DNA of 64,000 bases, taken from NCBI GenBank assembly GCA_916613615.1, contig OU744735.1, positions 45,598,468-45,662,467 of the forward strand, read 5' to 3'. The stretch's first letter is position 1; each line of letters starts with the position of its first letter. The position numbers and the translations under genes are program-made. This document shows positions 1-64,000 of this stretch, one piece after another. The stretch comes from Steromphala cineraria. Lineage: Eukaryota > Mollusca > Gastropoda > Trochida > Trochidae. The notes below the pieces were generated by a model. That model was not told the DNA's origin. It worked only from the letters and a program-made list of their open reading frames with translations, and ran no database searches.

Positions 1-440
1 TCTTTAATATAGAGTTTCCGCAGCCTTGTCTATCCCTGTTCTTCCTAAATCAAGAGTTTTGGAAACTTAGGATTCCTTATCTTAATAAATCCAGAGCTCA
101 GGCAGCTTAGTCTATCCCTGTTTCTGTTTAATCTAGAGCTTTGGCAGCCTTGTCTATCCCTGTTCTTCCTAAATCAAGAGCTTAAGCAGCTTAGTCTATC
201 ACTGTTCTCTTAATTCTAGAGCTTTGGTCGCTTAGTCTATCCCTGTTCTTCCTAAATCAAGAGCTAAAGCAGCTTAGTCTATCACTGTTCTTCCTTATTC
301 TAGAGCTTTGGTCGCTTAGTCTATTCCTGCTCTTCCTCAATCCAGAGCGTTGGCAGCTAAGTCTATCCCTGTTCTTCATAAATCCAGAACTATGGCAACC
401 TTGTCTAATAATAAACTCTGGTCGGGCTACGTAGTCAATT
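1..440. repeat. 42-bp minisatellite, block 1 of 3
   Basis: About ten diverged copies of a 42-bp unit containing CTATCCCTGTTCTTCC, then TAAATCCAG or TAATCTAG, then AGCTTTGGCAGC. The same unit recurs at about 3165-3480 and 3765-4000 in the introns of the same + strand gene. Read on +, each unit looks like a 3' splice site: pyrimidine tract, branch-like CTAAT/CTAAAT, then AG. The block ends about 220 bp before the EGF exon. No coding sequence is seen in it. Confidence 0.85.
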
Positions 441-659
441 TGCCACAATCGTTCGGCGACAGACTATTATTTTGACAAACGTTATATAGCATTTACCGCT
501 GTTAGGCAGAAATATAATTCACTTCATGAAAAAATAAAAAGTCTAAATTGTTTATTTCAAAATGACACGCCGCTTATGGCTGAAATATTGATTATTATTG
601 CCAAGTGGCATCAAACAAACTCACTCACTATTTCCAATTGAACCAATAATCTTTCAAAG

Positions 660-761
660 CTTCCGCTTGTGTGGCCGACACCGAATGCGGACAACACGGA
701 GTATGCCAGAGCTCTGTTTGCAAATGCACTGACGGGTTTTCTGGTTCCCACTGTGAAATAA
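660..761 (+). CDS. EGF-like domain exon
   Basis: Acceptor CTTTCAAAG, donor ATAA|GTAAGT. The exon encodes a canonical EGF module with six cysteines: CVADTEC, then CQSSVCKC, then GFSGSHC. The phase-1 end fits the next exon. EGF modules usually mediate extracellular protein contacts; no calcium-binding consensus (D-x-D/N-E) precedes the first cysteine. Confidence 0.85.
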   Translation, partial: LPLVWPTPNADNTEYARALFANALTGFLVPTVK

Positions 762-3700
762 GTAAGTATTATGTATTCTTTGAGGTAATGGGGAAGAAAC
801 ACATTTTAATGCTTCTGTGTCACATGTCTATACTATCTTAAAACTGGGCTGAGATTAACAGGTTTAATATTGTACAAAGAAAAAGACAAAGATTAGAAGA
901 ACTTCAGGACATATCAGATTCATTCCATCCCATTTAAACTGATGGAAAAAGAGAAGTTTCCAAATTTCAAATGCGATCATGTCACCAACGGCATTTTTTT
1001 CTAATTTCATTTGGATACAACTTTACACTTCCTCATTCGCATTTGCAACAAACATATTCCCCCATTTAAAAAAATATATATCTGTCTGTGCATTATATAT
1101 TTACATGACAGTTAGACCCCGATTTCCTTAAACCAAGTTAATGGGGTGTTCAGTCAAGACACCAAAATATCAAAACACCATTGCGGCCGTTCTGATCTCT
1201 AACATTGAATTTCATACAATTTTAGTTTCAAGCTTTCTTTCTACATATGACAAACAATTTGATATAGTCTGAGAAAAATGTATTTTTCATGACTGTTTTC
1301 TCACCAAATGCTTATAGTCAATTTCATTTATAGGTTTACTTTCAGACTATTCAGTTCCTCGAGAGGACGCCTGTTCGAACATATTTCAGTGTCACATGGA
1401 GTTCGACCGTCTGACCACTCAAGATGCTGCTATGAAGATATCCGCTTGTGTGTACGTGAATATGTTTCTTCGAATTGTGTAGAAGATTTTAAAATGTTGA
1501 TCATCATGTATTATGCACTCCATTTCATGTGGGTTATAGAAGGACTTTACCACAAAATGACATAACAGTGCTCGGAATAGAAATTGATAAATCATAAAAT
1601 GTATTTAAAGTACATGAAATATTGAGAAACACTAGGTATAAACTTTCTCAAAATTCGTTACATAGAATTAAATTGCTCCCTTATTCAATTCAATCAAACA
1701 ATCTAATTTTATAAGTTCAAAAAACATATACGCTTTCAAAATTGTCGAATACTGTATAGCAATAAGTATAATAACTGATATTTACGTAATGTCAGAACCA
1801 GCTGAAGCAATAAGTATAATATTAACTGATATTAAATATGATGTCAGAACCGGTTGAAGCAATATGTATAATAATAACTGATATTTACTGTGATGTCAGA
1901 ACCGGCTGAAGCAATAAGTATAATATTAACTAATATTTACTGTGATGTCAGAACCAGCTGAAGCAATAAGTATAATATTAACTGATATTTACTGTGATTT
2001 TACAACCGGCTGAAGCAATATGTATACTATTAACTGCTATTTACTTTGATTTTACAACCGGCTGAAGCAATATGTATAATATTAACTGATATTTACTGTG
2101 ATGTCACAACCGTCTGAAGGTGGTGTTGTAAACTACAATGTACCAACTCGGGATAGTTCATTGAATGGAAAAGACATCTTAAGAATTCAAGGATAAATGA
2201 TTGTAAACGAGTGACTGGTCAACTTAATAAAATAATTTTGATATTTCACAATTTCAGAAAAAACATTCTTTGTGTGAAATGCCCCCTGTGAAATTCCGAA
2301 AACAATACATATCTATCCCTTCAAATTTTCGGAAATTATATGAATATTATTATAATTAATATATGAATATTATATTAAATTGAAACCAAATTTAAAGTCA
2401 ATGGAAGAAGACATTGACATCGACATTACGTTACCACATGTTCTATACACTTAAGAGCGAATTGTTCAGTTCAATATTATTTTTGTTACAGAGATTTTGA
2501 AGATTATTTGTCTTGCATGATGGGAACAGTACCACAGTGTGAATCAGCTATGAATCTGTATACATCACTACAGTCAACATACACTGCTTTATGTTCATCT
2601 GCACCAGGTTAGTATGTTGTATTGAATCTTTATACATCCCTACAGTGTTCATACAGACAGACAGACAGACATACAGATTTTATTCAGTTTAAGGCCATTG
2701 GCCAAAAATGCACAATTCAACATGACTGTTTATACACAGCAAGCATTAATGTTGCATTCGTTTGTAATAAGGAACGTATTTTTAAAAGATAGTTACTTAT
2801 GTTGCATAAAGAAGTTTTGTCATTTGATTGTATTAAGACTTTAAAAATGTTATAGTTTGATATTGAATCTATAGTGGATCAAGGTAGATTTTCCGTATTT
2901 CATCGCAGGAGGGGCATATAAGTAACACGTAAAGCTCATCTTTTCATCTTCGATGACATGAACGTCATTTTTCTGACATCTTTTGCACAGCTTTTCTTTT
3001 TTGGGATTTTGTTGCGTCGACCTAATTCTATTTCTATTTTTAGACATTGGCAGTAATTGATGTTTTTCTTGTATTGATTCAGGAACACCACATGATAGTG
3101 GAAATACCCCAATAGATATGTTTTATAAGAAAAAAAACACAATTCAACATTTTTGTGCTAATATTCAGTTCCTCCCTAAATCTAGAGCTTAAGCAAATAA
3201 GTCAGAGCTCAGGCAGCTTAGTCTATCCCTGTTCTTCCTTAATCTAGAGCTCAAGCAGCTTAGTCTATCCCTGTTCTTCCTAAATCCAGAGCTCAGGCAG
3301 CTTAGTCTATCCCTTTTCTTCCTAATTCTAGAGCTTTGGCAGCTTAGTCTATCCCTGTTCTTCCTAAATCCAGAGCTAAGACAGCTTAGTCTATCCCTGT
3401 TCTTCCTTAATCCAGAGCTCAGGCGGCTTAGTCTATCCCTTTTCTTCCTAAATCTAGAGCTTAAGCACCTTAGTCAATGTCAATGTTATATGTTCATCTA
3501 TATCAGGTATGTCAATGAACTACCCTGCCACTTAATAATAATTAAGGGTAATGTAGCACTTTATGTGTCCTTCCACGCGTATGCATGTAGGTGCAATGAA
3601 CTTGTCGTAATCAATTTGTCAGATACCAAATATTGAAGATATTGGTAGTTATTGATGTTTTTCTTGTATTTGTTTCAGGAACAACACCACATGGTAGTGG

Positions 3701-4172
3701 AAATACCCCAATAGGTATGTTTGATTTAAAAAAATATTCAACCTTTTAATGCTAATATTCTGTTCTTTCCTTAATCTAGAATTTTAGCAGCTTAAATTAG
3801 TCTATCCATGTTCTTCTTGAATTTAGAGCTTTGGCCGCATAGTCTATCGCTGTTCTTCCTAATTATACAAATCCAGAGTTTAGGCAGCTTAGTTTATCCC
3901 TGTTCTTCCTAAATCCAGAGCTATGGCAGCCATGTCTATTCCTGTTCTTCCTATATTCAAAGGTTCGGGAAGCTTAGACTATCCCTGTTTTTTTCCGCCT
4001 GCTCAGTGATGCACATTTGTTACTTTTTAATATTCTTTCAGACCCAACCGTTGACAGGAGTATTCTGGCTTCCTACATCCAGAGCGCCAAGCTGGAAGCC
4101 GTGGAGAATCTACATCAAGCCCAGGAAGCCGTGGATGCCATTGAAGATGCGCAGGAGTTGATGGAGTTGTGA
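660..4172 (+). CDS. Secreted EGF-domain protein, 3' part of a spliced gene (5' end outside the window)
   Basis: Five exons (660-761, 1346-1451, 2492-2607, 3679-3714, 4042-4172) join with matching phases 1, 2, 1, 1 and end at a TGA. The product carries one six-cysteine EGF domain, a region with four cysteines spread over about 70 residues that looks helical, a short Gly/Ser/Thr/Pro linker, and a C-terminal amphipathic helix rich in Glu, Ala and Leu. No membrane segment is seen after the EGF domain, so a secreted product is likely. I do not recognise the family. The first exon and any signal peptide lie to the left of the window. The exon chain is inferred from splice sites and frame; transcripts would confirm it. 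Confidence 0.75.
762..1345 (+). other. Intron, no other feature seen
   Basis: AT-rich intron between the EGF exon and the next coding exon. I see no repeat, RNA gene or conserved reading frame in it. Confidence 0.6.
1346..1451 (+). CDS. Exon encoding the first half of a four-cysteine helical domain
   Basis: Acceptor TACTTTCAG, donor TGTGT|GTACGT. It reads in frame from the EGF exon and encodes NYSVPREDACSNIFQC, then a helical-looking stretch ending ISAC. Three cysteines are present. The exon ends in phase 2, which fits the exon at 2492. Family not recognised. Confidence 0.7.
1758..2118. repeat. 52-bp minisatellite, about 7 copies
   Basis: Tandem units of GAAGCAATAAGTATAATATT, then AACTGATATTTACTGTGATG, then TCAGAACCGGCT, with point differences such as GATTTTACAACC in later copies. 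It lies inside the intron between exons 1346-1451 and 2492-2607. No function is evident. Confidence 0.85.
2492..2607 (+). CDS. Exon encoding the second half of the four-cysteine domain
   Basis: Acceptor TTTTGTTACAG, donor CCAG|GTTAGT. It encodes DFEDYLSCMMGTVPQC, then a helix, then ALCSSAP, supplying the remaining cysteines of the domain begun in the previous exon. It starts by completing a Val codon and ends in phase 1, which suits both the micro-exon at 3679 and the damaged copy at 3083. Confidence 0.75.
2640..2722. repeat. (CAGA)n microsatellite and a possible retroelement tail
   Basis: CAGACAGACAGACATACAG is followed by TTTTATTCAGTTTAAGGCCA and TTGGCC. The TTTATTCAGT-TTAAGGCCAT core reappears as the heart of the large minisatellite at 10.9-12.7 kb, so both may come from the end of one dispersed element. 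Confidence 0.5.
3083..3115 (+). pseudogene. Decayed duplicate of the micro-exon at 3679
   Basis: The segment from about 30 bp upstream of the exon into the following minisatellite is duplicated with an offset of 596 bp. This copy keeps the acceptor (TGATTCAG) and an open frame reading TPHDSGNTP. Where the downstream copy has the donor ATAG|GTATGT, this one has ATAG|ATATGT, so GT has become AT. It also lacks one ACA codon. Without a donor it should be skipped or cause read-through; I call it a dead exon. Confidence 0.7.
3165..3480. repeat. 42-bp minisatellite, block 2 of 3
   Basis: About seven copies of the same 42-bp unit as at 1-440, following the decayed micro-exon as block 3 follows the intact one. 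The exon copy and its block appear to have been duplicated together. Confidence 0.85.
3679..3714 (+). CDS. 12-residue micro-exon (Gly/Ser/Thr/Pro linker)
   Basis: Acceptor TTTGTTTCAG, donor ATAG|GTATGT. The 36-nt exon adds TTPHGSGNTPI between the four-cysteine domain and the C-terminal helix, phase 1 on both sides. It is the intact member of a 596-bp duplication. Confidence 0.7.
   Translation, partial: EQHHMVVEIPQ
3765..4000. repeat. 42-bp minisatellite, block 3 of 3
   Basis: About five diverged copies of the unit seen at 1-440 and 3165-3480, in the last intron of the gene, just before the terminal exon. Confidence 0.8.
4042..4172 (+). CDS. Terminal exon with amphipathic coiled-coil tail and stop
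   Basis: Acceptor ATTCTTTCAG. It encodes DPTVDRSILASYIQSAKLEA, then a Glu/Ala/Leu-rich helix ending ELMEL and TGA. The heptad-like spacing of Leu, Ala and Val suggests a short coiled coil that could oligomerise the protein. Confidence 0.75.
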
Positions 4173-4180
4173 ACTCTTTA

Positions 4181-4186
4181 AATAAA
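4181..4186 (+). terminator. Polyadenylation signal AATAAA
   Basis: AATAAA lies 8 nt after the TGA of the EGF-domain gene and is followed by a T/G-rich stretch (TTGTTGTGTTTGG), as expected for a cleavage site. Confidence 0.6.
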
Positions 4187-6565
4187 TCATGTGACAAAAT
4201 CTTGTTGTGTTTGGCATGGTTCATTGGTATCAAATATGTGAACATAAGATTTGAGATGTCATGTTTTCACTGAAGATTGATGTACTACGTGTATGTCAAC
4301 ATATCATGCCAAGGTGATTACACCTAAAATCAGATTGATAACAAGCATGTTAAAATGATTGGACGACAAGTTTGTAAGTAGCAAAATGTATCTTGTTGAA
4401 GTCTGAAATGATTTAGCATGTACGGCATAAACTGCATCTATTTTAACAAACCATCAATTCATCAATTTATTACATCACATGTTTTGCACCTTCTGAAAGG
4501 AATGATTGTAGCAAGAATATTGTAGTATGCATTATATATTGACTGACAATATAAAAGCGTTAATTCGTGTATTCAGCTGCGTTCACTTACCTGCGTATTC
4601 TAGTGCAAGTCATATTTGTTCATATGCTCTAAAAAAGGTTATGGAGATGATTTTTTTCTTACAACGTTTATGTGGAATTTTTTATATCGAAAGTAAAGAA
4701 AACCTCATTTTTACAAATAAGACCCCATCTATCTATTTAACCGATTTAACCGAGACGATTCCGATATATGGTTTATTTTACACATGAACAGTCCGTGATC
4801 CTTTGTAAGTGCTCCTGGAGTTATTTAATGGACATCAAAATGAATTCCATGATAAATGCACTAAGATACACAAGCAAGTGAACAAACAGCTGTAATGTCG
4901 TGAACTATAAAATCTTAAATTTAATCATGGCTTGTTGAGGGGAAATTTGGAATCAAATCCATTGTGACAGTTTGATATAAATTTGTTTGTAGCTATAAAT
5001 GATCATATTCCAAACATACATGTAAATTGTAAGTTTAAATCCGCATAACTGAATAACAGTCTTAACTACTTATATTCGTTCAAAACAAGTATTTGCTATA
5101 TATTTTGCGTTAAGGAAAGTGATTAAAACCTATATAAGCAGAATAGTATTTTGACATGATTCAAAACGAGACAAATTTTAATCAAAACAGGATATGTCCT
5201 TTGAAAGATCACGGGCGAGGTAGTTGAATGAAACACAACTAGATCGCTTAACCTACATTATATACTGGGCTTAAGTTGAGCTTGCGCAGTTGGGGCAGGT
5301 CAGATTGCAGCTTCCATGCTGTTGGGGAAAACAACTTAAACAGAGAAGCTCGCTCGTCTAGGATATGTTGCATATCTAAATTGCCTGAAAATTTCACTTC
5401 AAGAGTTCACTTGACTTGAAATTGTTATTCACGACAGTCCTTCAATTTAAAACGGGCTTTGCAACTCGTATAATTAAGTGTTTCTTCATGGCTCTCCACG
5501 ATTCTGTAGCCTTATCTAAACTACTCTTGTCAGTCAAATATTTGATTCTTCATGTCACAAACCTCTCAACGTACGCAGTGGCGAAGGTTGCAGGAACTGA
5601 TTTCCGTTTCTCACACAGTTTTCATTTCCGTTTCTCACACAGTTTTCATTTCCGTTTCTCACACAGTTTTCATTTACGTTTCTCACACAGTTTTCATTTA
5701 CGTTTTCACACAGTTTTGATGCTAAAGCTTCATGTCGTCATATCAAAAAACATGATGTTATCGTTGTCAGATTTCGAATAATGGTTCTTTGATAGCATTA
5801 TAATTAATATTTGTTAACTTTCTGTTCTTTAACATTTTAAAAACATTTATAAACTATATCAGATTGTTTACAAATGCAATTCATAAAAAAATAGTTAAGT
5901 AAGATATCGTCATGCAATACAGCTGATAACTATTTGACTCAGCGTTTCAAGCCCTACTATACGGCAACCGCAAAACCAAATTAAAGCAGATATAAAATAT
6001 TTTAAGATACAAATATATAGAATTTAAATGAAAGTAAAAGGATTATATTCACATCAAAATGCATGGACTTCCCCAAATGTATCTTACTACTCCACAATTG
6101 AGAGCTGCACTTTTCAAGCGATTATCAAGACTAACATTTAGTCTCAGAAGGTTTTTTTAATATTGACAATAGTTTTAAACGAGTCATGTGTTACATTATG
6201 GAGCCCCGAGGATGCTTTAACTTCAGAACTAAAGCTGAATGATCTAGACTTGCTATTCTTTAGTAGACTTGGTTGGTCGTTAATTGCTTTAGGGTCTAGC
6301 AATTGTCGTGTCGCATTCAAGGACACCGAACACTCTACATGTCAGCCTGAACCGATGGAAACCTCCTTAAAGTACACTTGCACTATAAGTTTAGAACTAG
6401 GTTAGGAGTGTGCACCTCTCGACGATAGCAGAACACGATAGGCTGGCAGATCGACCCGGGCGACATATATTACCCCAAACAGACGCGGCTCTCATTGCTT
6501 GTGCAGCTTGCAGACCGAGTCGCAGTGATGGGATAGAGTTGATATTCTGTGAACATTCGTCCACG
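4187..6565. other. Intergenic AT-rich DNA
   Basis: No convincing gene. A short direct repeat (TTCCGTTTCTCACACAG plus TTTTCAT, about 24 bp, five copies) lies at about 5600-5715. Several short open frames occur, but none shows a domain, good splice context or codon bias. Confidence 0.6.
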
Positions 6566-7250
6566 GTGAGTATACATTATTCGTTTATATAAATGAAGAT
6601 TTAAGTCCACAACAGCCAATTTGTTTTTACTTTTTAGACGCTTTGTTAAATGTGCAATTTAGGTTCTTTAACTATCGTTGCAGTGTTTATATATGCGATA
6701 CTAGTTTCGCTATGTGATAGCACTTGGTATGTTTTGCCACGTTGAATATATACCTACTTCGCTTGTTATATTGCTGTAAAACGGTGATATAACAATTTCA
6801 ATAATAGGCATTGCTGTTTATTGTTGATATAGCATTCTAACATGACACGAAAACTAGTTTGAAAATACTGCTTTCTGATTGGTTCCTCGTAAACGTTTTA
6901 GAGTAATCAATTCGCCGATAATAACCTCTAAATTTACGACAGATTCCGTTCCTCCTCGCACGTATAACAAAATCAACTTGGCGAACTCTCTGTTTACAAG
7001 ACACTTGCAGACGATGGCAAAATGAATTTCAATATCGGACGATTACCGACATTCATGAAATCTATAACTTTGACGAATCAACAAATTTAATGTAACTTGC
7101 TTTCTGTTTCTATGAAGAACAATTTTGGGAAATGTAACATCAGAGATCAAATATCAACAAACGTACGCTTCGCATGCTGCAAGCGATTTGACAAATTAAC
7201 AGAAGTGACTTTGCAAAATGAGCAAAATCATGAAACTGCTGCCATTACCC

Positions 7251-7443
7251 CATCTTCCTACGCAGAGCCTAAAAGGCCAGTTTCCAAACTGTCTTTTTAT
7301 GCCTTGCTGCAGAGAATTTACTTTTCTGTGCTGCTATAGTGCCCCTACAGAGTAGAGAGCAAGCACAGAAAACTCAAGGCTATGCAGCAAGGCATAAAAT
7401 GACAGTTTGGAAACTGGCCTTTTAGGCTCTGCGTAGGAAGATG
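7251..7443. mobile_element. 193-bp hairpin MITE with near-perfect 9-bp target duplication
   Basis: The ends CATCTTCCTACGCAGAGCC and GGCTCTGCGTAGGAAGATG are exact inverted repeats. The inverted homology continues inward (AAAAGGCCAGTTTCCAAACT against AGTTTGGAAACTGGCCTTTT) for about 60 bp. Flanks CCATTACCC (7242-7250) and CCATTACTC (7444-7452) look like a target-site duplication with one mismatch, compatible with an 8-9-bp duplicating transposase such as hAT. No internal gene. Confidence 0.8.
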
Positions 7444-7613
7444 CCATTACTCCTACTACCTCTTATTCACAAGTGACCACATTTCCTGACACAGTGTCCT
7501 GAAACATGACACAAAATAAAGCTTATCTTGACTGGCTTAAAATTTCAAACAGTTCATTTGTAGTTAACAACAACTTTTAGAGTAACGTCCCTTGATAGGT
7601 TGGTTCCTTGTCT

Positions 7614-7694
7614 TATTAAAATATGATCTATTTGCTTCACTACGCTACGCAAATCTGCGTATTGCAGTGAAGCAATTAAGATATCATTTTAATG
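7614..7694. mobile_element. Short hairpin element
   Basis: The arms ATTAAAATATGATCTATTTG and TGCTTCACTACGC pair, with a few mismatches, with GCGTATTGCAGTGAAGCAA and TTAAGATATCATTTTAAT. Probably a small MITE or foldback remnant. Confidence 0.5.
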
Positions 7695-8554
7695 AGATTG
7701 GGGTGATAGGTCGACCCATGGTGTTCACGTCAAACATCGTAACTCTGACGACATTAGAAATATGTCCTCTGCTCAGTAAAACGTACTTAAATACGTTTTG
7801 GTTTTCGCTTTGAAATTAAATGTAGGGGTAAAGATTGCACAACATACAAACCAAAACAAAAAAAAAAACCCAAAAAACCCGGATTTCTCTTAATATTGTA
7901 GTAAGCATTGTCATATCATGTTTATGTTTATATAATTCAATGCTGAATCTGGTAGATATTGACTGTTTACTAGGCATTGCTGTTAAACGTTGTAGCTGCA
8001 TGTATTATTTTAGGCACTGCATGGTGTATGTTGATATCGTAGGCCCTACTATTATCATGTTGATATCGTATTTATCATTGTAGGTGTTGCTGTATCATTT
8101 TCATATCGTATTCATTATCAATTAACAATAGCTCGACTACCGTTTGTTGGACCTCGATGTGGGTGGAGATTTTTGAATCTGCTGGTAGGGTCATTGCTTC
8201 TGGCGTTGCCTTAATCTCAAAGGCGACTCCATGGGATTACTAGCCCATAATGTGTAGTTTTGCAGACACTGTGATAAGAAACATAACAATGCCACTTAAA
8301 CATTTTTACTGTAAATATATAATTCTCTTGACTATTTATCATTAACGTTACGAAACGAGCAATGGTACAATGATGTTATCTAAAGTACCGTAGTGCCCAT
8401 CAACAGATCTCTCCTTACATATGTTTACCTCATGCTTCATCATATAACTTATATTTTTGTTGTTGGTTGCAGACCACCATTGTTGAAGAAAACTGTCCTT
8501 GTATAGGAATCCTTGACAAGAATTCAAAGAAGTCCTGATTCAAGAAAATCACGA

Positions 8555-10090
8555 ATGAATACAATGATGAGTCTGTCGAGCTTCACCTACGAGCTAGATG
8601 TCTTCTCTGTACTATTGGCTCTCGTCTTCATGCTTGTTGTGTTGTACGTCTGCACCAGACCTCCAGCAGGGTTACCTCCCTTTCCTGCCACGCCCATCCC
8701 CGTCCTTGGGAATCTCCTGTCACTTGAGAAGGATCCCAGAGCACTATTTCGTGGATGGAGGCAGAAACATGGCGACATTTTCAGTGTTTACTTTGGACCA
8801 AGACTTACTGTGGTACTTAATGGTATCGACGTCATGAAAGAGGCGATGGTGAAGAATGGAGACGTGTTTTCAGATAGACCAAAACTTCCATTGTTCTCGT
8901 TGATACTTCACGACAAAGGAATCATAGCTTCATCGGGAGAGAGCTGGAAATCACAGCGAAAGTTTACTTTGAGCTCCCTGAGAGAGTTTGGATTTGGAAG
9001 AAAGAGCATGGAAAATGGGGTTCTTGAAGAAGTAAAACATGTCCTGGAGTTCTTCGCCAACAGAAAGGGGGAGAAACACGAGTTTTCTGATATATACAAT
9101 ATCTCAACATCAAACGTAATCTGTGTAACACTTTTTGGTCACAGATTCAGTTATGATGATGCAAATTTCTTGGCATGCTGCAAAGCATTGAATACTGTAG
9201 TAGCAAACGTTTCAAATGTGAGCTTATTCAACTTTTTCCCATTTCTTATGAAAATACCAGGAGCTTTGAAAAATTGCAACGTTGCCGTGGAAAATGTTGC
9301 TTACTTTGAACAACACCTTATTGATGTAGAGATTAAACAGCATTTGAAAGAATTCGAGGGAACAACTCCTGATTTTGTGGCTGCTTACATCAAAGAAATA
9401 AAGGAGAGAGAACGTGCAGGACTGGACGTGGTCGAGTTAAAAGATAATTTCTCCCAAATAATAACGGAATTGTTTATGGCAGGAACAGAAACTACTGCTA
9501 CAACTCTGAAATGGATGATCCTTTTCTTGATTCGTAACCCAGGAGTTCAAGAGAAATGTTTCCGGGAGATAAAGGACAACATCGGTTTTGAACGCTTTCC
9601 AACATTGAAAGACAAACCTCTTCTTCCTTATTTGGAAGCCATGATTGCCGAAACCCAGCGAAGATCAAACATTGTTCCATTCAGCATCATGCATGCAACT
9701 GCAAAGGAAACAACCTTTCGGGGATTCACCATTCCAAAGGAAACTATGGTGATGATGAACATGGAATCTGTTTTGATGGATCCAAAGGAATGGCCTGAAC
9801 CTGAGGAGTTCCGACCGGAGAGATTTCTCGACCAAACTGGAGCCTTCATCAAGCGTGGATCTCTGATTCCCTTCTCCCTTGGTCGACGTGTGTGCCTAGG
9901 CGAGGCCTTGGCCAAGATTGAACTCTTCCTCTTCTCTGCTGCGCTGATTCAGAGCTTCAAGTTCGTGTCTCCTGACGACGAACCAGCTCCCTCCCTTGAT
10001 CCCGTGGTCTCTGTCACGTCAGCGCCTCGACCATACAAGATCAAGGCTCTTCGCAGGAATGATACGTTTCCTGAAATTTATGTTGAGTGA
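8555..10090 (+). CDS. Cytochrome P450 monooxygenase, CYP2-clan type, single coding exon
   Basis: A complete 511-residue microsomal P450, the usual length for the family. It is expected to insert one oxygen atom from O2 into a lipophilic substrate using electrons from NADPH-P450 reductase at the ER. The N-terminus has a membrane anchor (about residues 16-33) and a proline-rich hinge (PPAGLPPFPATPIP). Helix C has WKSQR (W131, R135). The I-helix oxygen-activation motif is AGTETT (309-314). ExxR is ETQR (366-369), PERF is FRPERF (419-424), and the heme-binding loop is FSLGRRVCLG (440-449) with C447 as thiolate ligand. All catalytic hallmarks are intact. The open frame continues upstream to a non-ATG codon at 8513; the ATG at 8555 is the first Met, with two more at 8564 and 8567. 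The lack of introns in the coding region suggests intron loss or a retrocopy. Substrate cannot be read from sequence. Confidence 0.95.
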   Translation: MNTMMSLSSFTYELDVFSVLLALVFMLVVLYVCTRPPAGLPPFPATPIPVLGNLLSLEKDPRALFRGWRQKHGDIFSVYFGPRLTVVLNGIDVMKEAMVKNGDVFSDRPKLPLFSLILHDKGIIASSGESWKSQRKFTLSSLREFGFGRKSMENGVLEEVKHVLEFFANRKGEKHEFSDIYNISTSNVICVTLFGHRFSYDDANFLACCKALNTVVANVSNVSLFNFFPFLMKIPGALKNCNVAVENVAYFEQHLIDVEIKQHLKEFEGTTPDFVAAYIKEIKERERAGLDVVELKDNFSQIITELFMAGTETTATTLKWMILFLIRNPGVQEKCFREIKDNIGFERFPTLKDKPLLPYLEAMIAETQRRSNIVPFSIMHATAKETTFRGFTIPKETMVMMNMESVLMDPKEWPEPEEFRPERFLDQTGAFIKRGSLIPFSLGRRVCLGEALAKIELFLFSAALIQSFKFVSPDDEPAPSLDPVVSVTSAPRPYKIKALRRNDTFPEIYVE

Positions 10091-10509
10091 GGATGTTACG
10101 AACAATCTTGGGTATATGATAATCTGCAAAATGTTCCTTATCGTGATGCCCAATCTATATACATTTGGATCAACAGGTTTTATATTTGGTCATAATTATG
10201 ATATAAGATTAGCCGGTAAGGCGGGTCGTCCTGCTTAACTCTGAAATTAGCCGCTCAGCCAATCGCTGGGAGTAAAACAACTCGGCAGCATATCTTTAAG
10301 TTGGATGATGTACGGAGCTCTGTCATTCGGGGAGGAGCAGAGCGACCATTTCGATGAATAATCCGATTGCTTGGATGAATTAATAGATTATATTTTCTTA
10401 TTTATGAATAGTTTAGCGTAGTTGCTAGTTGTCAATGACAAATGATGATTGCACAGATACCAACGTTGCGAATGATAATCACAAAGCATGATAAATGTCA
10501 ATATTTACG

Positions 10510-10515
10510 AATAAA
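10510..10515 (+). terminator. Candidate polyadenylation signal of the P450 gene
   Basis: AATAAA about 420 nt after the P450 stop codon; another AATAAA lies near 10597. The region between holds no reading frame and is read as 3' UTR. Confidence 0.4.
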
Positions 10516-10857
10516 CGCATGCAAGGGGAGATAACTCCTTTATTTCAAACTCGTTTGTACTAATTGCTTTCATTTCCATTCAAATACTTAAAAAACAAAA
10601 ATAAAATCAACCCAATTAAATTTTTTTTTTTCATAAGTATCAATTTTATTTATTTATTTTTCAAAATGCACACTGTTATTGAGAACAGGCCATAAGCTAC
10701 TATATGCTTCTCCGTTCACACCTTGAATGAGCGACGTTGTGACGTCGTATATGATTGATCAAAACGCGAATTCCTGATTTGAACACGAAGTTCAATTCCT
10801 AGTTTGTGAATAATAAGTAAATTCAACTACCTTAACTAACAAATATCTGCTGAAACG

Positions 10858-12739
10858 TTATTAAGACGCGTTATAAAGTATTTGAGGCTTTCAACGTAAG
10901 CTTTATTAAGTATCATAAGGCCATTAACGTTATCAGAACAGAAGAAAACAGAAGCTTTATTCAGTATTAAAGGCCATAAACGTTATAAGAACAGAAGCTT
11001 TATTCAGTATTTAAGGCTATAAACGTTACCAGAACAGAAGCTTTATTCAGTATTTAAGGCCATAATCGTTACCAAAACAGAAGCTTTATTCAGTTTTTAA
11101 GGCCTTAATCGTTACCAGCACAGAAGCCTTATTCAGTATTTAAGGCCATAATCGTTACCAGAACAGAAGCTTTATTCAGTTTTTAAGGCCATAAAGGTTA
11201 CCAGAACAGAATAGAACAGAAGCTTTATTCAGTTTTTAAGGCCATAAACGTTACCAGAACAGAAGCTTTATTCAGTTTTTAAGGCCATAACGTTACCAGA
11301 ACAGAAGCTTTATTCAGTTTTTAAGGCCATAATCGTTACCAGAACAGAAGCCTTATTCAGTTTTTAAGGCCATAAACGTTACCAGAACAGAAGCTTTATT
11401 CAGTTTTTAAGGCCATAAAGGTTACCAGAACAGAATAGAACAGAAGCTTTATTCAGTTTTTAAGGCCATAAACGTTACCAGAACAGAAGCTTTATTCAGT
11501 TTTTAAGGCCATAACGTTACCAGAACAGAAGCTTTATTCAGTTTTTAAGGCCATAATCGTTACCAGAACAGAAGCCTTATTCAGTTTTTAAGGCCATAAA
11601 CGTTACCAGAACAGAAGCTTTATTCAGTTTTTAAGGCCATAAAGGTTACCAGAACAGAATAGAACAGAAGCTTTATTCAGTTTTTAAGGCCATAAACGTT
11701 ACCAGAACAGAAGCTGTATTCAGTATTTAAGGCCATAAAGGTTACCAGAACAGAATAGAACAGAAGCTTTATTCAGTTTTTAAGGCCATAAAGGTTACCA
11801 GAACAGAATAGAACAGAAGCTTTATTGAGTATTTAAGGCCACAAACGTTACCAGAACAGAAGCTTTATTCAGTATTTAAGGCCATAAAGGTTACCAGAAC
11901 AGAAGCTTTATTCAGTTTTTAAGGCCATAAAGGTTACCAGAACAGAATAGAACAGAAGCTTTATTCAGTTTTTAAGGCCATAAACGTTACCAGAACAGAA
12001 GCTTTATTCAGTTTTTAAGGCCATAAAGGTTACCAGAACAGAATAGAACAGAAGCTTTATTGAGTATTTAAGGCCTTAATCGTTACCAGAACAGAAGCTT
12101 TATTCAGTTTTTAAGGCCATAATCGTTACCAGAACAGAAGCTTTATTCAGTTTTTAAGGCCATAATCGTTACCAGAACAGAAGCTTTATTCAGTTTTTAA
12201 GGCCATAATCGTTACCAGAACAGAAGCTTTATTCAGTTTTTAAGGCCATAACGTTACCAGAACAGAAGCTTTATTCAGTTTTTAAGGCCATAATCGTTAC
12301 CAGAACAGAAGCCTTATTCAGTTTTTAAGGCCATAAACGTTACCAGAACAGAAGCTTTATTCAGTTTTTAAGGCCATAAAGGTTACCAGAACAGAATAGA
12401 ACAGAAGCTTTATTCAGTTTTTAAGGCCATAAACGTTACCAGAACAGAAGCTGTATTCAGTATTTAAGGCCATAAAGGTTACCAGAACAGAATAGAACAG
12501 AAGCTTTATTCAGTTTTTAAGGCCATAAAGGTTACCAGAACAGAATAGAACAGAAGCTTTATTGAGTATTTAAGGCCATAAACGTTACCAGAACAGAAGC
12601 TTTATTCAGTATTTAAGGCCATAATCGTTACCAGAACAGAAGCCTTATTCAGTATTTAAGGCCATAAACGTTACCAGAACAGAAGATTACAGAAGCTTTA
12701 TTCAGTTTTTTAAGGCCATAAAAGTTACCAGGACGGATA
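10858..12739. repeat. 42/43-bp minisatellite with 224-bp higher-order unit, about 43 copies
   Basis: The unit reads GAACAGAAGCTTTATTCAGT, then TTTTAAGGCCATAAACGTTA, then CCA, with variants ATAACGTT, ATAATCGTT and ATAAAGGTT and an optional 10-bp insertion GAACAGAATA. The insertion-bearing variant recurs at 11191, 11415 and 11639, giving a 224-bp higher-order period. The left edge (10858-10990) is more diverged. It lies downstream of the P450 and is not attached to any exon I can see. Confidence 0.95.
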
Positions 12740-13100
12740 ACAAAAACCTGTTTATTAAAGTAGTTGGCCACAGATTGGCAACGGGTCATGCAAAATGACC
12801 ATGAGTTTAAGTGTTATTATAAACCTTTAGGGACTCTCTTCTTCTTTGAGGTCGTTATGTATCTTAATTTCCTTCTGACTTACATGACAAGGGAATAATG
12901 TCCCTAGCATGCAGGTTATTATAAACAACATATCTGCCCTTCACGGCAGGATATCATTATGATATATCTCTCCTAAAAAAAATAGTTTTAAACTATAGAA
13001 ATGATAATTTTTCTGTTAATGCCAAAGTGTTAACTGGCTATCGCGTTTGAAAAAAATGACTCTAATTCAGTTTCTCAAGCTGCAAATGTTTCAACATTTT
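12740..13100. other. Unique intergenic DNA
   Basis: Nothing recognisable between the minisatellite and the long terminal-inverted-repeat element. Confidence 0.5.
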
Positions 13101-13779
13101 CACTGTGCGTAAACCGATGACCGTAACTTTAGTTACGATCATCCCAACATGGCGGCAGGTCATACGCTTCGGAACTTTTCACGCGATATTCTAGTTGTTC
13201 AGATACATTCAGATAAATTCAATAAAGCGCTTAGATGCAGGTTGACGTGGAGACGAGATTCTAAAAATATTACCTTTTATAAATACATATTAATGCAGAT
13301 ATTCAAGTTTTAAAAATCGGGCATGATGACGGTAACTGGAAAATCATAAATGAGCATGATGACGGTAACTGAAAAGTATGGATGACGGTAACTGCATACA
13401 GGAAAGTAATAAAATGTGTATTAGCGTGTAGGAAATAGCAAATATTCACCATTGAAGAGGTCACAGAGGATGGTTGAAGTCGGTATCACCAGCTGATCAT
13501 CTGATAACCTGAGTTATGATTTGTATTGTAGGGTTTTTTGTATTTTAGAAGCACTAAACAACGTTCTGGACAACGCAATGCAGGTATCTTTTGTTACCAG
13601 CACTGTATAATATCTTTTATTCAAATGAATTTTATTTAAACATTATGCGGTTTTATTTTCTCATGATGTGTTTCAATTTGATTTTATATTAACAGCCGTT
13701 AGCAAAACATTGTCCCTGTTTGTTGATTGTTGAATTTTAGAAAATTCATTTTTGAATTATTAAGAAAACGTTAACAATG

Positions 13780-14139
13780 TTTAAAGGGGCAGTAGCACGT
13801 TTTTTGATAATTTTATATTTTTAAATTTTCACTGATAATTGTATGTTAATGCTAAATGTATTATTATGACAGTGTCAAAAATCTCATTACACAAGCCAAT
13901 CATCCATAAACAGGGGACAAAGTATGACGATTCACATAAAATCCATTGGCAGCCATTTTTGTGTGAACACCTTTAATTCATTTTGTGTAAGAAAAAGGAA
14001 TCGCATGGCTAAACTTTACATCATATATTTGAATTATTACTGCTACATTTAGTTGTAATACATCAATTGGAACCATTAATTTTAATTTTTCTGACATCTC
14101 TTATATTCCCCCTTAAAACGTGCTACTGCCCCTTTAAAG
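13780..14139 (+). mobile_element. 360-bp MITE, copy 1
   Basis: Ends TTTAAAGGGGCAGTAGCACG and CGTGCTACTGCCCCTTTAAA are perfect inverted repeats. The body is AT-rich and non-coding. A second copy in opposite orientation lies at 14425-14771. Confidence 0.85.
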
Positions 14140-14424
14140 AATACTTCCTGAAAATAATGTTTCAAGTAATTAAGGAAATCCATGGAAGTCCATTTTATCA
14201 CTAGTAGGTGTTGACATTTTGACAAGTAAAGGAAACCAATAAGATTCCATATCAACAGTAATGTGACCGCGACCCAACCGGGGTTACACTTATTTAAGCC
14301 CACTGTCTAATAACGGGTTTTACCTGTTTGATTGAGAAACATGAAAAACGAATTTAAGCCCTGGGCTTAAAAACGAAATATGACTATAATATAAGGATAT
14401 TCGTATTTTATGAACATTTAATTT

Positions 14425-14771
14425 CAAGGGGCAGTAGCACGATTTTAGGGGTAATATAAGGTGAAGTCCGGAAAACGAAAATAAATGGTTCCAAAGGCAA
14501 TGTATTTAAACTAAATAAGGCCATAATAAATCAAATATATGATGTAAAGTTAAGCATATGGCCTTTGCGATTCCCGTTTCTTACACAAAGTGAATTAAAT
14601 GTGTTCACACAAAATGGCCCAATGAACCTTATAATTTGTTCCCTGACTATGGATGATTGGTTTGTTTTATGGGAATTTTGACACTATCAACATAATGCAT
14701 TAACTTGCAATCATCAGTGAAAAAATTGAAATATGAAATTTTCAACAAAACGTTCTACTGTCCCTTTAAGT
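14425..14771 (-). mobile_element. About 350-bp MITE, copy 2 (inverted)
   Basis: Starts CAAGGGGCAGTAGCACG and ends CGTTCTACTGTCCCTTTAAG. The body matches the reverse complement of the copy at 13780-14139, for example the TGACACT...CATAATG segment near its right end, with more divergence. Confidence 0.8.
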
Positions 14772-14962
14772 TTCAAAGTTGTTATAGAAATTTTATTAAT
14801 TATCAACCGCTGGGAATAGCCTTTTCACAGAACACAATAATTTTGTTTTTAGACGGGAAAATACATAACAATCGATTGAATAACTTGATTGATTTAATCT
14901 TACACATTGTAATGTAGAATGATTTATGATAACCTTCTTACTGATACTGGAAGGCAAACTCT

Positions 14963-15040
14963 CAGTCTAAGTAAACCTAGCCTCAATATTATCAGTATAG
15001 AAGTGAAACGGATAATATTGAGGCTAGGTTTACTTAGACT
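14963..15040. mobile_element. 78-bp hairpin element with perfect 10-bp flanking repeat
   Basis: 30-bp arms at 14964-14993 and 15011-15040 (starting AGTCTAAGTAAACCTAGCC) are perfect inverted repeats with a 17-bp loop. GGCAAACTCT sits directly on both sides (14953-14962 and 15041-15050), which looks like a recent target-site duplication. Confidence 0.8.
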
Positions 15041-16718
15041 GGCAAACTCTAGCAATACACAGATTTCATAGTAATAACCATTTTAATGTTATATTTCAGC
15101 CAGTTATTCAAGGGATTTATATGGCACGCATTCTGATTTTTGCTTGCTTTTGCCCTTGTGAAATGATATGAATACAATGAAAACAATTATACGAGTAGTC
15201 ATTGACAACAATCAGATGACATGATACTTACAAACAGTGATATATATAAGGAAATATAGTTTGTATCTATACAAAAGGACGCGCGTATATATGAATACTT
15301 ATAATAACGTAATTATGCTTTTGTCTCAGTATTGAAATCTTCAAAATATATCTATGTAGTTCCTGTGTGCAGTAAAATACAATGAGCCGGTTACTATCAG
15401 GAAGCTATGCAGTTTGAAACTTAACAAAACGTTACTTTATTGGTTACTATCAGACTAGTATATGAATCATCTAGCTTTTTATTTGTTCCGATATCCTGGG
15501 GTGCAAATGTAATTTGACCATTCTCCTCTGTGATTTTAGTGTCGCATTTGATTCCTTTTTAACATAAACTTTGTAAACTCTAAAGTATTGAGTCAAATCT
15601 TGTGAATGAGACCGGTTTAGAGTTTTATGCTTTTCAGTGTCTTCATGTAAACCAGACTACATATCACAATGCGATTATTATTCTTTGGCTACAAAATCCA
15701 GGACAGTGGATGCTTGCCGTAAAATATAAGTTTTTCTAAAACTATGGTTCAGCGAAATGGTTTCTTATTTGATTCAGGGTGAACATTTTAAGATAGAATA
15801 TTTATTAATAGATTTGACAACTATATTCTTTATTTTAAATGTTTGTTGAATTCAATTATACATTTTAGTGTTCGTAGTGAAATATGTTCTAGTTATTCGG
15901 TAACTTTACAGTTTAATTCGGAAATGAGTCGTTTTCAAAACAAATATGCCAGCAATTTCGTCCAGAATTGTTTTTCATAAATTGGACGTTTTTAGATTGT
16001 TCATGTGCTGTTGTTGAGTGAAGTGAATAGGAATGAAATAAGTTATGTGGCTTCAAATGGGCACCAGTATAAGAAAACTCATTCTCCTGTTAATTTTATA
16101 CAAAAATATACCATCAACCTTCGTTTTGAATTACTCAAAATTATGTCCTTAAACGAGTGTTTTCATTAAAAGTTACACGCACTGATCTAGGAAATGCTCA
16201 GTTACCGACATCCTAGCTATTACGAACATTTCAGTTACCGTCATCGTCATGTTTCAGTTACCGTCATCATGCCCGATTTTTAAAACTTGAATATCTTCAT
16301 TAATATGCATTTACAAAGGGAAATATTACTAGAATCTCGTCTCCTTGTCAACCTGCATCTAAGCGCATTATTGAATTTATCTGAATGTATCTGAACAACT
16401 AGAATATCGCGTGAAAAGTTCCGAAGCGTATGAACTGCCGCCATGTTGGGATGATCGTAACTAAAGTTACGGTCATCGGTTTACGCACAGTGATTTTGCC
16501 GTTTCAAACCCGTTCAGTTCACAGTCCCGTAGACTAAAGCCGACGCTCTGACAACCGAGCAACCACTGATGGAGCCGGTAGATGAGGTCCTCTTGTAACA
16601 GAGGTCTGCGTTGGGGGCCTATATATTTTACGGACGCTTCTGCCCTATTCTATCCTTTTACATAATCGATGTAGCTTTAACTAGTTGGCGGTTTATATAT
16701 TTAATAAGACATGCACAT

Positions 16719-16852
16719 GAACCCAATATCGTAAATAAAATGTAGGTAAAACGTAGATAAGAAAGACCCTACCCTCTATATACTCAATTATATAGAGGGG
16801 TGGGTCTTTCTTATCTACGTTTTACCTACATTTTATTTACGATATCGGGTTC
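16719..16852. mobile_element. 134-bp near-perfect hairpin
   Basis: The arm GAACCCAATATCGTAAATAA, then AATGTAGGTAAAACGTAGAT, then AAGAAAGACCC, returns in inverse with two or three mismatches around an AT-rich loop. Probably a MITE or foldback. Confidence 0.75.
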
Positions 16853-16861
16853 CTGTGAAGG

Positions 16862-16972
16862 CATGGTCCGTGGGCATTATTAAGAATAAAGGATGTTTGC
16901 AAGCGAGATTTTATCCACAGGCAAATGACGAGGTCAAACATCCTTTATTCTTAATAATGCTCGTGGACCATG
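16862..16972. mobile_element. 111-bp hairpin, 10 bp from the previous one
   Basis: Arms CATGGTCCGTGGGCATTATT plus AAGAATAAAGGATGTTT pair with AAACATCCTTTATTCTTAAT plus AATGCTCGTGGACCATG, with very few mismatches. The sequence differs from the neighbouring hairpin, so it is a second family. Confidence 0.75.
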
Positions 16973-19190
16973 TCTAATCCAGAACATCAACTGTATATAT
17001 GTTTTTACGATTAAAATACGCCATTGATTCAATCAGCCCGTTCCCTCAATGTCTTTCCCGGAAAAAAATAAATAGTATGATTCAATAAAGACTATAATTC
17101 ATTCTTGTATCATTGTGCTTAACCATGATTAGCTACAAAACTAAAATATAACAGTGTATCAAATAGATTGGAAACCTAGCCTATCCTGAAAATAACTTGG
17201 ACAATTCCTCAGGGGAATTTTATTTTTCAGAAGTTACCAGTCCTGACCAAAAAGTAACAAGTCCTGGCAAAAAGTAACAAGTCCTGGCATAAAGTAGCCA
17301 GAATAAGGACCGAATATAACAGTACGTTTGATTACTTGTTGTATGAATACATTGTATATCGCTAATACCAGCATTGCATTTATTATTTTCACAAACTACA
17401 GTTGTTATATGACCTATGTATTTAAGTTAACATTGTATATCATAGAAAAGATCATTACAGTATTAAATAAAAATCCTGTACCGGTTGTTTATCTATTTCA
17501 CAGATTCAAGGCCTTGTTTTCTGTAATCAGTTATATACATGTTTTTCAAAAAAGACACACATAAGTGATTCTAAGACATTTGGACCTTAATACAACGAAT
17601 TAAGCAGCACGAGAATAATATGTCCTTGTTGTATGATTGTTTACAGCAGTACAACAGAGGAAAATCTCCTTTCATATGTCTCCTCCTGTAACACTAGACA
17701 GGCGTTCTAACAGCGTAATGGTCTGCGTTTTAAAAAATGAGAAATGACATGGGAAGGATGCTATTGTTATTCAACGATTAGGTTCGAAATATTTAATATC
17801 ACCAAAGGGTGGAGGGAAACTATGCACTATTTACACAGGAATAACCTTTAAAACCTTAACTTGCCTTTTGGTCGATTGTTTCAGACAAGTACCGCTCAAA
17901 AGAGTCTATTAGAGTGCCTCAAAGAGATGAAACCCAAACATAGAATTGCTACCCAGAAAGATCTACATTCGGGGCATCACTCTCGTCGACGTCTTATCAC
18001 AGCCAATAAGGATTACATGCTAGTTTAAAATATCCTTTTTATGGAATCGTTAATTCGACCATGATGGCAATTCCTCGGCACTGTATTTAAAGACTTCCAA
18101 ATGTGCAATCTCCTACAGCGGTGTTGTAAAATCTGAACTTGAACATTAGATTCATTAGGAAACTCTTGTTTTGCAGCGATGAACATGGGTGAGATAAAAA
18201 ACAACCTATCCTAGTACTCTTTACCGTGGGACAAGCATTATGGTTATACATTCATTTAAGAATTGACTTCAAAATTTATTAAGTTCATGGAGGTATAAAC
18301 TTAAAAACCGCTGTGCAAACTGTGTAAATCCGCGTATATACCTCCATAAACTTAATAAATTTTGAAGTCAATTCTTAAATGTAACGAACTCGGTTCATAC
18401 GATGTGATTTGCGAAGTTTGATATTAGAATGAAACCTGGACCAAAGGCGGTCCTACGTTGTTGAGCTTACTTAAAATGACATGTATATATTCTGCATGAC
18501 TTTTTCTAGCGTGGTGCCTATGTTTCACAATTGTCTGAAATGAAGGATCATATTTTTGTAATCTTTCCTCGCAATCGCATACCTCCCGCCAGCCTCAATA
18601 AGTGCCCTGGTTCGTATTTTGAATACATAGACACCTTCGGCGATAACTTACAACTTCTGAGAGTGAGTACTATCAAGTCAGCATGGAATCCGTTGGTTTG
18701 AATAATGGTTTGAAACTGGAACGAAATATATCTCGAAGTGAACGTTGAGTCCTAGTTGAAGTCATTGGAATACGAAGTTAAATATGATGTTTCAGATGGA
18801 CTCCACATGTGCTGTATAGGGTGTGTGACTGGGACTAAAAAGGGTTGACTGAACTACCGAGAAGATCGATTACAATCATGTACCATTCTGTACGAAACTA
18901 ATGAATAGAATATGAGTAAGTTAAGTTAAGAAAGACATTTTACTTAAACCCATAAAAGAGCAAAAATATAAATGATAAAATAGCAAAATATCGATTAGTA
19001 TAGAGACTCGGTAACAAATCATATATCCCTCGAGTATTTGGTAAGCAATAGATAAGTTGAATCTTAATAATGAGAACATTCATCCGATTTTTGCTCAATA
19101 CATGTAAAAATGCAAACATCACGTAATACAAAAGCAGATGGTAGTAGCAAAGTTCTGATCAAAGGGAGGTAACCCTCAAATTCTTCACAC
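16973..19190. other. Intergenic DNA and presumed 3' UTR of the ADAMTS gene
   Basis: No gene seen. A short direct repeat (AAAAAGTAACAAGTCCTGGC, two to three copies) lies at about 17230-17295 and a hairpin at 18254-18380. The last part before 19198 should be 3' UTR of the - strand gene; I could not identify a clear AATAAA for it. Confidence 0.5.
18254..18380. mobile_element. 127-bp hairpin element
   Basis: Arms ATTTAAGAATTGACTTCAAA plus ATTTATTAAG and CTTAATAAAT plus TTTGAAGTCAATTCTTAAAT are perfect inverted repeats, extended by GGAGGTATA / TATACCTCC. The loop is about 40 bp. Confidence 0.75.
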
Positions 19191-19197
19191 TTTTAAC

Positions 19198-19322
19198 TCA
19201 GCAAAGTCCGCAGAAATGTCGGCAATTGTTCTTTGCCCAAGTCTTGTAGGTTTCGCACACGGATTTGTCGTACTTGACACAGTCAGAGGATACATCGGTG
19301 CATGCGGTGTCAGGAGTTGAAG
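19198..19322 (-). CDS. ADAMTS terminal exon: ShK domain 4 and stop
   Basis: Acceptor GATTCCATGTTGCAG. It encodes STPDTACTDVSSDCVKYDKS, then VCETYKTWAKNNCRHFCGLC, then TGA. A complete six-cysteine ShK domain ends the protein two residues after the fifth cysteine pair, which is typical of C-terminal ShK modules. Confidence 0.88.
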
Positions 19323-22300
19323 CTGCAACATGGAATCAATTGTACATACTTGATAATTAGAACTTTGAATATTAGGACCATTTATTTGAAATATTGATAA
19401 TAAACAAACATCCTTTTATCGTAATTGGTCTATTGTGTTTACATTGAATTTCTTGTTCACAACCAAAACGACCCGAAGATGAAAATGATGGTAGACAAAT
19501 ATTGTTATTGTTATCTATCAAACATAACATGATAATAGTGAACACAAGTAACGGTGTTATATCGTTAAGCAACCGTTTTAAAATGAGAACTATGTAGTTT
19601 GTTATTGTGGAGACGAGTACAAACGCATATCCTCAGATTCAAGCTTTTGATGTTTCTGCTTCTTACCATTCGGAGGGTGTTGTTTGGAATAAAGCAATGT
19701 GTTCTTAACTTATATGTTCTTTTTTTGTGTGATAGGGACACATATTTACAGCCGCTCCAAATCACGTTTCTATAAACCAGCTTGTGTTAATTTCAATGTT
19801 CTCTCACGTTCCTTGGATATTGTATTTAATTCATAGCGCGTTATACGGCGTGGAAATTGACTGGAAGATAATACTTTTTAAAACAGATAAGTCTACCCAT
19901 TCATCAAAGACTCTAAAAGGACATATACAAAAACAACAATATGACATCAGTCACCACTGTCAAGAGAAAAAGAACTTATTCAACACAAATATGAGTATAG
20001 AGAATAATTTAGAAACAAGATGATAGAAGCATAATTCATGAGGTTGCTACTGCTACTAGACTGTTTTAAGTTCTCTAAAAAAGTCACATGTGTTGTGTTT
20101 TTCTTTGATGACCATATTGAAGGGGAGGTAACTCCTTATATACCAGATTCTTCCACTTTCAGTGTGTATAAGCCCCCGAAGGACTTGAGTTTTTCATTTG
20201 TAGGTTTCCATTTGAAGATTTGAAATTTCGTATTTTGATTATAGCAATTTTTAAATTTGAGAACGTTTCCATGAGATATCAAATATATCTGCGTATCCTT
20301 TGATGCACAATGATACATATGAGGGATAATTGACTCTCATTTGCGGTAATCATTATCTGGTAGCTATAGGTAGGTAGGTATTATTCAGATGACTTTCGAT
20401 CAGATATGTCCTAAAATCGTCATGCAATAAAATTAATTACTTAAAGGGAGATGAGAAATGACTTAATTGTTATATAAAATCGCATATATCATTGACTGTA
20501 CCTGGTTTCTTGGTAGTGGTTATCGCCCCTTGTTCTGTACAGAAGCGACATCTACGTCTGCAGTTCTTTCTAGCCCAAAGAGCGTACTCCTTACACACCG
20601 TGTCATCATACTCCGCACAGTGTTCATTCGAATCCTTGCACGTGCTGTCTGCTTTCGTCGTGGGTGTGGTCGTTGATGTTTCGATGACGTCACAGTAGTT
20701 GCAATACTTTCTGCAGTTTCTGTTCCCCCATTCAGGATATTGTTTACAGTCCTTTTGTGTGTAAAGATGGCAGTTATCTAGCCTATTGATGCATGAACCG
20801 GAAGTCTCATCTGCAGAACCTGCATCGGTAGATGTTTGGGACGTCGTTGATTTAGATGTTTTGGCATCTTCGCTATTTTCGTTGTTGGATTGTTGGTTTG
20901 AGTTGTTATCTTTAGCATCTGTTTTAGTTACAGTTTGGTTGTTATCCCTTGACACTGAGTTAGCTGAAACCTGATTGTTATCCTTTGTTGAACTATCCCT
21001 GACTATCTCGTTGTTATCCTTTGTTGAACTATCCCTGACTATCTCGTTGTTATCCTTTGTTGAACTATCCCTGACTATCTCGTTGTTATCCTTTGTTGAA
21101 CTATCCCTGACTATCTCGTTGTTATCCTTTGTTGAACTATCCCTGACTATCTCTTTGTTATCCATTGATGAACTATCCCTGACTATCTCGTTGTTATCCT
21201 TTGTTGAACTATCCCTGACTATCTCGTTGTTATCCTTTGTTGAGCTATCCCTGACTATCTCGTTGTTATCCTTTGTTGAACTATCCCTGACTATCTCGTT
21301 GTTATCCTTTGTTGAACTATCCCTGACTATCTCGGTGTTATCCTTTGTTGAACTATCCCTGACTATCTCGTTGTTATCCTTTGTTGAACTATCCCTGACT
21401 ATCTCGTTGTTATCCTTTGTTGAACTATCCCTGACTATCTCGTTGTTATCCTTTGTTGAACTATCCCTGACTATCTCGTTGTTATCCTTTGTTGAACTAT
21501 CCCTGACTATATCGTTGTTATCCTTTGTTGAACTATCCCTGACTATCTCGTTGTTATCCATTGATGAACTATCCCTGACTATCTCGTTGTTATCCTTTGT
21601 TGAACTATCCCTGACTATCTCGTTGTTATCCTTTGTTGAACTATCCCTGACTATCTCGTTGTTATCCTTTGTTGAACTATCCCTGACTATCTCGTTGTTA
21701 TCCATTGATGAGCTATCCCTGACTATCTCGTTGTTATCCTTTGTTGAACTATCCCTGACTATCTCGTTGTTATCCTTTGTTGAGCTATCCCTGACTATCT
21801 CGTTGTTATCCTTTGTTGAACTATCCCTGACTATCTCGTTGTTATCCTTTGTTGAACTATCCCTGACTATCTCGTTGTTATCCTTTGTTGAACTATCCCT
21901 GACTATCTCGTTGTTATCCTTTGTTGAACTATCCCTGACTATCTCGTTGTTATCCTTTGTTGAACTATCCCTGACTATCTCGTTGTTATTCTGTGAGTCT
22001 ACGCTATCGCCAGTTTGTCCCTTGTCAGTGGTTATTGCGTTGTTGGAATCTGGATCACCAACTTGTTTTTCGTTACCGCTACTGTCTACATGTTCATCAT
22101 TCCGTCCAATAGTGTTACGTTCAGCGGTTTGACCCTGTTGTTCATTTGCCACAGTTTCTCCTGTTTTTGTTGTTGCCTCTCCCTGAGCCGTAGCTTCCAC
22201 TGGCACCGGAACAGGACACATCCCACAATACACCGGGCAGTGATTCCTAGCCCACTCCGTGTAACGCGTACATATCTCCTTTCTATAGGAATCACACTCT

Positions 22301-25300
22301 GCCGTCTTGTTGTCATGGCAACCGTCTCCTGCAACTGAAATGTAGCATTCCGACATTCTTTAGAATATAAGCGCTTAAACCTATGCAATATTTTGAATTC
22401 CATACTTCTTACTACAAATTACCTGCTGGTGTAGACTGAACCACGGGACACTCCCCATTGTTACACGAGCCCTGTGTGGAGGGTCTGTCCCTCTGTATAC
22501 ACACACTGTCCTCCAGTCTCGAGTCTGAAGGGCTGAAGCAACCAACCTGTCGGTGTCTGGTGCCCGGTCCACAGCTTACAGAACACTGGAAGCAATAACC
22601 GTTCGTAAATATCTTTGTTAGATAACTTTAGTTATTTGAACAAGTGTTCTGTTACTAGTTTAAAGTTATTCAACCAGTGTTGTGTAACCAAAAGAAATGA
22701 TTCAAAGATAGTGACGTCATAATGGTGCATTACTTTTGCAATCAGCTCATCAGGTGCAAACAAACCGTCTGCCGTTTCAATTTTTTTAATTCATTATATT
22801 GTTTTCCATTTTTCGTGTTTTCCCCCCAAACTTTTCTCTTACTTATCTCAACGTCTTGAACTCTTGAACATGTCGCCATTCGGGAAGTGATAAAGTGTAT
22901 CACCACTCAGCAGAGTGACGACAAAGGTTATCACCACTCAGCAGAGTGACGACAAAGGTTATCACCACTCAGCAGAGTGACGACAAAGGTTATCACCACT
23001 CAGCAGAGTGACGACAAAGGTTATCACCACTCAGCAGAGTGACGACAAAGGTTATCACCACTCAGCAGAGTGACGACAAAGGTTATCACCACTCAGTAGA
23101 GTGACGACAAAGGTTATCACCACTCAGTAGAGTGACGACAAAGGTTATCACCACTCAGCAGAGTGACGACAAAGGTTATCACCACTCAGTAGAGTGACGA
23201 CAAAGGTCATCACTACTCAGCAGTGACGACAAAGGTTATCACCACTCAGCAGAGTGACGACAAAGGTTATCACCACTCAGCAGAGTGACGACAAAGGTTA
23301 TCACCACTGTAGTCTGATTGAGGGTTTACGTCACTTATTGAACAGAGTATCTCTATCTCAATCATTATATATAAGGCTTCCTCTAGCTCGTTAAAACACC
23401 CACATCTGACCAGCGGCTAGTTGCCCACTCCCCTGGACAGTCCTGAGTTCCACACGTCTCCGTCCTGCTGGGCCTGGTGTTGAAGCCGCATTGACCGTCA
23501 CTGACCACTCGGTCCGTCTGACCGTCGCTCCGGACACACTGGACGCTTCTTGTCTTCAGTCCCCCATCACAGGTTTTGGAACAACCGGAGTAGCTGCCCA
23601 CTGTCCATCTGAAGTTATACACAGACTGTTTACTTGAAGGACAAACCTCCTCCGTGCATGGCTTGATGTAACTCACCTTGAAGGACAAACCTTCTCCGTG
23701 CATGACTTGGTGTAACTGACCTTGAAGGACAAACCGTCTCCATGCATGGCTTGATGTAACTCACCTTGAAGGACAAACCTCCTCCATGCATGGCTTGGTG
23801 TAACTCACCTTGAAGGACAGGCTTTCTCCGTGCATGGCTTGGTGTAACTCACCTTGAAGGACAAACCTCCTCCATGCATGGCTTGATGTAACTCACCTTG
23901 AAGGACAAACCTTCTCCATGCATGACATCAGCATGTGGATTCACAACAACAAGCTTAAACTTAACCAGAACAAGACTGAAGTCTGTCGGAACCAAGGCCA
24001 TGCTATCCAGAACCACAATAAACAAGCTCCAACTTGGTGAAGAAGAAATAAAGTTAGCTTCATATGTGAAGAACCTTCTAACTTATCTCCAATCAGACTT
24101 CAACTGTGACAGACAGGTGACCGATTTATGTAGCAAGTATAACTACCATTTGTATAACATCGGGAAAATCCGTCATCTTTTAACATAAAGAAGCTAGTGC
24201 TGCTGTTGTCAGAACATTCGTCTTGTCCAGATTCGATTATTGCAATAGCCTTCTTCTGAGTACAAACGACTCCAGAAGATACAAAATATAGCTGCCAGAA
24301 TAGTGACCTCTAGATCAAAGTATGATCACATATCACCTATCCTCAAGTCGTTACACTGGCTACCAGTACAGGCTATGATGAGTTTAAAGTTCCCTCCCTT
24401 GCATACCAGTGTGTAAGTGGAACAGCCCCAGAGTACTTGTGTGAACTCATCACTGAGTATAAACCCAGCCGTCCTTTTAGATCAGAATCACACAATCTTC
24501 TCCAGATACCAAAGTGGAAGCTCAAAGATTGCCAATGTTCAAACGTACTTATAATTAAGGAAATATTACCCATAGAGACATTTTCATCTTCGACATGTAC
24601 AGCGCTTTGAGCATATGCCATATAGATAAGGCGTAATATAAATACTCATCTATCATCATTTATCATGGCTTGATGCAACTCACCTTGAAGGACAGGCTTT
24701 CTCCGTGCATGACTTGGTGTAACTCACCTTGAAGGACATGCTTTCTCCGTGCATGACTTGGTGTAACTCACCTTGAAGGACATGCTTTCTCCGTGCATGA
24801 CTTGGTGTAACTCACCTTGAAGGACAGGCTTTCTCCGTGCATGACTTGGTGTAACTCACCTTGAAGGACAGGATTTCTCCGTGCATGACTTGATGTAACT
24901 CACCTTGAAGGACATGCTTTCTCAGTGCATGACTTGATGTAACTCACCTTGAAGGACAGGCTTTCTCCGTGCATGACTTGGTGTAACTCACCTTGAAGGG
25001 CAGGCTTTCTCCGTGCATGACTTGGTGTAACTCACCTTGAAGGACATGCTTTCTCCGTGCATGACTTGGTGTAACTCACCTTGAAGGACATGCTTTCTCC
25101 GTGCATGACTTGGTGTAACTCACCTTGAAGGACATGCTTTCTCCGTGCATGACTTGGTGTAACTCACCTTGAAGGACATGCCTTCTCCGTGCATGACTTG
25201 ATGTAACTCACCTTGAAGGACAGGCTTTCTCCGTGCATGACTTGGTGTAACTCACCTTGAAGGACAGGCTTTCTCCGTGCATGACTTGGTGTAACTCACC

Positions 25301-28300
25301 TTGAAGGACAGGCTTTCTCCGTGCATGACTTGGTGTAACTCACCTTGAAGGACATGCTTTCTCAGTGCATGACTTGATGTAACTCACCTTGAAGGACAGG
25401 CTTTCTCCGTGCATGACTTGATGTAACTCACCTTGAAGGACAGGCTTTCTCCGTGCATGACTTGGTGTAACTCACCTTGAAGGACAGGCTTTCTCCGTGC
25501 ATGACTTGGTGTAACTCACCTTGAAGGACATGCTTTCTCCGTGCATGACTTGGTGTAACTCACCTTGAAGGACATGCTTTCTCCGTGCATGACTTGGTGT
25601 AACTCACCTTGAAGGACATGCCTTCTCCGTGCATGACTTGATGTAACTCACCTTGAAGGACAGGCTTTCTCCGTGCATGACTTGGTGTAACTCACCTTGA
25701 AGGACAGGCTTTCTCCGTGCATGACTTGGTGTAACTCACCTTGAAGGACATGCCTTCTCCGTGCATGACTTGGTGTAACTCACCTTGAAGGACATGCCTT
25801 CTCCGTGCATGACTTGATGTAACTCACCTTGAAGGACATGCCTTCTCCGTGCATGACTTGGTGTAACTCACCTTGAAGGACAGGCTTTCTCCGTGCATGA
25901 CTTGGTGTAACTCACCTTGAAGGACAGACTTTCTCCGTGCATGACTTGGTGTAACTCACCTTGAAGGACATGCTTTCTCCGTGCATGACTTGGTGTAACT
26001 CACCTTGAAGGACAGGCTTTCTCCGTGCATGACTTGGTGTAACTCACCTTGAAGGACATGCTTTCTCCGTGCATGACTTGGTGTAACTCACCTTGAAGGA
26101 CATGCCTTCTCCGTGCATGACTTGGTGTAACTCACCTTGAAGGACAGGCTTTCTCCGTGCATGACTTGGTGTAACTCACCTTGAAGGACAGGCTTTCTCC
26201 GTGCATGACTTGGTGTAACTCACCTTGAAGGACAGGCTTTCTCCGTGCATGACTTGGTGTAACTCACCTTGAAGGACATGCTTTCTCCGTGCATGACTTG
26301 ATGTAACTCACCTTGAAGGACATGCTTTCTCCGTGCATGACTTGGTGTAACTCACCTTGAAGGACAGGCTTTCTCCGTGCATGACTTGGTGTAACTCACC
26401 TTGAAGGACATGCTTTCTCCGTGCATGACTTGGTGTAACTCACCTTGAAGGACAGGCTTTCTCCGTGCATGACTTGGTGTAACTCACCTTGAAGGACATG
26501 CTTTCTCCGTGCATGACTTGGTGTAACTCACCTTGAAGGACATGCTTTCTCCGTGCATGACTTGGTGTAACTCACCTTGAAGGACAGGCTTTCTCCGTGC
26601 ATGACTTGGTGTAACTCACCTTGAAGGACAGGCTTTCTCCGTGCATGACTTGATGTAACTCACCTTGAAGGACATGCTTTCTCAGTGCATGACTTGATGT
26701 AACTCACCTTGAAGGACAGGCTTTCTCCGTGCATGACTTGATGTAACTCACCTTGAAGGACAGGCTTTCTCCGTGCATGACTTGGTGTAACTCACCTTGA
26801 AGGACAGGCTTTCTCCGTGCATGACTTGGTGTAACTCACCTTGAAGGACATGCTTTCTCCGTGCATGACTTGGTGTAACTCACCTTGAAGGACATGCTTT
26901 CTCCGTGCATGACTTGGTGTAACTCACCTTGAAGGACAGGCTTTCTCCGTGCATGACTTGGTGTAACTCACCTTGAAGGACAGGCTTTCTCCGTGCATGA
27001 CTTGATGTAACTCACCTTGAAGGACATGCTTTCTCAGTGCATGACTTGATGTAACTCACCTTGAAGGACAGGCTTTCTCCGTGCATGACTTGATGTAACT
27101 CACCTTGAAGGACAGGCTTTCTCCGTGCATGACTTGGTGTAACTCACCTTGAAGGACAGGCTTTCTCCGTGCATGACTTGGTGTAACTCACCTTGAAGGA
27201 CATGCTTTCTCCGTGCATGACTTGGTGTAACTCACCTTGAAGGACATGCTTTCTCCGTGCATGACTTGGTGTAACTCACCTTGAAGGACATGCTTTCTCC
27301 GTGCATGACTTGGTGTAACTCACCTTGAAGGACATGCCTTCTCCGTGCATGACTTGGTGTAACTCACCTTGAAGGACAGGCTTTCTCCGTGCATGACTTG
27401 GTGTAACTCACCTTGAAGGACAGGCTTTCTCCGTGCATGACTTGGTGTAACTCACCTTGAAGGACAGGCTTTCTCCGTGCATGACTTGGTGTAACTCACC
27501 TTGAAGGACATGCCTTCTCCGTGCATGACTTGGTGTAACTCACCTTGAAGGACATGCCTTCTCCGTGCATGACTTGATGTAACTCACCTTGAAGGACATG
27601 CTTTCTCCGTGCATGACTTGATGTAACTCACCTTGAAGGACATGCTTTCTCCGTGCATGACTTGGTGTAACTCACCTTGAAGGACATGCTTTCTCCGTGC
27701 ATGACTTGATGTAACTCACCTTGAAGGACATGCTTTCTCCGTGCATGACTTGGTGTAACTCACCTTGAAGGACAGGCTTTCTCCGTGCATGACTTGATGT
27801 AACTCACCTTGAAGGACAGGCTTTCTCCGTGCATGGCTTGTCGTAACTCACCTTGAAGGACATGCTTTCTCCGTGCATGACTTGATGTAACTCACCTTGA
27901 AGGACATGCTTTCTCCGTGCATGACCTGGTGTAACTCACCTTGAAGGACATGCCTTCTCCGTGCATGACTTGGTGTAACTCACCTTGAAGGACAGGCTTT
28001 CTCCGTGCATGACTTGGTGTAACTCACCTTGAAGGACAGGCTTTCTCCGTGCATGACTTGGTGTAACTCACCTTGAAGGACAGGCTTTCTCCGTGCATGA
28101 CTTGGTGTAACTCACCTTGAAGGACATGCTTTCTCCGTGCATGACTTGGTGTAACTCACCTTGAAGGACAGGCTTTCTCCGTGCATGACTTGATGTAACT
28201 CACCTTGAAGGACATGCTTTCTCAGTGCATGACTTGATGTAACTCACCTTGAAGGACAGGCTTTCTCCGTGCATGACTTGATGTAACTCACCTTGAAGGA

Positions 28301-31300
28301 CAGGCTTTCTCCGTGCATGACTTGGTGTAACTCACCTTGAAGGACAGGCTTTCTCCGTGCATGACTTGGTGTAACTCACCTTGAAGGACATGCTTTCTCC
28401 GTGCATGACTTGGTGTAACTCACCTTGAAGGACATGCTTTCTCCGTGCATGACTTGGTGTAACTCACCTTGAAGGACATGCTTTCTCCGTGCATGACTTG
28501 GTGTAACTCACCTTGAAGGACATGCCTTCTCCGTGCATGACTTGGTGTAACTCACCTTGAAGGACAGGCTTTCTCCGTGCATGACTTGGTGTAACTCACC
28601 TTGAAGGACAGGCCTTCTCCGTGCATGACTTGGTGTAACTCACCTTGAAGGACAGGCTTTCTCCGTGCATGACTTGGTGTAACTCACCTTGAAGGACATG
28701 CCTTCTCCGTGCATGACTTGGTGTAACTCACCTTGAAGGACATGCCTTCTCCGTGCATGACTTGATGTAACTCACCTTGAAGGACATGCTTTCTCCGTGC
28801 ATGACTTGATGTAACTCACCTTGAAGGACATGCTTTCTCCGTGCATGACTTGGTGTAACTCACCTTGAAGGACATGCTTTCTCCGTGCATGACTTGATGT
28901 AACTCACCTTGAAGGACATGCTTTCTCCGTGCATGACTTGGTGTAACTCACCTTGAAGGACAGGCTTTCTCCGTGCATGACTTGATGTAACTCACCTTGA
29001 AGGACAGGCTTTCTCCGTGCATGGCTTGTCGTAACTCACCTTGAAGGACATGCTTTCTCCGTGCATGACTTGATGTAACTCACCTTGAAGGACATGCTTT
29101 CTCCGTGCATGACCTGGTGTAACTCACCTTGAAGGACATGCCTTCTCCGTGCATGACTTGGTGTAACTCACCTTGAAGGACAGGCTTTCTCCGTGCATGA
29201 CTTGGTGTAACTCACCTTGAAGGACAGGCTTTCTCCGTGCATGACTTGGTGTAACTCACCTTGAAGGACAGGCTTTCTCCGTGCATGACTTGGTGTAACT
29301 CACCTTGAAGGACATGCTTTCTCCGTGCATGACTTGGTGTAACTCACCTTGAAGGACATGCTTTCTCCTTGCATGACTTGGTGTAACTCACCTTGAAGGA
29401 CAGGCTTTCTCCGTGCATGACTTGGTGTAACTCACCTTGAAGGACAGGCTTTCTCCTTGCATGGCTTGGTGTAACTCACCTTGAAGGACATGCTTTCTCC
29501 GTGCATGATTTGGTGTAACTCACCTTGAAGGACAGGCTTTCTCCGTGCATGACTTGGTGTAACTCACCTTGAAGGACAGGCTTTCTCCTTGCATGGCTTG
29601 GTGTAACTCACCTTGAAGGACATGCTTTCTCCGTGCATGACTATGTGTAACTCACCTTGAAGGACAAACCTTCTCCATACATGACATCAGCATGTGGATG
29701 CACAACAACAAGCTTAAGCTTCAACAGAACAAGACTGAAGTCATGCTGATCGGAACCAAGGCCATGCTATCCAGAACCACAATAAACAAGCTCCAACTTG
29801 GTAAAGAAGAAATAGAGTTTGCTTCATCTGTGAACCTTGAAACTTTCTTTCAAAACCTCTGCTGCTACGCTCTGGAATGCTCTGTCAGTTGACATTAGAA
29901 CATGCCCTTCTCTTGAGAGTTTTAAAGCAAATGTTAAGACTTACCTATTTAGGAAATATTAACCATAGAGATATTTTCATCTTTGACATGTACAGCGTTG
30001 TGAGCATAAGTCGTATAGATAAGGCGTTATATAAAAAGACTAGTACTCATTGACTATTATTTTTTATGACTTGATGCAACTCACCTTGAAGGACATGCTT
30101 TCTCCGTGCATGACTTGATGTAACTCACCTTGAAGGACATGCTTTCTCCGTGCATGACTTGGTGTAACTCACCTTGAAGGACAGGCTTTCTCCGTGCATG
30201 ACTTGATGTAACTCACCTTGAAGGACAGGCTTTCTCCGTGCATGGCTTGTCGTAACTCACCTTGAAGGACATGCTTTCTCCGTGCATGACTTGATGTAAC
30301 TCACCTTGAAGGACATGCTTTCTCCGTGCATGACCTGGTGTAACTCACCTTGAAGGACATGCCTTCTCCGTGCATGACTTGGTGTAACTCACCTTGAAGG
30401 ACAGGCTTTCTCCGTGCATGACTTGGTGTAACTCACCTTGAAGGACAGGCTTTCTCCGTGCATGACTTGGTGTAACTCACCTTGAAGGACAGGCTTTCTC
30501 CGTGCATGACTTGGTGTAACTCACCTTGAAGGACATGCTTTCTCCGTGCATGACTTGGTGTAACTCACCTTGAAGGACATGCTTTCTCCTTGCATGACTT
30601 GGTGTAACTCACCTTGAAGGACAGGCTTTCTCCGTGCATGACTTGGTGTAACTCACCTTGAAGGACAGGCTTTCTCCTTGCATGGCTTGGTGTAACTCAC
30701 CTTGAAGGACATGCTTTCTCCGTGCATGACTTGGTGTAACTCACCTTGAAGGACAGGCTTTCTCCGTGCATGACTTGGTGTAACTCACCTTGAAGGACAG
30801 GCTTTCTCCTTGCATGGCTTGGTGTAACTCACCTTGAAGGACATGCTTTCTCCGTGCATGACTATGTGTAACTCACCTTGAAGGACAAACCTTCTCCATA
30901 CATGACATCAGCATGTGGATGCACAACAACAAGCTTAAGCTTCAACAGAACAAGACTGAAGTCATGCTGATCGGAACCAAGGCCATGCTATCCAGAACCA
31001 CAATAAACAAGCTCCAACTTGGTAAAGAAGAAATAGAGTTTGCTTCATCTGTGAACCTTGAAACTTTCTTTCAAAACCTCTGCTGCTACGCTCTGGAATG
31101 CTCTGTCAGTTGACATTAGAACATGCCCTTCTCTTGAGAGTTTTAAAGCAAATGTTAAGACTTACCTATTTAGGAAATATTAACCATAGAGATATTTTCA
31201 TCTTTGACATGTACAGCGTTGTGAGCATAAGTCGTATAGATAAGGCGTTATATAAAAAGACTAGTACTCATTGACTATTATTTTTTATGACTTGATGCAA

Positions 31301-34300
31301 CTCACCTTGAAGGACAGGATTTCTCCGTGCATGACTTGGTGTAACTCCTCGGTTCACTGGCGGTATCACACAGAGTTCTGTCTACTCTCTGACTAGTGCT
31401 GATCTGTACACACGTGGCTCCAACTCGTAGGGATCCTTACACATAGAATAAGTCGAGATATATATTTATCTTACATCACCTTTTACATAATTGTTATGTT
31501 TGAATATAAAAGGATTAGTCTGAACAATTTTATCAGCTCATAAAAGACAAAACTTCATCTACAAACAACAAAGAATAGATTAGATAGGAGATTGTGGTGC
31601 GAGATATAACATATTTACACAAATAGTCGAAATGGGGTCCCTTGTCAAAAGTTTTGACGATTAGTGTCGACAAAAATACTGAAATAGTGCATCAATGAAC
31701 TAGACATTCCAATTCTAAGATGATTCTCACGAAGTTTATACAGTCTGATGTAGCAACTTTGTAGAAATGCTGCCCGAGCCGCCAGGCAAAAATGGTACAT
31801 CAGATCGTATTACCCGAGGGAGAAGCATACAACCTATTTATCTTATCGTCATGTCAGAAGAAAAAAATTCATTTCATTTTGACTGCCGTTAACATAAGAG
31901 CATCCGACCCGACTGAAATGTTATGAATCGTATTACGTAAAACTACTAGCCGAAACGTGTTTAAGACTATTTGATTTTAATTCTATAGCATGTGCAAGTT
32001 ATGCAATGCGGAAGGTCTTTCCAAATGAAACATAGAATGATGAGAAAAACAAATCTATAATTAATAATCACGTAAACAGCTAATTTAAACTTATGTCAAC
32101 TCTGCACATCGCGTGCGTCATTTGGTAACGTCATCTTAACGCTATGCGACACCTCTTCTCGGAGAGGAGCTGTTGCTATGACAGCGGGGTACTTGAAATT
32201 TGTAAAACGTGAGAGGTGAGAGCAGGGTACATAAGTTAAACGAGGCGATCGTCAGCCAATCAAAAACGAGTGTTTTACTGTGAAGTAAGATAATCTCAAA
32301 TGTCCCTTGATGTCAAACCAATTCTTTTTGGTGTCTCATGGGTCCATCTTAGAAGATCTGAACTGACCAACCTTGACCACAGGTGACGCTGCACTGTCCA
32401 TCTATGGTCATCCACTTGTACTCAGGCGCCGCTGGGCGAATGGCATCAAACCTTGGGCCAGTGTTAGACGCGACATTGTTCAGTGGTTCGTAATACTCGT
32501 AGTAGATAATCGGCGTGACATCTTCGTAAGCATCACCGTATACCCTGTATACCTGGAATAGAATCAAACAGTGAGTTTTGCACTGAACAGCTTCATCCTT
32601 TCGAAAAGAAAGCTAAAACACACATAAATGATGGTTTGTTTTGAGAGGGGGTGAAATCGAATGAAATTTTTCTGTTGTTCTGTCACATATGGCAGGTGTA
32701 GACTTCCATATTCTTACAGCGGTACGTACATACTATGAGCTTTAACAGGAAGAAAAATGTGTTTATATCACTAGGATGATTCAGATTATAATGTATTATG
32801 AATTGGACTATTTTGGCAGTAGGTGTTAAAGTAGGTGATGTTTGATAGTTGTTCTTTGGCTATATACTTAATTACTGATAATTGTCAATTTTAGCAATTG
32901 ATTTCGACAAGGAAATACCAGAATATCCTATAACAACAGCTTACAGCACACATGTTACGATTTTGTCACTATTTTTGCTTTTTGCTATGAAACAAAGTTT
33001 CCAGACAATAAGGGCCTAATTTCATAACCGAAAGCTATTTCCAAATTATTCATATCTTTGCTTATCTGATGCCCTGGGACGCAAATTGTCACAAAAAATC
33101 TTTCAGATATAATGAGGTGAAGTTTTCCATTTCTTGTGAATACAGAATCGGAAATTAATCGTAACATTGACAAACGGCTTAAAAAATCCCGAGAAAATTA
33201 TAAAACCTTCATGTGCACATATGTTAAAGGTTAACCGACGCCAGTAAAGCAGTTTAGGAACGAGTTATACAACGGCTAAGGAAGACTCTAACCTGCGCTT
33301 CTATCTCCACGGGTATGGGCCCCTCAATCTGGATACTCTCTGGCCGATAGGGGGCGTACAGCACCGTCACGCCATCTTGTTTGTAGATGTCCTTCCGGTT
33401 TTTTTGGCGGCCATTTGTATTGAAGAGACGTTTCCCGTTCACCTTGATACCTTGTCGGGGGGAGGAAGTGCAATTTGTTAGTCTACTCTTGTCTCATTCT
33501 AATGATTGTCCCTTTAAACATTCAATATTTGATAAAAACAATATTACTCCTACTAATATTACTAACCTGTCACAAGCCGATATAGAATTATATTATTAAT
33601 GCGAGGCATGGTTAATGTTTATAATTTTAAAGGGTTTTGAGTGATTCGTGTGAAAGAAATGAAACTGAGAAATAACAATATCACTGTAAACATACTCATC
33701 CATGTGTACCGGTTATCGTTGGTCATTTTTATTCCCGTTGAACCTTTCGGGAGTGTCAGAAACGTGATGTACTCTGTAAATAATCAGATCTACTTGATGA
33801 AAACATTCTTCGACGTGTTTATTCTTAAATGTGTAAAGAAGAGTGTAAATAATGTGTAAAGAAGAGGAATGAATCGATATCTTTATTTCATCCAATGGTA
33901 TCTTAAGATCACAAAGGTGAAACATCAGTCACAGAAACATATACACATAGGGCAATTTCAAGGAATTCAAACCAACTCAGTTGACATGGCAATATTTACC
34001 CAGTTTTCTCATGTAACAAACATCCTTTCCTGTTAAGCAGTGAACACAATAGTAAGCTCAAAACTGGCATTGCATTTTTTTTGTCGTTTTAAGAGTTTCG
34101 AAGGTTCAAACAACGTAGCACACTCATGGGATGAATGAAATCAAAGTCAGACACAACTACTCACCATTCACCTCCCCCATGAAGTAACTGCCGCTCCTCA
34201 CATACTCACCATTCACCTCCCCCATGAAGTAACTGCCACTCCTCACATACTCACCATTCATCTCCCCCATGAAGTAACTGCCCCAACTCACATACTCACC

Positions 34301-37300
34301 ATTCACCTCCCCCATGAAGTAACTGCCACTCCTCACATACTCACCATTCACCTCCCCCATGAAGTAACTGCCACTCCTCACATACTCACCATTCACCTCC
34401 CCCATGAAGTAACTGCCACTCCTCACAAACTCACCATTCACCTCCCCCATGAAGTAACTGCCACTCCTCACATATTCACCATTCACCTCCCCCATGAAGT
34501 AACTGCCCCTCCTAACATACTCATCATTCACCTCCCCTTTGAAGTAACTGCCCCTCCTCACATACTCACATTCACCTCCCCTTTGAAGTAACTGCCACTC
34601 CTCACATACTCACCATTCACCTCCCCCATGAAGTAACTGCCACTCCTCACAAACTCACCATTCACCTCCCCCATGAAGTAACTGCCCCTCCTCACATACT
34701 CATCATTCACCTCCCCTTTGAAGTAACTGCCCCTCCTCACATACTCACCATTCACCTCCCCTTAAGCTTTGAAGTAACTGCCCCTCCTCACATACTCAAC
34801 ATTCACCTCCCGCATGAAGTAACTGCCACTCCTCACATACTCACCATTCACCTCCCCCATGAAGTAACTGCCACTCCTCACATACTCACCATTCACCTCC
34901 CCCATGAAGTAACTTCCCTTCCTAACATACTCACCATTCACCTCCCCTTTGAAGTAACTGCCCCTCCTCACATACTCACAATTCACCTCCCCCATGAAGT
35001 AACTGCCACTCCTCACATACTCACCATTCACCTCCCCCATGAAGTAACTTCCCTTCCTAACATACTCACCATTCACCTCCCCTTTGAAGTAATTGCCCCT
35101 CCTCACATACTCACAATTCTCCTCCCCCATGAAGTAACTGCCCCTCCTCACATACTCATCATTCACCTCCCCTTTGAAGTAACTGCCACTCCTCACATAC
35201 TCATCATTCACCGCCCCATGAAGTAACTGCCACTCCTCACATACTCACCATTCACCATCCCTTTGAAGTAACTGCCACTCCTCACATACTCACCATTCAC
35301 CTCCCCCATGAAGTAACTGCCACTCCTCACATACTCACCATTCACCTCCCCCATGAAGTAACTGCCACTCCTCACATACTCACCATTCACCTCCCCCATG
35401 AAGTAACTGCCACTCCTCACATACTCATCATTCACCTCCCCATGAAGTAACTGCCACTCCTCACATACTCATCATTCACCTCCCCTTTGAAGTAACTGCC
35501 ACTCCTCACATACTCACAATTCACCTCCCCCATGAAGTAACTGCCACTCCTCACATACTCACCATTCACCTCCCCCATGAAGTAACTGCCCCTCCTCACA
35601 TACTCACCATTCACCTCCCCTTTGAAGTAACTGCCCCTCCTCACATACTCACCATTCACCTCCCCCATGAAGTAACTGCCACTCCTCACATACTCACCAT
35701 TCACCTCCCCCATGAAGTAACTGCCACTCCTCACATACTCACCATTCACCTCCCCCATGAAGAAACTGCCCCATCTCACATACTCACCATTCACCTCCCC
35801 CATGAAGTAACTGCCACTCCTCACATACTCACAATTCACCTTCCCCATGGATTAACTGCCACTCCTCACATACTCACTCTTCACCATCCCAATGAAGTAA
35901 CTGCCCCTCCTCACATATTCACCATTCACCTCCCGCATGAAGTAACTGCCACTCCTCACATACTCACCATTCACCTCCCCATGAAGTAACTGCCACTCCT
36001 CACATACTCACCATTCACCTCCCCCATGAAGTCACTGCCCCTCCTCACATACTCATCATTCACCTCCCCCATGAAGTAATTGCCCCTCCTCACATACTCA
36101 CCATTCACCTCCCCCATGAAGTAACTGCCACTCCTCACATACTCATCATTCACCTCCCTTTGAAGTAACTGCCCCTCCTCACATACTCACCATTCACCTC
36201 CCCCATGAAGTAACTGCCGCTCCTCACATACTCACCATTCACCTCCCCCATGAAGTAACTGCCACTCCTCACATACTCACCATTCACCTCCCCCATGAAG
36301 TAACTGCCACTCCTCACATACTCACCATTCACCTCCCCCATGAAGTAACTTCCCTTCCTAACATACTCACCATTCACCTCCCCTTTGAAGTAACTGCCCC
36401 TCCTCACATACTCACAATTCACCTCCCCCATGAAGTAACTGCCCCTCCTCACATACTCACCATTCATCTCCCCTCTGAAGTAACTGCCCCTCCTCACATA
36501 CTCATCATTCACCTCCCCTTTGAAGTAACTGCCCCTCCTCACATACTCACCATTCACCTCCCCCATGAAGTAACTGCCACTCCTCACATACTCACCATTC
36601 ACCTCCCCCATGAAGTAACTGCCACTCCTCACATACTCACCATTCACCTCCCCCATGAAGTAACTGCCCCATCTCACATACTCACCATTCACCTCCCCCA
36701 TGAAGTAACTGCCACTCCTCACATACTCAACATTCACCTCCCGCATGAAGTAACTGCCACTCCTCACATACTCACCATTCACCTCCCCCATGAAGTAACT
36801 GCCACTCCTCACATACTCACCATTCACCTCCCCCATGAAGTAACTTCCCTTCCTAACATACTCACCATTCACCTCCCCTTTGAAGTAATTGCCCCTCCTC
36901 ACATACTCACAATTCTCCTCCCCCATGAAGTAACTGCCCCTCCTCACATACTCATCATTCACCTCCCCTTTGAAGTAACTGCCACTCCTCACATACTCAT
37001 CATTCACCGCCCCATGAAGTAACTGCCACTCCTCACATACTCACCATTCACCATCCCTTTGAAGTAACTGCCACTCCTCACATACTCACCATTCACCTCC
37101 CCCATGAAGTAACTGCCACTCCTCACATACTCACCATTCACCTCCCCCATGAAGTAACTGCCACTCCTCACATACTCACCATTCACCTCCCCCATGAAGT
37201 AACTGCCACTCCTCACATACTCATCATTCACCTCCCCATGAAGTAACTGCCACTCCTCACATACTCATCATTCACCTCCCCTTTGAAGTAACTGCCACTC

Positions 37301-40300
37301 CTCACATACTCACAATTCACCTCCCCCATGAAGTAACTGCCACTCCTCACATACTCACCATTCACCTCCCCCATGAAGTAACTGCCCCTCCTCACATACT
37401 CACCATTCACCTCCCCTTTGAAGTAACTGCCCCTCCTCACATACTCACCATTCACCTCCCCCATGAAGTAACTGCCACTCCTCACATACTCACCATTCAC
37501 CTCCCCCATGAAGTAACTGCCACTCCTCACATACTCACCATTCACCTCCCCCATGAAGAAACTGCCCCATCTCACATACTCACCATTCACCTCCCCCATG
37601 AAGTAACTGCCACTCCTCACATACTCACAATTCACCTTCCCCATGGATTAACTGCCACTCCTCACATACTCACTCTTCACCATCCCAATGAAGTAACTGC
37701 CCCTCCTCACATATTCACCATTCACCTCCCGCATGAAGTAACTGCCACTCCTCACATACTCACCATTCACCTCCCCATGAAGTAACTGCCACTCCTCACA
37801 TACTCACCATTCACCTCCCCCATGAAGTCACTGCCCCTCCTCACATACTCATCATTCACCTCCCCCATGAAGTAATTGCCCCTCCTCACATACTCACCAT
37901 TCACCTCCCCCATGAAGTAACTGCCACTCCTCACATACTCATCATTCACCTCCCTTTGAAGTAACTGCCCCTCCTCACATACTCACCATTCACCTCCCCC
38001 ATGAAGTAACTGCCGCTCCTCACATACTCACCATTCACCTCCCCCATGAAGTAACTGCCACTCCTCACATACTCACCATTCACCTCCCCCATGAAGTAAC
38101 TGCCCCATCTCACATACTCACCATTCACCTCCCCCATGAAGTAACTGCCACTCCTCACATACTCACCATTCACCTCCCCCATGAAGTAACTGCCACTCCT
38201 CACATACTCACCATTCACCTCCCCCATGAAGTAACTGCCACTCCTCACATACTCACCATTCACCTCCCCCATGAAGTAACTGCCACTCCTCACATATTCA
38301 CCATTCACCTCCCCCATGAAGTAACTGCCCCTCTTCACATACTCATCATTCACCTCCCCTTTGAAGTAACTGCCCCTCCTCACATACTCACATTCACCTC
38401 CCCTTTGAAGTAACTGCCACTCCTCACATACTCACCATTCACCTCCCCCATGAAGTAACTGCCACTCCTCACATACTCACCATTCACCTCCCCCATGAAG
38501 TAACTGCCCCTCCTCACATACTCACCATTCACCTCCCCCATGAAGTAACTGCCACTCCTCACATACTCACCATTCACCTCCCCCATGAAGTAATTGCCCC
38601 TCCTCACATACTCACCATTCACCTCCCCCATGAAGTAACTGCCCCTCCTCACATACTCATCATTCACCTCCCCTTTGAAGTAACTGCCCCTCCTCACATA
38701 CTCACCATTCACCTCCCCTTAAGCTTTGAAGTAACTGCCCCTCCTCACATACTCAACATTCATCTCCCGCATGAAGTAACTGCCACTCCTCACATACTCA
38801 CCATTCACCTCCCCCATGAAGTAACTGCCGCTCCTCACATACTCACCATTCACCTCCCCCATGAAGTAACTTCCCTTCCTCACACACTCACCATTCACCT
38901 CCCCTTTGAAGTAATTGCCCCTCCTCACATACTCACAATTCACCTCCCCCATGAAGTAACTGCCCCTCCTCACATACACACCATTAACCTCCCCTTTGAA
39001 GTAACTGCCCCTCCTGACATACTCATCATTCAACTCCCCTTTGAAGTAACTGCCCCTAATCACATACTCACCATTCACCTCCCCTTTGAAGTAACTGCCC
39101 CTCCTCACATACTCACCATTCACCTCCCCCATGAAGTAACTGCCACTCCTCACATACTCACCATTCACCTCCCCCATGAAGTAACTGCCCCATCTCACAT
39201 ACTCACCATTCACCTCCCCCATGAAGTAACTGCCACTCCTCACACACTCACCATTCACCTTCCCCATGGATTAACTGCCACTCCTCACATACTCACTCTT
39301 CACCATCCCCATGAAGTAACTGCCCCTCCTCACATACTCACCATTCACCTCCCCCATGAAGTAACTGCCACTCCTCACATACTCACCATTCACCTCCCCC
39401 ATGAAGTAACTGCCACTCCTCACATACTCACCATTCACCTCCCCCATAAAGTAACTGCCACTCCTCACATACTCACCATTCACCTCCCCCATGAAGTAAC
39501 TGCCCCTCCTCACATACTCATCATTCACCTCCCCCATGAAGTAATTGCCCCTCCTCACATACTCACCATTCACCTCCCCCATGAAGTAACTGCCACTCCT
39601 CACATACTCATCATTCACCTCCCCTTTGAAGTAACTGCCCCTCCTCACATACTCACCATTCACCTCCCCCATGAAGTAACTGCCGCTCCTCACATACTCA
39701 CCATTCACCTCCCCCATGAAGTAACTGCCACTCCTCACATACTCACCATTCACCTCCCCCATGAAGTAACTGCCCCATCTCACATACTCATCATTCACCT
39801 CCCCCATGAAGTAACTGCCACTCCTCACATACTCAACATTCACATCCCGCATGAAGTAACTGCCACTCCTCCCATACTCACCATTCACCTCCCCCATGAA
39901 GTAACTGCCACTCCTCATATACTCACCATTCACCTCCCCCATGAAGGAACTTCCCTTCCTAACATACTCACCATTCACCTCCCCTTTGAAGTAATTGCCC
40001 CTCCTCACATACTCACAATTCACCTCCCCCATGAAGTAACTGCCCCTCCTCACATACTCATCATTCACCTCCCCTTTGAAGTAACTGCCCCTCCTCACAT
40101 ACTCATCATTCACCTCCCCTTTGAAGTAACTGCCCCTCCTCACATACTCACCATTCACCTCCCCCATGAAGTAACTGCCACTCCTCACATACTCACCATT
40201 CACCTCCCCCATGAAGTAACTGCCACTCCTCACATACTCACCATTCACCTCCCCCATGAAGTAACTGCCCCATCTCACATACTCACCATTCACCTCCCCC

Positions 40301-43300
40301 ATGAAGTAACTGCCCCTCCTCACATACTCACCATTCACCTTCCCCATGGATTAACTGCCACTCCTCACATACTCACTCTTCACCATCCCCCATGAAGTAA
40401 CTGCCCCATCTCACATACTCACCATTCACCTCCCCCATGAAGTAACTGCCACTCCTCACATACTCACCATTCACCTTCCCCATGGATTAACTGCCACTCC
40501 TCACATACTCACTCTTCACCATCCCCATGAAGTAACTGCCCCTCCTCACATACTCACCATTCACCTCCCCCATGAAGTAACTGCCACTCCTCACATACTC
40601 ACCATTCACCTCCCCATGAAGTAACTGCCACTCCTCACATACTCACCATTCACCTCCCCCATGAAGTAACTGCCCCTCCTCACATACTCATCATTCACCT
40701 CCCCTTTGAAGTAACTGCCCCTCCTCACATACTCACCATTCACATCCCCCATGAAGTAACTGCCACTCCTCACATACTCACCATTCACCTCCCCCATGAA
40801 GTAACTGCCACTCCTCACATACTCACCATTCACCTCCCCCATGAAGAAACTGCCCCATCTCACATACTCACCATTCACCTCCCCCATGAAGTAACTGCCA
40901 CTCCTCACATACTCACAATTCACCTTCCCCATGGATTAACTGCCACTCCTCACATACTCACTCTTCACCATCCCAATGAAGTAACTGCCCCTCCTCACAT
41001 ATTCACCATTCACCTCCCGCATGAAGTAACTGCCACTCCTCACATACTCACCATTCACCTCCCCATGAAGTAACTGCCACTCCTCACATACTCACCATTC
41101 ACCTCCCCCATGAAGTCACTGCCCCTCCTCACATACTCATCATTCACCTCCCCCATGAAGTAATTGCCCCTCCTCACATACTCACCATTCACCTCCCCCA
41201 TGAAGTAACTGCCACTCCTCACATACTCATCATTCACCTCCCTTTGAAGTAACTGCCCCTCCTCACATACTCACCATTCACCTCCCCCATGAAGTAACTG
41301 CCGCTCCTCACATACTCACCATTCACCTCCCCCATGAAGTAACTGCCACTCCTCACATACTCACCATTCACCTCCCCCATGAAGTAACTGCCCCATCTCA
41401 CATACTCACCATTCACCTCCCCCATGAAGTAACTGCCACTCCTCACATACTCACCATTCACCTCCCCCATGAAGTAACTGCCACTCCTCACTTACTCACC
41501 ATTCACCTCCCCCATGAAGTAACTGCCACTCCTCACATACTCACCATTCACCTCCCCCATGAAGTAACTGCCACTCCTCACATATTCACCATTCACCTCC
41601 CCCATGAAGTAACTGCCCCTCTTCACATACTCATCATTCACCTCCCCTTTGAAGTAACTGCCCCTCCTCACATACTCACATTCACCTCCCCTTTGAAGTA
41701 ACTGCCACTCCTCACATACTCACCATTCACCTCCCCCATGAAGTAACTGCCACTCCTCACATACTCACCATTCACCTCCCCCATGAAGTAACTGCCCCTC
41801 CTCACATACTCACCATTCACCTCCCCCATGAAGTAACTGCCACTCCTCACATACTCACCATTCACCTCCCCCATGAAGTAACTGCCCCTCCTCACATACT
41901 CACCATTCACCTCCCCCATGAAGTAACTGCCCCTCCTCACATACTCATCATTCACCTCCCCTTTGAAGTAACTGCCCCTCCTCACATACTCACCATTCAC
42001 CTCCCCTTAAGCTTTGAAGTAACTGCCCCTCCTCACATACTCAACATTCATCTCCCGCATGAAGTAACTGCCACTCCTCACATACTCACCATTCACCTCC
42101 CCCATGAAGTAACTGCCGCTCCTCACATACTCACCATTCACCTCCCCCATGAAGTAACTTCCCTTCCTCACACACTCACCATTCACCTCCCCTTTGAAGT
42201 AATTGCCCCTCCTCACATACTCACAATTCACCTCCCCCATGAAGTAACTGCCTCTCCTCACATACACACCATTAACCTCCCCTTTGAAGTAACTGCCCCT
42301 CCTGACATACTCATCATTCAACTCCCCTTTGAAGTAACTGCCCCTAATCACATACTCACCATTCACCTCCCCTTTGAAGTAACTGCCCCTCCTCACATAC
42401 TCACCATTCACCTCCCCCATGAAGTAACTGCCACTCCTCACATACTCACCATTCACCTCCCCCATGAAGTAACTGCCCCATCTCACATACTCACCATTCA
42501 CCTCCCCCATGAAGTAACTGCCACTCCTCACACACTCACCATTCACCTTCCCCATGGATTAACTGCCACTCCTCACATACTCACTCTTCACCATCCCCAT
42601 GAAGTAACTGCCCCTCCTCACATACTCACCATTCACCTCCCCCATGAAGTAACTGCCACTCCTCACATACTCACCATTCACCTCCCCCATGAAGTAACTG
42701 CCACTCCTCACATACTCACCATTCACCTCCCCCATAAAGTAACTGCCACTCCTCACATACTCACAATTCACCTCCCCCATGAAGTAACTGCCCCTCCTCA
42801 CATACTCATCATTCACCTCCCCCATGAAGTAATTGCCCCTCCTCACATACTCACCATTCACCTCCCCCATGAAGTAACTGCCACTCCTCACATACTCATC
42901 ATTCACCTCCCCTTTGAAGTAACTGCCCCTCCTCACATACTCACCATTCACCTCCCCCATGAAGTAACTGCCGCTCCTCACATACTCACCATTCACCTCC
43001 CCCATGAAGTAACTGCCACTCCTCACATACTCACCATTCACCTCCCCCATGAAGTAACTGCCCCATCTCACATACTCACCATTCACCTCCCCCATGAAGT
43101 AACTGCCACTCCTCACATACTCAACATTCACCTCCCGCATGAAGTAACTGCCACTCCTCCCATACTCACCATTCACCTCCCCCATGAAGTAACTGCCACT
43201 CCTCATATACTCACCATTCACCTCCCCCATGAAGGAACTTCACTTCCTAACATACTCACCATTCACCTCCCCTTTGAAGTAATTGCCCCTCCTCACATAC

Positions 43301-46300
43301 TCACAATTCACCTCCCCCATGAAGTAACTGCCCCTCCTCACATACTCATCATTCACCTCCCCTTTGAAGTAACTGCCCCTCCTCACATACTCATCATTCA
43401 CCTCCCCTTTGAAGTAACTGCCCCTCCTCACATACTCACCATTCACCTCCCCCATGAAGTAACTGCCACTCCTCACATACTCACCATTCACCTCCCCCAT
43501 GAAGTAACTGCCACTCCTCACATACTCACCATTCACCTCCCCCATGAAGTAACTGCCCCATCTCACATACTCACCATTCACCTCCCCCATGAAGTAACTG
43601 CCCCTCCTCACATACTCACCATTCACCTTCCCCATGGATTAACTGCCACTCCTCACATACTCACTCTTCACCATCCCCCATGAAGTAACTGCCCCATCTC
43701 ACATACTCACCATTCACCTCCCCCATGAAGTAACTGCCACTCCTCACATACTCACCATTCACCTCCCCCATGAAGTAACTGCCACTCCTCACATACTCAC
43801 CATTCACCTTCCCCATGGATTAACTGCCACTCCTCACATACTCACCATTCACCTCCCCCATGAAGTAACTGCCCCTCCTCACATACTCATCATTCACCTC
43901 CCCTTTGAAGTAACTGCCCCTCCTCACAAACTCACCATTCACCTCCCCCATGAAGTAACTGCCGCTCCTCACATACTCACCATTCACCTCCCCCATGAAG
44001 TAACTGCCACTCCTCACATACTCACCATTCACCTCCCCCATGAAGTAACTGCCACTCCTCACATACTCACCATTCACCTCCCCCATGAAGTAACTGCCAC
44101 TCCTCACATACTCACCATTCACCTCCCCCATGAAGTAACTGCCACTCCTCACATACTCACCATTCACCTCCCCCATGAAGTAACTGCCCCTCTTCACATA
44201 CTCATCATTCACCTCCCCTTTGAAGTAACTGCCCCTCCTCACATACTCACATTCACCTCCCCTTTGAAGTAATTGCCCCTCCTCACATACTCACCATTCA
44301 CCTCCCCCATGAAGTAACTGCCACTCCTCACATACTCACCATTCACCTCCCCCATGAAGTAACTGCCCCTCCTCACATACTCACCATTCACCTCCCCATG
44401 AAGTAACTGCCACTCCTCACATACTCACCATTCACCTCCCCCATGAAGTAACTGCCCCTCCTCACATACTCATCATTCACCTCCCCAATGAAGTAATTGC
44501 CCCTCCTCACATACTCACCATTCACCTCCCCATGAAGTAACTGCCACTCCTCACATACTCACCATTCACCTCCCCCATGAAGTAACTGCCCCTCCTCACA
44601 TACTCATCATTCACCTCCCCCATGAAGTAACTGCCACTCCTCACATACTCATCATTCACCTCCCCTTTGAAGTAACTGCCCCTCCTCACAAACTCACCAT
44701 TCACCTCCCCCATGAAGTAACTGCCGCTCCTCACATACTCACCATTCACCTCCCCCATGAAGTAACTGCCACTCCTCACATACTCATCATTCACCTCCCC
44801 TTTGAAGTAACTGCCCCTCCTCACATACTCACCATTCACCTCCCCCATGAAGTAACTGCCGCTCCTCACATACTCACCATTCACCTCCCCCATGAAGTAA
44901 CTGCCACTCCTCACATACTCACCATTCACCTCCCCCATGAAGTAACTGCCCCATCTCACATACTCACCATTCACCTCCCCCATGAAGTAACTGCCACTCC
45001 TCACATACTCACCATTCACCTCCCCCATGAAGTAACTGCCCCTCTTCACATACTCATCATTCACCTCCCCTTTGAAGTAACTGCCCCTCCTCACATACTC
45101 ACATTCACCTCCCCTTTGAAGTAATTGCCCCTCCTCACATACTCACCATTCACCTCCCCCATGAAGTAACTGCCACTCCTCACATACTCACCATTCACCT
45201 CCCCCATGAAGTAACTGCCCCTCCTCACATACTCATCATTCACCTTCCCTTTGAAGTAACTGCCCCTCCTCACATACTCACCATTCACCTCCCCTTAAGC
45301 TTTGAAGTAACTGCCCCTCCTCACATACTCAACATTCACCTCCCGCATGAAGTAACTGCCACTCCTCACATACTCACCATTCACCTCCCCCATGAAGTAA
45401 CTGCCACTCCTCACATACTCACCATTCACCTCCCCCATAAAGTAACTGCCACTCCTCACATACTCACCATTCACCTCCCCCATGAAGTAACTGCCCCTCC
45501 TCACATACTCATCATTCACCTCCCCCATGAAGTAATTGCCCCTCCTCACATACTCACCATTCACCTCCCCCATGAAGTAACTGCCACTCCTCACATACTC
45601 ATCATTCACCTCCCCTTTGAAGTAACTGCCCCTCCTCACATACTCACCATTCACCTCCCCCATGAAGTAACTGCCGCTCCTCACATACTCACCATTCACC
45701 TCCCCCATGAAGTAACTGCCACTCCTCACATACTCACCATTCACCTTCCCCATGGATTAACTGCCACTCCTCACATACTCACTCTTCACCATCCCCATGA
45801 AGTAACTGCCCCTCCTCACATACTCACCATTCACCTCCCCCATGAAGTAACTGCCACTCCTCACATACTCACCATTCACCTCCCCATGAAGTAACTGCCA
45901 CTCCTCACATACTCACCATTCACCTCCCCCATGAAGTAACTGCCCCTCCTCACATACTCATCATTCACCTCCCCCATGAAGTAATTGCCCCTCCTCACAT
46001 ACTCACCATTCACCTCCCCCATGAAGTAACTGCCCCTCCTCACATACTCATCATTCACCTCCCCCATGAAGTAATTGTCCCTCCTCACATACTCACCATT
46101 CACCTCCCCCATGAAGTAACTGCCCCTCCTCACATACTCATCATTCACCTCCCCTTTGAAGTAACTGCCCCTCCTCACAAACTCACCATTCACCTCCCCC
46201 ATGAAGTAACTGCCGCTCCTCACATACTCACCATTCACCTCCCCCATGAAGTAACTGCCACTCCTCACATACTCACCATTCACCTCCCCCATGAAGTAAC

Positions 46301-49300
46301 TGCCACTCCTCACATACTCACCATTCACCTCCCCCATGAAGTAACTGCCACTCCTCACATACTCACCATTCACCTCCCCCATGAAGTAACTGCCACTCCT
46401 CACATACTCACCATTCACCTCCCCCATGAAGTAACTGCCCCTCTTCACATACTCATCATTCACCTCCCCTTTGAAGTAACTGCCCCTCCTCACATACTCA
46501 CATTCACCTCCCCTTTGAAGTAATTGCCCCTCCTCACATACTCACCATTCACCTCCCCCATGAAGTAACTGCCACTCCTCACATACTCACCATTCACCTC
46601 CCCCATGAAGTAACTGCCCCTCCTCACATACTCACCATTCACCTCCCCATGAAGTAACTGCCACTCCTCACATACTCACCATTCACCTCCCCCATGAAGT
46701 AACTGCCCCTCCTCACATACTCATCATTCACCTCCCCAATGAAGTAATTGCCCCTCCTCACATACTCACCATTCACCTCCCCATGAAGTAACTGCCACTC
46801 CTCACATACTCACCATTCACCTCCCCCATGAAGTAACTGCCCCTCCTCACATACTCATCATTCACCTCCCCCATGAAGTAACTGCCACTCCTCACATACT
46901 CATCATTCACCTCCCCTTTGAAGTAACTGCCCCTCCTCACAAACTCACCATTCACCTCCCCCATGAAGTAACTGCCGCTCCTCACATACTCACCATTCAC
47001 CTCCCCCATGAAGTAACTGCCACTCCTCACATACTCACCATTCACCTCCCCCATGAAGTAACTGCCCCATCTCACATACTCACCATTCACCTCCCCCATG
47101 AAGTAACTGCCACTCCTCACATACTCACCATTCACCTCCCCCATGAAGTAACTGCCACTCCTCACATACTCACCATTCACCTCCCCCATGAAGTAACTGC
47201 CACTCGTCACATACTCACCATTCACCTCCCCCATGAAGTAACTGCCACTCCTCACATACTCACCATTCACCTCCCCCATGAAGTAACTGCCCCTCTTCAC
47301 ATACTCATCATTCACCTCCCCTTTGAAGTAACTGCCCCTCCTCACATACTCACATTCACCTCCCCTTTGAAGTAATTGCCCCTCCTCACATACTCACCAT
47401 TCACCTCCCCCATGAAGTAACTGCCACTCCTCACATACTCACCATTCACCTCCCCCATGAAGTAACTGCCCCTCCTCACATACTCATCATTCACCTCCCC
47501 TTTGAAGTAACTGCCCCTCCTCACATACTCACCATTCACCTCCCCTTAAGCTTTGAAGTAACTGCCCCTCCTCACATACTCAACATTCACCTCCCGCATG
47601 AAGTAACTGCCACTCCTCACATACTCACCATTCACCTCCCCCATGAAGTAACTGCCACTCCTCACATACTCACCATTCACCTCCCCCATAAAGTAACTGC
47701 CACTCCTCACATACTCACCATTCACCTCCCCCATGAAGTAACTGCCCCTCCTCACATACTCATCATTCACCTCCCCCATGAAGTAATTGCCCCTCCTCAC
47801 ATACTCACCATTCACCTCCCCCATGAAGTAACTGCCACTCCTCACATACTCATCATTCACCTCCCCTTTGAAGTAACTGCCCCTCCTCACATACTCACCA
47901 TTCACCTCCCCCATGAAGTAACTGCCCCTCCTCACATACTCACCATTCACCTCCCCCATGAAGTAACTGCCACTCCTCACATACTCACCATTCACCTCCC
48001 CCATGAAGTAACTGCCCCATCTCACATACTCACCATTCACCTCCCCCATGAAGTAACTGCCACTCCTCACATACTCAACATTCACCTCCCGCATGAAGTA
48101 ACTGCCACTCCTCCCATACTCACCATTCACCTCCCCCATGAAGTAACTGCCACTCCTCATATACTCACCATTCACCTCCCCCATGAAGGAACTTCCCTTC
48201 CTAACATACTCACCATTCACCTCCCCTTTGAAGTAATTGCCCCTCCTCACAAACTCACAATTCACCTCCCCCATGAAGTAACTGCCCCTCCTCACATACT
48301 CATCATTCACCTCCCCTTTGAAGTAACTGCCCCTCCTCACATACTCATCATTCACCTCCCCTTTGAAGTAACTGCCCCTCCTCACATACTCACCATTCAC
48401 CTCCCCCATGAAGTAACTGCCACTCCTCACATACTCACCATTCACCTCCCCCATGAAGTAACTGCCACTCCTCACATACTCACCATTCACCTCCCCCATG
48501 AAGTAACTGCCCCATCTCACATACTCACCATTCACCTCCCCCATGAAGTAACTGCCCCTCCTCACATACTCACCATTCACCTTCCCCATGGATTAACTGC
48601 CACTCCTCACATACTCACTCTTCACCATCCCCCATGAAGTAACTGCCCCATCTCACATACTCACCATTCACCTCCCCCATGAAGTAACTGCCACTCCTCA
48701 CATACTCACCATTCACCTTCCCCATGGATTAACTGCCACTCCTCACATACTCACTCTTCACCATCCCCATGAAGTAACTGCCCCTCCTCACATACTCACC
48801 ATTCACCTCCCCCATGAAGTAACTGCCACTCCTCACATACTCACCATTCACCTCCCCATGAAGTAACTGCCACTCCTCACATACTCACCATTCACCTCCC
48901 CCATGAAGTAACTGCCCCTCCTCATATACTCATCATTCACCTCCCCCATGAAGTAATTGCCCCTCCTCACATACTCACCATTCACCTCCCCCATGAAGTA
49001 ACTGCCCCTCCTCACATACTCATCATTCACCTCCCCTTTGAAGTAACTGCCCCTCCTCACAAACTCACCATTCACCTCCCCCATGAAGTAACTGCCGCTC
49101 CTCACATACTCACCATTCACCTCCCCCATGAAGTAACTGCCACTCCTCACATACTCACCATTCACCTCCCCCATGAAGTAACTGCCCCATCTCACATACT
49201 CACCATTCACCTCCCCCATGAAGTAACTGCCACTCCTCACATACTCACCATTCACCTCCCCCATGAAGTAACTGCCACTCCTCACATACTCACCATTCAC

Positions 49301-52300
49301 CTCCCCCATGAAGTAACTGCCACTCCTCACATACTCACCATTCACCTCCCCCATGAAGTAACTGCCACTCCTCACATACTCACCATTCACCTCCCCCATG
49401 AAGTAACTGCCCCTCTTCACATACTCATCATTCACCTCCCCTTTGAAGTAACTGCCCCTCCTCACATACTCACATTCACCTCCCCTTTGAAGTAATTGCC
49501 CCTCCTCACATACTCACCATTCACCTCCCCCATGAAGTAACTGCCACTCCTCACATACTCACCATTCACCTCCCCCATGAAGTAACTGCCCCTCCTCACA
49601 TACTCACCATTCACCTCCCCATGAAGTAACTGCCACTCCTCACATACTCACCATTCACCTCTCCCATGAAGTAACTGCCCCTCCTCACATACTCATCATT
49701 CACCTCCCCCATGAAGTAATTGCCCCTCCTCACATAGTCACCATTCACCTCCCCATGAAGTAACTGCCACTCCTCACATACTCACCATTCACCTCCCCCA
49801 TGAAGTAACTGCCCCTCCTCACATACTCATCATTCACCTCCCCCATGAAGTAATTGCCCCTCCTCACATACTCACCATTCACCTCCCCCATGAAGTAACT
49901 GCCACTCCTCACATACTCATCATTCACCTCCCCTTTGAAGTAACTGCCCCTCCTCACAAACTCACCATTCACCTCCCCCATGAAGTAACTGCCGCTCCTC
50001 ACATACTCACCATTCACCTCCCCCATGAAGTAACTGCCACTCCTCACATACTCACCATTCACCTCCCCCATGAAGTAACTGCCACTCGTCACATACTCAC
50101 CATTCACCTCCCCCATGAAGTAACTGCCACTCCTCACATACTCACCATTCACCTCCCCCATGAAGTAACTGCCCCTCTTCACATACTCATCATTCACCTC
50201 CCCTTTGAAGTAACTGCCCCTCCTCACATACTCACATTCACCTCCCCTTTGAAGTAATTGCCCCTCCTCACATACTCACCATTCACCTCCCCCATGAAGT
50301 AACTGCCACTCCTCACATACTCACCATTCACCTCCCCCATGAAGTAACTGCCCCTCCTCACATACTCATCATTCACCTCCCCTTTGAAGTAACTGCCCCT
50401 CCTCACATACTCACCATTCACCTCCCCTTAAGCTTTGAAGTAACTGCCCCTCCTCACATACTCAACATTCACCTCCCGCATGAAGTAACTGCCACTCCTC
50501 ACATACTCACCATTCACCTCCCCCATGAAGTTACTGCCACTCCTCACATACTCATCATTCAACTCCCCCATGAAGTAACTTCCCTTTCTCACATACTCAC
50601 CATTCACCTCCCCTTTGAAGTAACTGCCCCTCCTCACATACTCACCATTCACCTCCCCCATGAAGAAACTGCCCCTCCTCACATACTCATCATTCACCTC
50701 CCCATGAAGTAACTGCCACTCCTCACATACTCACCATTCATCTCCCCATGAAGTAACTGCCGCTCCTCACATACTCACCATTCACCTTCCCCATGGATTA
50801 ACTGCCACTCCTTACATACTCACTCTTCACCATCCCCATGAAGTAACTGCCCCTCCTCACATACTCACCATTCACCTCCCCCATGAAGTAACTGCCACTC
50901 CTCACATACTCACCATTCACCTCCCCATGAAGTAACTGCCACTCCTCACATACTCACCATTCACCTTCCCCATGAAGTAACTGCCCCTCCTCACATACTC
51001 ACCATTCACCTCCCCCATGAAGTAACTGCCCCTCCTCACATACTCACCATTCACCTCCCCCATGAAGTAACTGCCCCCATCTCACATACTCACCATTCAC
51101 CTCCCCCTTGAAGTAACTGCCACTCCTCACATACTCATCATTCACCTCCCCCATGAAGTAACTGCCACTCCTCACATACTCACCATTCACCTCCCCTTTG
51201 AAGTAACTGCCCCATCTCACATACTCATCATTCACCTCCCCCATGAAGTAACTGCCACTCCTCACATACTCACCATTCACCTCCCCCATGAAGTAACTGC
51301 CCCATCTCACATACTCACCATTCACCTCCCCCATGAAGTAACTGCCCCTCCTCACATACTCACCATTCACCTTCCCCATGGATTAACTGCCACTCCTCAC
51401 ATACTCACTCTTCACCATCCCCCATGAAGTAACTGCCCCATCTCACATACTCACCATTCACCTCCCCCATGAAGTAACTGCCACTCCTCACATACTCACC
51501 ATTCACCTTCCCCATGGATTAACTGCCACTCCTCACATACTCACTCTTCACCATCCCCATGAAGTAACTGCCCCTCCTCACATACTCACCATTCACCTCC
51601 CCCATGAAGTAACTGCCACTCCTCACATACTCACCATTCACCTCCCCCATGAAGTAACTGCCCCTCCTCACATACTCATCATTCACCTCCCCCATGAAGT
51701 AATTGCCCCTCCTCACATACTCACCATTCACCTCCCCCATGAAGTAACTGCCCCTCCTCACATACTCATCATTCACCTCCCCTTTGAAGTAACTGCCCCT
51801 CCTCACAAACTCACCATTCACCTCCCCCATGAAGTAACTGCCGCTCCTCACATACTCACCATTCACCTCCCCCATGAAGTAACTGCCACTCCTCACATAC
51901 TCACCATTCACCTCCCCCATGAAGTAACTGCCCCATCTCACATACTCACCATTCACCTCCCCCATGAAGTAACTGCCACTCCTCACATACTCACCATTCA
52001 CCTCCCCCATGAAGTAACTGCCACTCCTCACATACTCACCATTCACCTCCCCCATGAAGTAACTGCCACTCCTCACATACTCACCATTCACCTCCCCCAT
52101 GAAGTAACTGCCACTCCTCACATACTCACCATTCACCTCCCCCATGAAGTAACTGCCCCTCTTCACATACTCATCATTCACCTCCCCTTTGAAGTAACTG
52201 CCCCTCCTCACATACTCACATTCACCTCCCCTTTGAAGTAATTGCCCCTCCTCACATACTCACCATTCACCTCCCCCATGAAGTAACTGCCACTCCTCAC

Positions 52301-55300
52301 ATACTCACCATTCACCTCCCCCATGAAGTAACTGCCCCTCCTCACATACTCACCATTCACCTCCCCATGAAGTAACTGCCACTCCTCACATACTCACCAT
52401 TCACCTCTCCCATGAAGTAACTGCCCCTCCTCACATACTCATCATTCACCTCCCCCATGAAGTAATTGCCCCTCCTCACATACTCACCATTCACCTCCCC
52501 ATGAAGTAACTGCCACTCCTCACATACTCACCATTCACCTCCCCCATGAAGTAACTGCCCCTCCTCACATACTCATCATTCACCTCCCCCATGAAGTAAT
52601 TGCCCCTCCTCACATACTCACCATTCACCTCCCCCATGAAGTAACTGCCACTCCTCACATACTCATCATTCACCTCCCCTTTGAAGTAACTGCCCCTCCT
52701 CACAAACTCACCATTCACCTCCCCCATGAAGTAACTGCCGCTCCTCACATACTCACCATTCACCTCCCCCATGAAGTAACTGCCACTCGTCACATACTCA
52801 CCATTCACCTCCCCCATGAAGTAACTGCCACTCCTCACATACTCACCATTCACCTCCCCCATGAAGTAACTGCCCCTCTTCACATACTCATCATTCACCT
52901 CCCCTTTGAAGTAACTGCCCCTCCTCACATACTCACATTCACCTCCCCTTTGAAGTAATTGCCCCTCCTCACATACTCACCATTCACCTCCCCCATGAAG
53001 TAACTGCCACTCCTCACATACTCACCATTCACCTCCCCCATGAAGTAACTGCCCCTCCTCACATACTCATCATTCACCTCCCCTTTGAAGTAACTGCCCC
53101 TCCTCACATACTCACCATTCACCTCCCCTTAAGCTTTGAAGTAACTGCCCCTCCTCACATACTCAACATTCACCTCCCGCATGAAGTAACTGCCACTCCT
53201 CACATACTCACCAATCACCTCCCCCATGAAGTTACTGCCACTCCTCACATACTCATCATTCAACTCCCCCATGAAGTAACTTCCCTTTCTCACATACTCA
53301 CCATTCACCTCCCCTTTGAAGTAACTGCCCCTCCTCACATACTCACCATTCACCTCCCCCATGAAGTAACTGCCCCTCCTCACATACTCATCATTCACCT
53401 CCCCATGAAGTAACTGCCACTCCTCACATACTCACCATTCATCTCCCCATGAAGTAACTGCCGCTCCTCACATACTCACCATTCACCTTCCCCATGGATT
53501 AACTGCCACTCCTTACATACTCACTCTTCACCATCCCCATGAAGTAACTGCCCCTCCTCACATACGCACCATTCACCTCCCCCATGAAGTAACTGCCACT
53601 CCTCACATACTCACCATTCACCTCCCCATGAAGTAACTGCCACTCCTCACATACTCACCATTCACCTCCCCCATGAAGTAACTGCCCCTCCTCACATACT
53701 CACCATTCACCTCCCCCATGAAGTAACTGCCCCTCCTCACATACTCACCATTCACCTCCCCCATGAAGTAACTGCCCCCATCTCACATACTCACCATTCA
53801 CCTCCCCCTTGAAGTAACTGCCACTCCTCACATACTCATCATTCACCTCCCCCATGAAGTAACTGCCACTCCTCACATACTCACCATTCACCTCCCCTTT
53901 GAAGTAACTGCCCCATCTCACATACTCATCATTCACCTCCCCCATGAAGTAACTGCCACTCCTCACATACTCACCATTCACCTCCCCCTTGAAGTAACTG
54001 CCCTTCCTCTTGATGCATGTGTCGTTGTGACCTTGACACGCACCGCACACATCCGGGCGAGCTGGGGAGTCGCTTACTCCGTCACATCCGAAAGGCTTAG
54101 GGTAGAAATCAGTTTACATTACATATCAAATCTCAACATCGTATCGTATCGTATCGTATCGTATCGTATCGTTTTTTCGATCTCAAGAATCAACACAGTA
54201 TCTAAAAAATCAAATTTTTTCTTAGACAAACTGATGTCAGCCAATGTAGAGTCAGAACTTAAATCAATCTCATTAATTGCAAGTCTAACCCTGGATCACC
54301 AAAAGGAATGTGATTTTGCCACACCACCCTTTTCGAGATAAAGATGTATTATCATCTCTGCACTTCAGTAGCTTAACAGCTTGTGTTCCAGTTATACCAC
54401 CAACCCTGCACTTTTGTAGTTGTGTTCCAGTTATACCACCCACCCTGCACTTTTATATTTATGTTCCAGTTATACCACCCACCCTGCACTTTTGTAATTC
54501 TGTTCCAATTATACCACCCATCCTGCACTGTTGTATTTATGTTCCAGTTATACCACCCACCCTGCACTGTTGTATTTATGTTCCAGTTATACCACCCACC
54601 CTGCACTTTTATAATTCTGTCCCAGTTATACCACCCACCCTGCACTATTGTAATTGTGTTCCAGTTATACCACCCACCCTGCACTGTTGTAATTTTGTTC
54701 CAGTTATACCACCCACCCTGCACTCGCCCTTGACACATCTGTTGTAGACCCCTTTAGCGTCGCTGCACTGGGTCCCGTCCTGGTACAGCGTGCTGGAGCC
54801 CACCCCCCTCAGGTGTATCGTCTCCTCCCCCTCGGGGTGGCAGAAGAGCATACATACGCTCTCACCTGCAGAATATGGGATGTATGGTTGAAATAATGAT
54901 CCCTGACTGAGTGAATATCTGTGAATCATCGAGCAATCGGCGAGTTGTTTATCACAGATATTCACGAAGTCACAACCACACCACATGGTGTTAAGGGGTT
55001 AAAACTTAAAACTTGAATATTCAGTTTATACATAGATTAATGATCGCATCTATAATATACGGGGTGAATGGGGGTTGCAACACAAAACTTGCATATTGAC
55101 TTATTGACTTAAAGATCGCGCCTGTAATATACGGGTTGTATCGGTTTTGTACATTTGGTTGATAGAGAGATAAAATTGTAAAGCTCGCATCAGTAGCATA
55201 AGGGTCACACTTAAATCTTTAATATTTGAAGGGAATGCAAGATATCGACTTTGACTTTTGAACATAAGAGCACAATCCAGTGAGAAACTGATGTTCAGTG

Positions 55301-58300
55301 AGACTATGCCCTCACCTATGGTATCGCCGGGAAGCCAGTGCTTGTAGAAGCCATGTAGCGGGTAGCGGTCAGTGGCAGCACACTGCTCCTCCTTGTACTT
55401 CTCCTGACTTGTACTGCAGGGCTGTTGAGAGCATTTTATAATTTGTTTTGTGTCATGAAAAGTGTACCGTAATTCCTAGACTATATCCCAGGCCGCGAAT
55501 GCAACCAGGATGTGGGGAACCTGCATTAGAGGAAATGTGGTATGTTCCCCAAAAGTCTGCACCTTCTGAGGCGCGATGGCGTACTCTCACAGTACGATAG
55601 AGATCACAGAGAGATCGAAACACTCGTCAACGCAGGACTACTGCTAAGCAAATGGCTCTGTCATTGTTTATGCCATGGTGCCATTGGTTACATCTTAAAA
55701 TATTAAGATAATGGAAGTACAATATATAATCTATATAATGTTTTTCAAATAAAGTACCATTAAACTGATATTTTTTCTGAATGACATCATTTGATGTCAC
55801 TCATCTTTGCAATCAGGTAAACTTATAATATCGATTTATACTAAAATGTAACTGAGAGCCAATAAGGATCGGGTTTACCTCAAAGTTGCACATAACCGCC
55901 TTGGTCGCAAACCCTTCACACTTTTTGCCACCAAACAATGGTCTGAAAATGTAAAATGTACCTGTGACTAGAGGCCTTTAGAAAGGCTGATATAAAATAG
56001 TATGTTACAACATATATTGCCTACTTCTGACACTACCAGCAAAAGGTATTGTATATCAAAATTGATAGTCATTGACAGCTAACCACAAGGTCATTAACTG
56101 ACTTAAGAAGGATAGCATACGATAATCGACATCAACTCTCTGATCGAATGAATATTTATTTTCATATTTGAATGCAAAGCTGGAGTTTAAAGTCAAACAT
56201 AACCTAGACCAGTGAAACCGTACAGAGGTTAATTACCTCGGATTGTCACATTTGCGACTGCGCACTCTAACTCCGCCCCCACAGGATCTCGAGCATTCTG
56301 ATTGGCTGTTGTCCCACGCTGACCAGCCCCCGTCCACAGCGGGGGGTCCGTCTGGACCAATGTCCTGGCACTGGCCGCTTATACACCACTAAAGAGAAAC
56401 ACGTGACTTTTTGTTTCTGTTTGATAGTTGGTACATAAAGCACATATATATAAGGAAGACACAGGAAAAGCATCGTCTCTGTATACATTATTATTTCGTT
56501 TTCAAACAAAGGAGTATATCCAAAGTCTCAGTTTCGGATTCTTCACCAATATCATGCCTATGCTTGAACACGGTATAAGAATCTATACCGAAATGTCGGT
56601 ACTCTGAAATAAAGAAGTTCATCAATAGAATTCCATCTTCATTGTCACAACTAAATATCATTATCTACAAAAGTGAAGTTATTGCAGCTGCCATTAACAA
56701 AAAACATGCGCGTTGCTACCTTCCGGTTCCCACACTCCGTCCCGTCCATCCTCGGAGCCTGACTTCCGGTGCACTGACCCGGGAGGTTTGGATCGAAACA
56801 AACAAGTTTACCGCACTCGTCCTGGAAGAAGCACATGAAGTTGAAATTGATTGGGTTGTTGACTTCCTAATCTCATTTTCATTACAATTTGGAGGTGACG
56901 ACTTCAATTTAACTATTACACGTGTAATGGGACGAATATGCCTCCAACTGGTTCTTGAGAAAAAGAGAGGAATATTAACTTAAACACATTGTATTTAGAA
57001 AAGACACTTAGTCAGTCCCGCCTCCATTTGCTTGGATTATGACGTACAATATGTCAAAACGAAAACTTGCTCGGTTAAGCTAAAGGCGTGTTTACAAAGA
57101 TTATGGAAGAATATGTTTATAAAAGAGTACCATTTATTACGAGGTCGAGTACGCTATTTGAAGTGCTATAACGGAAACGAAAGCATGGACCTCCCACCCC
57201 CATCTCAACACACCAGTTTTCTTAATATTGCATTAGCTGCCAGTAGATATGGAACCCCTGCAAAGCCCCAGGTTATCTTTCTTGTATGATAAACATTTAC
57301 GAGTCCCCAATGAATCTTCGTTCGACTGAACTATTGCTTTTGCAAGTTACACATTCTAAATGCTACCGTGACCTATCTTTCAAAACAGCAGGACCACTGT
57401 GGACCACGGTTTGTTCATCTTGGACAGTTTCAGAAATTCAACATCTTCAAATTACAGCTGAAAACTCATCGGCTCATCATTTTATATTTAACCCATTTCT
57501 AGCTAATTCTCAGAAAGCACTATTCAGCATCAACATACTGGAGGTAAAGGACTATACCTATGTACATACATTGCGCTAACCATGTAAACACGAAAATGTA
57601 GACATACCCCGTATTGTACAATGCAACAATGAAGATGTCCACAACAGTCCAAGTGTTTATGAACAACATATATATTAAGGTGCACCATAAACCGAGTCAA
57701 CTGAAGTGCTCCGACGTTCCACATCCAGTCTAGATGATCATCATGTGGAGGTGTAACATAAATTGAGCAAATTGAACGTGTTTTCGACGTCAACAAAGGA
57801 AACATACTAGACATATCAGGTCTTTATGTTCCACTAGGCGCAAATCATTGACGAATAAGGAAATTTAGTTCTAAACTAAACCGAGAAACTGAAGTGCTAA
57901 TATGTTGAAACGGAAACAAATCCATCATTTGGTTTCTGGAGGTGATTCAGCCTTATTCAGGAAAGGGTGTACTGTATAATAAGTAAACTAAAGTGCAACG
58001 ACGTGAAAGCGAAAATAGAGGCCTACCCCACCGTATGGTTCCACTAGAGATGTGTTAAGACAGATCCTGGAACCCTCCCCCAAGAAGAGTCGACACTGAT
58101 CGTCCCCCGGGTAAAGCACACCCGGCATGTCACGAGGGAGGGCGAGCACCTGTCCCTGGGGGTGGTCACTCAAGCACCCGGTCTTGCCGTCACTATTGGG
58201 GTAAAAACGACAGTCTTTATATAAACATAAAAGACACAAAAACGCTGTTCTCCATTGGAGATTTTATATGATTAAAACATATCTTAGATTTTTTTCAACT

Positions 58301-61300
58301 TTGTGATTTGTAAGTATCTAAGTTAATCTTTCACTCGCAGATCAAAATGAGTGAAGTATATGAACACAAGATATGTTACCCAAGCAAACAAATGCGTCAA
58401 AGCGTCATTCCCATTGCAAGCAATACCTTTTACAATTTGTCCATACGTTCACAAGATGAATTCAGTAGGGACAACACTTTACTCCTCGCCCACTTGAAGA
58501 CTACAAGCTATGCTCTGTACTATTGGTCTGTCAACTCACAAGATGAAGTGCAGGAGTGACTCCCTGCTACACCGGGACCACTGGAAGGCTACAAGCTATG
58601 CTCTTTACTATGGGACTGTAAACTCACAAGATGAAGTGCAGGAGTGACTCCTTGCTACACCGGGACCACTGGAAGGTTACAAGCTATGCTCTTTACTACT
58701 GGTTTGTAAACTCACAAGATGAAGTGCAGGAGTGACTCCCTGCTACACCGGGACCACTGGAAGGCTACAAGCTATGCTCTTTACTATGGGACTGTAAACT
58801 CACAAGATGAAGTGCAGGAGTGACTCCCTGCTACACCGGGACCACTGGAAGGCTACAAGCTATGCTCTTTACTACTGGTCTGTAAACTCACAAGATGAAG
58901 TGCAGGAGTGACTCCCTGCTACACAGGGACCACTGGAAGGCTACAAGCTATGCTCTGTACTACTGGTCTGTCAACTCACAAGATGAAGTGCAGGAGGGAC
59001 TCCTTGCTACACCGGGACCACTGGAAGGTTACAAGCTATGCTCTGTACTACTGGTTTGTAAACTCACAAGATGAAGTGCAGGAGGGACTCCCTGCTACAC
59101 CGGGACCATTGGAAGGCTTCAAGCTATGCTCTGTACTACTGGTCTGTAAACTCACAAGATGAAGTGCAGGAGGGACTCCTTGCTACACCGGGACCACTGG
59201 AAGGCTACAAGCTATGCTCTGTACTACTGGTTTGTAAACTCACAAGATGAAGTGCAGGAGTGACTCCCTGCTACACCGGGACAACTAGAAGGTTACAAGC
59301 TATGCTCTTTACTACTGGTCTGTAAACTCACAAGATGAAGTGCAGGAGTGACTCCCTGCTACACCGGGACCACTGGAAGGTTACAAGCTATGCTCTTTAC
59401 TACTGGTTTGTAAACTCACAAGATGAAGTGCAGGAGGGACTCCCTGCTACACCGGGACCATTGGAAGGCTTCAAGCTATGCTCTGTACTACTGGTCTGTA
59501 AACTCACAAGATGAAGTGCAGGAGGGACTCCTTGCTACACCGGGACCACTGGAAGGCTACAAGCTATGCTCTGTACTACTGGTTTGTAAACTCACAAGAT
59601 GAAGTGCAGGAGTGACTCCCTGCTACACCGGGACAACTAGAAGGTTACAAGCTATGCTCTTTACTACTGGTCTGTAAACTCACAAGATGAAGTGCAGGAG
59701 TGACTCCCTGCTACACCGGGACCACTGGAAGGTTACAAGCTATGCTCTTTACTACTGGTTTGTAAACTCACAAGATGAAGTGCAGGAGGGACTCCTTGCT
59801 ACACCGGGACCACTAGAAGGTTACAAGCTATGCTCTTTACTATTGGACTGTAAACTCACAAGATGAAGTGCAGGAGTGACTCCCTGCTACACCGGGACCA
59901 CTGGAAGGCTACAAGCTATGCTCTGTACTACTGGTTTGTAAACTCACAAGATGAAGTGCAGGAGGGACTCCCTGCTACACCGGGACCACTGAAAGGCTAC
60001 AAGCTATGCTCTTTACTACTGGTCTGTAAACTCACAAGATGAAGTGCAGGAGGGACTCCCTGCTACACCGGGACCACTGGAAGACTACAAGCTATGCTGT
60101 TTACTACTGGTCTGTAAACTCACAAGATGAAGTGCAGGAGGGACTCCCTGCTACACCGGGACCACTAGAAGACTACAAGCTATGCTCTGTACTATCGGTC
60201 TGTTAACTCACAAGATGAAGTGCAGGAGGGACTCCCTGCTACACCGGGACCACTAGAAGACTACAAGCTATGCTCTGTACTATCGGTCTGTTAACTCACA
60301 AGATGAAGTGCAGGAGGGACTCCCTGCTACACCGGGACCACTAGAAGACTACAAGCTATGCTCTGTACTACTGGTCTGTCAACTCACAAGATGAAGTGCA
60401 GGAGGGACTCCCTGCTACACCGGGACCACTGGAAGACTTCAAGCTATGCTGTTTACTATCGGTCTGTAAACTCACAAGATGAAGTGCAGGAGGGACTCCC
60501 TGCTACACCGGGACCACTGAAAGGCTACAAGCTATGCTCTTTACTACTGGTCTGTAAACTCACAAGATGAAGTGCAGGAGTGACTCCCTGCTACACCGGG
60601 ACCACTGAAAGGCTACAAGCTATGCTCTTTACTACTGGTCTGTAAACTCACAAGATGAAGTGCAGGAGGGACTCCCTGCTACACCGGGACCATTGGAAGT
60701 CTACAAGCTATGCTGTTTACTACTGGTCTGTAAACTCACAAGATGAAGTGCAGGAGTGACTCCCTGCTACACCGGGACCATTGGAAGTCTACAAGCTATG
60801 CTGTTTACTACTGGTCTGTAAACTCACAAGATGAAGTGCAGGAGTGACTCCCTGCTACACCGGGACCATTGGAAGACTACAAGCTATGCTCTGTACTACA
60901 GGTCTGTAAACTCACAAGATGAAGTGCAGGAGTGACTCCCTGCTACACCGGGACCACTGGAAGGCTACAAGTTATATTGTTTACTACTGGTCTGTCAACT
61001 CACAAGATGAAGTGCAGGAGGGACTCTCGCTACACCGGGACCACTGGAAGGCTACAATTTATATTGTTTACTACTGGTCTGTCAACTCACAAGATGAAGT
61101 ACAGGAGGGACTCTCGCTACACCGGGACCACTGGAAGGCTACAAGTTATACTGTTTACTACTGGTCTGTCAACTCACAAGATGAAGTGCAGGAGTGACTC
61201 CCTGCTACACCGGGAACACTGGAAGGCTACAAGTTATGCTCTTTACTACTGGACTGTAAACTCACAAGATGAAGTGCAGGAGGGACTCCCTGCTACACCG

Positions 61301-63581
61301 GGACCACTGGAAGGCTACAAGTTATATTGTTTACTACTGGTCTGTAAACTCAAAGGATGAAGTGCAGGAGCGACTCCCTGCTACACCGGGACCACTGGAA
61401 GGCTACAAGTTATACTGTTTACTACTGGTCTGTCAACTCACAAGATGAAGTGCAGGAGTGACTCCCTGCTACACCGGGACCACTGGAAGGCTACAAGTTA
61501 TACTGTTTACTACTGGTCTGTCAACTCACAAGATGAAGTGCAGGAGGGACTCCCTGCTACACCGGGACCACTGGAAGGCTACAAGTTATACTGTTTACTA
61601 CTGGTCTGTCAACTCACAAGATGAAGTGCAGGAGTGACTCCCTGCTACACCGGGACCACTGGAAGGCTACAAGTTATACTGTTTACTACTGGTCTGTCAA
61701 CTCACAAGATGAAGTGCAGGAGGGACTCCCTGCTACACCGGGACCACTGGAAGGCTACAAGTTATACTGTTTACTACTGGTCTGTCAACTCACAAGATGA
61801 AGTGCAGGAGGGACTCCCTGCTACACCGGGACCACTGGAAGACTACAAGTTATATTGTTTACTACTGGTCTGTAAACTCACAAGATGAAGTGCAGGAGGG
61901 ACTCCCTACTACACCGGGACCACTGGAAGGCTGTGCCACCCCCGGCTCCACCAGTAGACATGATGTTCTTCTTGTCGTCACAAATGTTGCCATCACTGTC
62001 GTGGTCCATGTTCAAACTAGGGAACAGTAGGAGAAGAGAGCGAGAACAAATTTAGATGAGATTGGTCACTTTGTGCGATCAGAGCGTAAACAGAGTGAGA
62101 ACAGTCAGTGCGATTTGTGAACTGAGATACTAAAATTTAATGAAGAAGAAGGTATAAACATACGCTCCTTTATCTATCCGTGCATTTTATGGGAGTTTGA
62201 ATTTTGAATGTAGTTTGCGGGTTCTTCCCTTTATAGTTTGAAATGAATTGTATACTTAATAATCAAATCATTACCGGTAAAAATTCCGACGATTATTTTT
62301 CATTGGGTTAATTTGTCGAGAGAAACATGAAATATATTTGTTGCAGTACTGTTGCTGAAAAATGGTGTTAAACTGTGCTAACGATATATGTAAATTATTT
62401 ATTATTTGAAATGAATCTTACATCATTACAAGATTGCGGGAACCGATAGCGTGCAATTGTCCTTTCGTATATTCTAAGAGTTCTAACTATCGCATATTTT
62501 AAAATATAAGTGAGTTTGCGTCATCGGCTTACATAAGAAGTATGGATTACCTGAACTAATTGATACATCAAGCAGTGACATATATGTGATACAATATCAT
62601 TAAAGGAAACACGCACCTGTGCCCCGTCTCGTGAGCGAGAGTCAGTCCGATGTCCAGCCCGTTATCCTCCAGGACCGAGCATCTCTGTTTGCTGACACAC
62701 ATCCCCCCTAGAGACGCCAGACCGGTCGTGTCCTTTACACCCTTGTGAACCAGGTCCGTCCTGGGGGAATGGAGTAGTTTACGAACGACATTACTTTGGA
62801 TATTTTTCAAATATGTCTCTTGAAGAAGGTATTGCAAAATTATCTTATTATAGACTGGTGATACCTATTTGATAGACCCGAGGAAAACAGTAATGAACGA
62901 GGCTCGAGGACGGACGCAGGATCAAGTTAATGACATTTTCTGTCGACTGTCACGTGACGGCTTCTTGACCGATGTTCTTCTTTTAGAACTCAAATCAAAT
63001 CATTCAAATCAGAATGGAATCAACGGCCTTCACAGGCAGTTCAGCATCTTGACCAGAAAAATGTTTGAGTCAAGCACTGATACTTACTGGGCTAACATCA
63101 AATGCTGACTTACATTGCTTCTTTTTTTTTGGTCCTTTCAGTAATCAGCCTGACTTCATCACATTCTACTGAACAAACATTGCTTTTACAGTACAACGCT
63201 TTCGACATCAACATTTGACTGGTTTACAAGAGTTATTTAGTCTTGACTGATCGACGGGTGTCATTGACTTGTCAGGATTACGATTACAAATATTTCTTCT
63301 GCCACCTTATACCGTTGATATGCTTTAAAATGATACTTTCCTGCAACATTTCGACGCTATAAGTAAAGTTTGCCATATATGACCCCAAACAACTCACGGA
63401 GTGGCTCTTTAAGAAGACACATGTAAATCAAGCAATATGAACTCAAAATAAAGCACCTGGTCATCAGACTAGCTGCGTCCACATGTTGGGGGTGTTGGTC
63501 ACTCGGGGGGTTAAACTTCTCCTGCCATTCACAGAAACTGGTCAGGGTCAGATCAGCGTCCGGTATGATCTCCAGTCCAGC
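19198..63581 (-). CDS. ADAMTS-type secreted metalloprotease with C-terminal ShK domains, 18 exons, 5' end outside the window
   Basis: A zinc metalloprotease of the extracellular matrix, transcribed on - and cut by the right window edge, so signal peptide, prodomain and the first part of the catalytic domain are missing here. All 18 exons have GT-AG ends and compatible phases. Domain order: catalytic core with zinc motif HETGH-S-LNMDHD and Met-turn NIMST, disintegrin-like, TSP1, cysteine-rich, spacer, three more TSP1, ShK 1, a 36-bp-repeat linker, ShK 2-4, stop. The ADAMTS core order is canonical; a C-terminal block of four ShK domains is not found in vertebrate ADAMTS proteins. Four introns are occupied by minisatellites built from the adjoining exon end and its donor. 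Catalytic residues appear intact, so an active protease is likely; the substrate is unknown. Confidence 0.85.
19323..20501 (-). other. Last ADAMTS intron
   Basis: About 1.2 kb with no recognisable element except the short motif GGGGAGGTAACTCC near 20125. Related motifs lie at about 19166 (AGGGAGGTAACCCTC, in the 3' UTR) and 10527 (GGGGAGATAACTCC). Confidence 0.5.
20502..22328 (-). CDS. ADAMTS exon: ShK domains 1-3 with a 28-copy repeat linker
   Basis: Acceptor TTTCAGTTGCAG, donor AAACCAG|GTACAG; 608 codons in one exon. ShK 1 begins GCHDNKTAECDSYRKEIC and ends NHCPVYCGMC. A Ser/Thr/Asp/Asn-rich segment without cysteines follows, then ShK 2 (SCINRLDNCHLYTQKDC to CRKYCNYC) and ShK 3 (TCKDSNEHCAEYDDTVC to CRRRCRFC). 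Each has the six-cysteine ShK spacing; such domains occur in many animal secreted enzymes as accessory modules. The linker is encoded by a 36-bp tandem array. The long antisense frame at 20975-22132 is a shadow of that array. Confidence 0.88.
20970..21985 (-). repeat. Coding 36-bp minisatellite, 12-residue repeat, about 28 copies
   Basis: Each unit encodes NNEIVRDSSTKD, with occasional SSSMD, NNDIV, NTEIV or NKEIV variants. All units keep 36 bp, so the frame is never lost, in contrast to the non-coding 45-bp array nearby. The segment is acidic/polar and rich in Ser/Thr, so it probably forms a disordered, perhaps O-glycosylated spacer between ShK 1 and ShK 2. Copy number is likely polymorphic. 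Confidence 0.95.
22423..22585 (-). CDS. ADAMTS exon: fourth TSP1
   Basis: Acceptor TATTGCTTCCAG, donor CAGCAG|GTAATT. It encodes CSVSCGPGTRHRQVGCFSPS, then DSVCIQRDRPSTQGSCNNGE, then CPVVQSTPA. Complete cysteine set of a TSP1 repeat. Ends in phase 1. Confidence 0.87.
22888..23309. repeat. 31-bp minisatellite with internal palindrome, about 13 copies
   Basis: The unit contains GGTTATCACCACTCAGCAGA then GTGACGACAAA. CACTC-AGCA-GAGTG is a small hairpin in every unit. It lies in the intron after the third TSP1 exon but starts about 95 bp away from it and shares no sequence with it, unlike the four donor-derived arrays. Confidence 0.93.
23404..23632 (-). CDS. ADAMTS exon: third TSP1 and start of fourth
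   Basis: Acceptor TTTGTCCTTCAAG, donor TCAGAT|GTGGGT. It encodes SKQSVYNFRWTVGSYSGCSK, then TCDGGLKTRSVQCVRSDGQ, then CGTQDCPGEWATSRWSD. The W-x-x-x-x-x-x-x-CSKTCDGG pattern and three more cysteine positions define a TSP1 repeat; WATSRWSD opens the next. The acceptor lies inside the last unit of the 44-bp array. Phase 2 in, phase 0 out. Confidence 0.85.
23925..24662 (+). mobile_element. Non-LTR retrotransposon 3' fragment, longest of three
   Basis: On + there are broken frames matching the end of a CR1/L2-like LINE reverse-transcriptase protein: CDRQVTDLCSKYNYHLYNIG, KIRHLL, then in another frame DYCN, LHWLPV and CVSGTAPEYLCELI. It ends in a 3' tail GGCGTAATATAAATACTCAT. Frameshifts and stops make it inactive. 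It is antisense to the host gene and embedded in the 44-bp array. Confidence 0.8.
29680..30066 (+). mobile_element. Internally deleted LINE fragment, copy a
   Basis: It shares the left boundary (ACATCAGCATGTGGATGCAC) and tail of the longer fragment but lacks the middle. It encodes KLKLQQNKTEVMLIGTKAML on one side; on the other, TCPSLESFKANVKTYLFRKY in a different frame. An apparently identical copy lies 1221 bp downstream. Confidence 0.8.
30901..31287 (+). mobile_element. Internally deleted LINE fragment, copy b
   Basis: I found no base difference from the copy at 29680-30066, and it lies at exactly 1221 bp offset, together with the same neighbouring 44-bp units. It arose by tandem duplication of a mixed block, not by a new insertion. 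Confidence 0.8.
31306..31435 (-). CDS. ADAMTS exon: end of second TSP1
   Basis: Acceptor TATGTGTAAG, donor TTCAAG|GTGAGT. It encodes SLRVGATCVQISTSQRVDRT, then LCDTASEPRSYTKSCTEK, then SCPS, completing the six cysteines of the repeat. The final 44 bp, from GAGTTACACC to CCTTCAAG, are the seed of the 44-bp array that makes up the next intron. Confidence 0.82.
31436..32371 (-). other. ADAMTS intron, unique sequence
   Basis: No repeat or element recognised in about 0.9 kb. Confidence 0.5.
32372..32552 (-). CDS. ADAMTS exon: spacer end and start of second TSP1
   Basis: Acceptor GATTCTATTCCAG, donor TCAAG|GTTGGT. It encodes VYRVYGDAYEDVTPIIYYEY, a linker, then YKWMTIDGQCSVTCGQG. The CSVTCGQG motif opens a TSP1 repeat, with a single Trp before it. 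The donor GTTGGT is weaker than others in the gene, but phase 1 fits the next exon. Confidence 0.82.
33293..33450 (-). CDS. ADAMTS exon: spacer domain, main part
   Basis: Acceptor CCTCCCCCCGACAAG, donor GCGCAG|GTTAGA. It encodes IKVNGKRLFNTNGRQKNRKD, then YKQDGVTVLYAP, then ESIQIEGPIPVEIEAQ. The NGKxLFN, G-V-x-V-x-Y and E-x-I-x-IxGPIxVxIxxQ patterns match the beta-rich spacer of ADAMTS. Phase 1 in, phase 0 out. Confidence 0.85.
33696..33773 (-). CDS. ADAMTS exon: spacer domain, short exon
   Basis: Acceptor TGATTATTTACAG, donor GGATGA|GTATGT. 78 nt encode EYITFLTLPKGSTGIKMTND, then NRYTWM. The first codon is completed by the G of the previous exon. The LPKGSTGIKM segment matches the (I/L)PxGAxxIxI motif that opens the ADAMTS spacer. 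The exon is too short to stand out on its own; phase and motif support it. Confidence 0.75.
34158..54009 (-). repeat. 45-bp minisatellite, about 440 copies, made from exon end plus 5' splice site
   Basis: Read on -, each unit is AGGAGTGGCAGTTACTTCAT or AGGAGGGGCAGTTACTTCAA, then GGGGGAGGTGAATG, then GTGAGTATGTG. The first 34 bp copy the end of the spacer exon; the last 11 bp are intron start. In frame it would read GEYVRSGSYFMGEVN. It fills nearly all of a 20.2-kb intron. Large blocks recur at fixed offsets (1796, 3288, 2251 and 2701 bp), showing higher-order duplication. 44-bp units and recurrent stop-bearing variants (CAGTTAATCC; GCTTAAGGGG) break the frame, so the array as a whole is not coding. 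Each unit has 20 G and 3 C on the transcribed-sense strand. Confidence 0.97.
53975..54095 (-). CDS. ADAMTS exon: end of cysteine-rich domain, start of spacer
   Basis: Acceptor TTTCTACCCTAAG, donor GAATG|GTGAGT. It encodes PFGCDGVSDSPARPDVCGAC, then QGHNDTCIKRKGSYFKGEVN. GCDG and CGxCxGxNxTC are strongly diagnostic of ADAMTS. Its last 34 bp and its donor are the seed of the 20-kb 45-bp array. The first donor is chosen because it gives the shortest product and the right phase, but five downstream units are also in frame. Confidence 0.88.
54138..54172. repeat. (ATCGT)n pentanucleotide microsatellite
   Basis: Seven perfect ATCGT units in the intron between the cysteine-rich exons; no role seen. 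Confidence 0.9.
54384..54722 (-). repeat. 39-bp minisatellite made from exon end plus 5' splice site, about 9 copies
   Basis: Read on -, the unit is AGTGCAGG (the exon's last 8 bp), then GTGGGTGGTATAACTGGAAC, then an A/T-rich 11 bp. The first unit is the true exon-intron boundary at 54717/54716. The period is 13 codons, and the second and third donors are still in frame with the exon before a TAG appears. Confidence 0.92.
54717..54865 (-). CDS. ADAMTS exon: cysteine-rich domain, second part
   Basis: Acceptor CATATTCTGCAG, donor TGCAGG|GTGGGT. It encodes ESVCMLFCHPEGEETIHLRG, then DGTQCSDAKGVYNRCVKGEC with a final Arg. DGTxC and C-V-x-G-x-C are family hallmarks. Its last bases and donor seed the 39-bp array at 54384-54722. 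Confidence 0.88.
55316..55421 (-). CDS. ADAMTS exon: cysteine-rich domain, first part
   Basis: Acceptor CTCTCAACAG, donor CATAG|GTGAGG. It encodes PCSTSQEKYKEEQCAATDRY, then PLHGFYKHWLPGDTI. The (F/Y)-x-x-EQC motif marks the start of the ADAMTS cysteine-rich region. Ends in phase 1. Confidence 0.85.
55879..55942 (-). CDS. ADAMTS exon: end of first TSP1 repeat
   Basis: Acceptor ACATTTTCAG, donor TTTGAG|GTAAAC. It encodes PLFGGKKCEGFATKAVMCNF, supplying the last cysteines of the TSP1 repeat. Phase 2 in, phase 0 out. Confidence 0.85.
56237..56388 (-). CDS. ADAMTS exon: first TSP1 repeat
   Basis: Acceptor TTTCTCTTTAG, donor CCGAG|GTAATT. It encodes WCISGQCQDIGPDGPPAVDG, then GWSAWDNSQSECSRSCGGGV, then RVRSRKCDNP. 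WSAW and CSRSCGGG are the tryptophan and disulfide signatures of a thrombospondin type 1 repeat placed, as usual, right after the disintegrin-like domain. Confidence 0.9.
56720..56821 (-). CDS. ADAMTS exon: end of disintegrin-like domain
   Basis: Acceptor GCTTCTTCCAG, donor CGGAAG|GTAGCA. 34 codons encode DECGKLVCFDPNLPGQC, then APRMDGTECGNRK, matching the C-x-x-LxC ... DGTxCG-x-xK pattern. Phase 0 on both sides. Confidence 0.85.
56822..58026 (-). other. ADAMTS intron, no other feature seen
   Basis: About 1.2 kb without repeats or recognisable elements; several chance open frames on +. Confidence 0.5.
58027..58192 (-). CDS. ADAMTS exon: start of disintegrin-like domain
   Basis: Acceptor TTTTTACCCCAATAG, donor GGTGGG|GTAGGC. 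Joined to the catalytic exon it reads HFIFDGKTGCLSDHP, followed by LPRDMPGVLYPGDDQCRLF and GEGSRIC. The LPG-x-x-Y-x-x-D-x-QC pattern is typical of the ADAMTS disintegrin-like domain. A second GT two codons upstream is out of phase with the next exon and was not chosen. Confidence 0.85.
58440..61930 (-). repeat. 88-bp minisatellite made from exon end plus 5' splice site, about 39 copies
   Basis: Read on -, each unit carries CCTTCCAGTGGTCCCGGTGT, then AGCAGGGAGTCACTCCTGCA, then CTTCATCTT, then GTGAGTTTACAGACCAG, then an AT-rich 22 bp ending TAG. The first 49 bp copy the last 49 bp of the catalytic-domain exon, in which this is the first unit, and GTGAGT is its donor. The array runs from the exon's end through nearly the whole intron; the left-most copies (58440-58560) are degraded. 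88 is not a multiple of three, so using a downstream donor would shift frame. Confidence 0.95.
61882..62016 (-). CDS. ADAMTS exon: third zinc ligand, Met-turn and end of catalytic domain
   Basis: Acceptor GTTCCCTAG, donor ATCTT|GTGAGT. It encodes LNMDHDSDGNICDDKKNIMS, then a Gly-rich turn, then FQWSRCSRESLLHFI. Joined to the previous exon the zinc motif reads HExxHxxNxxHD; Asn in place of the usual Gly also occurs in some vertebrate ADAMTS. WSxCSRE is the conserved end of the catalytic domain. The exon's last 49 bp and donor are the seed of the 88-bp array that follows. Confidence 0.9.
62017..62616 (-). other. ADAMTS intron, unique sequence
   Basis: Phase-2 intron that splits the zinc-binding motif between exons. 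No repeat seen. Confidence 0.5.
62617..62760 (-). CDS. ADAMTS exon: catalytic domain with HETGH
   Basis: Acceptor TTCCCCCAG, donor CACAG|GTGCGT. It encodes TDLVHKGVKDTTGLASLGGM, then C, then a stretch ending GLTLAHETGH. The GLA-x-GGMC and SVLEDNG-like signatures match ADAMTS proteases. HETGH supplies two zinc-binding histidines and the catalytic glutamate. The intron splits the zinc motif after the second His. Confidence 0.9.
62761..63456 (-). other. ADAMTS intron, unique sequence
   Basis: About 0.7 kb; nothing recognised beyond chance open frames on +. Confidence 0.5.
63457..63581 (-). CDS. ADAMTS exon: catalytic domain, first part visible
   Basis: Acceptor TTTATTCCAG, donor ACCAG|GTGCTT. 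It encodes AGLEIIPDADLTLTSFCEWQ, then a stretch ending DAASLMTR. The FCxWQ and DxAxLxTR patterns are diagnostic of the region before the zinc site in ADAMTS catalytic domains. Ends in phase 2. Upstream exons lie beyond the window. Confidence 0.85.
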
Positions 63582-64000
63582 CTGGAATAAACGTATGAAC
63601 AATTCACGGTGCACGGGACAGTCCTATCGGGGTATTTTTCGGGAAACTAAATTAAAGACTACTTCCCTGTTATTTCTTTAACATGATTTTTACATGATTA
63701 TTTCCCACTTTTTTCAAATATGTCAGTGAGAGCAAAATTTAAGTTGTTCTAGATTTAACAATTTATAGAAGTATAGAATGCATCACTGCGCCCTCTTGAG
63801 TTTCGTTTCCACTAAATACCCCGATAGGACTGTCTCTTTAATGTAAATTAATTCGATAATGATGTTGTTGTTGCAATGATGACCGCATTGACCTTCCTAA
63901 CACAGTAACTTTCAAGGGTCCGTTTTGTGTTTACATCCGGTAATTTTGCCATCCACTGAATGTCTGTTGAACACATTATGAGGGAGGAGACATTTGATTG
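63582..64000 (-). other. ADAMTS intron running off the window
   Basis: No coding exon seen. TACCCCGATAGGACTGTC at about 63815-63832 is the inverse of GACAGTCCTATCGGGGTA at 63619-63636, so a roughly 215-bp inverted-repeat element may lie here. Confidence 0.5.

What the first reader, a model, noticed from the sequence alone, without database searches (positions are those of the whole stretch)
19198..63581. Four different minisatellites in one gene, each seeded by an exon's 3' end and its 5' splice site
In the ADAMTS gene the introns after exons 61882-62016, 54717-54865, 53975-54095 and 31306-31435 carry tandem arrays with periods 88, 39, 45 and 44 bp. The unit sequences are unrelated to each other. 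Yet each consists of the end of its own upstream exon (49, 8, 34 and 44 bp) and the donor, and each array begins exactly at that exon. None is anchored at an acceptor of a pre-existing unique intron. This points to a repeated process that amplifies donor sites, or to donors that tolerate or favour amplification, perhaps because the first copy keeps splicing correct. I know of no described class of 'donor-seeded' minisatellites.
Basis: partly seen in the sequence, partly recalled or inferred. Interest (0 to 1): 0.95.

Follow-up and report, generated by a model that had tools for sequence, protein, structure and literature searches.

The report
Minisatellites grown from exon splice donors
In a gastropod protease gene, four introns begin with repeat arrays made from copies of the preceding exon's end and its splice site; this kind of repeat is already known from amphioxus and from two human genes, but having several, some very long, in one gene is unusual.

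Summary
In an ADAMTS-type gene with an open frame (minus strand, 18 exons in the window), four introns start with arrays of period 88, 39, 45 and 44 bp (about 39, 9, 441 and 139 copies). Each unit copies its own exon's 3' end plus the 5' splice site. The first donors give one frame to the stop. An adjacent paralog has introns at the same four exon ends without these arrays, so they are later expansions in older introns. Junction sequence recurs in its own intron at 7 of 41 donors and 2 of 41 acceptors of the two genes, against 1 and 0 of 1640 mismatched pairs.

The interpretation needs three corrections. The class is described: amphioxus 'mirages', human ABCA7 and CBS VNTRs. Acceptor-spanning duplications exist in the paralog; the donor-acceptor difference is not significant (p 0.15; five or more copies, 5 against 0, p 0.055). 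A genome-wide scan for tandem donor motifs shows no clear excess over one reversed-motif control (2906 against 4480 matches; 9 against 5 arrays in the first 55 Mb of one contig). Most likely these are tandem duplications across a donor, tolerated because the upstream donor keeps splicing correct, then expanded by minisatellite turnover.

The parts
19198..63581 (-). ADAMTS-type gene, 18 exons in the window; its 5' exons lie beyond 64000
   Evidence: One ORF of 1378 codons to the stop; Pfam Reprolysin, ADAMTS_CR_2, ADAMTS_CR_3, ADAMTS_spacer1, TSP1_ADAMTS in the first 787 residues given; closest proteins include mollusc ADAMTS; upstream exons by tblastn
61882..62016 (-). seed exon of the 88-bp array (donor CTT|GTGAGT)
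58490..61932 (-). 88-bp array, 39 copies; unit = about 49 bp exon end + 39 bp intron start; a decayed older unit lies at its distal end (within 58395-58500)
54717..54865 (-). seed exon of the 39-bp array (donor AGG|GTGGGT)
54384..54724 (-). 39-bp array, 8.7 copies; unit = 8 bp exon end + 31 bp intron start
53975..54095 (-). seed exon of the 45-bp array (donor ATG|GTGAGT)
34158..54009 (-). 45-bp array, about 441 copies, 19.9 kb, with higher-order repeats (best lags 73, 183 and 60 units)
   Evidence: not a coding extension
33696..33773 (-). 78-bp spacer-domain exon between the 45-bp array and the next exon, missed in the finding
   Evidence: tblastn, frame and splice sites, spacer1 profile matched 2-115 of 115
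31306..31435 (-). seed exon of the 44-bp array (donor AAG|GTGAGT)
23633..31305 (-). 44-bp array (unit = 42 bp exon end + GT), 139 donor-spanning BLAST copies, interrupted by three inserts (30907-31286, 29686-30065, 23925-24663); two of them identical over 394 aligned bases that include flanking array bases
22898..23308 (-). 31-bp mid-intron array, not donor-seeded (contrast case)
20975..21989 (-). 36-bp array inside a coding exon, in frame (contrast case)

Best explanation
These are intronic minisatellites of the exon-boundary ('mirage') kind. In each case a short tandem duplication took in the end of an exon and its 5' splice site, leaving exon-donor followed by a second exon-end-donor. The upstream donor still defines the exon, so everything after it is intron, the protein is unchanged, and the repeat is free to grow by slippage, unequal exchange and block duplication. 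Shown by sequence: the units are copies of the exon end plus donor; the first donors give one open ADAMTS reading frame; the introns are older than the arrays; the arrays arose independently. Inferred: that the first donor is the one used in the cell; that tolerance, rather than a donor-directed mutational process, accounts for the number at donors; and that short microhomology (for example GAGT in exon and donor of the 44-bp case) started them.
For: Junction sequence recurs in its own intron at 7 of 41 donors and 2 of 41 acceptors of the two neighbouring ADAMTS genes, against 1 of 1640 and 0 of 1640 mismatched pairs (Fisher 2e-11 for donors, and 6e-4 for acceptors). A first pass with stricter placing found 6 donors. 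First donors give one ORF of 1378 codons with a complete spacer match. The same four exon ends are followed by introns in the adjacent paralog without donor-spanning arrays, except for one relic copy at the first; the paralog has copies at two other donors: a decayed array, 27 bp x5.5, and about two or three copies at exon 194634-194790. Two of four periods (88, 44) are not multiples of three and read-through meets stops about 1, 23, 76 and 1 codons after the exon, whereas the array inside an exon is 36 bp and in frame. Decoy donors are not purged: GT intact in 38/39, 7/8, 349/440 and 131/131 units. In the 88-bp array identity to the exon-adjacent unit falls from 0.953 to 0.893 across fifths and its distal end is a decayed unit (score 64, best of 500 shuffles 36). 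Human ABCA7 is the working case: canonical splicing at the first GT of a 25-bp VNTR of about 12 to 427 copies, with some single-unit retention (PMC5954066 passages).
Against: No RNA data, so use of the first donor is inferred from the reading frame. Four donor arrays in one gene is more than random placement predicts (1.2e-4, post hoc), which tolerance alone does not explain. The expected gradient away from the exon is weak or absent elsewhere: identity to the first unit is flat in the 45- and 44-bp arrays; mismatches to the exon do not rise significantly with distance in the 88-bp (rho 0.24, p 0.13) or 45-bp array (rho 0.07, p 0.14) and fall in the 44-bp array (rho -0.19, p 0.03). 0 of 7 TSP1-type exons elsewhere in the genome had a boundary-spanning copy in the adjoining flank of about 700 bp.
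Confidence: 0.75

Rival explanations
1. A mutational process favours donors: 5' splice sites with the intron-side consensus (GTRRGT), or something bound to them during transcription, promote tandem duplication.
For: All 4 arrayed donors of the window gene are GTGAGT/GTGGGT, against 1 of the 13 others in the window (hypergeometric p 0.002). Five or more copies: 5 of 41 donors against 0 of 41 acceptors (p 0.055). In the first 55 Mb of contig C1, 9 arrays carry the tandem donor motif against 5 with the reversed motif (p 0.21).
Against: Total tandem-motif matches genome-wide are fewer than for the reversed control (2906 against 4480). In the paralog, 3 of the 4 corresponding donors are also GTRAGT and carry no array, and its own copied donors are GTAGAA and GTCAGT. 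Acceptor-spanning copies exist. Concerted evolution could have made the first donors match the array. 0 of 7 exons elsewhere.
Confidence: 0.15
2. Splice-direction filter: boundary duplications arise at both ends of introns, but only donor ones can grow long, because the first donor transcribed is the right one while the first acceptor transcribed is the wrong one.
For: Acceptor-side copies are few (three copies of a ~136-bp unit; two copies about 95 bp apart) while donor arrays reach about 441 copies.
Against: Any-copy counts (7/41 against 2/41) do not differ significantly (p 0.15) and the five-or-more class is borderline (p 0.055). Amphioxus BflGb6 carries an acceptor-side array of 3 and 6 units (PMC3087553 passages). 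In human CBS 844ins68, a duplicated intron 7/exon 8 junction, splicing strongly favours the more distal copy and the combination is nonpathogenic (PMC2630376 passages), which is the opposite of the order assumed here.
Confidence: 0.3
3. The arrays are coding expansions or regulated alternative exons (repeat peptides added when downstream donors are used).
For: The 45-bp and 39-bp periods are multiples of three, and the 45-bp unit reads in frame from its exon for about five units.
Against: The 45-bp array has 533 stops in the exon's frame and 51 of 440 unit spacings differ from 45 bp; the 88- and 44-bp arrays stop after about one codon.
Confidence: 0.04
4. Copy numbers are assembly artefacts.
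For: Long internal exact repeats (29 units at lag 40 in the 45-bp array; 394 identical aligned bases at two inserts) are hard to assemble.
Against: The contig is 57.8 Mb, and many distinct unit variants (84 distinct among 440) are not what simple mis-assembly would give; the exon-anchored first units do not depend on copy number. No reads were available.
Confidence: 0.06

Closest known systems
Amphioxus 'mirages' (Adh3, globins BflGb6 and BflGb9, TnC, PGBD5)
   Same: Minisatellite-like tandem copies of exon-intron boundaries, many carrying splice signals, reported not to interfere with regular splicing (PMC3087553 and PMC3902484, passages read; the original Adh paper is not held).
   Different: Reported units 10-72 bp (Adh3) and about 150-160 bp (globins), 3 and 6 units in the two BflGb6 haplotypes, and both boundaries hit. 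Here a mollusc, up to about 441 copies, four donors of one gene.
Human ABCA7 intron 18 VNTR
   Same: Array flush with an exon; its first GT is that exon's donor; about 12 to 427 copies, a range that nearly reaches the 45-bp array's (PMC5954066 passages).
   Different: 25-bp unit whose first two bases are the donor; one array described in that gene in the passages read; effects on splicing measured there, not here.
Human CBS 31-bp VNTR
   Same: Named c.1444_1467+7(16_21), which I read as 24 exon bases plus 7 intron bases, a donor-spanning unit (PMC2630376 passages).
   Different: 16-21 copies.
Intron gain by tandem duplication
   Same: Duplication of exon sequence that carries a splice signal.
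   Different: Makes a new intron; here the introns are older than the arrays. PMC4974935 seen in search listing only.

Membership tests
Exon-boundary minisatellites ('mirages') | Repeat unit spans an exon-intron boundary | tested here: met
Exon-boundary minisatellites ('mirages') | Minisatellite-size tandem units | tested here: met
   88, 39, 45, 44 bp
Exon-boundary minisatellites ('mirages') | Regular splicing not disturbed | not testable with these tools
   No RNA; the open frame through the first donors is compatible
Exon-boundary minisatellites ('mirages') | Length polymorphism and somatic instability | not testable with these tools
   One assembly only; block duplications inside arrays suggest turnover
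ABCA7-type donor VNTR | First GT of the array is the canonical donor of the flanking exon | tested here: met
   for the 44-bp array one unit, then an insert, then the array
ABCA7-type donor VNTR | Some transcripts retain single units through the next donor | not testable with these tools
   No RNA; decoy donors mostly intact
Intron gain by tandem duplication | Intron absent before the duplication | tested here: not met
   Introns at the same exon ends in the paralog
Coding tandem-repeat expansion | Open in-frame array | tested here: not met

The most novel reading that the evidence does not exclude
In this gastropod lineage 5' splice sites are recurrent birthplaces of minisatellites through a mutational process tied to donors, so that a measurable share of long introns consists of amplified copies of their own donor and exon end.
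Probability: 0.12. Interest if true: 0.75.

Novelty: new member of a known kind. Interest (0 to 1): 0.45.

Why it matters
It takes exon-boundary minisatellites, known to me from chordates, into a mollusc, with several independent cases in one gene and more in its neighbour, up to 20 kb long. Hundreds of intact decoy donors behind a used one would make a natural test of how the spliceosome picks the first of many equal 5' splice sites. The donor-acceptor balance of such arrays could separate a mutational bias from a splicing-order filter.

Tried and rejected
Coding extension of the 45-bp array: rejected (533 stops in frame). Apparent loss of part of the spacer domain (26-residue gap to homologs): resolved by the missed exon 33696-33773. 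Intron birth by duplication: rejected by the paralog. Selection on decoy donors: donor 9-mers are slightly more conserved than other positions (0.994 v 0.949, 0.986 v 0.929, 0.960 v 0.954, 1.000 v 0.968 for the 88-, 39-, 45- and 44-bp arrays), but only 35 of 88, 8 of 39, 5 of 45 and 18 of 44 dinucleotides are less well kept than the GT, so no case stands out and none is purged. A strand-asymmetry cause common to all: strong skew lies over the 45-bp array, not over the 44- and 88-bp arrays.

Two 34-bp arrays in the flanks carry donor-like motifs (177393-178231, 107353-108211), but I recognised no exon by eye in three-frame translations of their flanks; no family scan was run on them. In the 262-kb region 4 of 55 arrays hold GGTRAGT against a mean of 0.67 for 269 shuffled motifs, 3 of which reach 4; three of the four rows are the window gene's own arrays (two of them the same 44-bp array), so this is not independent. 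A second control motif for the genome-wide scan did not complete. No ADAMTS match in the next 30 kb.

Full report
WHAT IS THERE. The window lies in a 57.8-Mb contig of a 1.27-Gb genome. The two best-scoring mollusc matches to its protein are ADAMTS proteins of Gigantopelta, 57% identity over 71% of the query, and Haliotis, 71% over 35%. The gene at 19198-63581 reads on the minus strand through 18 exons with one frame to the stop and has Reprolysin, cysteine-rich, spacer and thrombospondin domains. I missed it too at first; it showed as a gap against homologs and was found with tblastn.

THE ARRAYS. Shifting each exon end by one period shows identity that begins in the exon and runs across the donor for the 88-, 39- and 45-bp arrays; the insert spoils that test for the 44-bp array. 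The exon share is about 49, 8, about 34 (28 with one mismatch) and 42 bases. The 44-bp unit is 42 exon bases plus GT: exon and donor share GAGT there, so the next unit's exon copy supplies the rest of the donor. The exon junctions recur 38, 8, 440 and 139 times in their introns. The 44-bp array is interrupted by three inserts, two of them identical over 394 aligned bases; they resemble a LINE reverse-transcriptase tail by eye (recalled), but my hand-made reading matched no Pfam family. The gene's other two clear arrays are a mid-intron 31-bp array and a 36-bp array in a coding exon that stays in frame.

MORE THAN CHANCE? With six arrays placed at random on the collapsed gene, four or more spanning donors has probability 1.2e-4; the gene was picked for the pattern, so this overstates the case. 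A better control compares junction sequences of two neighbouring ADAMTS genes (24 and 21 exons, 43 introns; the two shortest, 88 and 64 bp, dropped) with all 41 introns. A first pass gave 6 of 41 donors and 2 of 41 acceptors in the own intron. A rerun with that end mended and with the same looser rule for donors and acceptors gives 7 of 41 donors and 2 of 41 acceptors, against 1 of 1640 and 0 of 1640 mismatched pairs, the one being that paralogous match. Other exon ends outside the window are still approximate, so degenerate cases may be missed.

INDEPENDENT AND RECENT. The paralog at 179154-196047 (coordinates extended from the window) has introns at the same four exon ends, no donor-spanning array at them, one relic donor copy at the first of them, a decayed 27-bp donor array at another exon and the copies at its second exon. 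It also has two acceptor-spanning duplications: three copies of a unit of about 136 bp and two copies about 95 bp apart. So both boundaries can be duplicated. Five or more copies are seen at 5 of 41 donors and 0 of 41 acceptors (p 0.055); any copy at 7 and 2 (p 0.15). Neither is significant.

SPLICING. Decoy donors are mostly intact and mostly equal to the first in predicted U1 pairing. Read-through from the exons stops after about 1, 23, 76 and 1 codons, and the 45-bp array has 533 stops in the exon's frame. The simplest reading is that the first donor is used and the rest is intron. In human ABCA7 this arrangement splices canonically, with some retention of one unit, and expanded alleles raise an exon-19-skipped isoform (PMC5954066, passages). 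A first-come rule would also predict that acceptor arrays are less tolerated. This is inference, and CBS 844ins68, where the more distal of two copies is favoured, speaks against a simple form of it (PMC2630376, passages).

GENOME-WIDE. Three AGGTRAGT motifs at 28-58 bp spacing occur 2906 times in the genome; the same motif reversed occurs 4480 times (repeated in 121; control listing). Matches are dominated by large arrays, and each listing shows only the first hundred or so places. Over the first 55 Mb of contig C1 I count 9 distinct donor-motif arrays against 5 control arrays (merged by eye; p 0.21). Extrapolated, that is about 208 against 115 arrays. This does not show that donors are favoured and does not exclude a modest excess. 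Only one control motif was obtained. Seven TSP1-type exons elsewhere showed no donor- or acceptor-spanning copies; one had two weak matches on the wrong side of the exon, and one had a 51-bp array in its upstream flank that does not span a boundary. Letters were limited, so 7 of 27 planned places were read. Of three arbitrary 10-kb stretches of the same contig, one held no arrays, one a few small ones, one only a 4-bp repeat.

DONOR STRENGTH. All four arrayed donors are GTGAGT or GTGGGT, against 1 of 13 others in the window (p 0.002). Against a causal role: 3 of the 4 paralog counterparts are GTRAGT without arrays, and the paralog's own copied donors are GTAGAA and GTCAGT.

KNOWN KIND. PMC3087553 (passages) describes tandem repeats spanning exon-intron boundaries in amphioxus, termed mirages, at both boundaries, without interference with regular splicing. 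PMC3902484 (passage) adds TnC and PGBD5. CBS has a 31-bp VNTR named c.1444_1467+7 (PMC2630376, passages). The original mirage paper could not be opened. No report in a mollusc turned up: named molluscs (one unrelated paper, and none); searches did not. All cover open-licence papers only.

VERDICT. Real, controlled locally, and remarkable in number and size, but a new member of a described kind. The strong claim, a process that seeks donors, remains open and is not favoured by the genome-wide count.

Noticed in passing
Window coordinates extended to 179154-196047 (G000:C42 about 45777621-45794514): A second ADAMTS gene in tandem, with a decayed 27-bp donor-seeded array (184332-184482), donor-spanning copies after exon 194634-194790, one relic donor copy near 188130, and two acceptor-spanning duplications (at exons 185771-185923 and 179154-179303).
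   Followed up: partly
20975-21989: In-frame 36-bp coding array of 28 copies (DNNEIVRDSSTK) in a linker before C-terminal cysteine-rich repeats (ShKT-like by eye, recalled).
   Followed up: no
20-397, 3203-3475, 3869-3989 and the flank to -10870: Related 42-bp arrays dispersed at several places, alternating with a 52-bp family (1758-2119, -12498 to -11928 and others).
   Followed up: no
177393-178231 and 107353-108211 (extended coordinates): 34-bp arrays of about 25 copies whose unit carries a donor-like motif, without a recognisable exon beside them.
   Followed up: partly
8507-10087: Cytochrome P450 open reading frame without introns on the plus strand (Pfam PF00067).
   Followed up: no
34158-54009: Strong strand asymmetry (GC skew about -0.73 on the plus strand over 36001-52000), so the transcript of this intron is very G-rich.
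   Followed up: no
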